Shown here: piece after piece, positions 1 through 64,000 of the stretch | How positions within the stretch are numbered: position 1 is the stretch's first letter | Layout: each line of letters opens with the position of its first letter | NCBI GenBank assembly: GCA_900469965.1 | Contig: UBZP01000017.1 | Coordinates: forward strand, 62,001 to 126,000 | Origin: Hyphomicrobiales bacterium | Lineage (GTDB): Bacteria; Pseudomonadota; Alphaproteobacteria; Rhizobiales; Rhizobiaceae | Length of the DNA stretch: 64,000 nt | Direction: 5' to 3' | Position numbers and translations under genes: made by a program | The notes under the pieces: generated by a model | Database searches by the model: none | The model's input: only the letters and a program-made list of their open reading frames with translations | What the model was told of the DNA's origin: nothing

Positions 1-341
1 GAATAGGCGCGCACCCCGACCTTCCTGCCCTCGAGATCCCTCGGGCGGGCGATCCCGGCATCGGGCCGGACCACGAGGCCGGTGTGATGAAACTTGCGCT
101 CGAAGAAGATCGGCAGCGCGGTGTAGGGGGCGCCGTGCGAGCGGGCGATGTAGTAGGTGGTCGAGGCGAGTTCGCAGGCGTCGAATTCCAGATCGCGCAC
201 CATGCGGCGATAGGCGGCGATCTGGGGTTCCACCTCGATGAACTCGAATGCGATGCCGTCGAGGGTGACGGTGCCGTCCTTCAGCGGCATGGTATGCCCC
301 TGGCTGCGGACGGAGATGGTCAGGCGAAGCGTGTCGGCCAC
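1..341 (-). CDS. 4,5-dihydroxyphthalate decarboxylase-like protein (3' end outside window)
   Basis: N-terminal 113 residues of a protein cut by the window edge. It begins VADTLRLTISVRS and carries the pattern of the 4,5-dihydroxyphthalate decarboxylase / NMT1-like fold: a short N-terminal strand, a GITFEF-like segment, a REFDACELA-type segment (here LEFDACELASTTYY) and PIFFERKFHHTGLVVRPDAGI before RPRDLEGRKVGV. The family includes both the decarboxylase and ABC-type binding proteins, so the reaction is uncertain. The GTG start at 341 is chosen because AAAGGAA lies 8 bases upstream. It follows the HpcH/HpaI aldolase gene by 32 bases on the same strand and is probably in the same operon. Confidence 0.7.
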   Translation of the reverse strand, partial: MADTLRLTISVRSQGHTMPLKDGTVTLDGIAFEFIEVEPQIAAYRRMVRDLEFDACELASTTYYIARSHGAPYTALPIFFERKFHHTGLVVRPDAGIARPRDLEGRKVGVRAY

Positions 342-373
342 CGGCGGGTTCCTTTCTTCAAGCGTGCGGGATG

Positions 374-1222
374 TCAGCTGCGGCCGGCCAGCCGGCGCCC
401 GGTATCCAGGGCCGCGAACGAGCGCACCGGTGCCGCCAGCAGCAGGTCGAACCCGTCGGCCAGCACCTTTTCGACATTCTTGGAGCCGACGTGCGGGTGG
501 CCGACCCGCATTCCGCGCGCCTTGCAGGTGCGCACGATCTCGGCCATGGCCGCGACCACTTCGGGATGGTCGTATTCGCGCGGGTGGCCGAGTTCCTGGC
601 TGAGGTCGCCCTCGCCGATCATCACCGCGCCGATGCCCGGGACCTTGGTGAGCATCTCGTCGAGGTTGGCGATGCCGGCCAGATCCTCGATCATCAGGAT
701 CACCAGGATCTCGCCTTCCGGCGCCAGCGGCCAGACGTCGGCCTTGCCGTAGTACTCTCCGGCTCCGATCCCCCAGAAGCGCGCCGCCGTCTTGGGGCTG
801 TCGCCGCGGATCCCCTGCGGCTCGAAGAGCGGAGCCGTCTCGCGCCGCGGGTAGCGGCAGGCGGCGACGGCGTTGTAGGCCTGTTCGGCGGTGCTGACAT
901 GCGGCCAGACGACGCCGAAGGCGCCCATGTCCAGCGCCTGCTTGGCCAGGAACTGGTTCATCTCGCCGCCGTTGGCCGGAATGCGCACGATCGGCGTCAC
1001 GGCGGGGGCGCCGGTGGCGGCGATCGACTTGCGGCTCACCATCCATTGCAGCGTGTCGCGCAGTTGCGCCGGATCCCAGGGACGATGCTCCATCTCGTAG
1101 ATGACGCCGTCATAGGGGGCCTCGGTCACCCATATGGCGGATTCCATGTCCGCCGGAGCGAAGGTGCCGAAGGCCTTGCGTCCCTGCTCGAAAGCCGCGA
1201 TCACCGAATTCAGTCTGGCCAT
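374..1222 (-). CDS. HpcH/HpaI family aldolase
   Basis: 282 residues, close to the usual length of class II 2-oxo acid aldolases (HpcH/HpaI and citrate lyase beta-like). Visible family features are VRIPANGGEMNQFLAKQALD followed by GAFGVVWPHVST, and LMIEDLAG with the metal-binding glutamate, then GAVMIGEGDLSQELGHP. Members cleave or form 4-hydroxy-2-oxo acids using a divalent metal and usually yield pyruvate or oxaloacetate. GGAAGGAG precedes the ATG. It lies downstream of an amidohydrolase and upstream of a decarboxylase-like gene, which suggests the terminal C-C cleavage step of an organic-acid pathway. The exact substrate cannot be read from the sequence. Confidence 0.85.
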   Translation of the reverse strand: MARLNSVIAAFEQGRKAFGTFAPADMESAIWVTEAPYDGVIYEMEHRPWDPAQLRDTLQWMVSRKSIAATGAPAVTPIVRIPANGGEMNQFLAKQALDMGAFGVVWPHVSTAEQAYNAVAACRYPRRETAPLFEPQGIRGDSPKTAARFWGIGAGEYYGKADVWPLAPEGEILVILMIEDLAGIANLDEMLTKVPGIGAVMIGEGDLSQELGHPREYDHPEVVAAMAEIVRTCKARGMRVGHPHVGSKNVEKVLADGFDLLLAAPVRSFAALDTGRRLAGRS

Positions 1223-1254
1223 GGCCGTCTCCTTCCTTTTCCTGCTTCAAACCC

Positions 1255-1273
1255 GCCCGCCGGTCAGGCGGGC
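1255..1273 (-). terminator. Possible intergenic hairpin
   Basis: Perfect 7-bp inverted repeat GCCCGCC/GGCGGGC with a 5-base loop, between the amidohydrolase stop and the aldolase start. It has only a short T run on the minus strand. It may be a weak terminator or a processing hairpin inside the operon. Confidence 0.3.
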
Positions 1274-1362
1274 AGGTCCGCCCGCGCTGACGGCAGGCGT
1301 GTCGTGTCGTCGAACGGTCCATCCACCGCGACCGGATGCGGAATGCGCTTCCCGCGCATCCG

Positions 1363-2214
1363 TCAGGCCAGGCGCGGGTAGAGGATTTCGGCGGTGCCGC
1401 CGAGGATCATGTCGCGGTCCGCCGCGGTGAGGGAGGCGAGGTTCTGCCTGGCGCGCGCCACGATCTCGGCAAGGCTGCCTTCCGATGCCGGGTAGTTCGA
1501 CCCGAAGGCGCAGCGATCGGCGCCGAAGGCTTCCACCAGCATCGGAAAGAAGGTTTCGGGCGAAGCCGCACCCGACGCCGCGAGATCGAAGGTGCGCGGG
1601 GTGACCTTCAGATAGATGTTGGCCTGGTCGGCCAGATCGAACAGCGGCCGGGCGTTCGCATAGGGCGGGCCGTCGGTGATGTCGGCGCGGGCCAGGTGAT
1701 CGATGACGATGCGGGTCTGCGGGAAACGCCGGGCCATCTCGACGACGGTCGGGAAAGCCGGCATCCGGCACTGGACGCAGATCGGCAGTCCCAGTTCGCC
1801 GGCCTTTTCCCAGACCGGGAAAGAGCGGGGATCGTTCAGCCAGGAAAAGTCGAACGTCAGCTTGCTGCCGCCGGTATAGAGGCGCAGCCCCGTGATGCCC
1901 TTGCCGATCCAGCCCTGCATCACGTTGACGGCATTGGCGGAGAGCACGTCGATCGTGCCGACGGCGGTGAAGCGGTCCGGATAGCGGGACACGGCCTCGG
2001 CCACATAGCTGTTGTCATAGCCGTAGCACGAGGCGGCCTGGACGAGCGCCGAGCTCGCAACGCCCGCTTCGTCCATCGCCGCGATCATATCCTCGATGGT
2101 GACGTGATGCTCCTTCGACCAGTCCGACTGGTTGCCGCCCAGCGGCGCACGCGGATAGGCCACTTCGTCGTCCGAGATCACATGCGGGTGGATGTCGTGA
2201 ATTCTCTGCGTCAT
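1363..2214 (-). CDS. Amidohydrolase-2 family metal-dependent hydrolase
   Basis: 283 residues of TIM-barrel amidohydrolase (PF04909 type). The N-terminal metal motif is DIHPH, later blocks are TGLRLYTGG, QTRIVIDHLAR (barrel histidine) and DRCAFGSNYPASEG near the C terminus. Relatives include 2-pyrone-4,6-dicarboxylate lactonase and sulfomuconolactonase, so a lactone or cyclic amide/ester of a dicarboxylate is a reasonable substrate guess; this is inference. The reading frame is open further upstream, but the ATG at 2214 has AGGAGAGG before it and starts directly at the conserved N terminus. It is separated from the transporter gene by about 390 bases that contain a candidate operator, so it probably has its own promoter. 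Confidence 0.85.
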   Translation of the reverse strand: MTQRIHDIHPHVISDDEVAYPRAPLGGNQSDWSKEHHVTIEDMIAAMDEAGVASSALVQAASCYGYDNSYVAEAVSRYPDRFTAVGTIDVLSANAVNVMQGWIGKGITGLRLYTGGSKLTFDFSWLNDPRSFPVWEKAGELGLPICVQCRMPAFPTVVEMARRFPQTRIVIDHLARADITDGPPYANARPLFDLADQANIYLKVTPRTFDLAASGAASPETFFPMLVEAFGADRCAFGSNYPASEGSLAEIVARARQNLASLTAADRDMILGGTAEILYPRLA

Positions 2215-2453
2215 GTGCGTTGAACCCTCTCCTCTCGGGGCCGCGCACAGCGGGGCCCTGCCGCCGGGAGCGATCTCCAGGCGGCGCCCCGGCACGAGCC
2301 GGAAAAATGTTGCGGTGGTCGGAAGCCGGGACCGGAGGACCGGCCTGCACGTTTGCCGCTCCCCCGGCGGTGCCGGATGGCGCCGCTGCTTCCTTCTGAC
2401 GAGCAAACTACAGGGGCGCAGACGACGAGGCCAATCGGAAGCGCGGCCTATGT

Positions 2454-2480
2454 CATAAGAAAATGAGAGACTGACTCATG
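2454..2480 (-). promoter_or_regulatory. Candidate operator, site B
   Basis: On the plus strand the site begins CATAAGAAAAT and continues with GAGAGACTGACTC. The 11-base CATAAGAAAAT is identical to 7537-7547 upstream of the PrpD gene and opposite LysR, and the neighbouring GTCAGTC-type core is also shared. Both copies place ATTTTCTTATG in the sense strand of the downstream catabolic gene. Binding by the divergent LysR protein is an inference. Confidence 0.5.
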
Positions 2481-2548
2481 GAAAATTATGCAACTTCGTT
2501 GAAGTCATGGGGTTTTTGCCGGAATGAAATGCGCGATCAAACGGAAGA

Positions 2549-2572
2549 GGCCGCCCCTTGCCAGAGGCGGCC
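2549..2572 (-). terminator. Putative terminator after tctA
   Basis: 7-bp inverted repeat GGCCGCC/GGCGGCC (2549-2555 and 2566-2572) with a 10-base loop, 35 bases beyond the permease stop. It is followed on the minus strand by a moderately T-rich CTCTTCCGTTT. Confidence 0.5.
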
Positions 2573-2606
2573 GCACCGTCCGGTCGTACCTTCCGGGCCT
2601 TGCGGA

Positions 2607-4670
2607 TCAGACCGAGGGAATGACGCGCAGGCCGGGGAATGCCTGGCCGATCCAGGTCAGCGGCCAGTTCAGGGTCAGGAGCTGGTCGAAGACGACATAG
2701 ACGAACAGCGTCATGCCGATGGCCATGGGCAGGATCAGGCGCCAGCGCTCGCGTCCCTCGAAGTGCATGAAGCCTGCGACGAACAGCGGGATCGTGGGCA
2801 GGATCCCGATGGCGGCCATCGAAAAGAGGAAGGCCAGCAGCCACGCCGCGAAGGAGAGGGCGCGCCGCAGGATCTCGGCGATCGCCAGGCCGTCATTGTC
2901 GTCGACCAGATCCATGTGGATCGCCTCGCTCGCCTCGGCGCGGGCGTCGTCCAGCGGTGAGGGCGCGGTGATGCCCCTGCGGAAGACCGCATTGCCGAGC
3001 GAACCGAGCACGGCGACGAAGGCCACCCCGGTCACGATCTGCGGCACGAGCGCCGTGGACCAGCCCCATCCCATCGTCTGCCAGAAGAGAAAGGCCATCC
3101 CGGCGAGCAGGATCGTCGGGAAGAGGTCGGCGGGCGAGAACATCGGCCTACCGAAGTTGAGATCCCAGCCCTTGTGCCGGGCCAGGAGCGCACCGATCAC
3201 CGGCCGCAGGATGCCGAGCGCGGCCAGGCCCAGGATGCAGATCACCATCGGATGCAGCAGCCAGTCGGCGCCGTAGAGGCGGATCGAGATGAACAGCTGC
3301 CGTTCGATCGTGTCGCCGAGGACGACGCCCAGGATCAGCGGCGCGCGCGGCCAGCGCAGGCGCTTCATCGTCCAGCCGGCCAGGCCGAAGACCAGCAGCG
3401 CCACCAGGTCGCCCCATTGCCGGGAGCCCTCATAGGCACCGATGAAGATGATGCAGACCACGACGGGCAGCACGAGCGTGTAGCGCAGCGTCGCCAGCCG
3501 GGCGAATTGCGGGCTGAAGGCGTAGCAGAGGCCCGCGCCGATGATGTTGGCGATCGCGATCGACCACACCATCGAATAGGTGATCGACAGGTTCTTGGTC
3601 AGCATGTCGGGTCCTGGGACCAGCCCCTGCGACAGGAAGGCGCCGAGGATGATCGCCATGCCGGCGGTGCCGGGAATGCCGAAGGCGATGGTGGTGATGA
3701 GGGAGCCGCCCTCCTTGGCATTGTTGGAGCTTTCCGAGGCGATGACGCCGCGCACGTCGCCCTTGCCGAAGGTCTGGTAGCCGCCCTTCACGGTCTTTGC
3801 GGCATGGGCGTAGGCGACCCAGTCGACGACAGCGCCGCCGATGCCGGGAATGGCGCCGAGCGCGGTGCCGATCCAGCTGCAGCGCAGGATCAGCCACCAT
3901 TCGCGGAAGCAGTCCTTGGCGCCCTGCCAGATGCCGAGATTGACGTCCTGCAGCGGCTTGCCCTTCAGCGAATGACGCGAGACCATCATGTCGCAGAGTT
4001 CCGGCAGTGCGAACAGGCCGAGCGTGAGCGGCACCAGCGGCAGCCCTTCCCACAGGTAGAGGCTTTCGAAGGTCCAGCGGAAGGTGCCGGTGCGCGGTTC
4101 GGAGCCGATCATCGAGATCATCACCCCGATCGCGGCGGCGGCGAGCCCGCGCAAGGGCGTGCTGCTGGACAGGGCCGCCACCATGGACAGGCCCAGGATC
4201 GATATCGCCAGCATTTCCGGCGTACCGATATAGAGCATGACCGGCCGCAGGATCGGCACCGAGATGCCCAGCAGCACAGCGCCGAACAGTCCCCCCATCA
4301 GGGACGACATGTAGGCGGCGCTCAGGGCGCGGCCCGCCTCGCCGCGCCTGGCCATCGGCAGGCCATCGAGAACCGTGGCCGCCGATCCCGCCCCGCCCGG
4401 CACGCCGAAGAGGATTGCCGGGATCGGATCGCCCGTCGAGGTGGTGGCACCCAGCCCGAGCAGGAAGGCGAAGGCGGTATAGGGATCCATCGCGAAGGTG
4501 AAGGGCAGGAGCAGCGCCGTGCCGGCGAGGCCGCCGATGCCGGGAACGATCCCGAGGATGACGCCCAGCAATGCCGCCAAGCAGAGAATGCCCAAGCGCA
4601 TCGGATCCGCAAGTATCGTCAGCGCATCCCAGGCGGCAGCCAGCATGCTTACACTTTCGACGGGGTCCAT
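2607..4670 (-). CDS. Tripartite tricarboxylate transporter permease, TctA-TctB fusion
   Basis: 687 residues; a standard TctA is about 500. Residues 1-500 are TctA: GIVPGIGGLAGTALLLPF, GVPGGAGSAATVLDG and the second repeat GAIPGIGGAVVDW, ESSNNAKEGGSLITTIAFGIPG. Residues about 510-680 contain two pairs of membrane helices split by an acidic cytoplasmic linker (DDARAEASEAIHMDLVDDND), which matches the small TctB subunit. No separate tctB is nearby, so one polypeptide seems to supply both membrane parts. The partner binding protein lies 70 bases upstream. AGGA precedes the ATG. Family role: sodium- or proton-driven uptake of citrate-like or aromatic carboxylates. Confidence 0.9.
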   Translation of the reverse strand: MDPVESVSMLAAAWDALTILADPMRLGILCLAALLGVILGIVPGIGGLAGTALLLPFTFAMDPYTAFAFLLGLGATTSTGDPIPAILFGVPGGAGSAATVLDGLPMARRGEAGRALSAAYMSSLMGGLFGAVLLGISVPILRPVMLYIGTPEMLAISILGLSMVAALSSSTPLRGLAAAAIGVMISMIGSEPRTGTFRWTFESLYLWEGLPLVPLTLGLFALPELCDMMVSRHSLKGKPLQDVNLGIWQGAKDCFREWWLILRCSWIGTALGAIPGIGGAVVDWVAYAHAAKTVKGGYQTFGKGDVRGVIASESSNNAKEGGSLITTIAFGIPGTAGMAIILGAFLSQGLVPGPDMLTKNLSITYSMVWSIAIANIIGAGLCYAFSPQFARLATLRYTLVLPVVVCIIFIGAYEGSRQWGDLVALLVFGLAGWTMKRLRWPRAPLILGVVLGDTIERQLFISIRLYGADWLLHPMVICILGLAALGILRPVIGALLARHKGWDLNFGRPMFSPADLFPTILLAGMAFLFWQTMGWGWSTALVPQIVTGVAFVAVLGSLGNAVFRRGITAPSPLDDARAEASEAIHMDLVDDNDGLAIAEILRRALSFAAWLLAFLFSMAAIGILPTIPLFVAGFMHFEGRERWRLILPMAIGMTLFVYVVFDQLLTLNWPLTWIGQAFPGLRVIPSV

Positions 4671-4740
4671 TGTTCGTCCTATTCAAACGTGTCCGTTGAT
4701 CTGCCGGGGCGGCAGCCCCGGCAGGCGGCGTCGGGCCGGG

Positions 4741-5772
4741 TCAGCGGGAAACCAGCAGACCCTTGACGCGATCGAGCACCTCGGGCTGCGTCGCGTAGAG
4801 CTTGTCGAGGATCTGGTGGATCTCGAGGCCGGGGATCATCTCGACGGTGGCGTTCTGCTTGGCGACTTCGGCGACGAAGGCGGGATCCTTCGCGGCGGCC
4901 TCGAAGGCGGAGCGCAGGGCGGCCAGGCGGTCTTCCGGAACGCCGGGAGGGGCGGCGAACGGACGGCCCGCATCCAGCGGTAGGAACATGAATTCGAAGA
5001 CGGAGCGCGCCTTGGGATCGGTGACGCGGTCGAGGATCATCGGCACGTCCTTCACCGCGGGGCTCGGCCGCATGGCGAGCTGGGCGACGACGTGCAGCTT
5101 GCCTTCGGCCAGCCAGTTGGCGTCGTTGCCGCCGAGCAGGCTGGTGGTCGTCACCGCGCGGCCCTGGACCTCGCCCCGTTCCATCGCGAGTGCGATCTCG
5201 TCATTGCCCTTGTAGCCGGGAACGATGTCCAGCTTGCCGCCGAGATACTCGTTGATCATCGCCGGGAAGGTCCGGTTCTCGTTGTTGAACGAGGTCGAGC
5301 CGATGGTCAGCGGATGAACGAAGAGGTCGTCCAGCGTCTTGACCGGGGCATTCTCCCAGGTGATCAGGACATAGCTTTCCTTGTTGAGGCTGCCGATCCA
5401 GCTCACCTCGCGCGGATCGAAGGCGAGCTTCTCGGCCGAGACCAGCGGCAGGTAGAGATTGTTGCGCTGCAGGGCGGCGATCATCGTGCCGTCCCGGGGC
5501 GCGCTGTTCTGCAACTGCGCCGCCGCGGTCAGGCCGCCGGCGCCGGGCACGTTGGTGACGACCACGTTCGGATGGCCGGGAATGTACTTGGACAGAAAGG
5601 GCGCAAAGGCACGGGCATAGAGGTCGGCGCCGCCGCCCGGCGCCGCCGAGACCATCAGCGTGACGGGGTTGGCGCTGTAGAATTCCTCGACCGTCTCGGC
5701 CATGGCCGGCGCGCCCGATAGCACGGCGGAAAGCGCGATGGTCGCTGCGGTGGCAAAATGCTTCAGTTTCAC
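4741..5772 (-). CDS. Tripartite tricarboxylate transporter substrate-binding protein (Bug/TctC family)
   Basis: 343 residues with a signal peptide ending SGAPAMA-ETVEEF. The Bug-family ligand loop SAAPGGGADLYARAFAPFL, NVPGAGGLTAAAQL and GSTSFNNENRTFPAM are present. The frame is open far upstream and an ATG exists eight codons earlier, but the GTG at 5772 is preferred because GGGAGGAG sits 7 bases before it. The protein would capture a carboxylate in the periplasm and hand it to the TctAB fusion encoded next. The PrpD gene lies 56 bases upstream in the same direction. Confidence 0.92.
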   Translation of the reverse strand: MKLKHFATAATIALSAVLSGAPAMAETVEEFYSANPVTLMVSAAPGGGADLYARAFAPFLSKYIPGHPNVVVTNVPGAGGLTAAAQLQNSAPRDGTMIAALQRNNLYLPLVSAEKLAFDPREVSWIGSLNKESYVLITWENAPVKTLDDLFVHPLTIGSTSFNNENRTFPAMINEYLGGKLDIVPGYKGNDEIALAMERGEVQGRAVTTTSLLGGNDANWLAEGKLHVVAQLAMRPSPAVKDVPMILDRVTDPKARSVFEFMFLPLDAGRPFAAPPGVPEDRLAALRSAFEAAAKDPAFVAEVAKQNATVEMIPGLEIHQILDKLYATQPEVLDRVKGLLVSR

Positions 5773-5828
5773 GGTTTTCTCCTCCCATTTGAACATTCCG
5801 GCCCGAGGGGCCGAAATCGGTTGGCATG

Positions 5829-7238
5829 TCACGCCGAAAGCAGCGACATGGTCGGTGCGACGGTCGTCCGGTTGCGCAGGTCGAGCAGCTCCTCGACGAT
5901 CCGCGCCTGCCGCTCGCGCGGCAGAAGGTCGGCCGTAACCTCCTTGAACTTCTCCTCCACGGGCGCGCGCGACAGTCCGCGGTCCGGGAAGGAATGGCCC
6001 GGCGGATGCAGGCATTCCGTCTCGATGACCTCGCCTCCGGTCAGATGCACCCGGATCTGGCAGGGCATCGCCTCGGGCGACCGCGCCCGCAATTCCTCCG
6101 AGACCGACAGCCGCACCTTGGCGGTGAGCGCGCGCATTTCCGGCTGCGCCCAGCGCTCGTTCGCATACTGGCGCGGCGTCAACTCGCCGTCCGCAAGCAC
6201 CACGGCGGGCAGAAAGGTGAAGCTGTGGTCGGCCGTCTCGTGCGTGGAGGGCGTCAGCCGCGGCTTCTCGGCCTGCTGCTTGCGGATGATCGGCAGGTCC
6301 GCCATGACCACGTCGATCGCCTCGATCCGGTCCAGCCGGCCGGCGAGCCTGCGATGGGCCTCCAGCGCCGCGACGATCTCGGCCTGGGCGGTGCCGATGC
6401 AGGCGAAGGTCTTGACGTGCGAGCGCAGGATGAACAGGTCCTCGACCGGGGCCCACAGCCGCTCGAAGCCGAGCGCCGGGGTGAATACCTCCTGCAGCCC
6501 CCAGCGATGGTCCAGCACCTGGAGAGGACCGGTCATACCCCTTGCCGCGAGCAGGGTGAGCTGCACGCCCTCGCGGGCGAGCAGCGCGCCTACCATGTTC
6601 TTGGCGCCGGACAGTTCGCCATAGCGCACGATCGAGGGCGTCGCGCAGCGCGCCATCGCCAGGGCCAGCGCGTTGGCCTGCCGGCGCTCGTCCAGGCCGA
6701 GGATGCGTCCTGCCATCGCGGCCGCGACGACGCCGACGGCACTCGCCCCGTCCCAGACGCTGTCCATCGGCATCAGGTCGCGAAGCCGCCGGAAGAGCTC
6801 GTAGCCCATGATGATCGCGGTCAGCACGTCCTGCCCGGACGCGCCATAGGCTTCGCCGACGGCGAGCGCTGCGGCGAGAACGTCGCTGCAGTGGCCGCCG
6901 ATGTGCAGCTTGCCGTCCTTCTGGATGAACTGCACGTCGTTGAAATCCTGCGACCGCACCAGTGCGCAGTTCAGAAAGGTCGCATCCAGCACCGAGCCGC
7001 GGCCGGCATGACCGATCAGGGTGCAGACGGGCTTGCTGCCCAACTCGTCGATCATCTCGGCAACCCGCCGGGGCGCCGCGGCGTTGCGGGCCGAAAAGGC
7101 GCAGGCCACAGAATCCAGCGTCAGCAGCTCGGCCTGGCGAAGCGCAAGGTCGGAGACATAGGCGGGCTCCGTCGCCAGCGTCCATTTCGCCAGGCTTGCA
7201 ATGGAGGAAACGCGGTTGTCGGCTTTCATGTCGTGCAT
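5829..7238 (-). CDS. MmgE/PrpD family protein
   Basis: 469 residues, the usual size of the MmgE/PrpD family (2-methylcitrate dehydratase, cis-aconitate decarboxylase, iminodisuccinate epimerase). Typical blocks: LTLDSVACAFSARN, DFNDVQF, GGHCSDVLAAALAVGEAYG, GELSGAKNMVGALLAREGVQLTLLAARGMTGP and the lid segment HETADHSFTFLPAVVLADGE, which includes the HSF motif. It is likely to act on a substituted di- or tricarboxylate brought in by the adjacent transporter. The ATG at 7238 has AAGGA six bases upstream. It appears to be the first gene of the minus-strand operon and is divergent from a LysR regulator. Confidence 0.87.
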   Translation of the reverse strand: MHDMKADNRVSSIASLAKWTLATEPAYVSDLALRQAELLTLDSVACAFSARNAAAPRRVAEMIDELGSKPVCTLIGHAGRGSVLDATFLNCALVRSQDFNDVQFIQKDGKLHIGGHCSDVLAAALAVGEAYGASGQDVLTAIIMGYELFRRLRDLMPMDSVWDGASAVGVVAAAMAGRILGLDERRQANALALAMARCATPSIVRYGELSGAKNMVGALLAREGVQLTLLAARGMTGPLQVLDHRWGLQEVFTPALGFERLWAPVEDLFILRSHVKTFACIGTAQAEIVAALEAHRRLAGRLDRIEAIDVVMADLPIIRKQQAEKPRLTPSTHETADHSFTFLPAVVLADGELTPRQYANERWAQPEMRALTAKVRLSVSEELRARSPEAMPCQIRVHLTGGEVIETECLHPPGHSFPDRGLSRAPVEEKFKEVTADLLPRERQARIVEELLDLRNRTTVAPTMSLLSA

Positions 7239-7733
7239 CGGAATCCTTACGGTCGTCTTGCGCCGGCTGTCGGCGGGTTTCGAGTGGCCGGAAACCGTCA
7301 GGCGGTTCCACCGACCGTCGGCATCGGCAGGGCAGGACGGGGCGCTCGTCCCGCCCGGTTCGGGGAGCCATCGGCCACGCCGATATCGCAAACGGCAGCC
7401 TTGTCCCGGGCGCAGCTCGCAACCGGGATCTGCCCAACATCTTGTGGCGGGTATTCCTCCTGCCGAACTCCCCATCCGGCAAGATACAGTCAGCCCCGGG
7501 AGCGCGAAAGTTTCAAATTAGAACTGCGTTGCCGAGCATAAGAAAATAGGTCAGTCCCTATTTTATGACACGTCTGCGCTTCGAGTTCACGCCGCGCGCG
7601 AAGACGGGCACAAAAAGCATATTATATTGAAATTACTTGTTTAAAGTGGATCGATTCCCGTTCCTTCGAGCACTTTCCGGGCCAACTATCTGTCGTCTTG
7701 ACGAACCGGCCCTATTGCGGATTGAATGAACCC
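7239..7733. promoter_or_regulatory. Divergent control region between prpD-like gene and lysR
   Basis: 495 bases without a gene. The left 300 bases are GC-rich leader in which nothing was recognised. The right part is AT-rich and contains the palindromic site at 7537-7567 and an AT-rich stretch near 7612-7660 that could hold the LysR promoter. No exact promoter hexamers were convincing. Confidence 0.5.
7537..7567. promoter_or_regulatory. Candidate operator, site A (inverted repeat)
   Basis: Perfect 8-bp inverted repeat AAAATAGG (7543-7550) and CCTATTTT (7557-7564), embedded in CATAAG...TTATG. It shares the 11-base CATAAGAAAAT and a GTCAGTC core with site B at 2454. It lies between divergent genes, about 165 bases before the lysR start. 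Confidence 0.55.
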
Positions 7734-8969
7734 ATGCCGACGATCGCCCGAGAACCGACCAGCATCGGCGACAATACGCCACTGCCGAACCTGCGCCACC
7801 TCCGGGCGGTGGAGGCCGTGGGCCGGCATGCCAGCATCGGCAAGGCGGCGCTGGAACTGCGCCTGTCCCAGCCGGCCGTCACCCAGGCGGTGGCCAAGGT
7901 GGAGGCCTCGCTGGGGCGGAGCCTTTTCCAACGCCACCAGAAGGGCACCTATGTCACACGCGCGGGCGAGGTCTATCTGAACCGCGTCCGCCGGTTCCTC
8001 GACCAGTGCGATGCGGCCTTCATCGCGGTGACGAGCGGCGAGCCGGGGCGCGCGCGCTACCTGACCAGCGTCCAGGTCCGCGGCCTGATCGCCATCGCCG
8101 GCAGCACGACCTTTTCCCAGGCGGCCCATATCAGCGGCATCTCGACCTCGTCGCTGCATCGCACCCTGCGCGATCTCGAGGCGCAGGTGGCCCAGCCGCT
8201 CTATACCAGCTCGCCGCTGGGCCTGCGGATGACCGATCCCGGCGCCACCCTCGCCCGCCGGCTGTCGCTCGCGCTGCGGGAGATGGACGCGGCGCTGGAC
8301 GAGGTCAGCTCGCTCGACGGCCCGGAGAGCGGAAAGGTGCTGATCGGGGCGCTGCCGATGTCGGGCGCCTACCTGATCGGGGCGGCCATCGCCCGGCTGA
8401 CCGAGCGGTTTCCGAAGGCCCGCGTGGTCGTCACCAACGCGCCCTATGCGATCCTGTTCAACAGCCTCCGCAGCGGCGGCATCGATATGATCTTCGGCGT
8501 GCTCCGGCGGCCGGACTGGGATATCGAAATCACCGAAATCCCGCTCTTCACCGATCCCTACTGCATCGTCGCCCGATCGGGTCATCCGCTGGCGCACAAG
8601 AACGAGATCACCCAGGAAGATCTCCTCCGGCACGACTGGATCGCGCCGGGCCAGGGCACGCCGCGCCGGCGCGAATATGATGCGCTCTTCGCCGGGCAGG
8701 ACCAGCGGCCGAACATGCTGATCGAGACGAGCTCGCTGTCGACCATCCGGGCGATCCTGGCCTGCAGCAACCGGCTGGCCCTGGTCAGCCGCCACGAAAT
8801 CGAGATGGACGAGCAGCTCGATCTTTTGACCGTGCTCAGGTGGACGCCGAGCTTCCCGCCCGCGACGAAGGGCATCTCCATCCGCTCCAACTGGCTGCCG
8901 ACCCCGATCCAGCGACAGTTCATCAGCATCCTGAAAGAGAGCGCCCACGCGCTGGAGGACGACGCGTAG
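7734..8969 (+). CDS. LysR-family regulator with tandem helix-turn-helix domains
   Basis: 411 residues, about 100 more than a typical LysR protein. The first LysR-type winged helix is at about residues 18-77 (KAALELRLSQPAVTQAVAKVE). A second related unit follows at about 110-170 (FSQAAHISGISTSSLHRTLRD, then QPLYTSSPLGLRMTDPG). The effector-binding domain starts near GKVLIGALPMSGAYLIG. The ATG at 7734 is used; an in-frame TTG at 7698 would add 12 residues but has no visible ribosome site. The divergent position points to control of the PrpD/TctCA/amidohydrolase block by a carboxylate ligand (inference). Confidence 0.85.
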   Translation: MPTIAREPTSIGDNTPLPNLRHLRAVEAVGRHASIGKAALELRLSQPAVTQAVAKVEASLGRSLFQRHQKGTYVTRAGEVYLNRVRRFLDQCDAAFIAVTSGEPGRARYLTSVQVRGLIAIAGSTTFSQAAHISGISTSSLHRTLRDLEAQVAQPLYTSSPLGLRMTDPGATLARRLSLALREMDAALDEVSSLDGPESGKVLIGALPMSGAYLIGAAIARLTERFPKARVVVTNAPYAILFNSLRSGGIDMIFGVLRRPDWDIEITEIPLFTDPYCIVARSGHPLAHKNEITQEDLLRHDWIAPGQGTPRRREYDALFAGQDQRPNMLIETSSLSTIRAILACSNRLALVSRHEIEMDEQLDLLTVLRWTPSFPPATKGISIRSNWLPTPIQRQFISILKESAHALEDDA

Positions 8970-8999
8970 GCGCGCGTTCGGTTCAAGGGAAGCGCTGCC

Positions 9000-10757
9000 T
9001 CACCCGAAGGTGAAGGCGTAGGCTTCGACGCCGGGGTCGAGGAAGCGGATCTCGAAGGTCCGCTCTTCCACCGGGCCCGCCTGGCGGACGAGCTGGTAGA
9101 GCCGCGTCGACGTCACCGTGCCGTTGCCGGCTTCGTCGATGTCGGCGCCATGTCCGGCGCCGGGCGGCTTGCCGTCGACCGTGACCTGGAAGCGGACCGG
9201 CCTGCGGTCGGGGCCGGGGCCGAGCACGAGATGCAGGTCGCGGGCGCTGAAGCGGTAGGCGATGCCGCCGCCCGGCCCCTCGAGCGTGGCCTTCTCGCCG
9301 CCGACGGTCCATGTCCCGAACAGGCCCCATGTGTTGAGGCCCGGGCTTTCGACGGAATAGGCGCGCGGGACATCGGCGGCGAGGCCCTCGGGGGATACGA
9401 AGTTCGCGGCGCGCTGATAGCCGAGATAGGTCTCGCCGGAGCGAAGGTTCGCGAGGTCAGGACCGGCCTCGGCGCCCTTGGCGTCGGGCGTGACCGCCGT
9501 GTCGGCCTCGCTGCCGCCGCCGGCTTCGCGCAACAGGTCCTGGATCGCCTTTTCGGTCTGCGCGTAGCTGCCCTCGCCGAAATGATGGTAGCGGATCCGG
9601 CCCTGCGCATCGATCAGGTAGTGGGCCGGCCAGTAGCTGTTGTCGAAGGCGCGCCAGATGCGATAGTCGTTGTCGATCGCGACCGGATAGGCGATGCCGA
9701 ACGCGTCGACCGCCTTCCGGACGTTGTCGATCTTCTTCTCGAAGGCGAACTCCGGCGCGTGAACGCCGACCACCACCAGACCCTGGTCCCTGTACTTCTC
9801 CGCCCAGGCGCGGACATAGGGGATCGTGCGGATGCAATTGATGCAGGAATAGGTCCAGAAATCGACGAGCACGACCTTGCCGCGCAGCGCCTTGCCGTCG
9901 AGCGCCGGCGTATTCAGCCATTCGACGGCGCCGTCGAGCGCGGGCGCGGGGCCGTCGTCCGGCAGGTCGCTGCGGAACGGCCCGGCAGGCCCGGCGACGG
10001 CAGCGGTCGACTCGGTGCCCGCGGCCGCGGGCTTGCGCTGGAGCCGGTCGAGCACGGTCTGCTCCAGGGCGGTGGTGCCGGCATAGGAAAGCCGCGCCAG
10101 CAGCCCGGTGTCGAGGCCGAGCGCGATGGTGGCGACGCCGGCCAGCACGGCAGCGCCCAGCACCTGGCGGACCCTCTCGCCGATGCCGAGCGACCGCTTC
10201 ATGCCGGCAAAGAGCCGTCCGCCGACGACGAGCGCTGCGGCAAGCGAGGTCGCCGCACCGGCGGCATAGGCAAGGAGCAGCACCGTGGTTTCGAGATTGG
10301 CGCCCTGAAGGGCCGCACCCGTCAGCACCAGGCCGAGAATCGGTCCCGCGCAGGGCGCCCAGAGCAGGCCGGTGGCGATGCCGAGAACGAGCGAGCGCCC
10401 GACCGTCGATCCAACGCCCGACGAACCGGCCGTCTTCGCCAGCCGGTTGCCGAGGTCGACCACCGGCCGGGCGGCGATGCTCGCGATGTGCGGCGAGAGA
10501 AGGCTGAGGCCGAAGGCGGCGAGAAGCGCGATCGCGGCAAGGCGGCCGTATTCGTTGGCGTGGATCGCCCAGCTGCCGCCGACCGCCGCCAGCGTCGCGA
10601 CCAGCGCAAAGGTCACGGCCATGCCGATCAGCATCGGCAGCGTGCTGCGCAGGAAGGGTTGTTCCGCACGGGCGAAGACGAAGGGCAGGACGGGGAGGAT
10701 GCACGGACTGAGGATGGTCAGCGCACCGCCGAGATAGGCAATGAGAACGAGCGTCAT
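9000..10757 (-). CDS. DipZ-like protein: CcdA membrane domain fused to thioredoxin-like domains
   Basis: 585 residues. Residues 1-240 are a DsbD/CcdA-type membrane domain with paired cysteines in LSPCILPVLPFVFA and LWAPCAGPILGLVLTG. Residues about 285-430 are a TlpA/AhpC-like thioredoxin domain with the active site WTYSCINCIRTIPY (C-x2-C) and PVAIDNDYRIWRAFDNSYWP. The C-terminal 140 residues match the DipZ-type thioredoxin-like extension (beta-rich, TYLGYQRA...). It should carry electrons from cytoplasmic thioredoxin to periplasmic thiols or peroxides. AAAGGAAAAG precedes the ATG at 10757. It is divergent from an exported hydrolase and convergent with lysR, 30 bases away. Confidence 0.9.
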   Translation of the reverse strand: MTLVLIAYLGGALTILSPCILPVLPFVFARAEQPFLRSTLPMLIGMAVTFALVATLAAVGGSWAIHANEYGRLAAIALLAAFGLSLLSPHIASIAARPVVDLGNRLAKTAGSSGVGSTVGRSLVLGIATGLLWAPCAGPILGLVLTGAALQGANLETTVLLLAYAAGAATSLAAALVVGGRLFAGMKRSLGIGERVRQVLGAAVLAGVATIALGLDTGLLARLSYAGTTALEQTVLDRLQRKPAAAGTESTAAVAGPAGPFRSDLPDDGPAPALDGAVEWLNTPALDGKALRGKVVLVDFWTYSCINCIRTIPYVRAWAEKYRDQGLVVVGVHAPEFAFEKKIDNVRKAVDAFGIAYPVAIDNDYRIWRAFDNSYWPAHYLIDAQGRIRYHHFGEGSYAQTEKAIQDLLREAGGGSEADTAVTPDAKGAEAGPDLANLRSGETYLGYQRAANFVSPEGLAADVPRAYSVESPGLNTWGLFGTWTVGGEKATLEGPGGGIAYRFSARDLHLVLGPGPDRRPVRFQVTVDGKPPGAGHGADIDEAGNGTVTSTRLYQLVRQAGPVEERTFEIRFLDPGVEAYAFTFG

Positions 10758-11077
10758 CTTCTTTTCCTTTGAGCCGGGGTTCGGCGCCGGCGGGCGACGC
10801 GGCGCGACCGGCACGGCGGCGATCTGGCCAGCCGCTCGTATCCCGGATGTGTCCGGGGCCGGGCCGTTTTGTACCGAAGTGTAGGACGCCTTCGTCCGGT
10901 TGCAGGCGAGACGGGCCCTGTCCAGCAGGCGCCGGCGCCGGGGGCCGGAAATGTATCAGAGCGTATCCGGGCGGACGGATGCTACATTCGCATGCAATCG
11001 GGAGGCGGCGCGCACATACCGCGGATACATGGAGAGGGCATTTCGTCGCCATGTCCACATTCATCAGGAGAACGCCC
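10758..11077. promoter_or_regulatory. Divergent control region with two direct-repeat sites
   Basis: 320 bases without a gene between the DipZ-like and hydrolase starts. It holds a 10-bp tandem repeat GTATCAGAGC-GTATCCGGGC (10953-10972) and a looser 11-bp repeat GTATCCCGGAT-GTGTCCGGGG (10838-10858). These look like OmpR-type response-regulator sites. A related site lies before ohr. Confidence 0.55.
10953..10972 (+). promoter_or_regulatory. Candidate response-regulator operator
   Basis: Two adjacent 10-bp direct repeats, GTATCAGAGC and GTATCCGGGC. The 15-mer ATGTATCAGAGCGTA around it recurs exactly, on the opposite strand, at 14324-14338 before ohr. Confidence 0.5.
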
Positions 11078-12115
11078 GTGCCCGAAGCCATCGATCACCA
11101 ACGCCGCCGGTTCTTCGGCCTTGCGGCCCTGTCCGTCGCGGCGGTCGAACTGGGCGCTGCGACAATCGCGCATGCGCAGTCGTCCGCGGCGTCGTCCTCC
11201 ACGGCAAAGGCCGGGACGACCTTCGGGCCGCTGAAGCAGGTGAGGGCGGGCGTGCTGGACATCGGCTATGCCGAGGCCGGCCCGGCGGACGGACCGGCGG
11301 TGCTGCTGGTGCACGGCTGGCCCTACGACATCCACAGCTTCGTCGATGTCGCCCCGATCCTCGCGGCGGCAGGCCATCGCGTGATCGTGCCCTATCTCCG
11401 TGGCTACGGCAGCACCCGCTTTCTGTCGGAAGAGACGCCGCGCAACGGCCAGCAGTCCGCGCTGGCCGTCGACATGATCGCATTGATGGATGCGCTCGGC
11501 ATCGACAAGGCGATCGTCGCCGGCTACGACTGGGGCGCGCGCACCGTCAACATCATGGCGGCCCTCTGGCCCGAGCGCTGCCGGGCGATGGTCTCGGTCA
11601 GCGGCTACCTGATCGGCAGCCAGGCGGTGAATGCCAGGCCGCTTGCGCCGGCGGCAGAGCTCTCCTGGTGGTATCAGTTCTACTTCGCAACGGAGCGGGG
11701 CCGGCGCGGCTACGCGGCCAACACCTACGACTTTGCGAGGCTGATCTGGCGCACGGCCTCGCCGACATGGGACTTCGACGAAGCGACCTTCGCGCGCTCG
11801 GCCGCAGCCTTCGACAATCCGGACCACGTCGCCATCACCATTCACAACTATCGTTGGCGCCTTGGGCTCGCCGAGGGAGAGGCACGATACGACGCCTACG
11901 AACGCCGGCTCGCGCAGGCCCCCGCCATCGCCGTGCCGACGATGACCCTCGAAGGCGACGCCAATGGCGCGCCGCATCCCGATCCGGCAGCCTATGCCGG
12001 CAAGTTCACCGGAAAGTACGAGCACCGCACCCTTTCCGGCGGCATCGGCCACAATCTGCCACAGGAAGCCCCCCGTGCCTTCGCGCAGGCCGTGCTCGAC
12101 GTCGCCCGCTTCTGA
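11078..12115 (+). CDS. Tat-exported alpha/beta hydrolase (epoxide hydrolase/dehalogenase type)
   Basis: 345 residues. The N terminus has a twin-arginine signal (HQRRRFFGLAALSVAA, cleavage near IAHAQ). The hydrolase core shows the oxyanion motif VLLVHGWPYDIHSF, the nucleophile elbow AGYDWGART with aspartate rather than serine, as in epoxide hydrolases and haloalkane dehalogenases, and the catalytic histidine in GGIGHNLPQEAP. The GTG at 11078 is chosen because AGGAG lies 8 bases upstream; an ATG nine codons earlier lacks a good site. It lies beside redox genes and before a two-component pair. The true substrate is unknown. Confidence 0.85.
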   Translation: MPEAIDHQRRRFFGLAALSVAAVELGAATIAHAQSSAASSSTAKAGTTFGPLKQVRAGVLDIGYAEAGPADGPAVLLVHGWPYDIHSFVDVAPILAAAGHRVIVPYLRGYGSTRFLSEETPRNGQQSALAVDMIALMDALGIDKAIVAGYDWGARTVNIMAALWPERCRAMVSVSGYLIGSQAVNARPLAPAAELSWWYQFYFATERGRRGYAANTYDFARLIWRTASPTWDFDEATFARSAAAFDNPDHVAITIHNYRWRLGLAEGEARYDAYERRLAQAPAIAVPTMTLEGDANGAPHPDPAAYAGKFTGKYEHRTLSGGIGHNLPQEAPRAFAQAVLDVARF

Positions 12116-12214
12116 GCGAAGCCTGCCATCGCCATTTCCCCCTTCGCGGGAGGCGGCGCCAGGTCTAGAACAGTCGTGGCGGATGGGTCGCCACGGAGGT
12201 TTGAAAGTCCGCCC

Positions 12215-12955
12215 ATGGAGCATATCGACCATATCCTGATCGTCGACGACGACCGCGAGATCCGCGAGCTGCTGTCCTCCTACCTGACGAAGAACGGGCT
12301 GCGGGCGAGCATCGCCGCGGACGGCCGGCAGATGCGGGCGTTCCTCGAGGCCAACACCGTCGATCTCATCGTGCTGGACGTCATGATGCCCGGCGATGAC
12401 GGGCTCGTGCTGTGCCGCGAGCTGCGGGCGGGGAAACACAAGGCGACGCCGATCCTGATGCTGACGGCGCGCAGCGACGAGCTGGACCGCGTCATCGGCC
12501 TCGAGATGGGGGCCGACGACTACCTGGCCAAGCCGTTCGCCGCGCGCGAGCTGCTCGCCCGTATCAAGGCGGTGCTCAGGCGTACGCGCATGCTGCCGCC
12601 CAACCTGCAGATCAGCGAGGCGGGCCAGGTGCTCGCCTTCGGCGACTGGCGGCTCGACACCGTCGCCCGCCATCTCCTCGACCGGGAAGGCACCGCGATC
12701 GCGCTCAGCGGGGCGGAGTACCGCCTCCTGCGGGTCTTCATCGACCATCCGCAACGCGTGCTGAACCGCGACCAGCTCCTGAACCTGACGCAGGGCCGCG
12801 ACGCGGATCTCTTCGACCGCTCCATCGATCTGCTCGTCAGCCGGCTGCGCCAGCGGCTCGGCGACGAGGCCCGCGAGCCGGTCTACATCAAGACCGTGCG
12901 CAGCGAAGGCTACGTGTTTTCCGTGCCGGTCGAGATCGCGGAGCCGCGGCGGTGA
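12215..12955 (+). CDS. OmpR-family response regulator
   Basis: 246 residues. Receiver domain at 1-125 with acidic pocket ILIVDDDREIR, phosphoacceptor aspartate in LIVLDVMMPG, conserved threonine in LMLTAR and lysine in DYLAKPF. The winged-helix DNA-binding domain is at about 140-235 (EYRLLRVFIDHPQRVLNRDQLL, RSIDLLVSRLRQRLG, IKTVRSEGYVF). It overlaps the sensor kinase gene by 4 bases (GTGA), a sign of translational coupling. The direct-repeat sites before the hydrolase, dipZ-like and ohr genes are natural candidates for its targets. Confidence 0.95.
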   Translation: MEHIDHILIVDDDREIRELLSSYLTKNGLRASIAADGRQMRAFLEANTVDLIVLDVMMPGDDGLVLCRELRAGKHKATPILMLTARSDELDRVIGLEMGADDYLAKPFAARELLARIKAVLRRTRMLPPNLQISEAGQVLAFGDWRLDTVARHLLDREGTAIALSGAEYRLLRVFIDHPQRVLNRDQLLNLTQGRDADLFDRSIDLLVSRLRQRLGDEAREPVYIKTVRSEGYVFSVPVEIAEPRR

Positions 12956-14271
12956 CGGCGGACGGCCCCGCCCGTTCGCTGCCCTGGCCGCGCACGCTGC
13001 GGGCCCGGATCTTCCTCGTTCTCTTCGTCGGGCTCGCCATCGCCTACGGCCTGTCCTTCACCGTGCTCTCGATGGAGCGCTACATCTCGGCGAAGGCGAT
13101 GATGCTGGGAACCCTGGAAAACGACGTGGCGACCTCCATCGCCGTTCTCGACCGGCTGCCGGCGGGCGACCGCGCCGGTCTCGTCGAGCGCCTCGGCCGC
13201 GGCAACTACCGCCTCGTCCTCGGCGAGGGCCTGCCCGGCGTGCCCGACACGTCGCGCCGCGGCGCCGAGATCGCCGCCCGCATCGAGGAGGCCGTCGGCC
13301 ACCGGTTCCCTGTTCGCATCGAGGCCATTCCCGGCGACGTCGCCCGCCTGCAGGCACACCTGACCCTCAGTGACGGCAATCCGCTGACGATCGATATCAC
13401 CCCGCGCGGCGTGATGCCGGTGGCGGACTGGCTGCCCTATGTCTTCGTCGTGCAGATGGTTCTCCTCATGCTGTGCGCGTGGTACGCCGTGCGCCAGACG
13501 GTGCGGCCGCTGGAAACGCTGGCCGCGGCCGCCGATGCGCTCGATCCCAACCGGCCGGGACCGCCGCTCGGCGAACGGGGGCCGAGCGAGGTCGCCCACG
13601 CGGCGGCGGCCTTCAACGCCATGCGCGAGCGCATCGCGCATTATCTCGAGGAGCGCGTCCAGATCCTTGCGGCGATCTCGCACGACCTGCAGACGCCGAT
13701 CACCCGGATGCGGCTGCGCGCGGACATGGCGGCCGAAACGCCCGAGCGGGAGAAGCTGATGCGCGACCTGGCCGAGATCGAACGGCTGGTGCAGGACGGC
13801 ATCGCCTATGCCCGCAGCGCGCATGGCAACGGCGAGAAGCCGTCGCGTATCGACCTCTCCTCCTTCATCGAGAGCATCGCCTATGACTACCAGGACATGG
13901 GCAAGGCGGTCGCGGTCGCAGGCCCTATCTCCGGGACGATAGCGACCAGGCCCCATTCCCTTCGCCGCATCCTGACGAATTTCGTCGACAACGCCCTGAA
14001 GTTTGCCGGCAGCGCAGAGATTGCCGTAGCACGGGGGCCGGATGGCAGCACGGTCATCACCGTGCTCGACCGCGGGCCGGGCATTCCGGAGGAAAAGCTC
14101 GAAGCCGCCATGCAGCCGTTCTTCCGGCTGGAGCAATCGCGCAACCGCGAGACCGGCGGGGCAGGGCTCGGCCTTGCCATCGCCCAGCAGCTTGCAGCCT
14201 CGCTCGGTGGTACGGTGCGGCTCCGCAACCGTCCCGGCGGCGGGCTTGCGGCCGAGATATCGCTGCCCTGA
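12952..14271 (+). CDS. Sensor histidine kinase (EnvZ-like)
   Basis: 439 residues. Membrane helices at about 20-42 (IFLVLFVGLAIAYGLSF) and 160-180 (WLPYVFVVQMVLLMLCAWY) enclose a periplasmic sensor of about 115 residues. A HAMP-like linker, a HisKA domain with ISHDLQTPITRMRL, and ATPase boxes NFVDNALKF, VLDRGPGIPEE and GGAGLGLAIAQQL follow. The GTG start overlaps the regulator stop codon. Neighbouring peroxide and thiol genes suggest an oxidative or membrane-stress signal, but no ligand is visible. Confidence 0.95.
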   Translation: MTADGPARSLPWPRTLRARIFLVLFVGLAIAYGLSFTVLSMERYISAKAMMLGTLENDVATSIAVLDRLPAGDRAGLVERLGRGNYRLVLGEGLPGVPDTSRRGAEIAARIEEAVGHRFPVRIEAIPGDVARLQAHLTLSDGNPLTIDITPRGVMPVADWLPYVFVVQMVLLMLCAWYAVRQTVRPLETLAAAADALDPNRPGPPLGERGPSEVAHAAAAFNAMRERIAHYLEERVQILAAISHDLQTPITRMRLRADMAAETPEREKLMRDLAEIERLVQDGIAYARSAHGNGEKPSRIDLSSFIESIAYDYQDMGKAVAVAGPISGTIATRPHSLRRILTNFVDNALKFAGSAEIAVARGPDGSTVITVLDRGPGIPEEKLEAAMQPFFRLEQSRNRETGGAGLGLAIAQQLAASLGGTVRLRNRPGGGLAAEISLP

Positions 14272-14293
14272 AGGTCCGGTCTGCCGTGCAAGT

Positions 14294-14336
14294 GTATCGG
14301 AGCGAAGGCCGGCCAGGCGCCGGTACGCTCTGATAC
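14294..14336. promoter_or_regulatory. Inverted repeat between kinase and ohr
   Basis: GTATCGGAGCG (from 14294) faces CGCTCTGATAC (to 14336) with one mismatch. Read on the minus strand, 14336 to 14317 is GTATCAGAGC-GTACCGGCGC, a 10-bp direct repeat like that at 10953. It may be the operator for ohr. As an 11-bp stem followed by ATTTT it could also terminate the kinase transcript. Confidence 0.5.
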
Positions 14337-14428
14337 ATTTTCCTCCTTTGCTGAAACACGCCGGATACGTCGGTCCGTCATACAGCCTGCGTCAACAACG
14401 TCGCTGTGTGCGGCAGAAGGAGAATTCC

Positions 14429-14845
14429 ATGACGAAGCTCGACGATGTCCTCTACACCGGCAGGACCCACACGACCGGCGGCCGCGACGGTGCCGCACGC
14501 AGCGACGACGCGCAGCTCGATGTCCGCCTTTCGCCGCCGGGCAGTGGCAAGCCCGGCACCAATCCCGAGCAGCTCTTTGCCGCCGGCTGGTCCGCCTGCT
14601 TCATCGGGGCGCTCGGCTTTGCCGCGGCCGGCCGCAAGATCCGCCTGCCGGCCGGGACCGCCGTCGATGCGGAAGTGGACCTCGGCAAGACCGGCGAGGC
14701 CTATGGCCTGCAGGCACGGCTGAACGTCAGCCTGCCGGGCCTCGACCCGGACGTCGCCCGCGCATTGGTCGAGCAGGCCCACCAGACCTGCCCCTATTCG
14801 CGGGCGACGCGCGGCAACATCGACGTGGTGCTGACGGTCGTCTGA
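14429..14845 (+). CDS. ohr: Organic hydroperoxide resistance protein (OsmC/Ohr family)
   Basis: 138 residues, the usual Ohr length. The two redox cysteines lie in GWSACFIGAL and QTCPYSRATRGN, and TNPEQLFAAGWSACF is the Ohr rather than the OsmC signature. It is a cytoplasmic thiol peroxidase for organic hydroperoxides, normally reduced through lipoylated proteins. AGAAGGAG precedes the ATG. It lies downstream of the two-component system with a palindromic candidate operator in between; no OhrR gene is seen in the window. Confidence 0.93.
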   Translation: MTKLDDVLYTGRTHTTGGRDGAARSDDAQLDVRLSPPGSGKPGTNPEQLFAAGWSACFIGALGFAAAGRKIRLPAGTAVDAEVDLGKTGEAYGLQARLNVSLPGLDPDVARALVEQAHQTCPYSRATRGNIDVVLTVV

Positions 14846-14870
14846 GCGACGGCGAGGCTGGAGGTTCCCG

Positions 14871-15005
14871 ATGAAGCGCATGCTGGTCTTCCTGCTGGTC
14901 GCCGGCGTCCTTGCCGCACCCTGCGCCTACGACGCGTTCTCGCCGGAGCCGTCGCCGCTGGCGGCTCTTCTCGCGGTTGCCGCCGCGAGCGGACCGCGGG
15001 GCTGA
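14871..15005 (+). CDS. Small secreted peptide, 44 residues, unknown
   Basis: The start has a clear ribosome site (GGAGG, 6 bases before the ATG) 25 bases after ohr. The sequence begins MKRMLVFLLVAGVLAAPC, a signal peptide or single membrane segment, and ends in an alanine-rich tail. A perfect 14-bp hairpin follows 4 bases after its stop. No family was recognised. The ribosome site and position support a real gene, but it is short. Confidence 0.5.
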   Translation: MKRMLVFLLVAGVLAAPCAYDAFSPEPSPLAALLAVAAASGPRG

Positions 15006-15009
15006 CGGA

Positions 15010-15044
15010 CTCGAGGGCGACCGCGCGAAACGGTCGCCCTCGAG
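15010..15044. terminator. Perfect 14-bp hairpin, probable terminator
   Basis: Arms CTCGAGGGCGACCG (15010-15023) and CGGTCGCCCTCGAG (15031-15044) pair perfectly around a 7-base loop CGCGAAA. There is no long T tract. The position after ohr and the small peptide gene, and before the convergent SDR, suits a bidirectional terminator. Confidence 0.6.
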
Positions 15045-15160
15045 CAGGTCTGATCCGGACCCAGTTTCCTGCGTGGCACGCTTCGTGCCGGTTCCCCGGC
15101 CACCGCCGGCGACCCGAGGGACGTGCCCCGGGGGAGGGGCACCCCGCACCGCTGCCCGGA

Positions 15161-15997
15161 CTACGCTGCCGGCGCGAAGTCGGTCGAAACGGAAAGCGCG
15201 TGCCAGCGGGCCACGATCTCCGCGTCCGACACATGCTTGTCCCGGATCGCCGCGACCGTGTCGCTGCCGAGCGGCAGCCGGATGGGCGGTTGCGGGGTGT
15301 CGACGAGGGCGATCACCGCCTCGGCCAGCTTGTCCGGATCGCCGGGCTGGTTGTAGCTGATCTCCCGGGCCTTGATGCGGACCGCGCCTGCGGTTTCGGC
15401 ATAGTCGTCGATCTCCGTCGGGCTCACGCTCAGGGACATCGCATCGAGGAAGTCGGTGCGGAAATAGCCGGGCTCGATCGCCGTCGCATGGATGCCGAGC
15501 GGAGCCAGTTCCTGCGCGAGGGCCTCGGTCAGGCCCTCGACGGCGAATTTCGTCGAGCAGTAGACGCCGAACCCCGCGCCGCTGCGATAGCCGCCGATCG
15601 AGGAGAAGTTGAGGATGTGCCCGGACCGCTGGCGGCGCATGTGCGGCAGCACCGCGCGGGTTACGGCGAGCAGCCCGAAGACATTGGTGCGGTAGAGCGC
15701 CTCGATCTCGGCGCCGCTGGCCTCCTCGACCGCACCGAGCAGGCCGTAGCCGGCGTTGTTGACCAGGACGTCGATCCGCCCGAAACGGGCGATCGCTTCC
15801 TTGACCGCCTGATGTGCCTGGGCCTCGTCGGTGACGTCGAGGGCCACGGCGAGAAGATCGGGCCGCTCGCCGAACCGTTCGGTGACGGCCTTCGGATTGC
15901 GGGCGGTGGCGACCACCTTGTCGCCGCTCGCCAGTGCCTTTTCCACGATCAGAGCGCCGAACCCGCGGGATGCGCCTGTGACGAACCATGTACGCAT
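15161..15997 (-). CDS. Short-chain dehydrogenase/reductase
   Basis: 278 residues, classical SDR. Nucleotide-binding TGASRGFG at residues 8-15, NNAG motif (VLVNNAGYG), catalytic serine in LNFSSIGG and YCSTK (Y-x3-K). The start is the ATG at 15997 with AGGAGGT upstream; the frame is open beyond it but lacks support. It is divergent from a LysR gene whose product probably controls it. Substrate unknown. Confidence 0.9.
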   Translation of the reverse strand: MRTWFVTGASRGFGALIVEKALASGDKVVATARNPKAVTERFGERPDLLAVALDVTDEAQAHQAVKEAIARFGRIDVLVNNAGYGLLGAVEEASGAEIEALYRTNVFGLLAVTRAVLPHMRRQRSGHILNFSSIGGYRSGAGFGVYCSTKFAVEGLTEALAQELAPLGIHATAIEPGYFRTDFLDAMSLSVSPTEIDDYAETAGAVRIKAREISYNQPGDPDKLAEAVIALVDTPQPPIRLPLGSDTVAAIRDKHVSDAEIVARWHALSVSTDFAPAA

Positions 15998-16093
15998 GTG
16001 AACCTCCTGTTTCTGTCGCCGCTCCGTCGTCGGCGGCTGAAGGATTTCTACCGCGTTGGCTTTGATGAGATAATAGACTGGATTATCCACGAG

Positions 16094-16114
16094 TTGCTGA
16101 ATAAGATTCAGCAA
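16094..16114. promoter_or_regulatory. Perfect palindrome at lysR start codon
   Basis: TTGCTGAAT (16094-16102), spacer AAG, ATTCAGCAA (16106-16114). The last base is the A of the lysR ATG, and no Shine-Dalgarno sequence precedes that start. It is likely an operator for the LysR protein controlling itself and the divergent SDR. Confidence 0.6.
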
Positions 16115-17016
16115 TGCGACATATCCTGCCCTCCGACCTCTCCCCGTTCCTGGCGCTGGCGCGGCACCGGAGCTTCCGCCGCGCGGCCGACGACCTCGGC
16201 TGCACGCCCTCGGCGCTGAGCCACGCGCTGAAAGCGCTGGAGGCGCGGCTCGACCTGCGCCTCTTCAACCGCACCACCCGCAGCGTCGCGCTCACCGAAG
16301 CCGGCGAACGGCTGCTTGCCCGCGTGGCGCCGGCCTTCCGCGACATCGAGGATGCACTCGACGATCTCAACAACCTCCGGGGCACGCCGGTCGGGCGGCT
16401 GCGGCTGAACGCGGCGCGCATTTCGTCCAAGATGGTCCTCCTGCCCTATGTCGTGCGGTTTCTCGAAGCCTACCCGCGCATCAGCATCGAGATCGTGGTC
16501 GAAGACGATCTCGTCGACATGGTTTCGGAAGGCTTCGATGCCGGCGTGCGGTTTGGCGAGGTCGTCGCGCAGGACATGATCGCCGTGCCGATCGGGCCGC
16601 GCCAGCGATCGGCCATCGTGGCATCGCCCGCCTTCTTCGAGCGCCATCCGAAGCCGTCCAGCCCGGAGCAGCTGAAGGCGCTGCCCTGCATCGGCCTGCG
16701 CTTCGCAAGCGGCCGCGTCTACGCATGGGAATTCGAGCGCGGCGGCGTGGAACTGAGCGTGGAGGTGGAGGGGCCGCTGATCGTCGGCGACCAGGACATG
16801 ATGGTCGACGCCGCACTCCTCGGCGCAGGCGTCGCCTATGCCTTCGAGGACCAGGTGCGAGCGCTCGTGGACGAGAAGCGGCTGGTCCGCGTGCTCGAGG
16901 ACTGGTGCCCCTACTATGGCGGCTTCTACCTCTACTACCCGAGCCGGCGGCAGATGCCGGCCGCGCTCCGCGCCTTTGTCGATTTCGTGAGGACGACGGC
17001 GGCCGCGCCCGGATAA
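16114..17016 (+). CDS. LysR-family transcriptional regulator
   Basis: 300 residues, normal LysR length. The N-terminal helix-turn-helix is FRRAADDLGCTPSALSHALKALE followed by LRLFNRTTRSVALTEAG. The rest is a substrate-binding domain of the subgroup that often controls divergent SDR genes (LRLNAARISSKMVLLPYVVRFLE). Its 5' end abuts a palindrome, which fits autoregulation. Confidence 0.92.
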   Translation: MRHILPSDLSPFLALARHRSFRRAADDLGCTPSALSHALKALEARLDLRLFNRTTRSVALTEAGERLLARVAPAFRDIEDALDDLNNLRGTPVGRLRLNAARISSKMVLLPYVVRFLEAYPRISIEIVVEDDLVDMVSEGFDAGVRFGEVVAQDMIAVPIGPRQRSAIVASPAFFERHPKPSSPEQLKALPCIGLRFASGRVYAWEFERGGVELSVEVEGPLIVGDQDMMVDAALLGAGVAYAFEDQVRALVDEKRLVRVLEDWCPYYGGFYLYYPSRRQMPAALRAFVDFVRTTAAAPG

Positions 17017-17349
17017 CCGCACCGGGGCGGAGCTGCCAGCCGGAGAAACCGGTTCTGCTGCAAACTTCGGATGAGATGCCTGCGGTTGTCCACGCGACAA
17101 GCAGCGGTTCTCTCGTGCGTGCCGGCCATGTTGCGCGACATCTACCGCGTCGATGCCCGCATCGAATCCTGCTCCCGCGGCCGGCCCATGGTGATCGTCG
17201 ACGGGGCGCTGTAGCCGCGTTCGTAGCGCACCGTTTACTTGCATCGGAATTAAGCAGAATATTAGCAATTGGGAGAAAGCCGTCGGCCTTACTCTCTTTG
17301 CGTTCCTTGCTCGAACGGCTTTCGCCCAGGTTCAAGGGAGGAACCGATC
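17017..17349. other. Intergenic region with a leader hairpin
   Basis: 333 bases without a gene. A 9-bp inverted repeat GAAAGCCGT (17275-17283) and ACGGCTTTC (17315-17323) lies in the presumed 5' leader of the sugar-binding protein gene. An AT-richer stretch at 17235-17270 may hold the promoter; no exact hexamers are claimed. Confidence 0.4.
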
Positions 17350-18432
17350 ATGAGGCGGTATTTATTGTACGCGGCATCGACCGCGGCATTGTCGCTTGCT
17401 GTCTCGAATGCATGGGCGCAGTCGGGCAGCGTGGAGAAAGCGGTTGGCGGCTACAACTTCGAGGAGGCCGCCAAGGAGGACCCCGGCACGAAGGACTTCC
17501 ATTCGGCCGACGGCCACCTGACCTTCGCCATCGTCACCCACACCGCCGGCAACGGCTTCTTCGACCCGGTCTATGTCGGCGCCACCGTTGCCGGCAACAT
17601 GGTCGGCGCGAAGATCCTGCTGCTCGGCTCGGAGTCGCCGGTGGACGATCCGGCCCGCGAAATCGAGATCCTGAACCAGATCGTGCAGGATCCGACGATC
17701 GACGGCATCATCATGACGACGCCGCAGGTCGGCGCCTACAACGACATCGTCAAGGCCGCCGAAGCCAAGGGCATCCCGGTGGCGACGACGAACTCCTTCG
17801 ACGGCACCATCCTGAACCGCAGCGGCATCAGTCATACCGGCCAGGATGCGTCTGCGGCCGCGATCGGCGGCGAGGCGCTGGCCAAATGCGTGCTCGACAG
17901 CGGCAAGACCAGCGGTTCGATCGTGCTGCCGTCGTCCACTGCGATGGGCAATATCGAGGTGAACAACCGGGTGACCTCGGCCTTCAACGCCATCGTCAAG
18001 ACGCTGAAGGACGCCGGCAAGCTCGAGAGCTTCAAGGTCGACGCCGGTCCGGAGAATGTCGGGATCGACACGAATCCGAACGATCCGGTCAATGCGCTGG
18101 TCTCGCTGTTCGAGTCGCGTGGCGATGTCGTCGGCGCCTTCACCGCCAACAACGTGTTCACGCCCCCGCTCGTCAAGGCGGTGTCACAGATGGGCCTGAC
18201 CGGCAAGTTCTGCGCCTTCGGCTTCGACCTCGGGCCGGCGCAGCAGGAGGGCATCGCCGCCGGCAACCTGACCGGTTCGCTGGGACAGCAGCCCTTCCTG
18301 CAGGGCTTCTGGCCGGTGATGCAGCTCTATCTCCAGATCGACCGCGGCATCTCGGCCGCCAATCTGGACACCAGGGCCCAACTGGTGACGAAGGACAACG
18401 TCGCCAAGGTCGGCAAGCGGTTCGAGAACTGA
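17350..18432 (+). CDS. Sugar ABC transporter substrate-binding protein
   Basis: 360 residues with signal peptide MRRYLLYAASTAALSLAV...AWAQ. The mature part is a periplasmic binding protein of the RbsB/FrcB type (TFAIVTHTAGNGFFDPVYVGA, GIIMTTPQVGAYNDIVKAAEAKGIPV split over the hinge, GAFTANNVFTPPLVKAVSQMG). GGGAGGAAC precedes the ATG. It is the first gene of an operon with a double permease and a single-domain ATPase, the FrcBCA-like layout. A sugar or polyol ligand is expected but not specified. Confidence 0.92.
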   Translation: MRRYLLYAASTAALSLAVSNAWAQSGSVEKAVGGYNFEEAAKEDPGTKDFHSADGHLTFAIVTHTAGNGFFDPVYVGATVAGNMVGAKILLLGSESPVDDPAREIEILNQIVQDPTIDGIIMTTPQVGAYNDIVKAAEAKGIPVATTNSFDGTILNRSGISHTGQDASAAAIGGEALAKCVLDSGKTSGSIVLPSSTAMGNIEVNNRVTSAFNAIVKTLKDAGKLESFKVDAGPENVGIDTNPNDPVNALVSLFESRGDVVGAFTANNVFTPPLVKAVSQMGLTGKFCAFGFDLGPAQQEGIAAGNLTGSLGQQPFLQGFWPVMQLYLQIDRGISAANLDTRAQLVTKDNVAKVGKRFEN

Positions 18433-18503
18433 TCTTGCCCGAAGAGCGGGAGGGGCCGGATCCCTCCCGCATCGCGGGCTGAAGAAGCAATCGGACCTCG
18501 CCC

Positions 18504-20758
18504 ATGGTGCAACAGACGATTTCGCTCGGCCGACCGCCTCCCCAGCTCGCTGGCGGCTGGGAGGCCGGGCTTTTGCTGTTCCTGGTCCTGCTCTACGCCG
18601 CGGGCGCGCTCGCAAACCCGACCTTCTTCGCCTCCACGGAGGCGCTCCATGCCCTGCTGCGCGACACCTCCCGGATCGGCATCATCGCGGTGGGAATGAC
18701 CTTCGTCATCGTCAACAAGGACCTCGATCTCTCGGTCGGTTCCATCTACGGGCTCATCGCCGTGGTGTTCGCGCGGCTGTTTGCGCCCGGTCTGCTCGAC
18801 CTCGGCATCGTGAGCGCGATCGTGCTCTGCGGGCTTCTCGGGGCGGCGATCGGCCTCCTCAACGGGGTGCTCGTGACCGTCCTCAGGGCGCCGGCGTTCA
18901 TCGCGACGCTGACGATGCTGTTCATCGGCCGCGGCCTCGTCCTGGCGCTGACCCAGGGCCAGGCGATCTACTATTCCGACCGGGCGGCCGAGTATCCCCG
19001 CTTCTTCCACCTGGGCGAAGCCAATGCGCTCGGCTTCAACAACCAGATCCTGGTCTTCGCCCTCGTCGCCACGGTCGGCGCCTACGTGCTCGCCAAGACG
19101 CGCTGGGGCTACGAGACCTTCGCCACCGGCGGCAACGAGCAGGCGGCGATCTATGCCGGCATTCCGACGCGCTGGGTGCGCATCCGCGCCTATCTGATCT
19201 CGTCGCTGTGCGCGACCCTTGCGGCGCTCCTGTCGGCGGCGCAGGACAAGGGGGTCACCCCGCTCTACGGCGTCACCTGGGAGCTCACGGTGATCGCGGC
19301 TGTCATCATCGGCGGGGCGTCGATCCTCGGTGGCCGCGGCCGGGTGATCGGCTCCTGCCTCGGGGCGGCGGTCGTCGTCCTGATCGACAAGGTTCTGCGC
19401 GAGGGATGGCCGATCACGCGCATCGTCGTCATCGACGGGGAAAGCATCGCCGTCAACGCCCGGTTCACCCTGCCGGCGGGCGCGGTGCTGGTCTTCCTCG
19501 GGCTTCTTCTCGTCGCCGCGGTCCTGATCGAGCCGTACCTGATCCGCCGCCAGATCGTGGCAAGGGCCTGGGCCTGGCTGCGCGGCCGGCCACCACCGCC
19601 GGCCACCGAGATGGGCGGAGTGGCCCTCGAAGGGGTGCAGACCAAGGGAGCCATGGCAAGCGACCTGGCGATGACGGCGACCGGCGTCGGCCGGTTTCTC
19701 GCCCGCCGTGATGCGCTTGCGATCATCCTGACGGTGCTCTTGTGGCTGACGGGGCTGGCGCTCAGGCCCGATTACTGGTGGAACCTCTCCAACACCTTCG
19801 CGATCCTGCTCAACTACACCGAGCTCGCGCTCATCGCCGTCGGGCTCACCTATGTCATCGCCGCCGGCGACATCGATCTCTCCGTCGGGGCGGTGCTGGC
19901 GCTGGCCGGCAGCACCGCGGCGTACTTCCTGAAGGTGGTGGGCGCCGATCCGATGACCGCCGTGGCGATGGGGCTGCTCGCGGGCATGACGGCCGGCCTC
20001 GTCAACGCCACGATCACGGTCGGCTTCAAGCTGCCGGCCTTCATCGCCACGCTCGGCATGTTCTACATCGCCCGCGGCCTTGCCGCCTGGTTCGTCGCCG
20101 GCCAGCAGCTGACCGGTTGGCCGGAGGGCTACAACCTGCTCGGCCGTAAGGCGAACGACGTTCTCCTCCATTTCGGCGTATCGCTGCCCCAAGGCTTGCT
20201 TCGCACCGTCGCCGAGGTCGTCAGCGTGCAGACGATCTGGATGGCCCTCGTCGCCCTGGTGGCCGGCGTCGTGCTCGCCTACACGCCGTTCGGGTTGAAG
20301 GTCCTCTCCACCGGGGGCAACCTCCGTGCCGCGAGCTATGCCGGCATCAACACCAACCGCGTCCGCTTCCTCGCACTCCTGCTGTCGGCGCTCTGCGCCT
20401 CGATGGCGGGGATCATCAACATCGCCTATTTCCGCAGTTTCAACCCGGTCGCCGGCCAGTTCCGCGAACTCGATGCCATCGCCTCGGTGATCATCGGCGG
20501 CGGCTCGATCTTCGGCGGCTACGGCACGATCATCGGCTCGCTCGCCGGCGCCGCGGCCATCACGCTGGTGCGTGCGCTGTTGCAGCTGAACGTGCAGGGC
20601 TTCACCATGCCGCAGCACTGGATCAACGTCTTCATCGGCGTCATCCTGATCGTGGCCGTGCTCATCGACATCTGGTGCGCCAGGCGAACCTCGTCGGTCG
20701 CCTGCGGGCGCGTCTGGCGCAACGCAAACCGGCATCGGAGGCGCCGCATGCGGGATGA
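18504..20758 (+). CDS. Sugar ABC transporter double permease (probable 1-base deletion near its 3' end)
   Basis: Two RbsC-type permease domains in one chain: residues about 1-355 (DLDLSVGSIYGLIAVV, APAFIATLTMLFIGRG, IIGGASILGGRG) and about 384-725 (DIDLSVGAVLALAGS, LPAFIATLGMFYIARG, IIGGGSIFGGYG). As given, the frame runs on through WCARRTSSVACGRVWRNANR into the ATPase. Inserting one G after 20675 instead gives IDIWVRQANLVGRLRARLAQ and a stop at 20756-20758, the usual kind of ending for this family, overlapping the ATPase start. I therefore annotate two genes with a likely frameshift, either real or a sequencing error. Confidence 0.8.
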
Positions 20759-21524
20759 CGCTGAAACACCGATCGTGGAGATGAAAGGGATCGAGAAGGC
20801 CTTCGGGGCGGTGCAGGCGCTACGCTCGGTCGACCTCGTGCTCTATCCGGGCGAAATCCTCGGCCTCGTCGGCGACAATTCCGCCGGCAAGTCGACGCTG
20901 ATGAAGATCCTGACGGGCGCCTACCAGCGCGACGCCGGGGAGATATTCGTCGCCGGCCGGCCGGTGCATTTCAAGAGCCCGCACGAGAGCCGCGACGCCG
21001 GCATCGAGATGATCTACCAGGATTTCGCACTCTGCGGGAACATGGACGTCGGCCAGAACATCTTTCTCGGCCGCTGGCCCTTGAGGGGGCCATTCGTCAG
21101 CCGGCGCCAGATGTATGCGGAGGCCGACAGGGTGCTGAAGCGCCTCAAGGTCGACGTCAACTCGGTCTACCAGAAGGTCGAGAGCCTGTCGGGCGGCCGC
21201 CAGCAATCGGTGGCAATCGCCCGCGCCATCTCCTTCGAGCCGCGTGTGGTGATCCTCGACGAGCCGACGGCCAACCTTTCGGCGATGGCGACCGAACGCC
21301 TCCTGGAAACGATGCTCGAACTCAAGAGGCAGGGTGTTGCCCAGATCATCATCTCGCACCGCCTGGTCGACATATTCGCGGTCGGCGACCGCGTCATGGT
21401 CCTGAAACGCGGCGAGTTCGTCGGCGACCGCTACATCCGGCAGACCGACGAGCACGAGGTCCTGGAGATCATCGTTTCCGGGACGCGGCAGAGCGCATTG
21501 ACGGCGGATGAAGCAAGGCGATAG
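20748..21524 (+). CDS. Sugar ABC transporter ATPase, single domain (FrcA-like)
   Basis: 258 residues, one nucleotide-binding domain rather than the two of RbsA. Walker A GDNSAGKST, signature LSGGRQQSVAIARA, Walker B VVILDEPTANLS and the switch histidine in IIISHRLVDIF. The ATG at 20748 has GGAGG seven bases upstream, which supports separate translation even though the upstream permease frame is open into it. A dimer would energise the double permease. A sugar FrcA-type protein is the closest known kind. Confidence 0.88.
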   Translation: MRDDAETPIVEMKGIEKAFGAVQALRSVDLVLYPGEILGLVGDNSAGKSTLMKILTGAYQRDAGEIFVAGRPVHFKSPHESRDAGIEMIYQDFALCGNMDVGQNIFLGRWPLRGPFVSRRQMYAEADRVLKRLKVDVNSVYQKVESLSGGRQQSVAIARAISFEPRVVILDEPTANLSAMATERLLETMLELKRQGVAQIIISHRLVDIFAVGDRVMVLKRGEFVGDRYIRQTDEHEVLEIIVSGTRQSALTADEARR

Positions 21525-21729
21525 CGCCTGTTGTGGCGGCCGCTTCTCCGGGCTGCCGACGATCGGGCCGGCCGCGCAAGCACCCCGAGGCTGCCTGTGG
21601 CTCGCGACAATATTCTTGTGAAAAACAGAATACTAGGGCACAATTTGTGCATGCACCCCGAAGTGCGGAACTATCTCAATTCCGGCCATCTCGCGCCGAT
21701 TGACAGTTCGCGTGGGAGGGCCGGCGTCA
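21525..21729 (+). promoter_or_regulatory. Promoter region of the nuo operon
   Basis: 205 bases. Two palindromes lie in its AT-rich centre: TATTCT (21611-21616) with AGAATA (21627-21632), and GCACAATTTGTGC (21638-21650). They are candidate regulator sites for the plus-strand complex I genes. No canonical FNR box was found. Confidence 0.4.
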
Positions 21730-22230
21730 ATGGACCAGGGGTTCTTTCTTCTGTTCGCCACGGTGTCCGTGATCACGGCCCTGATGCTGGTCGTGGCGCG
21801 AAATCCGGTGCACAGCGCCCTGGCGCTGATGGCCTGCTTCCTGCAGATTTCGGCAATCTTCGTCCTGCTCGAGGCGCCGCTGCTCGCGGTGATCCAGATC
21901 TTCGTCTATGTCGGCGCGATCATGGTCCTGTTCCTGTTCGTGATCATGATGATCGACATGCGCGAAGCCGTTCTGCAGCGGTTTCTGCCGGGCGGAAACC
22001 TGCCGGCCCTGGTGCTGCTGGTCGTGCTCGGGGTCGAGATGATCGTGCTGGTGTTCTGGAGCGACAGCTTCTCGGTCGCGACGCCTGCCACGGCCGGCGG
22101 CGGCGATACGATCCGAACGCTCGGCACGACGCTCTTTGCCGACTATCTCCTGCCGTTTGAAGCCGCCTCCGTCATCCTGCTCGTGGCCCTCGTCGGCGCC
22201 ATCGTCCTGGCGCGGAAGGAGCCGGGCTGA
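21730..22230 (+). CDS. nuoJ: NADH-quinone oxidoreductase subunit J
   Basis: 166 residues, five membrane helices. Helix 3 region [24 protein letters not shown] is the NuoJ hallmark with the pi-bulge segment. It belongs to the proton-translocating membrane arm. GGGAGGG precedes the ATG. It is the first gene of the plus-strand cluster, unlike the standard order where nuoA leads. The stop overlaps the nuoK start by one base. Confidence 0.96.
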
Positions 22231-22532
22231 TGGTGCCGCTTTCCTGGTCTGTCCTGCTCGGCGTGGTCCTGTTCGTCATCGGCGCGGGAGGCGTGCTGCT
22301 TAGGCGCAACATCCTCGTCGTATTGATGTCGCTGGAGCTGCTGCTCAACTCGGTCAACATCAACTTCATCGCCTTCGGGCGTCACTACGACGATTTCCGC
22401 GGCCAGATCTTTGCGATCTTCGTGATCGCCATCACGGCGGCGGAAGTCGCCGTCGCCCTTGGCATCCTCGTCGCACTCGTGAGGAACAAGCACACCCTCA
22501 AGGTGGACGACGTCACCATCATGAAAGGATAG
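22230..22532 (+). CDS. nuoK: NADH-quinone oxidoreductase subunit K
   Basis: 100 residues, three membrane helices. The two conserved membrane glutamates are visible in [16 protein letters not shown] and [16 protein letters not shown]. It links the quinone-side module to the antiporter-like subunits. Translationally coupled to nuoJ (TGATG). Confidence 0.97.
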
Positions 22533-22536
22533 CGGC

Positions 22537-24000
22537 TTGGACCCGGCGATTTCGATCCGGCCGCTCGTTGCCGTCGCCGTTCCCGGTCTGGCGGCGCTCG
22601 CCATCCTTGTGCTGCGCAACCGTGAAACGCTGAGGGACGCCGTTTCGCCGCTCGCTGCGGTTATCCTGCTTGCGATCGTCGCCTCGATGGCGCCGACGGT
22701 GCTTTCGGGTGGGACGGTCGATCTGCGCCTGTTCGAGATCCTGCCGGGGATTGACTTCGCGTTCCGGGCCGACGCGCTTGGCATGGTGTTCGCCACGGTG
22801 TCGTCGCTCCTGTGGGTGCTGGCCGCGATCTATTCCATCGGCTACATGCGGCACCTGAACGAGCACGCGCAGACCCGCTTCTTCGCCTGTTTCGCCACCA
22901 GCATCGCTGCAGCCGTCGGCGGCGCCTTCGCCGCCAATCTGTTCACGCTGGTCATCTTCTACGAGGTGCTGAGCCTCGTGACCTACCCGCTCGTCTATCA
23001 CCACGAGGACGAGGAGGGATGGAGGGGGGGCCGCAAGTACCTCGTCTATCTGATGGGCGCCTCGAAGAGCGTCCTCCTCGCGGCGCTGGCGCTGACCTAC
23101 ACCATCGCAGGCTCGCTCGACTTCGTGCCGGGCGGGCTTCTGGCGGATGCCAACGCCTCGCCGGCGCTGCTGGCGACCGTCTACTTCTGCTACCTGTTCG
23201 GCTTCGCCAAGGCCGCCGTCATGCCGATGCACGCCTGGCTGCCTGCCGCCATGGTGGCGCCGACACCGGTGAGCGCGCTCCTGCATGCCGTGGCCGTCGT
23301 CAAGATGGGCGTGTTCTGCGTGTTGCGCCTGGTGTTCGACGTCTTCGGGGTCGGGCTGGTCGGCAGGCTCGGTCTCGGCATCGCCACCGCCTACCTGGTC
23401 TCGTTCACGATCCTGATGGCGTCGGTCTACGCGCTGACGCGGGACGACCTGAAGGCGAGGCTCGCCTATTCGACGGTGAGCCAGCTCTCCTACATCGTGC
23501 TGGGCGCGGTTCTGGTGTCGCCGGTCGCGATGGTCGGCGGCATCATCCATATCGCCGCGCACGCCTTCTCCAAGATCACGCTCTTCTTTTGCGCCGGCTC
23601 GATCTACTGCGCGTCGGGAAAACGCAACATCAGCGACATGGCCGGCATCGGCCGCAGGTTGCCCTGGACGATGGGCGCCTTTTTCGTCGCCTCGCTGAGC
23701 ATGATCGGGATCCCGCCGACAGCCGGTTTCGTCAGCAAGTGGTATCTGGCGCAGGGAACGGTGGAGGGAGGGCAGGTCGCCTTCCTGGTCGTGCTCCTGG
23801 CGAGTTCGGTCCTCAACGCGGCCTACTTCCTGCCGGTCAGCTATGCCGCCTTCTTCCAGCCGGAGCCACAGGACGGTCGGCCGCCGGTTCGCGAGATTCC
23901 GATGGTGGCCGTCCCGCTGGTGGCGACCGCGGCGCTCTCGGTCTTGATGGGGATCTTCCCCGGCTATTTTCTCACGCTCGCGGACGGAGTGGTCAGATGA
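22537..24000 (+). CDS. Extra antiporter-like complex I subunit (MrpD/NuoM-like)
   Basis: 487 residues, about 14 membrane helices, no C-terminal lateral helix. Pump residues are present: glutamate in VIFYEVLSLVTYPLV (helix 5), lysine in GFAKAAVMPMHAWLP (helix 7), histidine/lysine in LLHAVAVVKMG (helix 8) and lysine in FVSKWYLA (helix 12). Starts with TTG; AAAGGA lies 7 bases upstream and no ATG fits. It resembles MrpD and NuoM more than NuoL. Together with the next large subunit, NuoM and NuoN it makes four antiporter-like subunits in the locus. Confidence 0.9.
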   Translation: MDPAISIRPLVAVAVPGLAALAILVLRNRETLRDAVSPLAAVILLAIVASMAPTVLSGGTVDLRLFEILPGIDFAFRADALGMVFATVSSLLWVLAAIYSIGYMRHLNEHAQTRFFACFATSIAAAVGGAFAANLFTLVIFYEVLSLVTYPLVYHHEDEEGWRGGRKYLVYLMGASKSVLLAALALTYTIAGSLDFVPGGLLADANASPALLATVYFCYLFGFAKAAVMPMHAWLPAAMVAPTPVSALLHAVAVVKMGVFCVLRLVFDVFGVGLVGRLGLGIATAYLVSFTILMASVYALTRDDLKARLAYSTVSQLSYIVLGAVLVSPVAMVGGIIHIAAHAFSKITLFFCAGSIYCASGKRNISDMAGIGRRLPWTMGAFFVASLSMIGIPPTAGFVSKWYLAQGTVEGGQVAFLVVLLASSVLNAAYFLPVSYAAFFQPEPQDGRPPVREIPMVAVPLVATAALSVLMGIFPGYFLTLADGVVR

Positions 24001-24251
24001 TCAGGCATATCGTCGACTTCTTTGGTGACGAGGCCCATGCGCGGCTCCGCCGCCGGCTGTTCTATCTGGTGCTGGTCCTGGTCGTCGCCGCCGACTTCGT
24101 CGTTCCCCGCGAACATGCCGAATATCTCTGGGAGCGCCTGCCGGGCTGGTCCGCCGCCTATGGCTTCGGCTCCTGCGTGCTGCTGATTTTCGTTTCCAAG
24201 TTCCTGGGCCACCAAGGCGGGCTGATGCGGCGCGAGGACTATTATGACTGA
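23997..24251 (+). CDS. Small two-helix membrane protein embedded in nuo operon
   Basis: 84 residues, MIRHIVDFFGDEAHARLRRR followed by two hydrophobic segments (FYLVLVLVVAADFVV and GFGSCVLLIFVSKFLG) and an acidic tail MRREDYYD. Its ATG overlaps the stop of the preceding subunit (ATGA), and its 3' end overlaps the start of the next by 8 bases. Such coupling implies a structural or assembly part of the membrane arm, possibly spacing the two extra pumps. I do not recognise a named family. Confidence 0.8.
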   Translation: MIRHIVDFFGDEAHARLRRRLFYLVLVLVVAADFVVPREHAEYLWERLPGWSAAYGFGSCVLLIFVSKFLGHQGGLMRREDYYD

Positions 24252-26037
24252 TGTCTTCGTCCATCCGGGCCTGCTGTTTATCCTCGGCGCCCTGCCGATC
24301 CCCTTCCTCAAGGGGGCGATCCGCAACGCCTACCTGCTGCTGATCCCGGTGCTGGCGATCCTCGCCGTGCTCACGCTGCAGCCGGGTACCTACGGTGCGG
24401 CAAGCTTCGCCGGGCAGGACATTCTCTTCGCAAAGGTCGACAAGCTCAGCATCGTCTTCGCCACCGTCTTCACCCTCATGGCGCTGATCGGCATGGTCTA
24501 TGCGCTGCACGTAACGGCTGCCGGCCAGCATGTGGCGGCCTTCGTCTATGTCGGCAGCGCGCTCGGGGTGGTGTTCGCCGGCGATTACCTGACCCTCTAC
24601 CTGTTCTGGGAGGCAATGGCGTTCGCGTCCGCCTACCTGGTCTTCGCGCAGGGCGGGGAGCAGGCGATCCGGGCCGGATTCCGTTATCTGATGGTCCATA
24701 TCACCGGCGGCCTCGCCCTGTTCGGCGGCATCGTTCTGCACGGGCTCGCCACCGGCTCGCTGCTCTTCGGTCCGATCGAAGGCGGCCCGATCGGAGGCGG
24801 CCCGATCGAAGGCGGTATGAGCCTGGGCGCCTATCTGATCATGGCCGGATTCTTGCTCAATGCGGCGGTGCCGCCGCTCAATGCCTGGCTCACGGATGCC
24901 TATCCCGAGGCGACCGTCACGGGCGCGGTGTTCATGAGCGCGTTTACCACCAAGACGGCCGTCTACGTGCTGGCGCGGGCGTTCCCGGGCACCGAGCTTC
25001 TGGTCGTGCTCGGCACCGTGATGGCGCTTTATGGCGTCGTCTATGCGGTGCTGGAAAACGACTGTCGGCGGCTGCTCGCCTATCACATCGTCAGCCAGGT
25101 GGGCTACATGGTGGCGGGCGTCGGCATCGGCACCGAATTGGCGGTGAACGGGGCCACCAGCCATGCCTTCGCGCATATCCTCTACAAGGCGCTGCTCTTC
25201 ATGGGGGCCGGCGCGGTGATCTATGTCACCGGCCGGCGCAAGCTCACCGAGCTCGGCGGGCTCTACAAGACCATGCCGTGGACGGTGGCGCTCTACATGG
25301 TCGGCGCCCTTGCCATCTCGGCCTTCCCGTTCTTCTCCGGCTTCGTCACCAAATCGATGGTGGTGGCGGCGGCCGGACAGGATCATCGCGCGATCGTGAT
25401 GCTGGCGCTGACGATGGCCTCGTCGGGGACGTTCCTGCACACCGGGCTGAAGCTGCCCTACTACATGTTCTTCGGCACGGACCGGAAGCTGCCGGCGCGC
25501 GAGCCGCCGCGCAACATGCTGGTCGCCATGGCCATGGCGGCGGTGCTTTGCATCGCGATCGGGGTGTTCCCCGGCCCGCTCTATGCGCTTCTGCCCTATC
25601 CGGTCGCCTTCGAGCCCTACACGGGGCAGCACGTCACCGAGAGCCTCGGAATCCTGATGTTCACCGCCCTGGGGTTCGTGCTGTTCCTCAAGGCGCTCGA
25701 CCCGGAGAACACGATCAGCCTCGACACCGACTGGTTCTATCGCAAGGGCGCGCGCGCCTTCATGTGGCTCGCCGAGCGACCGCTTGCGCGCTACGAACAG
25801 GCGGTGAGCAGCGTCTCCGAGGCCGTGGTGCTGCCGTTCCTGCATGGCGCGGCGCGGCTGGGGTTGCGGTTTGATCTCGGCGGCGTCGACGCCGTCGTGA
25901 ACGGTGTCGCCCGCTCGGTCCTGCGCGGCGGCGGGGCGCTGCGGCGGCTCCAGACCGGCGTCGTGACCCACTATGCACTGGCGATGATCGCCGGCGTCGT
26001 CGCCGCCGTCGTCGTCTTTGCCGTGGCCTGGAGGTAG
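24244..26037 (+). CDS. NuoL-like antiporter subunit with C-terminal lateral helix
   Basis: 597 residues. Residues 1-470 are the antiporter-like core; the remaining 120 hold a long amphipathic stretch (TDWFYRKGARAFMWLAERPL) and a last helix after RRLQTGVVTHYALAM, the NuoL-type ending. Helix-5 glutamate (LFWEAMAFAS), helix-8 lysine (FTTKTAVYV) and helix-12 lysine (FVTKSMVV) are present. At helix 7 the usual lysine is asparagine (LLNAAVPPLNAWL). A loop carries three glycine-rich repeats GPIEG/GPIGG. It is probably the distal pump and holds the arm together through its lateral helix. Confidence 0.88.
   Translation: MTDVFVHPGLLFILGALPIPFLKGAIRNAYLLLIPVLAILAVLTLQPGTYGAASFAGQDILFAKVDKLSIVFATVFTLMALIGMVYALHVTAAGQHVAAFVYVGSALGVVFAGDYLTLYLFWEAMAFASAYLVFAQGGEQAIRAGFRYLMVHITGGLALFGGIVLHGLATGSLLFGPIEGGPIGGGPIEGGMSLGAYLIMAGFLLNAAVPPLNAWLTDAYPEATVTGAVFMSAFTTKTAVYVLARAFPGTELLVVLGTVMALYGVVYAVLENDCRRLLAYHIVSQVGYMVAGVGIGTELAVNGATSHAFAHILYKALLFMGAGAVIYVTGRRKLTELGGLYKTMPWTVALYMVGALAISAFPFFSGFVTKSMVVAAAGQDHRAIVMLALTMASSGTFLHTGLKLPYYMFFGTDRKLPAREPPRNMLVAMAMAAVLCIAIGVFPGPLYALLPYPVAFEPYTGQHVTESLGILMFTALGFVLFLKALDPENTISLDTDWFYRKGARAFMWLAERPLARYEQAVSSVSEAVVLPFLHGAARLGLRFDLGGVDAVVNGVARSVLRGGGALRRLQTGVVTHYALAMIAGVVAAVVVFAVAWR
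24772..24816 (+). repeat. Three tandem 15-bp repeats inside the NuoL-like gene
   Basis: Three near-identical units GGYCCGATCGRAGGC encode GPIEG-GPIGG-GPIEG in a loop of the NuoL-like subunit. Each unit keeps the frame, so copy number can vary without breaking the gene. Confidence 0.75.
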
Positions 26038-26042
26038 CGGCG

Positions 26043-27518
26043 ATGGGGTTGCCGCTGCTCAGCCTCATCGTCCTTGTGCCCGCCGCCGGGGCGGTGGTTC
26101 TGATGGTTCTGCGCAGCGACGGCGCGGTGCGATGGACGGCGCTCGCCGTCACCCTCCTCGACCTCGCGCTCTGCATCGCCATGCTCTCCGGTTTCGACAC
26201 CACGACCCATGCGATGCAGTTTGCCGAAAAATACCCGTGGGTGCCGGCGCTCGGGATCGCCTTTTCGCTCGGTGTCGACGGCATCAGCGCCCTCTTCGTG
26301 TTCCTGACGGCGCTTCTGGGTACGGTCTGCGTGCTCGCCTCGTGGGTCGCGATCGAAAGCAGGGTCAAGGCGTTCATGGTGAGCCTGCTCGCCATGCAGG
26401 CATTGATGCTCGGGGTGTTCTGTGCGCTCGACCTCTTCCTCTTCTACGTCTGCTGGGAGGCGATGCTGATCCCGATGTATCTGATCATCGGCATCTGGGG
26501 CGGAGAGGGCCGGATCTATGCGGCGTTCAAGTTCTTCCTCTACACGCTGGCCGGCAGCCTGCTGTTCCTGGTCGGCGTCATCGTGCTCTATCAGCATGGC
26601 GGACGGACCTTCGATATCCTCGCCCTGACGGCGCAGGACCTGCCGTTCGGGATCCAGTCGTGGCTGTTCTTCGCCTTCCTCGTCGCCTTTGCCGTCAAGG
26701 TGCCGATGGTGCCGGTCCATACCTGGCTGCCGGATGCCCATGTGCAGGCGCCGACCGCCGGCAGCATCATCCTCGCCGGCGTGCTGCTGAAGATGGGCGC
26801 CTATGGCTTCTTGAGGTTCTCGCTGCCGATGCTGCCGGAGGCGTCGGTCTACTATTCGACGCTGATGCTGGCGCTGTCGGCGCTTGCGATCGTCTATGGC
26901 GGGCTGCTGGCGCTGGCGCAGGACGACCTGAAGAAGCTGGTGGCCTATTCCAGCATCAGCCACATGGGCTTCGTGACGCTCGGCATCTTCGCGCTCAACC
27001 TCCGCGGGCTCCAGGGCGGCATCCTGCAGATGTTCAATCATGGCGTGACGACGGGCGCGCTGTTCCTCTTCGTCGGCCTGATCTACGAGCGGACGCATAC
27101 GCGCAGCATCGCCGACTATGGCGGGCTGATGAAGCTCGTGCCGGTCTACACCTCGTTTCTGGCGCTGTTCACCCTGTCGTCGATGGCGCTGCCGGGGACG
27201 AATTCCTTCGTCGGCGAGCTGCTGGTGCTGTCCGGCGGATTTGCGGCGAACCTGGCGTTCGGCGCGATGGCCGTCCTGGGCGCGTTGCTGGGCGCTGCCT
27301 ACCTGCTTGGCATGTATGGAAAGGTCGCGCTCGGTCCGGTGAGCCTGGTCACGCCATACAAGATGCGCGACGTGAACGCCCGCGAGATGGCGGCGATCCT
27401 GCCGCTGGCCGCCTTCGTGCTTTGGGTCGGACTCTATCCGAAGCCCTTTCTCGCCATCACCGACGCCTCGGTGAGGCACCTGCTCGTGCAGGTCAACGCT
27501 GAGGGGGCCGGCCGATGA
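26043..27518 (+). CDS. nuoM: NADH-quinone oxidoreductase subunit M
   Basis: 491 residues, 14 helices. Helix-5 glutamate in YVCWEAMLIPMYLIIG, helix-7 lysine in FAVKVPMVPVHTWLPDAHVQAP, helix-8 lysine in GVLLKMGAYGFLRF. These are canonical NuoM signatures. GGAGGT precedes the ATG five bases after the NuoL-like stop. It overlaps nuoN by 4 bases. Confidence 0.96.
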   Translation: MGLPLLSLIVLVPAAGAVVLMVLRSDGAVRWTALAVTLLDLALCIAMLSGFDTTTHAMQFAEKYPWVPALGIAFSLGVDGISALFVFLTALLGTVCVLASWVAIESRVKAFMVSLLAMQALMLGVFCALDLFLFYVCWEAMLIPMYLIIGIWGGEGRIYAAFKFFLYTLAGSLLFLVGVIVLYQHGGRTFDILALTAQDLPFGIQSWLFFAFLVAFAVKVPMVPVHTWLPDAHVQAPTAGSIILAGVLLKMGAYGFLRFSLPMLPEASVYYSTLMLALSALAIVYGGLLALAQDDLKKLVAYSSISHMGFVTLGIFALNLRGLQGGILQMFNHGVTTGALFLFVGLIYERTHTRSIADYGGLMKLVPVYTSFLALFTLSSMALPGTNSFVGELLVLSGGFAANLAFGAMAVLGALLGAAYLLGMYGKVALGPVSLVTPYKMRDVNAREMAAILPLAAFVLWVGLYPKPFLAITDASVRHLLVQVNAEGAGR

Positions 27519-28954
27519 ACGCGGCAACGCTCTACCAGTCGGCCGTGGCGAGCCTGCCCGAGATCGTGGTGATCACCGGCGCCTGCATCCTGCTGATCCT
27601 CGGACAGCTCGTGCGGACGCGACGGGAGGACGTCCTGCTCTGGGCCTCCGTCGCGGTCGTGGCGACCGCCGCTCTTTTGACCCTGATGCCGGCGGGCGAG
27701 GTCCGCACGGCCTATGCCGGCATGTTCGTCGCCGACAGCTTCTCCGTCTTCTTCAAGTCGATCTTCTACCTGACCACGCTCCTGACGTTCCTGCTGTCGC
27801 GCAGATACGCCGATCTCGAGGGGATCGGGAGCAGCGAGTACTATGTCCTGCTGCTCTTCACCCTCTCGGGGATGATGATCATGGCCTCGGCGACGGATCT
27901 CCTGTCGATCTATGTGGGCCTCGAGCTGACGGTGCTCTGCACCTACGTGCTGACCGGTTTCCTGCGGCACGAGCGGCGGTCGAACGAGGCGGCGCTGAAA
28001 TATGTGATCCTGGGGGCCGTCTCGACCGGGATTTTCCTCTACGGCGTCTCGCTGGTCTATGGTCTCACCGGCACGACGCAACTGGACGCGATGGCCGCGG
28101 CGGTGGCCGGCGATCCACGCGATCCGGGATTGTTGCTGGCGGTCGTCTTCATCGTCGCAGGCCTGGTGTTCAAGGTCGGCGCGGTGCCGTTCCACATGTG
28201 GGTGCCGGACGTCTACGAGGGCGCGCCGACGACGATCACCGCGTTCATGTCGGTCGGACCGAAGGCGGCCGGTTTCGCGGTGATCCTGCGGGTGTTCCTC
28301 AACCCGCTGGTCGCCGGCTCGGATGCCTGGATCGTCGTCGCCGTGATCGCCGTAGTGACGATGGCGCTCGGCAGCTTCGTGGCGCTGGTGCAGGACAACT
28401 TCAAGCGCCTGCTCGCCTATTCCAGCATCGCCCATGCGGGGTTCGCGCTGTTCGGCATCGTGGCGGGCGGCGCGGACGGGATCGCCAGCGTGATGCTCTA
28501 CCTCTTGATCTACGCCTTCATGAATCTCGGCATATTCGGCATCGTCATCATGATGCGGAACGGCGCCTTCTCCGGCGAGATCATCGAGGACTATGCCGGC
28601 TTCGCCAGGTCGCATGCCGTGCTAGCGCTCCTGATGCTGCTCTATCTGTTCTCGCTGGCCGGCATTCCGCCGACGGCCGGGTTCTTCGCCAAGTTCTACG
28701 TGCTGGTCGCGCTCGTCGAGCGGGGCTTCGTCGTCCTGGCGGTCATCGCAGTGCTCTTGAGCGCCGTCGCCGCCTATTTCTACATCCGCATCGTCATGCT
28801 GATCTATATGCGCGAGCCGACAAGGGCGTTCGAACCGGCGCTGCCGCCGATGGTCCGCGCCACGCTCGCCGTGACCGCTGCCGGCACGATCGGCATCGGC
28901 CTGTTTCCGGCGTGGTTTCTGCAGCTTGCCCAGAACGCGGTGTTTGGCGGCTAA
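27515..28954 (+). CDS. nuoN: NADH-quinone oxidoreductase subunit N
   Basis: 479 residues, 14 helices. Helix-5 glutamate in IYVGLELTVLCTYVLTG, helix-7 lysine in LVFKVGAVPFHMWVPDVYEGAP, helix-8 lysine in SVGPKAAGFAV and helix-12 lysine in FFAKFYVL. It overlaps nuoM (ATGA). A gap of 132 bases follows before nuoA, so an internal promoter or processing site is possible there. Confidence 0.97.
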   Translation: MNAATLYQSAVASLPEIVVITGACILLILGQLVRTRREDVLLWASVAVVATAALLTLMPAGEVRTAYAGMFVADSFSVFFKSIFYLTTLLTFLLSRRYADLEGIGSSEYYVLLLFTLSGMMIMASATDLLSIYVGLELTVLCTYVLTGFLRHERRSNEAALKYVILGAVSTGIFLYGVSLVYGLTGTTQLDAMAAAVAGDPRDPGLLLAVVFIVAGLVFKVGAVPFHMWVPDVYEGAPTTITAFMSVGPKAAGFAVILRVFLNPLVAGSDAWIVVAVIAVVTMALGSFVALVQDNFKRLLAYSSIAHAGFALFGIVAGGADGIASVMLYLLIYAFMNLGIFGIVIMMRNGAFSGEIIEDYAGFARSHAVLALLMLLYLFSLAGIPPTAGFFAKFYVLVALVERGFVVLAVIAVLLSAVAAYFYIRIVMLIYMREPTRAFEPALPPMVRATLAVTAAGTIGIGLFPAWFLQLAQNAVFGG

Positions 28955-29086
28955 TCGATTGGATTTGCAATGGTCCGGTCGCCGGAATAGACTTGAAGCC
29001 AGGAAAGGATGCCCAAGGCCCTTCCTCCGGGACGACGGCACGAGCAGTCCCGAAGCGCGGCCTGAGCAAAGCCAAGGTGAACGGCC

Positions 29087-29452
29087 ATGGCTGCAATGGA
29101 ATTCCTGCCGGTACTTTTCATGATCGCCGGAATCGTTCTGGTGGCGCTGGCGACGCTTTTTGTCTCCTCGCTGCTGCGCCCGTCCAATCCCTATCCTGAA
29201 AAGAATGCCCCCTACGAATGCGGCATGGATGCCGCAGGTGAGGCGGCCAGCGGCCGTTTCCGGGTGCCGTTCTTCATCCTCGCGATCCTGTTGGTGGTCT
29301 TCGATGTCGAGGCGATGTTCCTCTTTCCCTGGGCCGTCGTGCTGAAAGACATCGGGCTCGTCGGCTACGTCGAGATGTTCGTCTTCATGCTGCTGCTTCT
29401 CGTGGGCTTCGCCTACGCCTGGCTGAAGGGAGCGCTGGAATGGGAGGAGTAG
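29087..29452 (+). CDS. nuoA: NADH-quinone oxidoreductase subunit A
   Basis: 121 residues, three helices, with the conserved loop NAPYECGMD (the cysteine loop near the quinone site) and [20 protein letters not shown] lies before the ATG. It starts the second sub-block of the cluster, nuoA to nuoG, and overlaps nuoB by 13 bases. Confidence 0.97.
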
Positions 29453-29943
29453 GAAACGCCATCCGAGACAGCGTTCTTTTCACCACGGCCGACAGCGTCA
29501 TCAGCTGGAGCCGGCGGTCGGCCTTGTGGCCCGAGACCTTCGGCATCGCCTGCTGCGCCATCGAGATGATCTCGGCCGGATGCGCGCGCTATGATCTCGA
29601 CCGGTTCGGCGTGGTGTTCCGCCCTTCGCCGCGCCAGTCCGACGTGATGATCATCGCCGGTACCGTGACCCGCAAATTCGCGCCCGTCGTGCGCCGGCTC
29701 TACGACCAGATGCCGGAGCCGCGCTGGGTGATCGCCATGGGCACCTGCGCCATTTCCGGCGGCGTCTACAACACCTACGCCGTGGTGCAGGGCTCGGAGA
29801 CCTTCGTGCCCGTCGACGTGCATGTGCCCGGCTGTCCGCCGCGGCCCGAGGCGCTGATGCACGGGTTCCTGCTGCTTCAGGAGAAGATCAAGCGGTCCCG
29901 CGCGCTGGCCGGGACGCCGCCCGACCGGGTCGCAGCGTCATGA
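29440..29943 (+). CDS. nuoB: NADH-quinone oxidoreductase subunit B
   Basis: 167 residues. Ligands of iron-sulfur cluster N2 are visible: adjacent cysteines in GIACCAIEM, the cysteine in [10 protein letters not shown] and the one in [10 protein letters not shown]. It donates electrons to quinone in the peripheral arm and pairs with NuoD. Overlaps nuoC by 4 bases. Confidence 0.98.
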
Positions 29944-30503
29944 GCGCGGAGATGTCCCTCATCCGCACCCTGATCTCGGAACGCTTCGGGGAGGCCATCG
30001 AGGCGCTCGGCTTCTCGCACGGGGTCCATGCCTTCGCCTCGCCGCCCGACTTGATCGTCGAGCTTTGCCGGTTCCTGAAGGAGCATCCGGCGCTGCGGTT
30101 CAATTTTCTCTCCGACGTCTGCGGGGTCGACCACTATCCCGAAACGCCGCGCTACGAGGCGGTGTACCACCTCTATTCGCTGCCGAACAAATGGCGCATC
30201 CGGATCAAGTGCCGGCTGGGTGATCCGCCGCGGATCCCCTCGGTCACGGGCGTCTGGCGCACCGCCAACTGGCACGAACGCGAGGCCTGGGACATGTACG
30301 GCATCCGCTTCGAGGGCCATCCCGATCTGCGCCGGATCTACATGTGGGAAGGCTTCGAAGGCTTTCCCCAGCGCAAGGATTTCCCCCTGCGCGGCTACAG
30401 GGACAAGCTGAACCCCTTCGGGGCCGAGGGGCCGCCCCCGACGGAGCCCGACCTCGCCACCCGGGAGATACCGCAAGGAGGCCGTTTGACGCCGGAGCGT
30501 TGA
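29940..30503 (+). CDS. nuoC: NADH-quinone oxidoreductase subunit C
   Basis: 187 residues, separate from NuoD (not the CD fusion of enterobacteria). The conserved [20 protein letters not shown] and [12 protein letters not shown] blocks are present. Next gene nuoD follows after one base. Confidence 0.97.
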
Positions 30504-30504
30504 G

Positions 30505-31719
30505 ATGACCGAAGTCACCGAACTCGAGAGGCCGGAAGGCGAAGCGCTGAACACCAGGGAGGTGCTTCTCAACCTCGGCCCGCAGCACCCCAGCACCCAT
30601 GGGGTTCTCCGGCTCGTGCTCGAACTGGACGGCGAGTACGTCGAGCGCGTCGATCCGCATATCGGCTACCTGCACCGCGGCACGGAGAAGCTGGCGGAGA
30701 GCTTCACCTATACCCAGATCTTCCCGCTGACGGACCGGCTCGACTATCTCTGTCCGCCCTCCAACAACCTGGCGTTCGCGCTGGCGGTGGAGAAGCTCCT
30801 CGGCATCGAGGCGCCGATCCGCGCGCAGTACATCCGCGTCATGATGGCCGAGCTGGCGCGGATATCCGGCCACCTGCTGATCACCGGCGCGCTGCCGATG
30901 GACCTCGGCGCCATGACCGCGCTGCTTTATGCCATGCGCGAGCGCGAGATGATCATGGACCTCCTGGAAATGATCACCGGCGCGCGCATGCACACCTCCT
31001 TCTGCAGGGTCGGCGGCGTGCGCGAGGACCTGCCGGACGGGTTCCTGCCCAAGATCCGGGAATTCTGCGACATCTTCCCGAACCGGATCCGCGACTATGA
31101 ACGGCTGCTGGAGAACAACCGGGTGTTCCTCAAGCGCACCGAAGGCATCGGCGTCATCTCCGGCGAGGACGCCGTCGATCTCGGCCTGAGCGGCCCGAAC
31201 CTGCGTGCCTCCGGCGTCGACTGGGACATCCGCCGCGACGAGCCGTACGAGATCTACGACCGGCTCGAATTCAACGTCGTCACGCGCCCGGAAGGCGATT
31301 GCTACGCCCGCTGGCGCTGCCGGGTCGAGGAGATGCGCGAAAGCATCCGCATCATCGAGCAATGCCTCGACCAGATGCCCGAAGGCCCGTTCCAGGTCGA
31401 TATGCCGACGATCGCCTTCCCCGTGGACAAGGAGCGCGTGCACTGCTCGATGGAGGCGCTGATCCAGCATTTCGACCTGTCGGCCTACGGTTTCGCCGTG
31501 CCCAGGGGCGAAGTCTATTCGGCGATCGAGGCGCCGAAGGGGGAGCTGGGGTTCTACATCATCAGCGACGGATCGCCGAAGCCGTTCCGGATGAAGGTGC
31601 GGGCGCCGTCCTTCGTCAACCTGCAGGCGCTCTTCGGCGTATCCAACGCCCGCTACCTGGCCGACATGATCGCCGTGCTCGGCAGCCTCGATCCGGTGAT
31701 GGCGGAGGTGGACAAGTAG
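30505..31719 (+). CDS. nuoD: NADH-quinone oxidoreductase subunit D
   Basis: 404 residues, the 49-kDa subunit related to hydrogenase large subunits. NLGPQHPSTHGVLRLVLELD carries the quinone-site histidine, and HIGYLHRGTEKL and the C-terminal DPVMAEVDK ending are typical. Confidence 0.98.
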   Translation: MTEVTELERPEGEALNTREVLLNLGPQHPSTHGVLRLVLELDGEYVERVDPHIGYLHRGTEKLAESFTYTQIFPLTDRLDYLCPPSNNLAFALAVEKLLGIEAPIRAQYIRVMMAELARISGHLLITGALPMDLGAMTALLYAMREREMIMDLLEMITGARMHTSFCRVGGVREDLPDGFLPKIREFCDIFPNRIRDYERLLENNRVFLKRTEGIGVISGEDAVDLGLSGPNLRASGVDWDIRRDEPYEIYDRLEFNVVTRPEGDCYARWRCRVEEMRESIRIIEQCLDQMPEGPFQVDMPTIAFPVDKERVHCSMEALIQHFDLSAYGFAVPRGEVYSAIEAPKGELGFYIISDGSPKPFRMKVRAPSFVNLQALFGVSNARYLADMIAVLGSLDPVMAEVDK

Positions 31720-31735
31720 AGGAGGTTTGAACGCG

Positions 31736-32248
31736 ATGGGCATGCGCGAACAGATCGAGACGGCGGCGGCGCGGTATCCCGACCGGCGCTCGGCGATCAT
31801 GCCCGCGCTGCTGATCGCGCAGAAGGCGCATGGGCATCTGCCCGGCCCGGTGCTGGAGGAGGTGGCCGACATCCTCGGCGTCGAGCGGATCTGGGTCTAT
31901 GAGCTCGCGACCTTCTACACGCTGTTCCATACCGAACCGGTGGGCCGGTTCCACCTGCAGCTCTGCGACAATATCGCCTGCATGCTGTGCGGGGCCGAGC
32001 GCCTGTTGGCGCACATGGAAACGGTGCTCGGGATCGGCAAGGGCGGGACCACTCCGGACGGGCTGTTCACGCTTTCGACCGTCGAGTGCCTCGGTGCCTG
32101 CGAGATGGCGCCGGTGATGCAGGTCGGCGACGACTATCACGGCAACCTCGATGCCGCACGGCTGGATGCGCTCCTGGGAAGCCTTCGGGCCCATGCCGGA
32201 CGGTTGGCGACCGTCGACCCCGCATCCGCGCCATCACCGGGAGAATAG
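31736..32248 (+). CDS. nuoE: NADH-quinone oxidoreductase subunit E
   Basis: 170 residues, thioredoxin-like 2Fe-2S subunit. Cluster N1a ligands are LCDNIAC (C-x4-C) and VECLGAC. A TTG three codons upstream sits on the ribosome site, so the ATG at 31736, 9 bases after GAGGAGG, is preferred. Confidence 0.97.
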   Translation: MGMREQIETAAARYPDRRSAIMPALLIAQKAHGHLPGPVLEEVADILGVERIWVYELATFYTLFHTEPVGRFHLQLCDNIACMLCGAERLLAHMETVLGIGKGGTTPDGLFTLSTVECLGACEMAPVMQVGDDYHGNLDAARLDALLGSLRAHAGRLATVDPASAPSPGE

Positions 32249-32252
32249 CGCC

Positions 32253-33518
32253 ATGTTCGAGCCGGTTCTCCTCAAAAACATCGACCAGCCGGACAGTCAC
32301 CTGCTGTCGACCTACGAGGCCGGCGGCGGCTACCGGGCGCTGGCGAAGGTGTTGCGCGAATTCACACCGGACGACGTGGTCGAGCTCGTCAAGCAGTCCA
32401 ACCTGCGCGGTCGCGGTGGCGCGGGCTTCCCGACGGGCATGAAGTGGAGCTTCGTGCCCAAGCGCGCCGACAAGCCGAAATATCTGTGCTGCAACGCCGA
32501 CGAGGGAGAGCCCGGCACCTTCAAGGACCGGATCATCATGGAACGCGACCCGCACCAGCTCATCGAGGGGCTGGCGGTCAGCGCCTATGCGATCGGGGCC
32601 AAGACCGCCTATGTATATGTCCGCGGGGAATATGTGACGGCGATCCGTCGCCTCGAACAGGCGATCGCCGAGGCGCAGGCGAAGGGGTATCTCGGCACGG
32701 GCATTCTCGGCACGGACTTCGCCTTCGCCGTGCACATCCATTGCGGCGCCGGCGCCTATATCTGCGGCGAGGAGACCGCGATGCTGGAATCGCTCGAGGG
32801 CAGGCGGGCGCAACCGCGGCTCAAGCCGCCGTTTCCGGCCGTGGCCGGGCTCTATGCCAGCCCGACCGTGATCAACAATGTCGAGACGCTCGCCTGCGTG
32901 CCGCACATCGTCGTGCGGGGGGCGGACTGGTTCCGAAATATCGGCCCGGCCAAGAGCCCCGGCCCGAAGCTCTATTGCCTGAGCGGCCAGGTGCGCAAAC
33001 CCGGCCTCTACGAGCTGCCGATGGGAATACCGCTGCGCGAACTGGTCGAGGAGCACGCCGGCGGCGCCCTTCCGGGGCGCCGGATCAAGGCGGTGATCCC
33101 GGGCGGGGTCTCGGCGCCGGTGATCCCGGAGCGCGGGCTGGACGTGGGGATGGATTTCGATTCGCTCGCTGCCGTGGGCTCCATGCTCGGCTCGGCCGGC
33201 GTCGTCGTGATCGACGATACGACCTGCATGGTCAAGGTGGCCACCCGGATCGTCGAGTTCTTCCACCACGAGTCCTGCGGCAAGTGCACGCCGTGCCGGG
33301 AGGGATTGAACTGGGCCGTGAAGGTGATGCGCCGGATCGAGGCAGGGGAGGGCGAGCCGGGCGATCTGGAGCAGCTGGACGGGCTCTGCAAGGGCATTTT
33401 CGGCAACACGTTCTGTGCCCTGGGCGACGGCGCCGCCATGGGATTGCGGGCAGCGCTGGCGCATTTCCGCGACGAGTTCGCCGCCCATATCGAGGAGCAC
33501 AGGTGTCCGTTTCACTGA
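32253..33518 (+). CDS. nuoF: NADH-quinone oxidoreductase subunit F
   Basis: 421 residues. FMN/NADH-binding GRGGAGFPTGMKWSF and CNADEGEPGTFKDR, and 4Fe-4S cluster N3 ligands in HESCGKCTPCREG plus the later cysteine in GNTFCALGDG. It is the NADH dehydrogenase module with NuoE and NuoG. The presence of NuoE, F and G shows an NADH-type, not ferredoxin-type, complex. Confidence 0.98.
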   Translation: MFEPVLLKNIDQPDSHLLSTYEAGGGYRALAKVLREFTPDDVVELVKQSNLRGRGGAGFPTGMKWSFVPKRADKPKYLCCNADEGEPGTFKDRIIMERDPHQLIEGLAVSAYAIGAKTAYVYVRGEYVTAIRRLEQAIAEAQAKGYLGTGILGTDFAFAVHIHCGAGAYICGEETAMLESLEGRRAQPRLKPPFPAVAGLYASPTVINNVETLACVPHIVVRGADWFRNIGPAKSPGPKLYCLSGQVRKPGLYELPMGIPLRELVEEHAGGALPGRRIKAVIPGGVSAPVIPERGLDVGMDFDSLAAVGSMLGSAGVVVIDDTTCMVKVATRIVEFFHHESCGKCTPCREGLNWAVKVMRRIEAGEGEPGDLEQLDGLCKGIFGNTFCALGDGAAMGLRAALAHFRDEFAAHIEEHRCPFH

Positions 33519-33543
33519 AGAGCGACGGAGTTGCGAGGGAGGC

Positions 33544-36159
33544 ATGGTCAACATCACGATCGACGGACAGACGCTGGAGATTGAGGCCGGATCGACCGTG
33601 CTCCAGGCCGCCGAGCGGCTGGGCATCGCGGTCCCGACCTTCTGCTACATGAAGCGGCTGCCGCCGCTCGCCTCCTGCCGCATGTGCCTGGTGGAGATCG
33701 AGGGGTTGCGGCGGCTGCAGCCGTCCTGCGCCACGGCCGTCACCGACGGGATGGTGGTGCGGACGAACACGCCGCTGATCGAGGAGACGCGCGCCTCCAT
33801 GCTCGACATGCTGCTCGCAAACCACCCGCTCGACTGTCCGATCTGCGACAAGGGCGGCGAGTGCGAACTGCAGGACATGGTGATGGCCTACGGGCCCCGG
33901 AGAAGCGGCTTCCACGATTCCAAGCGCGTGTTCCACTCGAAGGACATTCGCCTCAGCCCGGTCGTCATCATGAACGTCAACCGCTGCATCCAGTGCCAGC
34001 GTTGCGTGCGGATGTGCGAGGAGGTTGTCGGCGCCGTCGCGCTGGGCACGGTCGAAAAGGGCATGGACACGGCCGTCACCGGCTTCGAAGGCAGCCTGGC
34101 GAGCTGCGACCAGTGCGGCAACTGCATCGAGGTCTGCCCGGTCGGAGCGCTGATGAGCTTCCCCTACCGCTACAAGGCGCGGCCCTGGGACCTCGCCGAG
34201 ACCGATACGATCTGCCCCCATTGCGGCACCGGCTGCCAGCTCACCGTCGGTGCGCGCAAGGGCGAGTTCATGCGGGTCCGCTCGGATTGGGAACACGGGA
34301 TGAACCGCGAGACGCTCTGCGTGCGCGGCCGCTTCGGCCTCGACTTCATCGATGGCTCGGCTCGGATCAAGCGGCCGATGATCCGCCGCGACGGCGTGCT
34401 CGTTCCCGTGTCCTGGGAGGAGGCCGGCGCGTATCTGCGCCAGCGCCTGCCGGCCGTCGAAAGCAAGGCTTGCGGCGGTCTGGCCTCGCCGCGGCTGCCG
34501 AACGAGGTGCTCTACCAGTTCCAGAAGCTGATGCGGACCGTATTCCGCACCAACAACATCGACTGCTCGTCGCGCTGGTCTACCCCGGTCGACACGCTTG
34601 CTCCGCTGGTGGCGGCTCACTACACCCGCGCCCCGCTCGAGGAACTGATCGGCAGGGACTGCGTGCTGGTCGTGGGCGGCAACGTGACCGAGGAGAACCC
34701 CGTCACCGAATACCTGCTGCGCGACGCCGCGCGGCGGCGGCAGGCCGGGTTGCTGATGCTTTCGGCGCGGCCGTCCCGTCTGGACGCCGATGCCCGCGCG
34801 GTGGTTCGCGTAACCCCTGGCGGCGAGGCCGCGGCCCTCGGCGCGGTGGTGGCCCATCTCGCGGCCGCGGCCGGCCCGGCCCTGCCTGGCGACGTCGCCG
34901 CCATGATCGGCGGGCCGGGCAGCGAGCCGACCATGGCCGCCGGCGGCGACCAACTCGATGGCCTGGCGACCGCGCTCACAGATGGCGGCAGCGTCACCCT
35001 GCTTGTCAGCGCCGACATCCTGAGGGCGCCATCGGCGCGCGCGACGCTGGAGCAGATCGGCAACTGCCTGCAGGTGCTCCGCACCCTCGGCAAGGCGCCG
35101 GCGATGCAGTTCCTTTTCGACCGCGCCAACCAGCTGGGCGCATGGGACATGGGCGCTCTGCCCTTGGCACTGCCGGGATTGCGCGACATCGCCGACAATG
35201 CGGCGCACGCGGCGTTCGAGCGGGCCTGGGGCGTCGCAATTCCGTCCGAACCGGGTGCGGATTTCGACGCGATGCTGGACCTTTGCGACAACGGGAAAAT
35301 GGGCACGCTCTACATCGTCGGGAGCGATCCCCTGATGTGCTATCCCGACCGGCATTTCGCGCAGCGGGCGCTTGCGGCAGCGGATTTCCTGATCGTCCAG
35401 GACGCATTCCTCACCGATACGGCGGGGCTGGCGGACGTGGTTCTGCCCGCAGCGAGCTACGGCGAGGAACCGGGCACCTTCACCAACAACGAGGGCCGGA
35501 TCCAGATGGTGCGCAAGTTCCGCGAGCCTGCCTTCGAGGCACGGGGCAACCTGGCGATCTTCGACTTCGTCGCGGCGCTCCACGACCACACGCTGCAGCC
35601 GTCGACGCAGGGCGAAATCTTCGACGAGATCGCCCGGCTGGTGCCCGCCTACGCGGGGCTCACCCAGGACGGGCTTGGCCGCGACGGTGCCTTTACCAGG
35701 GCGGGCCGGACAGAACCGGTCGGGCGGTTCTTCGCCCCGCCGCCGGCGCCCGTGGTCCCCGGCGAGATGATGCTGATCGTCGGCAACGGCCTGTTCCACA
35801 ACGGATATCTGACCGGGCATTCGGAGATCCTCAACACGGTCGCCGACGACCCCTATGTGGAGATGGGTGCGCAGGATGCCGCCGAGCGGGCCCTCCTGGA
35901 CGGCGACCAGGTGGTCGTGCGATCCGCGCAAGGGGACCTGACGGCGAAGCTGAAGCTCAACAGGCGTTTTCCCAAGGGGCTGGTTTTCGTACCCGAAAAT
36001 TACAGGGCCCTGCGCCTCAACAGCCTGATGCGGCGCGGCGAGTATCCCTGTCCGGTGGAGGTTGAAAGGGCGCCCGGTGTTGTCGGGGTCGTCCCGATCG
36101 CGGGCCTGGGAGCCGGAGCGCAGGATTTGGCTCAGGGCCTGCCCGGCGGCACCTCCTGA
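33544..36159 (+). CDS. nuoG: NADH-quinone oxidoreductase subunit G (long form with N7 ligands)
   Basis: 871 residues. N-terminal 2Fe-2S cysteines (CYMKRLPPLASCRMC ... SCAT), the HxxxC site in HPLDCPICDKGGEC, two 4Fe-4S motifs (CIQCQRCVRMC and CDQCGNCIEVCP), then CPHCGTGC with LCVRGRFG, the four ligands of the optional N7 cluster. A molybdopterin-oxidoreductase fold follows, ending in a dinucleotide-binding-like domain (EMGAQDAAERALLDGDQVVV). Typical alphaproteobacterial NuoG is about 690 residues and lacks N7, so this resembles the E. coli/Thermus form. It ends 15 bases from the convergent CBS gene. Confidence 0.96.
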   Translation: MVNITIDGQTLEIEAGSTVLQAAERLGIAVPTFCYMKRLPPLASCRMCLVEIEGLRRLQPSCATAVTDGMVVRTNTPLIEETRASMLDMLLANHPLDCPICDKGGECELQDMVMAYGPRRSGFHDSKRVFHSKDIRLSPVVIMNVNRCIQCQRCVRMCEEVVGAVALGTVEKGMDTAVTGFEGSLASCDQCGNCIEVCPVGALMSFPYRYKARPWDLAETDTICPHCGTGCQLTVGARKGEFMRVRSDWEHGMNRETLCVRGRFGLDFIDGSARIKRPMIRRDGVLVPVSWEEAGAYLRQRLPAVESKACGGLASPRLPNEVLYQFQKLMRTVFRTNNIDCSSRWSTPVDTLAPLVAAHYTRAPLEELIGRDCVLVVGGNVTEENPVTEYLLRDAARRRQAGLLMLSARPSRLDADARAVVRVTPGGEAAALGAVVAHLAAAAGPALPGDVAAMIGGPGSEPTMAAGGDQLDGLATALTDGGSVTLLVSADILRAPSARATLEQIGNCLQVLRTLGKAPAMQFLFDRANQLGAWDMGALPLALPGLRDIADNAAHAAFERAWGVAIPSEPGADFDAMLDLCDNGKMGTLYIVGSDPLMCYPDRHFAQRALAAADFLIVQDAFLTDTAGLADVVLPAASYGEEPGTFTNNEGRIQMVRKFREPAFEARGNLAIFDFVAALHDHTLQPSTQGEIFDEIARLVPAYAGLTQDGLGRDGAFTRAGRTEPVGRFFAPPPAPVVPGEMMLIVGNGLFHNGYLTGHSEILNTVADDPYVEMGAQDAAERALLDGDQVVVRSAQGDLTAKLKLNRRFPKGLVFVPENYRALRLNSLMRRGEYPCPVEVERAPGVVGVVPIAGLGAGAQDLAQGLPGGTS

Positions 36160-36174
36160 CCGGTCCGGCCGCCG

Positions 36175-36615
36175 TCAGTGATAGTAGGTTCCGGAAATGT
36201 AGTCGTGCAGGTCCTGCTCGGTGCGCATCGCCTCCTCCAGCCGGTGCTTGACCACGTCGCCGATGCTGACGATGCCGGCAAGGGCGTCGCCGTCCATGAC
36301 CAGCACGTGGCGCGTGCGGCGTTCGGTCATGATGGCCATCGCCACCGGCAGTATGTCCTGCGGCGAACAGGTCGCGACGTTGAGGTTCATGATGTCTGCG
36401 ACCCGCATCAGCGGAGCCTCGGTTCCGTATCTGGCGACGGCATTGCAGCAGTCCCGTTCCGATACCGTCCCCAGGCATTCCCCCCGGGACCGGCCGACGA
36501 CCACGAAGCCGATGTTGTTGTCGCGAAACAGCCGCAGCACTTCCAGCATCGTCTGGTCCGGACTGACCGAGATGACCTCGGGCGACTTGCCCTTCAGGAT
36601 TTGGTAGACCAGCAT
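36175..36615 (-). CDS. CBS-domain protein linked to nuoHI
   Basis: 146 residues made of two CBS units (VISVSPDQTMLEVLRLFRDN and NVATCSPQDILPVAMAIMTE, each ending in a GTVSERD / GIVSIGDVV strand). CBS pairs bind adenine nucleotides such as AMP, ATP or NAD(H). AGGAGG precedes the ATG. It is the last gene after nuoH and nuoI on the minus strand, 42 bases after nuoI, so it may sense energy charge or redox state for this complex (inference). Confidence 0.9.
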   Translation of the reverse strand: MLVYQILKGKSPEVISVSPDQTMLEVLRLFRDNNIGFVVVGRSRGECLGTVSERDCCNAVARYGTEAPLMRVADIMNLNVATCSPQDILPVAMAIMTERRTRHVLVMDGDALAGIVSIGDVVKHRLEEAMRTEQDLHDYISGTYYH

Positions 36616-36657
36616 CCGTGCCTCCTGTCTGCGCGCCCGGTCCGGGTGTGCGCGCGT

Positions 36658-37224
36658 TCATGTGCGTCTGATATTCCGCCACCAGTTGTAGCCCCGCGGC
36701 TCGTTCGTCTCGACCAGCACGTCCTTTTGGGTGTTCAGGCGCGCGGCGACCACGCCGCCGCCGGTCGCCGCCTTGCCCGGCTTGGCGAGCAGGTCGTCGC
36801 GGCCGATCACGAGGTCGCGGGAGGAGAAGCTGGAGAATTCGTATTGCTGGCCAAGCGCGATGGCGTCTGCAGGGCAGGCGTCCTCGCAAAGTCCGCAAAA
36901 CAGGCATCGGGCCGTGTCGATCTCGAACTTCGCCGGATGGCGATTGCCGTTCTCGTCCTCGTAGGGGACGACCTCGATGCAGTCGCAGGGACAGATCCGC
37001 GCGCAGAGCTCACAGGCGACGCATTTGATCTCGCCCGCTTCGTCGCGCTTGAGGAAATGGTGCCCGCGGTAGCGCGCATAGGGGAGCCATTTCTCCTTGT
37101 CCGGATACTGCATGGTCACGGATCTGGAGAACATGTAGCCGAACGTCAGCGCGAGGCCATTCGCCAGATCGGCGAAAAACGCCCAACCGATCCACGTCCC
37201 AGCTCTGTCCAGTGCGCGCGACAT
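36658..37224 (-). CDS. nuoI: NADH-quinone oxidoreductase subunit I
   Basis: 188 residues with two 4Fe-4S motifs for N6a and N6b (CVACELCARICPCDC and CLFCGLCEDACP). The N-terminal segment anchors it to NuoH. It is on the strand opposite to nuoJ-G, directly after nuoH. Confidence 0.97.
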   Translation of the reverse strand: MSRALDRAGTWIGWAFFADLANGLALTFGYMFSRSVTMQYPDKEKWLPYARYRGHHFLKRDEAGEIKCVACELCARICPCDCIEVVPYEDENGNRHPAKFEIDTARCLFCGLCEDACPADAIALGQQYEFSSFSSRDLVIGRDDLLAKPGKAATGGGVVAARLNTQKDVLVETNEPRGYNWWRNIRRT

Positions 37225-37254
37225 CGCCGCCCCGTTCCGGAGCCGCTGCGGCTC

Positions 37255-38241
37255 CTAAGAGATAGCAACACCAGTGATAATTATGTTCGCCAACGACAGC
37301 GGAAGCAAGACTTTCCAGCCGATCGCCATCAGCTGATCGTAGCGGTAGCGCGGGAAGGTGAAGCGGAACCACATGAACAGGTAGACGAAGAACGCCACCT
37401 TGAGCACGAACCAGACGAGCGGCGGCAGGGGGACCAGCACGCCGTTCCAGCCGCCGAAGAACAGGATCACCGTCAGGACCGACACCAGCAGCATGATGAC
37501 GTATTCGCTGACCATGAACAGCGCGAAGCGGATCCCGCTGTATTCGGTATGGAACCCCGCGCCGAGATCGCCTTCCGCTTCCGAAAGGTCGAAAGGAATG
37601 CGCTGCGCTTCGGCGAGCCCGGCGACGAAGAAGACGAAGAAGCCGACCGGCTGGTAGACGACGTTCCAGAGATCGGCCTGTGCGCGCACGATGTCGAGCA
37701 GGCTCATGGATTGCGCCAGCATGACCACCCCGATCACCGCAAACCCCATGGGGATCTCGTAGCTAATCATTTGCGCGCAGGTCCTGAGGCTGCCGAGGAC
37801 GGCGTATTTGCTGTTGGCGGCCCAGCCACCGAAGATGACGCCGTAGACCTCGATGCCGATCACCGCGATGACGAAGAGAAGCGCCACGTTCATGTCGGAG
37901 AGGTATAGCGTGATCTCGGTGCCGCGGACCGAAATGCTCTCGCCGAAAGGGATCGCGACGAACACCACGAAGGGCGGGGCGAGCGCCAGGATCGGCGCCA
38001 GCTTGAACAGGAACCGGTCGGCCTCGGCGGGAATGTGATCCTCCTTGGTCAGGAGCTTGATGCCGTCCGCCACCGGTTGCAGCAGGCCGTGCCACCCCAC
38101 CCGCATCGGCCCCATGCGCTGCTGGATGTGCCCGGCGATCTTGCGTTCCAGCCAGGTCAGCGGCAAGGGCAGCAACAGCAGGATCGCAATCAGAAACGCG
38201 ACCTTGAAGACGATCAGACCAAGGGCAACGACAGTCTCCAT
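37255..38241 (-). CDS. nuoH: NADH-quinone oxidoreductase subunit H
   Basis: 328 residues, eight helices. Conserved blocks RMGPMRVGWHGLLQPVADGIK, the acidic loop LSEAEGDLGAGFHTEYSG near the quinone channel, and LMWFRFTFPRYRYDQLM. It starts the minus-strand operon nuoH-nuoI-CBS. An upstream region of 182 bases separates it from the SDR gene. Confidence 0.97.
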   Translation of the reverse strand: METVVALGLIVFKVAFLIAILLLLPLPLTWLERKIAGHIQQRMGPMRVGWHGLLQPVADGIKLLTKEDHIPAEADRFLFKLAPILALAPPFVVFVAIPFGESISVRGTEITLYLSDMNVALLFVIAVIGIEVYGVIFGGWAANSKYAVLGSLRTCAQMISYEIPMGFAVIGVVMLAQSMSLLDIVRAQADLWNVVYQPVGFFVFFVAGLAEAQRIPFDLSEAEGDLGAGFHTEYSGIRFALFMVSEYVIMLLVSVLTVILFFGGWNGVLVPLPPLVWFVLKVAFFVYLFMWFRFTFPRYRYDQLMAIGWKVLLPLSLANIIITGVAIS

Positions 38242-38423
38242 GATCCGCGGCTACTTTGCGACGGGTTGAAACCTGCGACCGGATCCAAGTTTATATCACA
38301 CACCGACCTTCAAATGCACGGGCACGGCGGGATGTGCCATTTGCCATGCCCCTTCGTCGAGATAGACGTCGAGCGGAAAGCGCATTTGTCTATGAACGGC
38401 TCTCTCTCCGGACGCCCCCGCGA

Positions 38424-39209
38424 TCACGACATGATCAGGCCGCCATCGACGTTGATCGTCTGGCCGGTGATGTAGGCCGCGTCGGCGGAGGCGAGGAATG
38501 CCACGAGGGCGGCGACTTCGGCCGGGGTGCCGGCGCGGCCCATCGGAATGCCCTCGACCCACTCGGCCATCAGTTCGCCGGGACCGTATTCCCCGAGCAT
38601 CTGTCCCCAGACGCGGTCGTTGTAGTCCCACATCTCGGTGTGGATGATGCCGGGGCAAATGGCGTTGGCGGTGATGCCCTCGCGGGCAAGTTCCTTGGCC
38701 AGGCTCTGCGTCAGGCCGACGACGCCGAATTTCGAGGCGGCGTAGTGCGGGGTGTAGATGAAGCCCTGGCGGGCCTGGCCGGAGGCGGTGTTGATCAGCC
38801 GGCCCTTCGTGCCGCTGGCGCGAAAACGGCGGATCGCCTCCTGGCAGCAGAGGAAGACGCCCTTGGTGTTGACGTCGAGGTTCAGGTCCCATTCGCGCTC
38901 GGTCAGGTCCTGCACCTTGGCGATGGTGATGACGCCGGCGTTCTGGACGGAGACGGAGATCGCGCCGAGCCTGGCCTCGGCCTCGCCATAGGCTTCCTTC
39001 ACGGCCGCCGCATCCGTCACGTCCAGCACGAGGCCGAGCACCTCGGCACCGGTGTCCGCGGCGAGCGCATCGGCTGCGGCCGGCGTGTCCTTTTCGATCG
39101 CCGCGATGGCAACTTTCGCGCCTTCCTCGGCGAAGCGCCTGGCGATGCCGCGCCCGATGCCCTTGTTTCCCCCGGTGACGAAAACCGTCTGGCCTGCAAA
39201 ACGTCTCAT
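38424..39209 (-). CDS. Short-chain dehydrogenase/reductase (sugar/polyol type)
   Basis: 261 residues, classical SDR: TGGNKGIGRG cofactor site, VQNAGV in place of NNAG, LINTASGQA serine region and YAASKFG catalytic Y-x3-K; the C terminus INVDGGLIMS is family-typical. GGAGAG precedes the ATG. It is the last gene of the minus-strand module with a SorC regulator, FGGY kinase and transketolase, so it probably oxidises a polyol or sugar alcohol. Confidence 0.9.
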   Translation of the reverse strand: MRRFAGQTVFVTGGNKGIGRGIARRFAEEGAKVAIAAIEKDTPAAADALAADTGAEVLGLVLDVTDAAAVKEAYGEAEARLGAISVSVQNAGVITIAKVQDLTEREWDLNLDVNTKGVFLCCQEAIRRFRASGTKGRLINTASGQARQGFIYTPHYAASKFGVVGLTQSLAKELAREGITANAICPGIIHTEMWDYNDRVWGQMLGEYGPGELMAEWVEGIPMGRAGTPAEVAALVAFLASADAAYITGQTINVDGGLIMS

Positions 39210-39258
39210 GGTCTTCTCTCCATAGTGCGCAGCAGGCCGAGGACCGGTCCGGAATGGA

Positions 39259-40209
39259 TCAGGCCGTGAGCCGAGCTGCCGTGAACTTGTCGGTGACGAG
39301 CACATCGATGATGCCCAGTTTCAGGGCGCCGGCGATGGCCTCTGTCTTCGATTCCCCGCCCGCAAGGGCGATGACGCGGTCGGTCTTGCGCAGGTCTTCC
39401 AGCGAGATGCCGATGACCCGCTCGTTGAGCGGGGTCTCCACCGGTCTGCCGTCCTTGTCGTAGAACCGGTAGGAGATCTCGCCGACGGCGCCGGCCTCGT
39501 GCAGCATCGCCATTTCCTGGCGGGAGAACGTGTTGCCGGAGCGCGCCAGGAGCTCGGACGGCTCCACCGCGCCGACGCCGATGATGGCGAGGCTGAGGCG
39601 GCCGAACAGGTCCATGGTTTCGCGCACGACCGGGTCGGCCAGCATGACGAGCTTGGCTTCGCGTGACGAGGTGATGCCTTGCACGAGCAGCAGCCGCGGC
39701 TCGCCGCCGGTGAGCTTTGCCAGGCGCGCCGTGAGCTGGGTGGCATGGGTCTGGACCGAGGCGTCGCCCATGCCGCCGAGGATCTGGACGATGTATTTGG
39801 CCTTGGCGTTCTTGAGCGGGTGGATGTTGTCCACCATGCGCAGGATGGTCTGGCTCCAGCTCGAGACGCCGATGATCTCGTCCTGTTGCAGCGTGACCTC
39901 GAGGAAATGGGCGGCCGCCTCGCCGATGCGGGCCATGATCGCGCCGTCGCGGTCTTCCGAACAGTCGATGACGATCGCCTCCGTCAGACCGTAGCGCCCG
40001 CGCAGCGCCGTTTCGAGCTCGGCGAAGGTGCCCGCCGGCGGGATCACCGTGGTGCGGACGATGTCCTCCTGCTCGGCCCTCTTCAGCATGCGCGAGACCG
40101 TCGCCTGCGACATGTGCATGATCTCGGCGATCTCGGCCTGCCGCCTGCCTTCGATATGATACATCTGGGCGATGCGGGCGATCAGTCGCAGCTCGTTGAG
40201 CCGTCCCAT
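39259..40209 (-). CDS. SorC-family (DeoR-like) sugar-responsive regulator
   Basis: 316 residues. Helix-turn-helix at about 20-45 (GRRQAEIAEIMHMSQATVSRMLKRAEQ) read in two parts; the rest is the sugar-phosphate-sensing domain of SorC proteins (IGVSSWSQTILRMV, VQILGGMGD, GRLSLAIIGVGAVEPS, VIALAGGESKTEAIAGAL). An 18-bp palindrome lies 12 bases upstream of its start. It likely controls its own operon and the divergent ABC importer. Confidence 0.92.
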   Translation of the reverse strand: MGRLNELRLIARIAQMYHIEGRRQAEIAEIMHMSQATVSRMLKRAEQEDIVRTTVIPPAGTFAELETALRGRYGLTEAIVIDCSEDRDGAIMARIGEAAAHFLEVTLQQDEIIGVSSWSQTILRMVDNIHPLKNAKAKYIVQILGGMGDASVQTHATQLTARLAKLTGGEPRLLLVQGITSSREAKLVMLADPVVRETMDLFGRLSLAIIGVGAVEPSELLARSGNTFSRQEMAMLHEAGAVGEISYRFYDKDGRPVETPLNERVIGISLEDLRKTDRVIALAGGESKTEAIAGALKLGIIDVLVTDKFTAARLTA

Positions 40210-40221
40210 GGGGTTCTCCGT

Positions 40222-40239
40222 AGTGAATTTTTATTCACT
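40222..40239. promoter_or_regulatory. Candidate SorC operator
   Basis: Perfect palindrome AGTGAATTTTTATTCACT (7-bp arms, TTTT centre), overlapping the kinase stop codon and just upstream of the SorC-family gene. Related AT-rich sequence occurs at 43571-43590. Confidence 0.55.
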
Positions 40240-41700
40240 CATAGTGGAAGGACCCGGAACGGTCGAGCGGTAGATTGCATCCCTCCAGACGAGGAGGCGA
40301 TCCGCAGCGTCTCCGGCGCGCGGCAGGATGGGATTGCCGGCGCGTGGCAGGGCGGCGATGGCGGCCAGATCCGGCCAGACGCCGAGGGAAAGGCCGGCGA
40401 GGTAGGCAGCTCCCAGCGCCGAGGCTTCGGGCGCATCGCATTGGGTGATCACGTGGTCCAGCGTGTCGGCGATGCATTGCATGAGGAAGGTGTTCTGGCT
40501 CGGGCCGCCATCGGCATAGAGACGACCGAGCGGCGTCGGCGATTGCGCCGACATGGCCTTGAAGACGTCATGAACCTGGAAGGCCATGGAATCGGTCACG
40601 GCGCGGGCCATCTGCGCGCGGGTGGTGTTGAAGGTGATGCCCGAGAACAGCGCGCGCGCATCGGCCTGCCAGTAGGGCGCGCCGAGGCCGACGAAGGCCG
40701 GCACGAAACCGGGACCGCCCGGCTCGGCGGTGGCGGCGAGATCGGTCAGGGCCTGCACGTCCGGCAGGCCCAGCATCCCGGCCATCCAGGGCAGGGCCGC
40801 GGCCGAGACGAGGATGTTGCCCTCGAAGGCATAGGTCGGCCGCCCGTCGATCGACCAGGCGATCGTCGTGGTGATGCCCTGCTGCGGGGGGATGAAGCCT
40901 GGAAGCGTCGTCATGATCGACGAGCCGGTGCCGAAGGTGACCTTGCTGTCGCCGGGGTTGAAGGCGCCGTGGCCGAACAGGGCGGCATGGCTGTCGCCGA
41001 TGGCGGACGCGATCGGGGTTCCGTCTTTCAACCCCGGAACGTTCTTCGTCACGCCGAAGCGCGAAGCGCTGTCGCGCACCTCGGGCAGGGCGGACTTTCC
41101 GACGCCGAACAAGTCGCAGAGTTCGTCGCTCCAGGACTTCCGGTTCAGGTCGAAGAGCTGGCTGCGCGCGGCATTGGCGGCATCGCAGGCATGGACGGCG
41201 CCGCCGGTGAAGCAGTGGATCAGCCAGGCGTCGATCGTGCCGAGCCGCGCCTTGCGACCCGCCGGCACCCGATCGAGCAGCCACTTCATCTTGGGGCCGG
41301 GGAACATCGGATCGATCGGCAGGCCGGTGAGTGCCTGCACGCGGGGGGCATGGCCTGCGGCGATCAGTTCGGCACAGGCTGCCGTGCTGCGGCGGCACTG
41401 CCAGCTGACCACCGGGCCGAGCGGCTCTCCGGTTTCGGCATCCCAGACGGTGACGGACTCGCGCTGGTTGGAAACGGCGATCCCGAGGATATCGACGGTG
41501 GGGCCTGCCTGCAGGCAGGCGGCGATGGCCTCGCATACGGATTGCCACAGGCGCAGCGGGCTCTGCTCCACCCAGCCGGGTTGCGGGTGTTCGATGCCAA
41601 CCGGAGAGGCGCCGCGCGACAGGATGTCGCCGGTCGTGGACACGAGCACGGCCTTGGAGTTGGTGGTGCCCTGGTCGATGGCGAGAATGGCGGTCGTCAT
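40231..41700 (-). CDS. FGGY-family carbohydrate kinase
   Basis: 489 residues. N-terminal phosphate loop AIDQGTTNSKAVLV, SWQCRRSTA and the C-terminal ADGGPSQNTFLMQCIAD and CDAPEASALGAAYLAG motifs define an FGGY kinase near glycerol, xylulose and erythritol kinases. It would phosphorylate the product of the SDR or the imported polyol. It sits between transketolase and the SorC regulator in one operon. Confidence 0.93.
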   Translation of the reverse strand: MTTAILAIDQGTTNSKAVLVSTTGDILSRGASPVGIEHPQPGWVEQSPLRLWQSVCEAIAACLQAGPTVDILGIAVSNQRESVTVWDAETGEPLGPVVSWQCRRSTAACAELIAAGHAPRVQALTGLPIDPMFPGPKMKWLLDRVPAGRKARLGTIDAWLIHCFTGGAVHACDAANAARSQLFDLNRKSWSDELCDLFGVGKSALPEVRDSASRFGVTKNVPGLKDGTPIASAIGDSHAALFGHGAFNPGDSKVTFGTGSSIMTTLPGFIPPQQGITTTIAWSIDGRPTYAFEGNILVSAAALPWMAGMLGLPDVQALTDLAATAEPGGPGFVPAFVGLGAPYWQADARALFSGITFNTTRAQMARAVTDSMAFQVHDVFKAMSAQSPTPLGRLYADGGPSQNTFLMQCIADTLDHVITQCDAPEASALGAAYLAGLSLGVWPDLAAIAALPRAGNPILPRAGDAADRLLVWRDAIYRSTVPGPSTMSE

Positions 41701-41781
41701 GGCAGCTCCGGAAAGCGGAAATAGGGGGCGCGGCGAACGGGAGGACTTGCCGCGCCCGGCACGAAATCTAAACGCGCACGC

Positions 41782-42753
41782 TCATGCGCGGGAAGACTTT
41801 CGTGCAATCAATGCAACCGCCGCCTCGGCAATTGCGGCAGGCGACATGCCGAATTCGTCCAGCAGGAATTCGGCCGATCCGGTGGGCGCGAAGATGCCCG
41901 GCACGCCGAGGATCTTCATCGGCACCGGGGCGTCGGAGACGACGAATTCCGCGATTGCCGAACCCAGCCCGCCGATCGTCGAATGCTCTTCCGCCGTCAG
42001 GATGGCGCCGGTGTCGCGCGCTGCCGCCGAAATGGACTCGACATCGAGCGGTCGGACGGTCGCCATGTTGAGAACGCGTGCCTCGATGCCCTTGCCGGCG
42101 AGAATATCGGCGGCCTTCATCATGCGGTGGGTCACGGTGCCGTTGGCGATCAGGGTGATCGCGTCGCCGTCGCGCAGCAAATTGGCCTTGCCGAGCTCGA
42201 ACGTGTGGCCGGCCGGCAGCAGATCGGGGACGCCGACACGCGACAGGCGCAGGAACACCGGACCGTCGTGGCCTGCGGCCCATTCCACGGCGGCGGCGGT
42301 TTCGATCGAGTCGCAGGGGGCGACGACCGGAAGGTTCGGCAGCACGCGGGTCCAGGCGAAATCCTCGATGGAGTGATGCGTCGGGCCGAGTTCGCCATAG
42401 GCCATGCCGGAAGAGATGCCGACCAGCTTCACATTGGCGTTCGAATAGGCGATGTCCGCCTTGATCTGTTCCAGCGAACGGCCGGTCAAGAAGCAGGCGG
42501 CGCCACAGACGAAGGGCAGGAGCCCGCCGTTCGCCAGGCCGGCGCCGACACCGACCATGTTCTGTTCGGCAATGCCGACATTGACCAGCCGATCCGGCCA
42601 TTTCGCTTTGAAGCCGCCGAGCTTCGAGGACCCGACCGAATCGTTGCAGACGGCCACGATCCTGGAATTGTCGGCGCCGAGACGCTCCAGCACGGCCACG
42701 AAGGCGTCACGGCAGTCGTGGAGCTTGGGGGCAGGGGTCACGGCATTCATCAC
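41782..42753 (-). CDS. Transketolase, C-terminal subunit
   Basis: 323 residues covering the pyrimidine-binding and C-terminal transketolase domains (VNVGIAEQNMVGVGAGLANGG with the catalytic glutamate, TEEHSTIGGLGSAIAE). It works with the N-terminal subunit encoded just upstream, whose gene overlaps by 4 bases. Split transketolases are common in sugar-catabolic clusters and transfer two-carbon units between ketose and aldose phosphates. Confidence 0.93.
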   Translation of the reverse strand: MMNAVTPAPKLHDCRDAFVAVLERLGADNSRIVAVCNDSVGSSKLGGFKAKWPDRLVNVGIAEQNMVGVGAGLANGGLLPFVCGAACFLTGRSLEQIKADIAYSNANVKLVGISSGMAYGELGPTHHSIEDFAWTRVLPNLPVVAPCDSIETAAAVEWAAGHDGPVFLRLSRVGVPDLLPAGHTFELGKANLLRDGDAITLIANGTVTHRMMKAADILAGKGIEARVLNMATVRPLDVESISAAARDTGAILTAEEHSTIGGLGSAIAEFVVSDAPVPMKILGVPGIFAPTGSAEFLLDEFGMSPAAIAEAAVALIARKSSRA

Positions 42754-43559
42754 AGCGCCTCCGAAAGTTCGGCCACGGCGATCTTGTACTGCTCGGCATT
42801 CGGCACCTTGTGGTGCCAGTCCACGGTGTCCTGCATGAAGGAGATGCCGTGGCCCTTGTTGGTGTGGGCGACGATGCAGTGCGGGCGTCCGCCACGCTTT
42901 TCCAGCGCCGGAACGATTTCGTCCATCACGTTGCCGTTGATCTCCGTGACATCCCAGCCGAAAGCCGACAGCTTGGCCGGGAAGGGGGCGAGATTGTTGG
43001 TATCCTTCAGCGAGGCGCCCTGCTGGAAGCGATTGTGGTCGATGATGAGCGTCAGGTTGTCGAGGCCGAACTGTGCGGCCGAGGCGATGGCTTCCCAGTT
43101 CGAGCCTTCCTGCATCTCGCCGTCACCGGTCATGACATAGGTGTGGTAGCGCGCGCCCGTCAGCTTCGCCGCCTTCGCCATGCCGACGGCGACCGGCAGG
43201 CCATGGCCGAGCGGGCCGGTGTTGGTCTCGACGCCTGGCACCTTGTTGCAGTTGGGGTGGCCGTTGAGGCGCGAATGCGGCTTCAGGAAGGTGCCGATCT
43301 CCTCCTCCGGGATGAAGCCGCGCTTGGCCAGCGTCACGTAGAGCGCCAGGGCGACATGGCCCTTCGACAGCACGAAGCGATCGCGGTCGGGATGCTTCGG
43401 CTGATCCGGCCAGACCCGCAGGACGCGGAAGTAGAGCGCGGTCAGAATGTCGATGGCGGACATTTCCCCGCCGATATGGCCGGCGCCGGCTTCGAAAACC
43501 GCTTGCAGATCGCGCAGGCGGATCTGTCGAGCGATGCGGTCGAGATCGTTCGGCTGCAT
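42750..43559 (-). CDS. Transketolase, N-terminal subunit
   Basis: 269 residues, thiamine-diphosphate-binding half: GHIGGEMSAIDILTALYF, the GDGEMQEGSNWEAIASAAQF Mg/TPP motif, LIIDHNRFQQ and AHTNKGHGISFMQ. First gene of the minus-strand module; an AT-rich regulatory site lies immediately upstream. Confidence 0.94.
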   Translation of the reverse strand: MQPNDLDRIARQIRLRDLQAVFEAGAGHIGGEMSAIDILTALYFRVLRVWPDQPKHPDRDRFVLSKGHVALALYVTLAKRGFIPEEEIGTFLKPHSRLNGHPNCNKVPGVETNTGPLGHGLPVAVGMAKAAKLTGARYHTYVMTGDGEMQEGSNWEAIASAAQFGLDNLTLIIDHNRFQQGASLKDTNNLAPFPAKLSAFGWDVTEINGNVMDEIVPALEKRGGRPHCIVAHTNKGHGISFMQDTVDWHHKVPNAEQYKIAVAELSEAL

Positions 43560-43570
43560 GAAACCCTCTG

Positions 43571-43590
43571 AGTGAATAAATATACAGTGA
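43571..43590. promoter_or_regulatory. Candidate SorC operator upstream of transketolase
   Basis: GTGAATAAATATACAGTG (43572-43589) resembles half of the palindrome at 40222. It lies between the divergent transketolase and permease genes, 12 bases from the transketolase start, so it would act on the minus-strand promoter. Confidence 0.45.
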
Positions 43591-43668
43591 GCTATATACT
43601 TGCACGAGGTTTCGTCAAGTCAAGGGAAAATTGCGTGATCGGAGGAAAGAAATGCCGCCAATGTCGTA

Positions 43669-43724
43669 TTGACACCTGGGCCATCGATCATATACGAATT
43701 TAAAGACGATCATGAATATTTATG
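43669..43724 (+). promoter_or_regulatory. Promoter and operator of the first sugar importer
   Basis: TTGACA (43669-43674), 16 bases, then TATACG (43691-43696): a good sigma-70 type promoter. A near-palindrome CATGAATATTTATG (43711-43724) lies just downstream and shares ATAAATAT with the site at 43571, so SorC repression is plausible. Confidence 0.5.
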
Positions 43725-43764
43725 CGTTGCGCTGCAAAGCCGCAACGAAGCGGGAGGAGCGCTC

Positions 43765-44739
43765 ATGGTGGCGGCGGTAAAGGCAAGGATGGGAATCTCG
43801 GGCGGGATGCTCCCCTCGCTGCGTGGGGCGACCGGTCCGCTGATCGGTCTCATCGTGCTCTGCCTGTTCCTGACATTTGCGACCGACAAGTTCCTGTCCA
43901 TCCGCAATTTCCTGAATGTGCTCGATCAGATCACCGTGCTCGGCGTCATGGCCGTCGGCATGACGCTGGTCATCCTGATCGGCGGCATCGACCTGGCGGT
44001 CGGCTCGGTCATGGCCCTGGCGATGATGGTGCTCGGCTATCTGAACGTCGTCGCCGGGGTGCCGATGTGGCTTGCCATTCCGCTGGCCCTGCTCGTCGCC
44101 TCGCTGAACGGGCTGGTCGCCGGCCTGCTCATCACGCGCTTCAACGTGCCCGCCTTCATCGCCACGCTCGCCATGATGTCGATTGCGCGCGGCCTTGCGA
44201 ACATGATCACCGACGGCCAGCAGATCATCGGCTTTCCGGCCTGGTTCAACATGATGGCGATCGTGCGCTTCGGCGGTTTCCTGACGCTGACGGTCGCCGT
44301 GATGGTGGTGGTCTTCATCGTCGGGCTTCTCTACCAGCGCTACCGCCACGGCGGCCGCGTGCTGTACGCCATCGGCGGCAATGCCGAGGTGGCGCGGCTT
44401 GCCGGCATCAATGTCCAGCGCGCCACCGTGCTCGTCTATGTCGTGTGCAGCTTCCTGGCCGGCCTTTCCGGCATGGTGCTCGCCGCCCGGCTCGACTCGG
44501 TCCAGCCGTCGTCCGGCGTTTCCTACGAACTCGACGCGATCGCGGCCGTGGTCATCGGCGGCACCTCGCTCTCCGGCGGCACCGGCGGCATCGGCGGCAC
44601 CATCATCGGCGTCCTGATCATCGGCGTGCTGCGCAACGGCCTCAACCTGCTCAGCGTCTCGCCGTTCATGCAGCAGGTCATCATCGGCGCCGTCATCGTG
44701 CTCGCCGTCACGGCCGAAACCTACCGCAAGCGCAAGTGA
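43765..44739 (+). CDS. Sugar ABC transporter permease (RbsC type)
   Basis: 324 residues, about ten helices, with GGIDLAVGSVMALAMM, NVPAFIATLAMMSIARG and IGGTSLSGGTGGIGGTIIG, the branched-chain/ribose permease signatures. The ATG at 43765 follows GGGAGGAG; upstream in-frame codons are not supported. First gene of permease, binding protein, ATPase, SDR. Confidence 0.93.
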   Translation: MVAAVKARMGISGGMLPSLRGATGPLIGLIVLCLFLTFATDKFLSIRNFLNVLDQITVLGVMAVGMTLVILIGGIDLAVGSVMALAMMVLGYLNVVAGVPMWLAIPLALLVASLNGLVAGLLITRFNVPAFIATLAMMSIARGLANMITDGQQIIGFPAWFNMMAIVRFGGFLTLTVAVMVVVFIVGLLYQRYRHGGRVLYAIGGNAEVARLAGINVQRATVLVYVVCSFLAGLSGMVLAARLDSVQPSSGVSYELDAIAAVVIGGTSLSGGTGGIGGTIIGVLIIGVLRNGLNLLSVSPFMQQVIIGAVIVLAVTAETYRKRK

Positions 44740-44852
44740 GGAGCTTCGCCCGGCAGTGCATCGAAATCGGTCGGCAATGGTGCCGGCCGGCAAAAGGGAA
44801 GGGGGCCTCCTGCAAGCCGCAGGGCGCCACCGGGAAACTCGGAGGAGAAACC

Positions 44853-45791
44853 ATGAAACTGTCCAGACTGCTGATGGCGGCAACCGCGGCCACGATCCTT
44901 GCATCCGCGTTCGGCGCGTCGGCCGCCGAGGTCAAGAAGATCGGCCTTGCCGTGCCGAACCTGCAGGCCGACTTCTTCAACCAGATCAAGCTCGGCGTCG
45001 AAAAATACGCGAAGGAAAAGGGCATCGAGGTCATTGTCGTCGACGCCAAGAACGACACCAACACCCAGGTCAGCCAGGTGCAGGACCTGATGACCCAGGA
45101 TATCGGCGCGTTCATCTACATTCCGGCCGGCGCGGCCGCGGCCGCCGTGCCGACCCGCCTTGCCCGCGAGGCCGGAATTCCGGTGATCAACGTCGACCGT
45201 GTTCCGGAAGGCGCGCCGGGCGATACCTTCATCGCCGGCGAGAGCGTCGAATCCGCCTACGCCGTCTGCAAGCATATCATCGAGAAGGCCGGCGGTTCGG
45301 GCAAGATGGCGATCATCCACGGCCAGAAGGGCACGACACCGGAGGTCGACCGCTTCACCGGCTGCAAGCGCGCCATCGACGAGAACAAGGGCGTGGAACT
45401 GGTCGACCAGCAGTGGAGCAACATGTGGTCCGCCGACGAGGGCTTCTCGATCGCGCAGAACATGCTGCAGGCCAATCCCGACATCACCATCATCTTCGGC
45501 CAGGCCGATGGCCTTGCGATGGGTGCGGCCAAGGCGGTCGATGTGGCCAATCTCTCGGACAAGGTGATCATCGGCGGCTATGATGGCGACGTCTCGGCGC
45601 TCGAGTACCTTGCCAAGTGCAACGGGCCCTTCATCGCGACCGCGACGCAGAGCACGCAGAAGATGGGCGTGCTCGCCGTCGAGTCCGCGCTGGCCGTCGC
45701 CGCCGGCCAGAAGGTCGAGGAGCGCCAGACGCCGAACGCTGTGCTGACGACGTGCGAAAACGCACCGGAATTCGTCAAGAGCCATCCGTAA
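44853..45791 (+). CDS. Sugar ABC transporter substrate-binding protein (RbsB type)
   Basis: 312 residues with signal peptide MKLSRLLMAATAATILAS...SAAE. RbsB-like periplasmic fold: KKIGLAVPNLQADFFNQIK, AKNDTNTQVSQVQDL, IPVINVDRVPE, HGQKGTTPEVDRFTGCK and IFGQADGLAMGAAKAV. Two extra cysteines near the C terminus may pair. AGGAG precedes the ATG. Confidence 0.93.
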   Translation: MKLSRLLMAATAATILASAFGASAAEVKKIGLAVPNLQADFFNQIKLGVEKYAKEKGIEVIVVDAKNDTNTQVSQVQDLMTQDIGAFIYIPAGAAAAAVPTRLAREAGIPVINVDRVPEGAPGDTFIAGESVESAYAVCKHIIEKAGGSGKMAIIHGQKGTTPEVDRFTGCKRAIDENKGVELVDQQWSNMWSADEGFSIAQNMLQANPDITIIFGQADGLAMGAAKAVDVANLSDKVIIGGYDGDVSALEYLAKCNGPFIATATQSTQKMGVLAVESALAVAAGQKVEERQTPNAVLTTCENAPEFVKSHP

Positions 45792-45813
45792 GCCGGACCC
45801 GAAAGGCAGCGCC

Positions 45814-47301
45814 ATGACGACACGCTCTCCCATCCTGTCGCTCCGTGGGATCCACAAGTCCTACGGTCCGATCAAGGTGCTTCATGGTGTCGATCTCGAC
45901 ATCCATCCGGGAGAGGTCGTGGCGCTGCTCGGCGAAAACGGTGCCGGAAAATCGACCCTGTCGAACATCATTTCCGGCACCGTGCAGCCCTCGGCGGGGG
46001 AGATGACCTGGCTCGGCAGGACCTATGCCCCCGCCAATCCGCGCGCCGCGATGGACGAGGGGGTCGGCATGATCCACCAGGAGCTGAAGCTGCTGCCGAA
46101 GCTCTCGATCGCCGAAAACGTATTCGTCGGCCGCTACCCGCTGCGGTCCGGCCGCATCGATCGCAAGGCCATGGAAGAGCGGGCGCGCAGCGGTCTCCGG
46201 AGGCTCGGCCTCGAGATTTCGCCGGACCGGCTGGTCGAGGGGCTTTCGACCGGCAAGCAGCAGCTCATCGAAATCGCCAAGGCGCTGACGCTCAACGCAC
46301 GCCTGCTCATTCTCGACGAGCCGACCGCCGCCCTCGGCGGCGAGGAGACCCAGCTTCTGTTCCAGCAGATCGAGCGGCTGAAGGCCGACGGCGTCGGCAT
46401 CATCTACATCTCCCATCGGCTGGAGGAAATCCGCCAGATCGCCGACCGGATCGTGGTCATGCGCGACGGTGCCAAGGTCCAGGAGTTCGACAGCGGCGAC
46501 GTGCCGATCCGGACGATCGTGGAGGCCATGGTCGGGCGCTCGCTCGAGCGCATGTTCCCGGCGCTTCCGGTTCCGTCCGAAGAAGTCGCCCTCGAGGTGC
46601 GCGATCTCACTTCCCCCTCCAACGCGTTCCGCAACATCAGCTTCTCCGTGCGCAAGGGCGAGGTCTTCGGCGTCGCCGGCCTCATGGGCGCCGGTCGCAC
46701 GGAACTGGTGCGCGCCATCACCGGCGCCGATCCGATTTCCGGTGGCGAGGTTCTGCTGCATGGCAAGGCCGTCACCCCGCGCTCGCCGATCGACGCGATC
46801 CGCAACGGCATTGTCCTCGTGCCGGAGGACCGCAAGCTGCAGGGCGTGGTGCTCGACCATTCGATCGCCGAGAACATCGGCTATGCCAATCTCGGCGAGA
46901 TCTCCCGCAACGGCTGGATCTCCTCGCGCCGCATCCGCGAGTTCGCCGACGAGTTCATCCGCAAGTTCGGCGTGAAGGGGCGCGGTGGGCAGAATGCCGG
47001 CGAGCTGTCCGGCGGCAACCAGCAGAAGGTGGTGCTGGCCAAATGGCTGGCGCGCAAGCCGGAGGTCGTGGTGCTGGACGAGCCGACGCGCGGCATCGAC
47101 GTCGGCGCGCGCTCGTCGATCTACGATCTCATCATCGACCTCGCCCGGCAGGGCGTCGCCGTGATCGTGGTCAGCTCGGATCTCGAGGAAGTCCTCGGCG
47201 TCTCGAGCCGCATCATGGTCATGGCCCAAGGAAAGCAGGCCGGTATCCTGAACCGAGAGGACGCAAACGACGTCTCGGTCATGGAACTGGCCACCACCTG
47301 A
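45814..47301 (+). CDS. Sugar ABC transporter ATPase, two domains (RbsA type)
   Basis: 495 residues with two nucleotide-binding domains. First: Walker A GENGAGKST, LILDEPTAALGGEE and YISHRLEEI; its signature is the degenerate LSTGKQQLIEIAKAL. Second: degenerate Walker A (GLMGAGRTE) but intact LSGGNQQKVVLAKWL and VVLDEPTRGIDVGA. This asymmetry is normal for RbsA/MglA proteins. Confidence 0.95.
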   Translation: MTTRSPILSLRGIHKSYGPIKVLHGVDLDIHPGEVVALLGENGAGKSTLSNIISGTVQPSAGEMTWLGRTYAPANPRAAMDEGVGMIHQELKLLPKLSIAENVFVGRYPLRSGRIDRKAMEERARSGLRRLGLEISPDRLVEGLSTGKQQLIEIAKALTLNARLLILDEPTAALGGEETQLLFQQIERLKADGVGIIYISHRLEEIRQIADRIVVMRDGAKVQEFDSGDVPIRTIVEAMVGRSLERMFPALPVPSEEVALEVRDLTSPSNAFRNISFSVRKGEVFGVAGLMGAGRTELVRAITGADPISGGEVLLHGKAVTPRSPIDAIRNGIVLVPEDRKLQGVVLDHSIAENIGYANLGEISRNGWISSRRIREFADEFIRKFGVKGRGGQNAGELSGGNQQKVVLAKWLARKPEVVVLDEPTRGIDVGARSSIYDLIIDLARQGVAVIVVSSDLEEVLGVSSRIMVMAQGKQAGILNREDANDVSVMELATT

Positions 47302-47318
47302 CAAGGAAGACTGCACAC

Positions 47319-48107
47319 ATGTCCGACATCACGCTCAACGCACCCAAGCTGTTCGATCTCTCGGGGAACGTCGCCTTCGTGACCGGCGCGGGCAGCGGCA
47401 TCGGCCAGCGCATCGCCATGGGCCTTGCCCAATGCGGCGCGGATGTCGCGCTGCTCGACCGCCGCACCGACGACGGACTGGCGACGACCGCCGAGTTCAT
47501 CGCCAGGGCCGGTCGCCGCAGCATCCGGATCGCCGCTGACGTGACCAGCGGTGCCGCGCTCAACGAGGCCGTCGCCCGCACGGAAGCCGAGCTCGGCGCC
47601 CTGACGCTGGCCGTCAACGCGGCCGGCATCGCCAACGCCAATCCGGCGGAGGAGATGGAGGAAAGCCAGTTCCAGACGATGATGGACATCAACCTGAAGG
47701 GTGTGTTCCTCTCCTGCCAGGCGGAGGCGCGCGCCATGCTGAAGGGCGGTCGCGGCGCCATCGTCAACATCGCCTCGATGTCCGGCGTCATCGTCAATCG
47801 CGGCCTCAGCCAGTGCCACTACAATGCCTCGAAGGCCGGCGTCATCCACATGACCAAGTCGATGGCGATGGAGTGGGTCGGGCGCGGCATCCGCGTCAAT
47901 ACGATCAGCCCCGGCTACACGGCGACGCCGATGAACACGCGACCCGAAATGGTGCACCAGACGAAGCTGTTCGAGGAGCAGACGCCGATGCAGCGCATGG
48001 CGAGCGTCGACGAAATGGTCGGCCCTGCCGTGTTCCTGCTGTCGGACGCGGCGAGCTTCGTCACCGGCGTCGATCTGCTCGTCGACGGCGGCTTCTGCTG
48101 CTGGTGA
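47319..48107 (+). CDS. Short-chain dehydrogenase/reductase
   Basis: 262 residues: TGAGSGIGQR cofactor site, VNAAGIANANPAEE in the NNAG position, NIASMSGVIVN serine region, YNASKAGVIHM catalytic tyrosine-lysine pair and NTISPGYTATPMNTRPEM. Similar to polyol dehydrogenases. It lies 17 bases after the ATPase gene in the same operon, so its substrate is probably the imported compound. Confidence 0.92.
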   Translation: MSDITLNAPKLFDLSGNVAFVTGAGSGIGQRIAMGLAQCGADVALLDRRTDDGLATTAEFIARAGRRSIRIAADVTSGAALNEAVARTEAELGALTLAVNAAGIANANPAEEMEESQFQTMMDINLKGVFLSCQAEARAMLKGGRGAIVNIASMSGVIVNRGLSQCHYNASKAGVIHMTKSMAMEWVGRGIRVNTISPGYTATPMNTRPEMVHQTKLFEEQTPMQRMASVDEMVGPAVFLLSDAASFVTGVDLLVDGGFCCW

Positions 48108-48171
48108 TCTTTCCGGAGGCCGGCGGAACGCCGGCCCCCTTGCATTCCGCTGCAGGAATTCCTTATTAAAA

Positions 48172-48316
48172 CGTGTTCTCAGGGCGGGGTGAAACTCCCC
48201 ACCGGCGGTATCCGGAGCGATCCGGGAGCCCGCGAGCGCTTCCACAAAGGTGGAAGGTCAGCAGACCCGGTGAGAGGCCGGGGCCGACGGTTACAGTCCG
48301 GATGGAAGAGAACATG
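48172..48316 (+). ncRNA. FMN riboswitch (RFN element)
   Basis: The conserved RFN core is present: AGGGCGGGGTGAAACTCCCC (48181), CCGGCGGTA, GAGCCCGCGAGCG-like arm, GGTCAGCAGACCCGGTGAGA and GGCCGACGGTTACAGTCCGG. Outer stem GTTCTC (48175-48180) pairs with GAGAAC (48308-48313). Downstream, GGGGTGC (48340-48346) can pair with GCACCCC (48382-48388) next to the ribB ribosome site, and no T-rich terminator is seen, which favours translational control (inference). Confidence 0.95.
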
Positions 48317-48403
48317 TCTGCAGAACCGCCCTTCCGGGCGGGGTGCGGGCCTGTTCGCCCAAGGGATGAAACGCCGAAACGGCACCCCTTGAAAGGCAAT
48401 GAA

Positions 48404-49027
48404 ATGACACTCTCGAAAATTGAAGACGCAATCGCAGCCTTGGCGCGCGGCGGCATGATCGTGGTCGTCGACGACGAAAGCCGCGAGAACGAAGGCGACA
48501 TCATCGTCGCCTCGGACGCGGTAACGCCGGAGGCGATCGCCTTCATGATGAAGCACGCCCGCGGCCTGATCTGCGTGGCGATGGAAGGCGAACGGCTCGA
48601 TGCGCTCGACCTCCCGCTGATGGTTCCGCAGAACACCGAATATCTCCAGACGGCCTTCACCGTGTCGGTCGACTATATTCCCGGAACGACCACCGGCATC
48701 TCCGCTTTCGACCGTGCGGCGACCGTAAAGGCGCTGATGGATCCTGCGACGGCGCCTAAGGATTTCGCCCGCCCCGGCCACATCTTTCCCCTGCGCGCCC
48801 ATCCGCGTGGTGTGCGCGGCCGCCCGGGCCACACGGAAGCTGCGGTCGATCTGGCGCGTCTTGCCGGCATGGCCCCGTCCGGCGTGATCTGCGAAGTCGC
48901 CAACGATGACGGCACCATGGCCCGGCTGCCCGAACTGGTCGCCTTCGCCGCGCTTCACCAGCTGCCCCTGATCAGCATCGAAGACCTGATCGCCTACCTC
49001 GAGGCGCGTGTGGTGCAGGCGGCATAG
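48404..49027 (+). CDS. ribB: 3,4-dihydroxy-2-butanone 4-phosphate synthase
   Basis: 207 residues, RibB alone without the GTP cyclohydrolase II domain of RibBA. Active-site blocks: VVDDESRENEGDIIVASD (acidic Mg/substrate loop), GHIFPLRAHPRGVRGRPGHT and HTEAAVDLARLAGM. It converts ribulose 5-phosphate to the four-carbon riboflavin precursor plus formate. It is controlled by the FMN riboswitch just upstream. It sits alone between two sugar transport modules, probably as an additional copy beside a housekeeping rib locus (inference). Confidence 0.97.
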   Translation: MTLSKIEDAIAALARGGMIVVVDDESRENEGDIIVASDAVTPEAIAFMMKHARGLICVAMEGERLDALDLPLMVPQNTEYLQTAFTVSVDYIPGTTTGISAFDRAATVKALMDPATAPKDFARPGHIFPLRAHPRGVRGRPGHTEAAVDLARLAGMAPSGVICEVANDDGTMARLPELVAFAALHQLPLISIEDLIAYLEARVVQAA

Positions 49028-49363
49028 AACCCATTCTGCGATTTGTGGCAGGAGCAGACGGAGTGCTCCGCCCATTTGCCGGTCTGCGGAAGGTCCCGGT
49101 GAGGGCCTTGCCGCGTTGCAACGGCGTCGCGTGAACCTGCGCAGCACGCGGCGGCGGCCGCCCCGTATCGGCGACTGCACCTGTGGCTCGACCCTACCGG
49201 CAGCGACGCCCAGCATTCACCATTTGAAATAAATATCACACGATAAAATATATAGCAGTCACCTTGACGGACCCCGGAATGAAGGGTAATCAATCGGCAT
49301 GCGATAAATTTCTTGGAGGGAAATGTCTTGCATCTCTGGTTACTCCATTCCTGGGAGGGGAAT
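49028..49363 (+). promoter_or_regulatory. Control region of the second sugar module
   Basis: 336 bases without a gene. The right half is AT-rich. TTGAAA (49224-49229), 17 bases, AATATA (49247-49252) forms a possible promoter. TGAAATAAATATCA within it resembles the SorC-type site at 43571. The left half is GC-rich with no recognised structure. Confidence 0.45.
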
Positions 49364-50374
49364 ATGTTGAAGTACCTGAAAAGGGCTGCAAGCCTTGGCG
49401 TGAGCGCCTTCATCGTCGGCGCGGCCGTCTCGCCCGCCGGTGCGGCCGGGAAATTCGCCTGCGAGCCGGGCGAGACCTACGTGATGAACGTCATGGTGTC
49501 GGCCCATCCCTACTGGGTGCCGGTATTCGAAGGCTTCAAGCAGGCGGCGCAGTCGCTGGGTTGCGAAGCGGTTTTCTCCGGCACGCCGGACTATGACATC
49601 ACCAAGCAGATCGCGTCTTTCGAGCAGGACCTGGTGAAGCAGCCCAAGGGCGTATTGCTGCATCCGATGCAGTCGGACCCGTTCATCGAGCCGATCAACA
49701 AGGCGGTCGATTCCGGCGTGTCGATCACCACCTTCGCGGCGGACTCGCCGAAATCGAAGCGCACGGCCTACATCACCTCGGACAACGTGGCCGAAGCGAA
49801 GTTCGCATCGGAGGAAATCGTCAAGCAGCTCGGCCCCAAGGGCGAATTCGCGGTGCTGGAAAACCCCGGACAAAGCAATCACGACCTGCGCGTGACGGCC
49901 CTGATCGACTACATGGCGCGCACCTATCCCGACATGAAGCTGGTGGCGCGCCAGGCGACCAACCAGGACGCCAATGCCGCCTATCAGGCCGTGTCGGCGA
50001 TGCTGCAGGCCAATCCGAACCTCGGCGCCCTGTGGATCCCGGAAGCCGGCTCGGCCGAAGGTGCGGTGACCGCCGTGCTGGAGGCGAAGAAGAAGGTGCT
50101 GATCATCCACGCCGACATCACGCCGACCACGCTGGATCACATCAAGGCCGGCAACATCCATATGGCCATCAACCCGAACCAGGGCGTGCAGGGCTTCATG
50201 GGCTTCATCAACACCTTCCTCGGCGCCCATCCCGACTTGCTCGATCCGTTCAACGACTACAAGCTCTCCGGCTTCAACCCGCTGCAGATTCCGTCGATGG
50301 ACAATGGCTTCGCGGTCATCACCAAGGCCAACGCGTCGGCCTTCGATCTCAACGACTACATGAAGAACCGCTGA
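49364..50374 (+). CDS. Sugar ABC transporter substrate-binding protein
   Basis: 336 residues with signal peptide ending AVSPAGAAGKFA. Periplasmic binding protein type I: YVMNVMVSAHPYWVPVFEGF, TPDYDITKQIASFEQDL, GVLLHPMQSDPFIEPINKAV, YITSDNVAEAKFASEEIV. Only distantly like the binding protein at 44853, so the ligand probably differs. GGGAGGGG lies before the ATG. First gene of module 2. Confidence 0.92.
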   Translation: MLKYLKRAASLGVSAFIVGAAVSPAGAAGKFACEPGETYVMNVMVSAHPYWVPVFEGFKQAAQSLGCEAVFSGTPDYDITKQIASFEQDLVKQPKGVLLHPMQSDPFIEPINKAVDSGVSITTFAADSPKSKRTAYITSDNVAEAKFASEEIVKQLGPKGEFAVLENPGQSNHDLRVTALIDYMARTYPDMKLVARQATNQDANAAYQAVSAMLQANPNLGALWIPEAGSAEGAVTAVLEAKKKVLIIHADITPTTLDHIKAGNIHMAINPNQGVQGFMGFINTFLGAHPDLLDPFNDYKLSGFNPLQIPSMDNGFAVITKANASAFDLNDYMKNR

Positions 50375-50458
50375 TTTCGCGTGCGGTCATCCCGGCGGCC
50401 GTCGCGGACCGCCGCCGGGCGGCCTGGCGTGAGGATGCGTGAAACAGGGAGGGGCGAG

Positions 50459-51979
50459 ATGGGCGACGTACTGCTTGCCATCGAGGATGTGCATAAGTCC
50501 TTCGGGCCGGTCCAGGCTCTTCGGGGCGCGCGCCTGGAGCTGAGAAAGGGCGAAATCCACGCCCTCGCCGGCGAGAATGGCGCCGGCAAATCCACCCTGA
50601 TGCATGTCATCGACGGCATTCTGCAGCCCGACTCCGGAGAGATCCGGCTCGACGGTCGCAAGGTGCGGATCTCCTCGCCGCACGAGGCCCACAGGCTGGG
50701 CATCGGCTTCGTCCATCAGGAAATCGCGCTGTGCCCGGAGATCTCCGTGGCCGAGAACATGTACATGTCCGAGACCAATTCCAGTCCCGCCTGGTTCATG
50801 CGCTATGCCGACCTCAATCGCCGGGCGGCCGCGGTGCTCGGCGAACTCGGCGACATTGACCCTGCGGCGAAAGCCGGAAGCCTGTCCATTTCACAACAGC
50901 AGATCGTCGAGATCGCCAAGGCGCTGACGCTCGACTGCCGCATCCTGATCCTGGACGAGCCGACCGCGGCGCTGACGGAAGCCGAAGCGAAGATCCTGTT
51001 CCGCATCATGCACCGGCTGGCCGAGAAGGGCATTGCCATCATCTACATTTCCCATCGCATGGCCGAGATCTTCGCGCATTGTGACCGCATCACCGTCATG
51101 CGCGACGGCTGCCATGTGCGCACCGCCGATATTGCCGAGATCACCCAGGAAGAGGTGATCAACTGCATGGTCGGCCGGGTCTTGAGCAACCTCTATCCGG
51201 CCAAGCAGACCGAGGACGAGCGGTCTGCCCGCGTCATTCTTTCGGTCCGCGGGCTCTGCGAGGGAAGGCGGATATTCAATGTCGGCTTCGATCTCTTCGA
51301 GGGCGAAATTCTGGGCCTTGCCGGCCTCATCGGGGCGGGGCGCAGCGAGATCGTTCGTGGCATCTGCCAGCTGGAGGGCCGGGCGACCGGCGAGGTTGCG
51401 CTCTGCGGCCGACGCCTCGATCTGCGCGACTACCGCGACAGCATCCGCGAGGGCATCGTCTACCTGTCGGAAGACCGAAAGAGCGACGGCCTGTTTCTCG
51501 ACATGTCCATCGCCGCGAATGTCTCCGCGCTCGACATCAATCTGATTTCGAACGGCATGGGTCTGATCGAACGGCGTCGCGAGCTGGCGCGGGCGCGGGA
51601 GCTCGGCCAGCGCCTGCAGCTCAGGGCCAGCAGCGTCGAGGCCCCCGTGTCCTCGTTGAGCGGCGGCAACCAGCAGAAAGTGGCGCTGGCAAAGATGCTG
51701 TCGGTCGACCCCAGGGTGATCTTCCTGGATGAACCGACCCGCGGCGTCGATGTCGGCGCCAAGGCGGAGATCCATCGCCAATTGCGCGCCCTGGCGCGGG
51801 AAGGTGTCGGAATTGTCGTCATATCGTCGGAACTGCCCGAGCTGATCGGCATCAGCGACCGGGTGCTCGTTGTCCGCGAGGGGCGCATCGCGGGAGAGGT
51901 GCGCGGCGCCGACATGACGGAAGAAAGGATCATGCATCTGGCGTCGATCGATATCGGTCCGGCAACGGCACGTGCTTGA
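50459..51979 (+). CDS. Sugar ABC transporter ATPase, two domains (RbsA type)
   Basis: 506 residues. Domain 1 has Walker A GENGAGKST, the signature-region LSISQQQIVEIAKAL and LILDEPTAALTEAEAK; domain 2 has GLIGAGRSE, LSGGNQQKVALAKML and FLDEPTRGVDVGA. The ATG at 50459 follows GGGAGGGG. Middle gene of binding protein, ATPase, permease. Confidence 0.95.
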   Translation: MGDVLLAIEDVHKSFGPVQALRGARLELRKGEIHALAGENGAGKSTLMHVIDGILQPDSGEIRLDGRKVRISSPHEAHRLGIGFVHQEIALCPEISVAENMYMSETNSSPAWFMRYADLNRRAAAVLGELGDIDPAAKAGSLSISQQQIVEIAKALTLDCRILILDEPTAALTEAEAKILFRIMHRLAEKGIAIIYISHRMAEIFAHCDRITVMRDGCHVRTADIAEITQEEVINCMVGRVLSNLYPAKQTEDERSARVILSVRGLCEGRRIFNVGFDLFEGEILGLAGLIGAGRSEIVRGICQLEGRATGEVALCGRRLDLRDYRDSIREGIVYLSEDRKSDGLFLDMSIAANVSALDINLISNGMGLIERRRELARARELGQRLQLRASSVEAPVSSLSGGNQQKVALAKMLSVDPRVIFLDEPTRGVDVGAKAEIHRQLRALAREGVGIVVISSELPELIGISDRVLVVREGRIAGEVRGADMTEERIMHLASIDIGPATARA

Positions 51980-51992
51980 GGGAGTGAGGAGC

Positions 51993-52994
51993 ATGCTAGC
52001 AACCCAGGAACAGCAGCCAGGCACGTCGTCGGCAATACGCCGACCCGGCTGGTTCGATACCATGATCAGGGCGCGCGAGACCGGCCTGATCCTCATCATC
52101 ATGACGCTGTTTTGCGGAATGTCGCTGATCTCGCCCTACTTCCTGACGGTGGAGAATATCCGGGCCATGGCCATGGCCTTTGCGGTCGAGGGTATTCTCG
52201 TCGTCGGCATGACCATCCTGCTGATATCGGGCGGCATCGACCTGTCGGTCGGCTCGGTGACGGCGCTGGCCATGGTGACCGGCGGGTGGCTGTTCCTCAA
52301 TGGCATCGATCCCTGGGCCGCTGCCGCCATGGCGATCGGATTGACGATGCTGATCGGCATGGCCATGGGCTTCTTGACCACGGTGGTCGGCCTTCATCAT
52401 TTCATCGTGTCGCTGGCCGTCATGGTCATTGCCCGCGGGGTCTGCCTGCTGGCGACCGGCGGGCGGCCGCTCGGCCTCTACTCGCTGCCGCCCGAGTTCA
52501 AGTTCATCGGCCAGGGCACGATCCGGAATATTCCGCTCGTCATCATCATCTTTGTGGTCGTCGTTGTGGCCTTCGACCTGATGCTGCGCCGCACGACCAT
52601 CTTCCGAAAGGTGTTCTACACCGGCAGCAACCCCAAGGCGGCGGCCTTTTCCGGCATCCGGGTCGGCCGGGTGATCTTCGCCACGACGACGCTTTGCTCC
52701 ACCCTCTGCGGCGTTGCCGGCGTGATCTACATGGCCCGGTTCGGATCGGCCCAGCCCAGCTTCGGCGTCGGCATGGAACTCAATGTCATTGCGGCGGCGG
52801 TCATCGGCGGGGCAAGCCTTTCGGGCGGGTCCGGGACCATTCTTGGCGCCATCCTCGGTGCGGTTCTCCTGTCCATGGTCTCCAGTTCGCTCGCCTTGCT
52901 CAACGTCTCGGTCTATTGGCAAGACATCATACGTGGCAGCATCCTGCTGGCGGCAGTGCTGTTCGATCACTACCTCGTCCGGCGGCGCCGTTGA
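51993..52994 (+). CDS. Sugar ABC transporter permease (RbsC type)
   Basis: 333 residues, about ten helices: GGIDLSVGSVTALAMV, HHFIVSLAVMVIARGV and IGGASLSGGSGTILGAILG. The ATG at 51993 follows GGGAGTGAGG, 13 bases after the ATPase stop. It pairs as a homodimer with the preceding two-domain ATPase. Confidence 0.93.
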   Translation: MLATQEQQPGTSSAIRRPGWFDTMIRARETGLILIIMTLFCGMSLISPYFLTVENIRAMAMAFAVEGILVVGMTILLISGGIDLSVGSVTALAMVTGGWLFLNGIDPWAAAAMAIGLTMLIGMAMGFLTTVVGLHHFIVSLAVMVIARGVCLLATGGRPLGLYSLPPEFKFIGQGTIRNIPLVIIIFVVVVVAFDLMLRRTTIFRKVFYTGSNPKAAAFSGIRVGRVIFATTTLCSTLCGVAGVIYMARFGSAQPSFGVGMELNVIAAAVIGGASLSGGSGTILGAILGAVLLSMVSSSLALLNVSVYWQDIIRGSILLAAVLFDHYLVRRRR

Positions 52995-53023
52995 GAACTG
53001 TTCAGGGAAAAGAGATCCAGGCC

Positions 53024-54004
53024 ATGGCGGATATCAGGGAAGACTTCGACCAGCAGAGGCAGATGTATTCCGTCCTCGTGCTGCACTTCATCGAAGGCTT
53101 GAAACAGTCGGAAATCGCCGAACGGCTCAATCTGTCCCATTCGAAGGTCAACCGGCTGATCGCGACCGGGCGGAAGGCGGGCATGGTCAAGATTGCGATC
53201 TCCAGCCCGTATCAGAGGCTCGTCGATCTGGAGAAGGATCTGGTCGGCCGCTTTTCGCTGCGGCAGTCGGTGGTGACGCCCACGGTGTCGGACAATCCGG
53301 AGACGACGCTGCAGATGGTCGGCCGCGTCGCGGCAAGCCATATGCTGGAAAGCCTGAGGGATGGCGACGTCATTGCGATTACGGGCGGCAAGGCGGTCAG
53401 CGCCGTGGTTGAGAACCTGGAGGCCGAGCGCCGGTTCGACGTGCGGGTCGTGCCTCTGACCGGCGGCGTGCAGGGCAAGCACTATACCGACGTCAATCAT
53501 CTCGCCGCGCTCCTGGCGGAAAAGCTCGGCGGCAGCGCGTCGCTGGTGCATGCGCCGCTCTTTGCCGAGGATGCCGAGCAGCGGGATCTGCTGATGAACG
53601 TCGCCTCGATCCGCGAGGTGTTCGATCTCGCCCGGCGGGCGACCGTCGCACTCGTCGGCATCGGTTCGGTCGAGGCCCCGGGCTCGGGCTACTACGATCT
53701 GCTGCCCGACCCCGCCCGCGGCGGCAAGGCGCTGGTCGATGCCGGGATCGTGGGCGAGTTCCTGGCGCATCTGATCAGCGCCGACGGCTCGCTCGCCAAT
53801 ATCGACCTGAATTCGCGGGTCGTGGCGCTGCCGCCGGGGCAGTTCGACAATTGCCGCAACGTCATCGGCGTCGCGGCTGGAGAATTCAAGGCCGGTCCGG
53901 TGGCGGCGGCCCTGGCAGGACGCTACCTCACCTCGCTCGTCGTCGATGAGGCCGTCGCCAGGCATATCATGGGTCATATCGGGGCAGCAGAACATGGCAA
54001 GTAA
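53024..54004 (+). CDS. SorC-family transcriptional regulator
   Basis: 326 residues. Helix-turn-helix GLKQSEIAERLNLSHSKVNR at about 27-46; effector domain with AITGGKAVSAVVENL, PLTGGVQGKHYTDVN and VALVGIGSVEAPGSG. Only moderately like the SorC protein at 39259. It lies inside the operon between transporter and catabolic genes, so module 2 is probably self-regulated. EryD, the erythritol regulator of Brucella and rhizobia, belongs to the same family; this is a family link, not proof of substrate. Confidence 0.9.
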   Translation: MADIREDFDQQRQMYSVLVLHFIEGLKQSEIAERLNLSHSKVNRLIATGRKAGMVKIAISSPYQRLVDLEKDLVGRFSLRQSVVTPTVSDNPETTLQMVGRVAASHMLESLRDGDVIAITGGKAVSAVVENLEAERRFDVRVVPLTGGVQGKHYTDVNHLAALLAEKLGGSASLVHAPLFAEDAEQRDLLMNVASIREVFDLARRATVALVGIGSVEAPGSGYYDLLPDPARGGKALVDAGIVGEFLAHLISADGSLANIDLNSRVVALPPGQFDNCRNVIGVAAGEFKAGPVAAALAGRYLTSLVVDEAVARHIMGHIGAAEHGK

Positions 54005-54992
54005 TCAGGTCAGGACGAGGCCGATCGGCAAGAGCGGCATTCAGGCATCGGTGGTCGGGCTGGGAACCTGGGCCATCGGCGGCTGGATGTGGGGCGGCAC
54101 CGACGAGCGGCAGTCCATCGCCGCGATCCAGGCGTCCATCGATGAGGGCATTTCGCTGATCGACACCGCGCCCGCCTATGGGATGGGCCTGTCGGAAACC
54201 ATTGTCGGCCGCGCCATCAAGGGCCGGCGCGACAAGGTGGTGCTGGCGACCAAATGCGGCCTCGTCTGGCACACGACGAACGGCAACTATTTCTTCGAGC
54301 AGGACGGCAAGCCGGTGCATCGCTATCTCGGCGCCGACTCGATCGCCTACGAGCTCGAGCAGAGCCTGAGGCGGCTCGGCACCGATCATATCGACCACTA
54401 CATCACTCACTGGCAGGATGCGACCACGCCGATAGCCGAAAGCATGGAAGCGCTGATCCGCCTGAAGGAGCAGGGAAAGATCCGCTCCATCGGCGCCAGC
54501 AACGTGTCGCCGGGGGACTTGAAGGCCTATGTCGAAAGCGGGGCCATCGACGCGATCCAGGAGGAATATTCCATGGTGGCCCGGGACATCGAAGGAACGC
54601 TGCTGCCGGTTGCGATGGAAAACGACGTCTCGGTGCTCAGCTATTCCTCGCTGGCGCTCGGGCTGTTGTCGGGAAAGGTCGGACCGGAACGGGTGTTTGC
54701 CGAAGACGACCAGCGGCATGGCAATCCGCGCTTCAGCCAGGACAACAGGCGGAAAGTGGCACAGCTGGCGAATGCCGTCCTGCCGCTGGCCGAGGCCCAC
54801 AAGGTCTCCATGGCCCAACTGGTGATCGCCTGGACGGTGCTGCAACCCGGCATAACCTTCTCGCTCTGCGGGGCGCGCGATCCGGCGCAGGCGCGGGAAA
54901 ATGCCGCTGCCGCGCGATTGACGCTTTCCGACGAGGAGGTCGCACATATCGGCGAGGCGGTGGCCCGAAACCTGGTCGATCTCGACCGCTAG
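53994..54992 (+). CDS. Aldo/keto reductase
   Basis: 332 residues. GLGTWAIGGWMWGG and SIDEGISLIDTAPAYGMG (catalytic aspartate and tyrosine), VVLATKCGL with lysine, IDHYITHWQD with the catalytic histidine region, and SIGASNVSPGDLKAYVE. It overlaps the SorC gene by 11 bases. It probably interconverts a sugar or polyol and its carbonyl form with NAD(P)H. Confidence 0.92.
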   Translation: MASNQVRTRPIGKSGIQASVVGLGTWAIGGWMWGGTDERQSIAAIQASIDEGISLIDTAPAYGMGLSETIVGRAIKGRRDKVVLATKCGLVWHTTNGNYFFEQDGKPVHRYLGADSIAYELEQSLRRLGTDHIDHYITHWQDATTPIAESMEALIRLKEQGKIRSIGASNVSPGDLKAYVESGAIDAIQEEYSMVARDIEGTLLPVAMENDVSVLSYSSLALGLLSGKVGPERVFAEDDQRHGNPRFSQDNRRKVAQLANAVLPLAEAHKVSMAQLVIAWTVLQPGITFSLCGARDPAQARENAAAARLTLSDEEVAHIGEAVARNLVDLDR

Positions 54993-55052
54993 CTTCGATC
55001 TACAGCATTTGAACCTTGGGACACCGGCGGCAAACCGGTGAATGGGACAGCT

Positions 55053-56831
55053 ATGCCCGCATTTCGCAACGATGCCGTCAGACGGATCCGGCAGGACGGT
55101 GACTTCGATGCCGTGGTCGTGGGCGGCGGTATCAACGGGATCGCCACCTATCGCGACCTGGCGCTCCAGGGGCTGCGCGTGCTTCTGGTGGAGCGCGGCG
55201 ACTTCGCCTCCGGCTGCAGCGCGGCTCCCTCGCGGATGATCCATGGCGGCTTGCGCTATCTGGAAAACGGCGAGTTCGGCCTGGTCGCGGAATCCTTGCG
55301 CGAAAGGGATGCGCTGCTGGCGCTGGCGCCACACATGGTGCATCCCCTGCCGACGACCATCCCGATCATGTCTTTTTTCAGCGGCCTGTTCAACGCGGCC
55401 GCCGCCTTTGCCGGGTCGAGCGGCCCGCCGACAAGCCGGGGCGCCGTCGCGATCAAGATCGGGCTCGCGCTCTATGACCTGGTCACGCGCAAACGGCGGC
55501 GGTTGCCGCGCCATGAATTCCGCAGCCGGAAGAAGACGCTTCAAAAATGGCCCCGGCTGACCCCGGCTTTGCGTTGTTCGGCGACCTACCACGATGCCTG
55601 GATCCGCCAGCCGGAGCGGCTGGCCGTGGAACTGATCGTGGACACCGCGCGGGATGCACCCGGGGCCATCGCGCTCAACTATGCCGAGATGCGGCACGGC
55701 GACGACGGCTATCACCTCGTCGTGGAAGGCATGGACGGCACGCTCCCGATCAGGCCCCGGGCCATCGTCAACGCCACAGGCGCCTTTATCGATGTCACGG
55801 CCCGCACGCTCGGCAGGACCGGCGCGGAGGGGCAGCCCATCGTCTCCGGCACCAAGGGATCGCACCTGATCCTCGACAGTCCGGAACTCTACAAGGCCCT
55901 GAACGGTCATATGATCTTCTTCGAAAACAGAGACAACCGGGTCTGTATCCTGTTTCCCTATCTTGGCCGGGTGCTTGCGGGATCCACCGATATCAAGGTG
56001 GAGCGACCGGAGCGGGTGCGGTGCGAGCCGGAGGAGCGGGACTATATCCTCGAAGCGATCCGTTCTGTGTTTCCCGGCATCCCTATCGAGGCCTCGGATA
56101 TCGTGTTCAGTTTCAGCGGAATTCGCCCGCTGCCGCGCAGCGATGCCGCGTTCACCGGGCGCATCTCGCGCAGCCATTTCGTCCATCGCATCGAGGGCGA
56201 TCCGCCGCAATTCTGCATGGTCGGCGGAAAATGGACGACGTTTCGCGCCTTTGCGGAGCAGACGGCCGACGATGTTCTGGCGCATCTCGGGCGCAGGCGG
56301 ACGACGGGCACGCTGACGCGGGCCATTGGCGGTGGCCGCGATTTCCCGGGCTCAAGCGGACGGCTGGCCGAACAACTGCGGCAACGGGCCCCGATCGACG
56401 CGAACCGCGCCCGGCATCTCGCCGAGACCTATGGCTCGCGGGCCTTCGATCTCTTGGATTTCTGCGCGTCCTATCCCGACGACCGGCCATTGCTTGCCGG
56501 CCTTGCCATGACCGAAGCCGAGATCGCCTGGCTGATCCGCAGCGAATATGTGCGCCATCTCGGCGATCTCGTACTCCGCCGCACCGATCTCGCCATCACC
56601 GGCGCGATCAGCCTCGACCTGATTGGCGCGCTCGCGCGGATCGCCGCGTGTGAACTCGGCTGGAGCGAGCAGCAGGCGGCGGCAGAGCAGGCCCGCCTCC
56701 TCGATGAACTCGACGCCATGCACGGCGTCTCGCGGACAACTCTCGAAAACAGATGCAAGGAACACCCAGATGAAACGTATTTCCCCCAAAGCGCGGATGA
56801 ACCGTCTCTTTCGGAGCGGCGGCTGCCTTGA
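55053..56831 (+). CDS. GlpD-like FAD-dependent polyol-phosphate dehydrogenase
   Basis: 592 residues. N-terminal FAD site VVVGGGINGIATYRDLALQG, SSRMIHGGLRYLE-type block (here APSRMIHGGLRYLENGEF) and GTKGSHLIL, LFPYLGRVLAGSTD, GIRPLPR; C-terminal alpha domain (RHLGDLVLRRTDLAITG). These define the glycerol-3-phosphate dehydrogenase family, which includes EryB for erythritol phosphate. In this operon the substrate is probably a sugar-alcohol phosphate produced by the FGGY kinase (inference). It overlaps the aldolase gene by 62 bases. Confidence 0.9.
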   Translation: MPAFRNDAVRRIRQDGDFDAVVVGGGINGIATYRDLALQGLRVLLVERGDFASGCSAAPSRMIHGGLRYLENGEFGLVAESLRERDALLALAPHMVHPLPTTIPIMSFFSGLFNAAAAFAGSSGPPTSRGAVAIKIGLALYDLVTRKRRRLPRHEFRSRKKTLQKWPRLTPALRCSATYHDAWIRQPERLAVELIVDTARDAPGAIALNYAEMRHGDDGYHLVVEGMDGTLPIRPRAIVNATGAFIDVTARTLGRTGAEGQPIVSGTKGSHLILDSPELYKALNGHMIFFENRDNRVCILFPYLGRVLAGSTDIKVERPERVRCEPEERDYILEAIRSVFPGIPIEASDIVFSFSGIRPLPRSDAAFTGRISRSHFVHRIEGDPPQFCMVGGKWTTFRAFAEQTADDVLAHLGRRRTTGTLTRAIGGGRDFPGSSGRLAEQLRQRAPIDANRARHLAETYGSRAFDLLDFCASYPDDRPLLAGLAMTEAEIAWLIRSEYVRHLGDLVLRRTDLAITGAISLDLIGALARIAACELGWSEQQAAAEQARLLDELDAMHGVSRTTLENRCKEHPDETYFPQSADEPSLSERRLP

Positions 56832-57615
56832 CGTTGCCGTCGATCACGGGGTCTGCAACGAGCCCAGCTTTCTTGTGGGACTGGAAAACATGGCCGCGAT
56901 CGTGGATCGGCTCGTCGATGCCGGCCCTGACGCCATTCAGATGGCGTATGGACAGGCGGACCTGCTGCAACAACGTCCGGCGCGAGACAAGCCGGCGCTG
57001 GTCATGCGCATCGACATGGGCAACCCCTATAATGCCACCCGCCATCGCGTGATGTGGTCGCAGTTGCAGAACCATGACGAGCCGCTGATCGGCGCGCTGG
57101 AAATGGACGCCGCTTGCGTGGTGGTGAACCTGTTCATGCTGCCGGACGAACCGGAACTGTTCCGCCAATGCGTCGAGAATATCAGCCGGGTCAGAGCGGA
57201 TTGCCACCGCTACGGCATGCCGCTGATGATCGAGCCGCTGGTCATGCTGCCGAACGACGTCCGGGGCGGCTATCAGGTGGATGGCGACACCGAGAAGATC
57301 GTGACCCTGGTGCGGCTCGCCTCGGAAATGGGCGCCGACATCATCAAGGCCGACCCGACCACCGATCCGGAGGATTTCCACTGGGTGATCGAGGCGGCGC
57401 GCTGCCCGGTCCTGGTGCGCGGCGGCGGCAAGGAGAATTTGCGCACCGTGCTGGCAAAATCGGCTGCCTTGATGAAGCAGGGCGCAAACGGCATGGTCTA
57501 CGGCCGCAACATCTATCAGCATGACAATCCGAAGGCCGTGGTGTCGGCGCTGATGGCGATCATCCATCAGGGCGCGGACGGCGACGAAGCGTGGGATGTC
57601 TACAATCGTGGCTGA
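56770..57615 (+). CDS. DeoC/LacD (DhnA-type) class I aldolase
   Basis: 281 residues. CLDVAVDHGVCNEPSFLVGL opens the barrel, LMIEPLVMLP follows, the Schiff-base lysine is in GADIIKADPTTDP, and PVLVRGGGKEN with GANGMVYGRNIYQ form the phosphate site. Relatives cleave fructose-bisphosphate, tagatose-bisphosphate or related ketose phosphates to dihydroxyacetone phosphate and an aldehyde. CAAGGAA precedes the ATG. The long overlap with the flavoprotein gene and 20-base overlap with the kinase gene suggest tight co-expression. Confidence 0.9.
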   Translation: MKRISPKARMNRLFRSGGCLDVAVDHGVCNEPSFLVGLENMAAIVDRLVDAGPDAIQMAYGQADLLQQRPARDKPALVMRIDMGNPYNATRHRVMWSQLQNHDEPLIGALEMDAACVVVNLFMLPDEPELFRQCVENISRVRADCHRYGMPLMIEPLVMLPNDVRGGYQVDGDTEKIVTLVRLASEMGADIIKADPTTDPEDFHWVIEAARCPVLVRGGGKENLRTVLAKSAALMKQGANGMVYGRNIYQHDNPKAVVSALMAIIHQGADGDEAWDVYNRG

Positions 57616-59101
57616 CGCAATCTATTTTCTGGGTCTCGACGCCGGCAATACCGTCATCAAGGCGGTCCTTTTCGACGAGACCGGGCGGCAGGTCGCCCAT
57701 CACGCCATCGACGGCAAATCGAGCTATCCGGCGCCGGGCCAGGTGGAACGCGATCTCGGCGAACTCTGGGGCAATTGTTGCGCGGCGATCCGCGAACTGC
57801 TGGCCCGTTCGGGCGTGGCGGCCGGTTCCATCGCCGGTATCGGCTGCGCCGGCCATGGCAACGGGCTCTACCTGCTGGATCGGGCCCATGAACCGCTTCT
57901 CGGCATCCAGTCGCTCGATGACCGTGCCGCGGCCGTCGCCCGGGAGATCGACGCGGCCAATGGCGGTGAATTGCAGCGAAGATGCCTGCAACGGCCGTGG
58001 CCCGCCCAGACGCCGAGCCTGCTGGCGTGGGTGAAGCGACATGCGCCCGAGATCTATGCCGCCACAGGCGCGGTGCTGTTCTCCAAGGACTACGTCAACT
58101 TCCGGCTGACCGGTGAACGCGCCAGCGACATTTCCGATCTCAGCGGCGCAGGTCTCCTCAACATGCCCGAGGGCACGCTGGACCGGGACCTGCTCGATCT
58201 CTATGGGCTCGGGGACGCACTGTCGCTCTTTGCCAGGCCGGTCGATTCCTGCGAGATCGTCGGCCGGGTCACGCGCGAAGCGGCCCAGCTGACCGGGCTC
58301 GCCGAGGGAACGCCGGTCATCGGCGGCTTTTTCGACGTCGTGTCCAGCGCCATGGGTTCGGGCGTGGTGCGCCCGGGCGAGGCATCCGTCATTGCGGGCA
58401 CCTGGAGCATCAACCAGGTCTTCGCCGCGGCGCCGGTGCAAAGCCCCGACGTGTTCATGGTGGCGACCTTCGGCAGGGATCGCTACGTCAACATCGAATC
58501 CAGCGCGACATCGGCGGCCAATCTGGAATGGTATGTCCACCGGCTGCGCGGCAGCCATGGCGAACAGGCCTTCGAGCGGTGCAATGAAGCGGTCGCAGCG
58601 GTATCACCCGCGGCCGACGATCCCTTCTTCCATCCTTTCATCTTCGGGTCCCGCCTGGGGGCGGAGTTTCGCGGCGGCTTCTACGGGCTGGCCGGGTGGC
58701 ACGGCGAGGGGCACGTGCTCCGGGCGCTGTTCGAAGGCGTCTGTTTCGAGCATCGCCGCCATATCGACGTGCTGCGGGCGGCGGGCCTTGAGGTCGATGC
58801 CGCCGTCATGTCCGGCGGCGGGGCGCGTAGCCCGCACTGGCCGCAGATCATGGCCGACGTGCTCGGCCTGCCGATCGGGGTCGCCGAGGCGCGCGAGACG
58901 GGCGCACTGGGCGTGGCGATCGGCGCGGCCGTGGCCGTCGGCCTCCATCCCGACCTTGAAACGGCGGTATCGGCCATGACCCGCATGGCGCGAAGCCACC
59001 AGCCGGACCAGGCGCTTCGCCAGCACTATGAGCGGCGCTACGGCCTCTATGGCGAGCTGACGGAACGGATGCGCGGCTTCTGGTCGGCGCTGAAATCCTG
59101 A
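57596..59101 (+). CDS. FGGY-family carbohydrate kinase
   Basis: 501 residues. Phosphate loop [17 protein letters not shown], substrate-side [34 protein letters not shown] and adenosine-site [34 protein letters not shown]. It is closer to L-xylulose/erythritol-type kinases than to glycerol kinase and differs clearly from the kinase at 40231, so the two modules use different substrates. Confidence 0.93.
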
Positions 59102-59153
59102 CCCTCCCTCCCTGAAGCATCGGCAATCCGATGGATCGACGAAAGGACAAGAC

Positions 59154-60770
59154 ATGTCTCAGGCGACCAGGCTTGATGGCGTCTACGACTACATCATCGT
59201 CGGGGCGGGAACGGCCGGCTGCGTGCTGGCGGCACGGCTGACCGAAGACCCGAGGGTCAAGGTGCTGCTGCTCGAGGCCGGCGGTTCCGATCTCTATCAC
59301 TGGGTCCATATTCCGGTCGGATATCTCTATTGCATCGGCAATCCGCGCACGGACTGGATGATGACGACGGCGGCCGAGCCGGGGCTGAATGGACGCAGTC
59401 TCGCCTATCCGCGCGGCAAGCTTCTGGGCGGCTGCTCCTCGATCAACGGCATGATCTACATGCGCGGCCAGGCCGGCGACTATGACGGCTGGCGCGATCT
59501 GGGCAACCAGGGCTGGGGCTGGTCCGACGTGCTCCCCTATTTCCTGAAATCCGAGGATCACCATGGGGGCGCGAACGCCTTCCATGGATCGGGCGGCGAA
59601 TGGAAGGTGAGCCGCCAGCGCCTGCGCTGGGAAATCCTGGAAGCGGTGCAGCAAGGCGCCCGCGAATTCGGCATCGAGCCGCGCGCCGATTTCAACGACG
59701 GCAACAACGAGGGTTCCGGTTTCTTCGAGGTGAACCAGCACAGGGGCATGCGCTGGAGCGCCGCCCGCGGCTTCTTGAGGGGCGCGCTGAAACGGAAGAA
59801 CCTGCGACTGATCAAGCATGCGCTCGTGCAGCGGTTGACGATCAGGGACAAGCGCGTCACCGGCGTGCGTTTCAGCACGCCAGGCGGGGAATTTGCGGCC
59901 GAAGCCGCAGCCGAAGTCCTCCTGGCGGCCGGCGCGATCAATTCGCCGAAACTGCTCGAGCTTTCCGGTATCGGCAATGCGGACCTGCTCACGCGTCTTG
60001 GCATCGCAGTGGCCGTCGACCGGCCGGCGGTCGGAGAAAACCTGCAGGACCACCTGCAGATCCGTACCGTCTACAAGGTCGCCAATACTCTGACGCTGAA
60101 CCAGCTCACCAACAACCTCGCCGGCAAGATGAGGATTGCCGCCGAATATGCGGTGCAGCGCTCGGGCGCGATGTCGATGGCGCCGAGCCAGTTCGGCATG
60201 TTCACACGCTCGGGGCCGGCCGAGAAGACGCCCGACATCGAATACCATGTGCAGCCGCTGTCGACCAACCGGCTGGGCGAACCGCTTCATCCCTTCCCGG
60301 CCATCACCATGTCGGTCTGCCAGCTCAGGCCGACCAGTGTCGGGACATGCCACATCACCGGCACGGATGCAGCAACCCAGCCGGAGATCCGGCCGAACTA
60401 TCTCTCCACCGATCACGACCGGCGGGTGGCTGTCGCGGCGATGAAACAGGCCCGCAGCATCATGACGGCGAGGGCGCTGCAGCGCTATCGCCCGGAGGAG
60501 ATGCTTCCCGGGATCGAACATCAGGACGATGAAGCCCTGATCCGCCGCGCCGGAGATATCGCCACCACGATCTTTCACCCCGTCGGCACCTGCCGCATGG
60601 GGTCGGACGCCGAGGCGGTCGTCGATCCCTCGCTCCGGTTCGTCGGCCTCGATGGACTGCGGATCGTCGATGCCTCCGTCATGCCCCGCATCGTCTCCGG
60701 CAACACGGCGTCGCCCGTCGTCATGATCGCGGAAAAGGCGGCAGACATGATTCGCCGTGCCCAGCCGTGA
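59154..60770 (+). CDS. GMC-family FAD oxidoreductase (choline/alcohol dehydrogenase-like)
   Basis: 538 residues. FAD site [37 protein letters not shown] (GMC signature 1), [15 protein letters not shown] (signature 2), and the C-terminal HPVGTCRMG and [17 protein letters not shown] with catalytic histidine and asparagine. No signal peptide. It oxidises an alcohol group, likely the first step for a polyol taken up by module 2. AAAGGA precedes the ATG, 52 bases after the kinase. Confidence 0.93.
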
Positions 60771-60901
60771 CAGTAGCATCACCCTGATCATGCGTGGCAA
60801 TTGACGGTGGACCCAATCGACTCTCGATCGAGCGATCCTCGCCTTCGCTGCCGGATTTCCCGCCGGCTGCCGTGCCCTTGCCACGCGGCGGAGCGGTTTC
60901 G

Positions 60902-61207
60902 TCAGATCCCGGATCCGTCGAGCTGTTGGGCGTCGTCGCCTTCCCAGGGGGAGGGCGCGGAGGCGCGGTCGAGGTTGGCCGAGGGCATCGGCATCCAGCA
61001 CTTCAGCTCCGGCTCGGCATAGGCGATGATGCGGCCGGGGGAGGAATCGGAGGCGCGCCAGCCTTCGGCGCCGAACCGATCGCCATGCGACCAGTAGGCG
61101 ACGTCGACTTCCGCCGGCCCCTGTTCGGACGAGCGAACAGTGACCAGGATCCGGCTACCGTCTTTCGGCGCACTTGCCATGTGGCGCCACCGGGCTGGTT
61201 CGTCCAT
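60902..61207 (-). CDS. Small conserved cytoplasmic protein (DUF551-like)
   Basis: 101 residues. The pattern WRHMASAPKDGSRILVTVRS ... VAYW ... CWMPMP is typical of small DUF551-like proteins seen in rhizobia and phages, with function unknown. The ATG at 61207 follows AGGAGG. No obvious operon partner. Confidence 0.7.
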   Translation of the reverse strand: MDEPARWRHMASAPKDGSRILVTVRSSEQGPAEVDVAYWSHGDRFGAEGWRASDSSPGRIIAYAEPELKCWMPMPSANLDRASAPSPWEGDDAQQLDGSGI

Positions 61208-61306
61208 CGTGCTTTCTCCTCCTTTGTCGGGAGGTAGTTTCGCTTCGCCATCGAAAGCGGTCAACCCGGACCTCGCTTCATCCCGCGGCAGGTCGGCGGG
61301 GTTGCT

Positions 61307-62410
61307 TCAAAATCGATCGATCCTGAAATCGTGGAGAAAGACTTCGGTACGGCCGGTGGTCATCACCTCCGCCATGACGTCGCCGACGCCGGGGCCAAGC
61401 TGGAAGCCATGGCCGCAGAAGCCGAAGGCATGGAACAGCCCCGGCGTCGTGGCGGAAGGCCCCATCACCGGGAGGCCGTCGCCGACATAGCCCTCGCAGC
61501 CGGACCAGGTGCGGATCACCGCGACATGGGCGAGTGCCGGCAGGATCGGCAGCAGGGCCCGCAGTTGTCCGGGAAGACGCGCCGGATCCGCCTTGGCATG
61601 TCCGCTGTCCAGCGACACGTCGGTTCTTTCCGCCCCGCCGCCGAAGACGATGTTGCCGCGCTCGACCTGGCGCAGGTAGCCGCCGCCATGGTCGTGCGCC
61701 CACACCCCGACGACCGGCAGGATGCGATGGGGAAGCGGTTCCGTCACGCCCATCTGCGGGCCTTTGGCGACGATCGGGACGGTCTCGCCGAACCGGGCGG
61801 CGATGCGCGCGCCCCAGGCGCCCGCCGTGTTGAGCATCGTCTCCGCGGCGTAGGCTCCCCTGGAGGTCTCGATCCTGAAGCCGGAGGCGGATGTCCTGAT
61901 CGCCGTCACCTCCGCGTCCTCGACGATCTCCGCCCCCAGACGCCTCGCCGCCTCGGCGAAGGCCGGCGCGATCAGTCGGGGATTGCCGCTCCCGTCCTTC
62001 GGGGAAAAGGATGCCGCGATCGCCTTCGGGCCGAGGCCCGGAAAGCGGCTGCGGATCTCGGCCGGCCCCAGCTCCTCGAGATCGACGTCCCACGGCCTGG
62101 CCGCCTCGGCGAAGGCGCGCATCTCGTCAAGGCCGGCCTGGCTGAAGATCAGCCGCAGGTGGCCGGTGGCACGAAACTCCACGTCCCGGCCCAGCATCCT
62201 CGCGGCCTCTCCCCACAGCGCCAGCGAACGGCGCGCCAGGCCGAGCTGGGGGATATAGCGGCCGCTGCGACGGATGTTGCCGAAGGATGCGACCGTCGCC
62301 CCGCTGCCGACCCGATTGCGTTCCAGGAGTGTCACCCGCACGCCGCGCCGCGCGAGAAAATATGCGGACGCGGCCCCCATCAGGCCGCCGCCCAGAACGA
62401 TCGCGTCCAT
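61307..62410 (-). CDS. FAD-dependent amine/amino-acid oxidoreductase (DAO family)
   Basis: 367 residues. N-terminal FAD site AIVLGGGLMGAASAYFLARRG, the RSGRYIPQ substrate region, LNTAGAWGARIAARFG and the C-terminal GFCGHGFQLGPGVGDVMAE. This is the D-amino-acid oxidase / sarcosine oxidase / glycine oxidase superfamily. The ATG at 62410 is used although the frame is open upstream. It is divergent from a hydantoinase gene, suggesting a role in N-methyl or cyclic amine breakdown (inference). Confidence 0.88.
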   Translation of the reverse strand: MDAIVLGGGLMGAASAYFLARRGVRVTLLERNRVGSGATVASFGNIRRSGRYIPQLGLARRSLALWGEAARMLGRDVEFRATGHLRLIFSQAGLDEMRAFAEAARPWDVDLEELGPAEIRSRFPGLGPKAIAASFSPKDGSGNPRLIAPAFAEAARRLGAEIVEDAEVTAIRTSASGFRIETSRGAYAAETMLNTAGAWGARIAARFGETVPIVAKGPQMGVTEPLPHRILPVVGVWAHDHGGGYLRQVERGNIVFGGGAERTDVSLDSGHAKADPARLPGQLRALLPILPALAHVAVIRTWSGCEGYVGDGLPVMGPSATTPGLFHAFGFCGHGFQLGPGVGDVMAEVMTTGRTEVFLHDFRIDRF

Positions 62411-62488
62411 CGGTTCCCCGCGCTTCTGAATGGATTTCCAGCCTGCGCGATCCGGCAGGGCCAAGTCAAAGTCGAGGTTTTGCCTCTT

Positions 62489-62540
62489 CCATAAGTCAGG
62501 CCTATGGGCTGGCCCGGACCCCGCATAAGTCGACCTTATG
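62489..62540. promoter_or_regulatory. Two palindromic sites between oxidoreductase and hydantoinase
   Basis: CCATAAGTCAGGCCTATGG (62489-62507, arms CCATA/TATGG) and CATAAGTCGACCTTATG (62524-62540, arms CATAAG/CTTATG, spacer TCGAC). Both contain CATAAGTC, 34 bases apart, in the divergent promoter region. They are probable sites of one regulator that is not encoded in this window. Confidence 0.55.
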
Positions 62541-62618
62541 GCTCCTGCCCGTTTCGATCTTGGACCCTGCCGCGCCATTCGTGCCAGCCTTGCGGCATCA
62601 CGGAGAAGGGGAACCGGA

Positions 62619-64000
62619 ATGGTCAGCATGTCAGCGTCCGCCGCGAGCGAACTCGTCCAACAGGACTGGAAGATCGGCGTCGATATCGGCGGAACGTTCA
62701 TCGATTTCTGCGCACTGGAGACCCGTTCGGGTCGCGTCGCCTCCTTGAAGGTTCTGACGACCCCCGATGATCCGGGCGCCGAGCTGATGACGGGCCTCAC
62801 CCTGCTCGGTGAGAGGGAGGGTCTCGATCCCGCAACCGTCACCCGCTTCGTCCACGGCACCACCGTCGGCATCAACACCGTCATCCAGCGGCGAGGCGTG
62901 ACGCTCGCGCTGCTGACCAATGCGGGCTTCGAGGATGTGATCGAGCTGGCGCGTTTGAGAATGCCCGACGTCTACTCGCTCTTCTGCTCCCGGCCGGAGC
63001 AGCTGATCGCGCGCGACATGGTCTTCGGCATCCCCGCCCGCCTGCGGGCGGACGGCAGCGAGGTGGAGCCACCGGATCTGCACGCGGTCGCCACGGCAGT
63101 CGCCAGGGCGAAGGCCGGCGGCGCTGCCGGCATCGTCGTCTCGTTCCTGCATTCCTGGCGCAACGACGCCCATGAGGCGGCGGTCAAAGAGGAGATCGCC
63201 CGCATCGCTCCCGAACTCTTTGTCTTCACCTCCTGCGAAGTCTGGCCGGTCATCCGCGAATACGAGCGGACCACCACGGCCATCCTGAACGGATACGTGC
63301 ACCCGCGCGTATCCGGCTATCTGGCGGCGCTGGAGGAGAAGCTGCTTTCGCGCGGCGTGACGGCGCCGGCGCTGCTCACCAAGTCGAACGGCGGCGTGAT
63401 GAACGCCGACGAAGGCAAGCGCTCCTGCGTCCAGATGCTGCTTTCCGGGACCGCCTCCGGCGTGATCGGCGCGGCCTGGCTCGCCCGTCGGGCCGGCGAG
63501 AAGCATATTCTGACCCTCGACATCGGCGGCACGTCGGCCGATTTCGCGCTGATCATCGACGGCGAGCCGCAGTTCGGCACTGGCGAACTGATCGGCGAGT
63601 TCCCCCTGCACATTCCGTCCGTCTCCGTCAGTTCGATCGGCATCGGCGGTGGCTCGATCGCCAGCGTCGATGCGCAGGGCGTCGTGAGGGTCGGACCGGA
63701 ATCGGCGGGCTCGACACCGGGACCTGCCTGCTACGGGCGCGGTGGCATGGAAGCCACCGTCACCGACGCCATGGCCGTCTGCGGGTGGCTCGGCCACAGC
63801 CAGATGGCCTATGGACAGCTGCAGATCGATGTCGGGCTGGCCCGTGCGGCGGTGACGCGGCTGGCGGAAAAGATCGGCCGCACGGCAGAGGAGGCCGCCC
63901 AGGCCATCCTCGATATCGCGATTTCGGAAATGTTCGTGGAAGTCGAGAAGCTGGCCTCGCGGGCCGGCGTCGATCTGCGGGAGTTCACGCTGATGCCGTT
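62619..64000 (+). CDS. Hydantoinase/oxoprolinase subunit A (HyuA type), 3' end outside window
   Basis: First 460 residues. ATP-binding actin-like motif IGVDIGGTFIDFCALE, HGTTVGINTVIQR, the LLTNAGFEDVIELAR block, second nucleotide loop LTLDIGGTSADFALI and GIGGGSIASVD. This is the N-methylhydantoinase/acetone carboxylase/5-oxoprolinase beta family; a partner HyuB would be expected just outside the window. GAAGGGG lies before the ATG at 62619. Expected reaction: ATP-dependent opening of a hydantoin or lactam ring. Confidence 0.9.
   Translation, partial: MVSMSASAASELVQQDWKIGVDIGGTFIDFCALETRSGRVASLKVLTTPDDPGAELMTGLTLLGEREGLDPATVTRFVHGTTVGINTVIQRRGVTLALLTNAGFEDVIELARLRMPDVYSLFCSRPEQLIARDMVFGIPARLRADGSEVEPPDLHAVATAVARAKAGGAAGIVVSFLHSWRNDAHEAAVKEEIARIAPELFVFTSCEVWPVIREYERTTTAILNGYVHPRVSGYLAALEEKLLSRGVTAPALLTKSNGGVMNADEGKRSCVQMLLSGTASGVIGAAWLARRAGEKHILTLDIGGTSADFALIIDGEPQFGTGELIGEFPLHIPSVSVSSIGIGGGSIASVDAQGVVRVGPESAGSTPGPACYGRGGMEATVTDAMAVCGWLGHSQMAYGQLQIDVGLARAAVTRLAEKIGRTAEEAAQAILDIAISEMFVEVEKLASRAGVDLREFTLMP

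Follow-up and report, generated by a model that had tools for sequence, protein, structure and literature searches.

A rhizobial green complex I with an Mrp-type D1-X-D2 cassette in the place of NuoL and a probably modified fourth antiporter-like module

A nuo gene cluster that encodes four antiporter-like membrane subunits raises the question of whether the enzyme also has four proton pumps. Such a cluster lies at about 21730-38241 of the window (the 64,000-nucleotide stretch of DNA that was analysed), where searches with Pfam and NCBIfam bore out the prediction of a full nuo set accompanied by four antiporter-like subunits and a small protein, here called X (84 aa). The gene order is J-K-D1-X-D2-M-N-A-G, and CBS-I-H lie on the opposite strand; the original prediction gave this order correctly but overlooked the gene with two CBS domains between nuoG and nuoI, which is present in all seven rhizobial loci read far enough. 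The small protein likewise exists, although its start had to be corrected to ATG 23997, overlapping the D1 stop codon as ATGA. Matches above the Pfam cut-off were obtained for NuoJ (PF00499), NuoK (PF00420), four PF00361 proteins (22537-24000, 24244-26037, 26043-27518 and 27515-28954), the domains of NuoG, NuoI and NuoH, and also NuoA, B, C, D, E and F. The features are as follows.

21730-22230, forward strand: nuoJ, 166 aa from ATG 21730 (PF00499, 134 bits; S. meliloti orthologue 80% identical)
22230-22532, forward strand: nuoK (PF00420, 99.7 bits)
22537-24000, forward strand: MrpD-like antiporter subunit D1, 487 aa, TTG start, key Glu/Lys present in the residue table (NF006236, 826 bits, cut-off 663)
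23997-24251, forward strand: small protein X, 84 aa, overlapping D1 and D2, conserved in green loci and stand-alone Mrp clusters
24244-26037, forward strand: D2, 597-aa antiporter subunit in place of NuoL, with Asn206 for the TM7 Lys, a long lateral helix and a NuoL-like C-terminus (NF009310, 779 bits, cut-off 564)
25732-25959, forward strand: lateral-helix segment of D2, W497 to G572, 76 aa
26043-27518, forward strand: nuoM, TM12 Glu kept (TIGR01972, 621 bits, over cut-off)
27515-28954, forward strand: nuoN (TIGR01770, 510 bits, over cut-off)
29087-29452, forward strand: nuoA (PF00507)
29440-29943, forward strand: nuoB (PF01058)
29940-30503, forward strand: nuoC (PF00329)
30505-31719, forward strand: nuoD (PF00346)
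31727-32248, forward strand: nuoE, start TTG 31727 or ATG 31736 (PF01257)
32253-33518, forward strand: nuoF (PF01512, PF10589)
33544-36159, forward strand: nuoG, 871 aa from the likely start 33544, with molybdopterin-type Fe4S4 and dinucleotide-binding domains (TIGR01973, 485 bits, cut-off 470; Pfam)
36175-36615, reverse strand: two-CBS-domain protein, downstream of nuoI and on the same strand (PF00571, 79 bits, two stretches)
36658-37224, reverse strand: nuoI (TIGR01971, 167 bits, cut-off 113)
37255-38241, reverse strand: nuoH (PF00146, 403 bits)

Neither D1 nor D2 is a NuoL by profile, as they reached 189 and 156 bits, respectively, with the NuoL model TIGR01974, far under its cut-off of 407.5, and both scored above the cut-offs of two models of antiporter subunit D (NF006236 and NF009310). 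The operon thus has no NuoL over the cut-off, as a canonical NUO14 complex I would, nor is it of the 2M type (two NuoM plus NuoL), one protein being over the NuoM model and none over the NuoL model. MrpE, F, G and B, which stand beside the D subunits in an Mrp antiporter, are absent from the block as well, every gene but X being assigned otherwise by Pfam and NCBIfam. X itself had no match in Pfam or NCBIfam (E to 0.01) or among PDB sequences (E to 1); it probably has two membrane helices, according to a low-confidence AlphaFold2 model (pLDDT 64.5).

The locus is the rhizobial green complex I, a system that has already been published. In that enzyme two MrpD-like subunits substitute for NuoL (PMC9040806, PMC7415380); this trait, the rearranged operon of the Rhizobium/Sinorhizobium type and a canonical NUO14 operon alongside were all found here, and gene content and order are alike, with no difference from the passages on green complex I in PMC9040806, PMC7415380, PMC5419562 and PMC4967309. 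An additional 4Fe4S cluster in NuoG is on record for the green enzyme (PMC4967309); the NuoG of the window carries a Molybdop_Fe4S4 domain at residues 262-313, numbered on the 914-aa open reading frame (Pfam), which may or may not correspond to it. The long NuoG that had been noted is no peculiarity, since its 871 residues fall short of the 908 of E. coli NuoG (locus 11440-14166). Complex_I_3 of Ca. Manganitrophaceae also has a pair of MrpD-like subunits, which lie nearest to those of rhizobia; it departs from the green locus in a second NuoM and in an additional lateral-helix insertion of 26 aa, absent from the rhizobial D2 (PMC9040806). The 2M complex I of Nitrospira (Chadwick 2018, via PMC9040806) resembles the green locus in having a fourth antiporter-like subunit and a lateral-helix insertion, but there the extra subunit is a NuoM and NuoL is retained.

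A canonical nuoA-N operon, for which the original prediction had proposed a search, is encoded in the same genome, so the notion that this is a secondary complex I, with four antiporter-like subunits, was upheld; a canonical NuoL over the cut-off was found in 11/11 green-bearing genomes searched. The prediction would have been withdrawn had the gene order been common for the clade and no canonical operon existed; the order is indeed common, but the operon is there. S. meliloti has all 17 genes in identical order with protein identities of 74-94% gene by gene, and the arrangement is therefore not due to chance. The complete J-G core was present on 72 of 80 named contigs, these being the best 80 of 338 D2 relatives found by peptide patterns and hence close relatives rather than independent cases. 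The combination of extra pump, small protein and split operon, thought to be special to this locus, thus turned out to be the normal arrangement among the rhizobial loci read. All the genes lie on one strand in genus g64 of family f62, as H-I-J-K-D1-X-D2-M-N-A-B-C-D-E-F-G-CBS (from overlapping pieces of three genomes, no single contig spanning the whole), which is the canonical order with the A-G and H-N blocks swapped; the relocation of H-I in rhizobia would be the later event, and the split operon was rejected as a peculiarity.

The order D1-X-D2 recurs in stand-alone Mrp antiporter clusters of Alphaproteobacteria, of the type E-F-G-A(C-terminal part)-B-C-D-D1-X-D2. The E, F, G, MbhD/E-type and B proteins were confirmed by Pfam in two such loci and C in one, and no nuo genes were seen in the 15 stretches of these clusters examined. 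Green and stand-alone D2 differ in two features. The lateral-helix segment of D2 has 76 aa in 90/90 green rows (86 distinct, four genomes being included twice, as also in the 91 rows below; one row, L108, matched a looser pattern only and also has 76 aa), whereas it has 55-58 aa in 10 stand-alone D2 proteins; in NuoL it has 51-56 aa (62 rows, 59 distinct, since the own genome, G602 and G419 occur twice; L236 and L186 are omitted, having failed the motif filter or being truncated at the end). A NuoL C-terminal profile matched the C-terminus in 90/90 green D2 rows (median 23.9 bits), with no positive C-terminal match in the 10 stand-alone D2 and none above 1.2 bits in 24 (the four green rows of the latter comparison are the window and three genomes already counted).

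The third feature of D2 concerns the lysine of TM7. This position is Asn in 91/91 green D2 rows (Asn206 here) and Lys in 56/56 non-D2 antiporter rows; most NuoL rows had been selected by a motif filter demanding the TM7 Lys and are thus no evidence on this position. We rejected an origin of the Asn together with complex I, as it is shared by stand-alone Mrp D2 (10 of 38 covered loci, and 10 of 24 in a second set that shares some loci with the first), and its presence there means that it need not signify loss of function. In the set of 51 loci, L038 has no D2 in reach and L023 stops short of TM7; the trees of this set comprise D2 from 47 loci and D1 from 48. The other proton-path residues of D2 (E123, K237, H311, K315 and K370) do not vary among 20 aligned green proteins, and this speaks against D2 being a dead cap. 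An AlphaFold2 model of D2 from 20 green sequences (pLDDT 47) was too poor for use. We take K223 of MrpA and K219 of MrpD to be the corresponding TM7 lysines. In the mutants MrpA-K223A and MrpD-K219A the Mrp complex was retained and antiport was abolished (PMC5703873). No prior report of the stand-alone cassette order, the 76-aa strap, the NuoL-like tail or the TM7 Asn was found in the literature passages searched (including PMC7419157, PMC9040806, PMC7415380, PMC5419562, PMC9802314, PMC5703873, PMC4967309 and PMC9426454).

From the observed gene content, order and conservation, the coexistence with a canonical complex I and the sequence features of D2, the locus very probably encodes a second NADH:quinone oxidoreductase that has a D1-X-D2 cassette from an Mrp-type antiporter instead of NuoL, and D2, lacking the TM7 Lys with its TM8, TM11 and TM12 residues kept, is a modified module rather than a standard fourth pump. 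The membrane arm would begin at NuoH/J/K and continue with N, M, D1 and finally D2, the places of the last two being read from the strap. D1, with all proton-path residues present, would occupy the position of NuoL's pump, and D2 would form the tip, its strap reaching back over D1, M and N and docking via the NuoL-like final helix; the approximately 20 residues by which this strap exceeds that of NuoL would span 30 Å at 1.5 Å per residue. X may be a small bridging or assembly subunit between D1 and D2. NADH oxidation by NuoE/F/G would power pumping by way of the E-channel, N, M and D1, and in D2 the TM5 Glu would be left without its TM7 Lys partner. Four modules in one arm are well supported, and four equivalent pumps are not; the four pumps originally predicted stand as four antiporter-like subunits, the word pump being too strong because D2 lacks the TM7 Lys. 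A further step, put forward tentatively and with less than an even chance, is that D2, a chimera with an Mrp D2 core, a lengthened lateral helix and a NuoL-like tail, tips the four-module arm without standard pumping, so that D1 would be the final genuine pump and H+/2e- would stay at four.

That D1-X-D2 forms an Mrp antiporter of its own, sharing the operon but never joining complex I, is very improbable. The higher scores of D1 and D2 with subunit D models than with NuoL and the occurrence of the cassette in stand-alone clusters would suit it; however, the assigned genes of the block include no NuoL and no MrpE, F, G or B, the cassette lies between K and M, at NuoL's place, in the green loci covering that stretch, and the long strap and NuoL-like tail are absent from the stand-alone D2 tested. 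A more serious competitor, to which we give a real though minor chance, somewhat above that of the tentative step, is that D2 is a full pump in which the TM8 Lys or water serves for the TM7 Lys, giving four equivalent pumps and five protons per NADH, as the Manganitrophus paper proposes. The invariance of its remaining proton-path residues and a strap long enough for four modules are compatible with this, 5-6 ions have been proposed for enzymes carrying one extra subunit or two (PMC9040806), and an E. coli TMH8 Lys variant still pumped protons, so the path tolerates some changes (PMC9802314). Against it, the lysine missing from every green D2 row and kept in all other antiporter rows belongs to the TM5-TM7 Glu-Lys pair, a motif common to each antiporter-like subunit, and central-axis charges are essential (PMC9802314).

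As to physiological role, the enzyme might support nitrogen fixation, as suggested for symbiotic rhizobia, or, by an extension proposed here, run in reverse to make NADH; either is unlikely. The original prediction put forward a further possible role, that of coping with a high or variable proton-motive force. Symbiotic upregulation has been reported in strains possessing the enzyme, and a contribution to the efficiency of fixation has been proposed (PMC7415380), yet nifH was over the cut-off in none of the 11 green-bearing genomes searched (the own genome and 10 others, for which the result is weak). Two of these, G419 and G696, match contigs of Rhizobium ecuadorense and R. croatiense. These species are bean symbionts, and the assemblies may therefore lack the symbiotic plasmid.

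It is easy to read the count of antiporter-like subunits as a count of pumps, and the proposal of 5-6 ions is an example (PMC9040806). Under the favoured reading of D2 as a modified module, half of the TM5-TM7 ion pair has been lost in one module across the sampled lineage and the strap clamping the arm has gained about 20 residues, so that the number of modules that fit would be separated from the number of protons moved. This bears on the disputed proton exit site of complex I (PMC9802314), and a D2 that only caps the arm would be a natural test case for the model that has all protons exit via the distal (ND5-like) subunit, in a host group with culturable members (Sinorhizobium, Mycoplana). 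Among the 20 aligned green D2 proteins, a 10-residue repeat insert in one loop occurs only in that of the window.

The locus at 21730-38241 of the window comprises 17 adjoining genes, as judged from Pfam and NCBIfam, and is ordinary in identity: it is one more example of green complex I, the published second complex I of rhizobia with two MrpD-like subunits in place of NuoL.

21730-36159, plus strand, in order: nuoJ, nuoK, D1 (MrpD-like), X (small protein, 84 aa, start at 23997), D2 (antiporter-like, replacing NuoL), nuoM, nuoN, nuoA to nuoG
36175-38241, minus strand: two-CBS-domain gene (36175-36615), nuoI, nuoH

Start/stop codon overlaps join D1, X and D2, which suggests that they are translated in a coupled way. 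NuoG, originally described as long, has 871 aa from its likely start and is not longer than that of E. coli. An in-frame GPIEGGPIGG repeat (24769-24798) adds 10 residues to one D2 loop and is absent in 19 other aligned D2. Outside the locus, at 18504-21524 (plus strand), a single open frame combines an ABC ATPase with two stretches of BPD_transp_2 permease; it is either a sugar-type transporter made by fusion or the result of a frameshift between genes.

Plasmid pB of S. meliloti carries the 17 genes in identical order and strands, with proteins 74-94% identical to those of the window. Among 80 named contigs with the best relatives of D2, the complete J-K-D1-X-D2-M-N-A-G core was found in 72; of the remaining 8, L140 has an extra nuoK match and seven have part of the core only. 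In four named loci (L118, L125, L141, L147) J-N are present and some of A-G were not found within the stretch, possibly reflecting splits or losses. These 80 stretches end short of H and I; the CBS gene, I and H lie on the opposite strand in all seven loci extending far enough (L060, L069-L074). In a phylum-wide sample, D2 matches at E 1e-100 or better occurred in 20 of 398 genomes, four at 86-100% identity, all in the family of the window, and 16 at 42-49%; the two green D2 features described below, strap and tail, are both absent from the 16 loci read with the latter matches.

The 5.34 Mb host genome, in which the window is part of contig C6, also carries a canonical nuoA-N set in canonical order (L061). 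Furthermore, NuoL exceeded the curated cut-off in 11/11 green-bearing genomes searched and in 12/13 genomes of the same search, the exception (G572) showing no green complex in view. One 1.6 Mb genome has two further NuoL-type matches over cut-off (G354:C27:15598-28330), perhaps contamination. X was found in 3/7 genomes of the genus sample, own genome counted, so the locus is patchy within the genus.

In genus g64 (family f62), the genes lie on one strand in three genomes: H-I-J-K-D1-X-D2-M-N with N cut (L066), H-I-J-K-D1-X-D2 (L067), and J-K-D1-X-D2-M-N-A-B-C-D-E-F-G-CBS with J cut (L068). The order pieced together from them is that of the canonical operon with the A-G and H-N blocks exchanged and NuoL replaced. 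The split in the window would have arisen later, when H-I moved beside the CBS gene in the rhizobial line. In L068 the CBS gene is just 28% identical and may encode a different CBS protein.

Alignment places D2 residue 206 at the TM7 lysine of 56/56 other antiporter rows and of solved relatives. This position is Asn in 93/93 D2 (91 green rows and two from stand-alone Mrp clusters, without nuo genes, L075 and L084). Among 50 loci with D2 in reach, Asn stands here in 21 (11/11 green and 10 stand-alone) and Lys in 28, with one locus lacking coverage; wherever their positions are covered, TM5 Glu, TM8 Lys and TM12 Lys have been retained. A second set of 24 stand-alone D2, nine of whose genomes are already in the 50-locus set, has 10 Asn and 14 Lys. 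The equivalent lysines of Mrp are presumably MrpA K223 and MrpD K219. In PMC5703873, MrpA-K223A and MrpD-K219A retained the complex and wholly lost antiport; according to PMC9802314, every antiporter-like subunit shares the TM5-TM7 Glu-Lys pair, the central-axis charges are essential and the enzyme is still coupled when slowed. Two observations speak against reading D2 as a dead module: its other path residues are invariant among 20 green sequences, and Asn-type D2 also occur in stand-alone Mrp clusters, in which a functional protein may tolerate Asn.

The strap (lateral-helix segment), taken as the stretch between the conserved Trp that follows TM15 and the Gly of LQTG, has 76 residues in 90/90 green D2 rows (86 distinct). 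In 62 canonical NuoL rows (59 distinct), all from Pseudomonadota, it has 56 in 42, 55 in 8 and 51 in 12, with 51 in E. coli; stand-alone D2 have 55-58 in 10/10. According to PMC9040806, rhizobial MrpD (four modules) lacks an insertion of 26 residues that Manganitrophus (five modules) has. That statement is compatible with the 76 residues, because NuoL (three modules) is itself shorter than rhizobial D2 by 20. The lengths, with the Manganitrophus point as described in that paper, fit a strap that would act as a ruler lengthening with each module.

A profile built on the C-terminal 30 residues from 12 canonical NuoL matched the C-terminus of 90/90 green D2 rows, at 13.0-27.8 bits with a median of 23.9, whereas among 10 stand-alone D2 the sole C-terminal match scored -5.3 bits. 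Shuffled-tail controls gave C-terminal matches in 2/40, both below zero bits. In the second set, four green rows, repeats of known loci, scored 22-25.6 bits and 24 stand-alone D2, one shared with the set of 10, at best 1.2 bits. The NuoL-like anchor was thus gained by green D2, by graft or convergence, or kept by it alone. With the TM7 Asn, the long strap and this tail in D2, the number of pumps in the enzyme becomes a testable question.

The closest kin of green D1 and D2 are those of an Mrp type with the order E-F-G-AcB-C-D-D1-X-D2. None of the 15 stand-alone stretches read (7 + 8) showed nuo genes next to those for the antiporter. Five of the 8 (L165, L166, L168, L169, L172) show this order, with labels assigned by comparison; other frames intervene between D1 and X in L171, and L167 and L170 are interrupted by contig ends. 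By Pfam, L079 indeed encodes MrpE, F, G, MbhD/MbhE-type, B and C proteins, and L165 encodes E, F, G, MbhD/MbhE and B. X homologues occur in 58/385 class-level, 13/61 near and 55/297 order-level genomes, in overlapping sets and mostly as weak matches. In the D2 tree (47 loci; SH-aLRT supports, quick search, midpoint root, TM7 column left in), green forms one clade (99) beside two stand-alone Asn-type D2, nested in a group that takes in all 20 Asn-type rows (99); the 27 Lys-type rows all fall on the opposite side (99). In the D1 tree (48 loci) green joins seven Asn-type loci (98), and the two loci nearest green in the D2 tree are placed elsewhere, so either the cassette did not stay together in all lineages as it moved or the trees lack resolution.

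No nifH over cut-off was found in the host genome, so the enzyme is not tied to nitrogenase there; the originally suggested link to a high or variable proton-motive force is hypothetical. None was found in the other 10 genomes searched either, which says little about them because assemblies may miss symbiotic plasmids; the control exceeded the cut-off in 3/14 genomes. The two-CBS-domain gene directly follows nuoI in 7/7 rhizobial loci read far enough, and its product is a possible adenylate-sensing regulator of green complex I. Mrp-type antiporter subunits are also encoded at two more places in the host genome (L062, L063). A further antiporter-like locus, L064 (G000:C6:220000-238000), lies on the same contig outside the window, with two PF00361 segments inside one 1182-aa open stretch at about 7600-11030.
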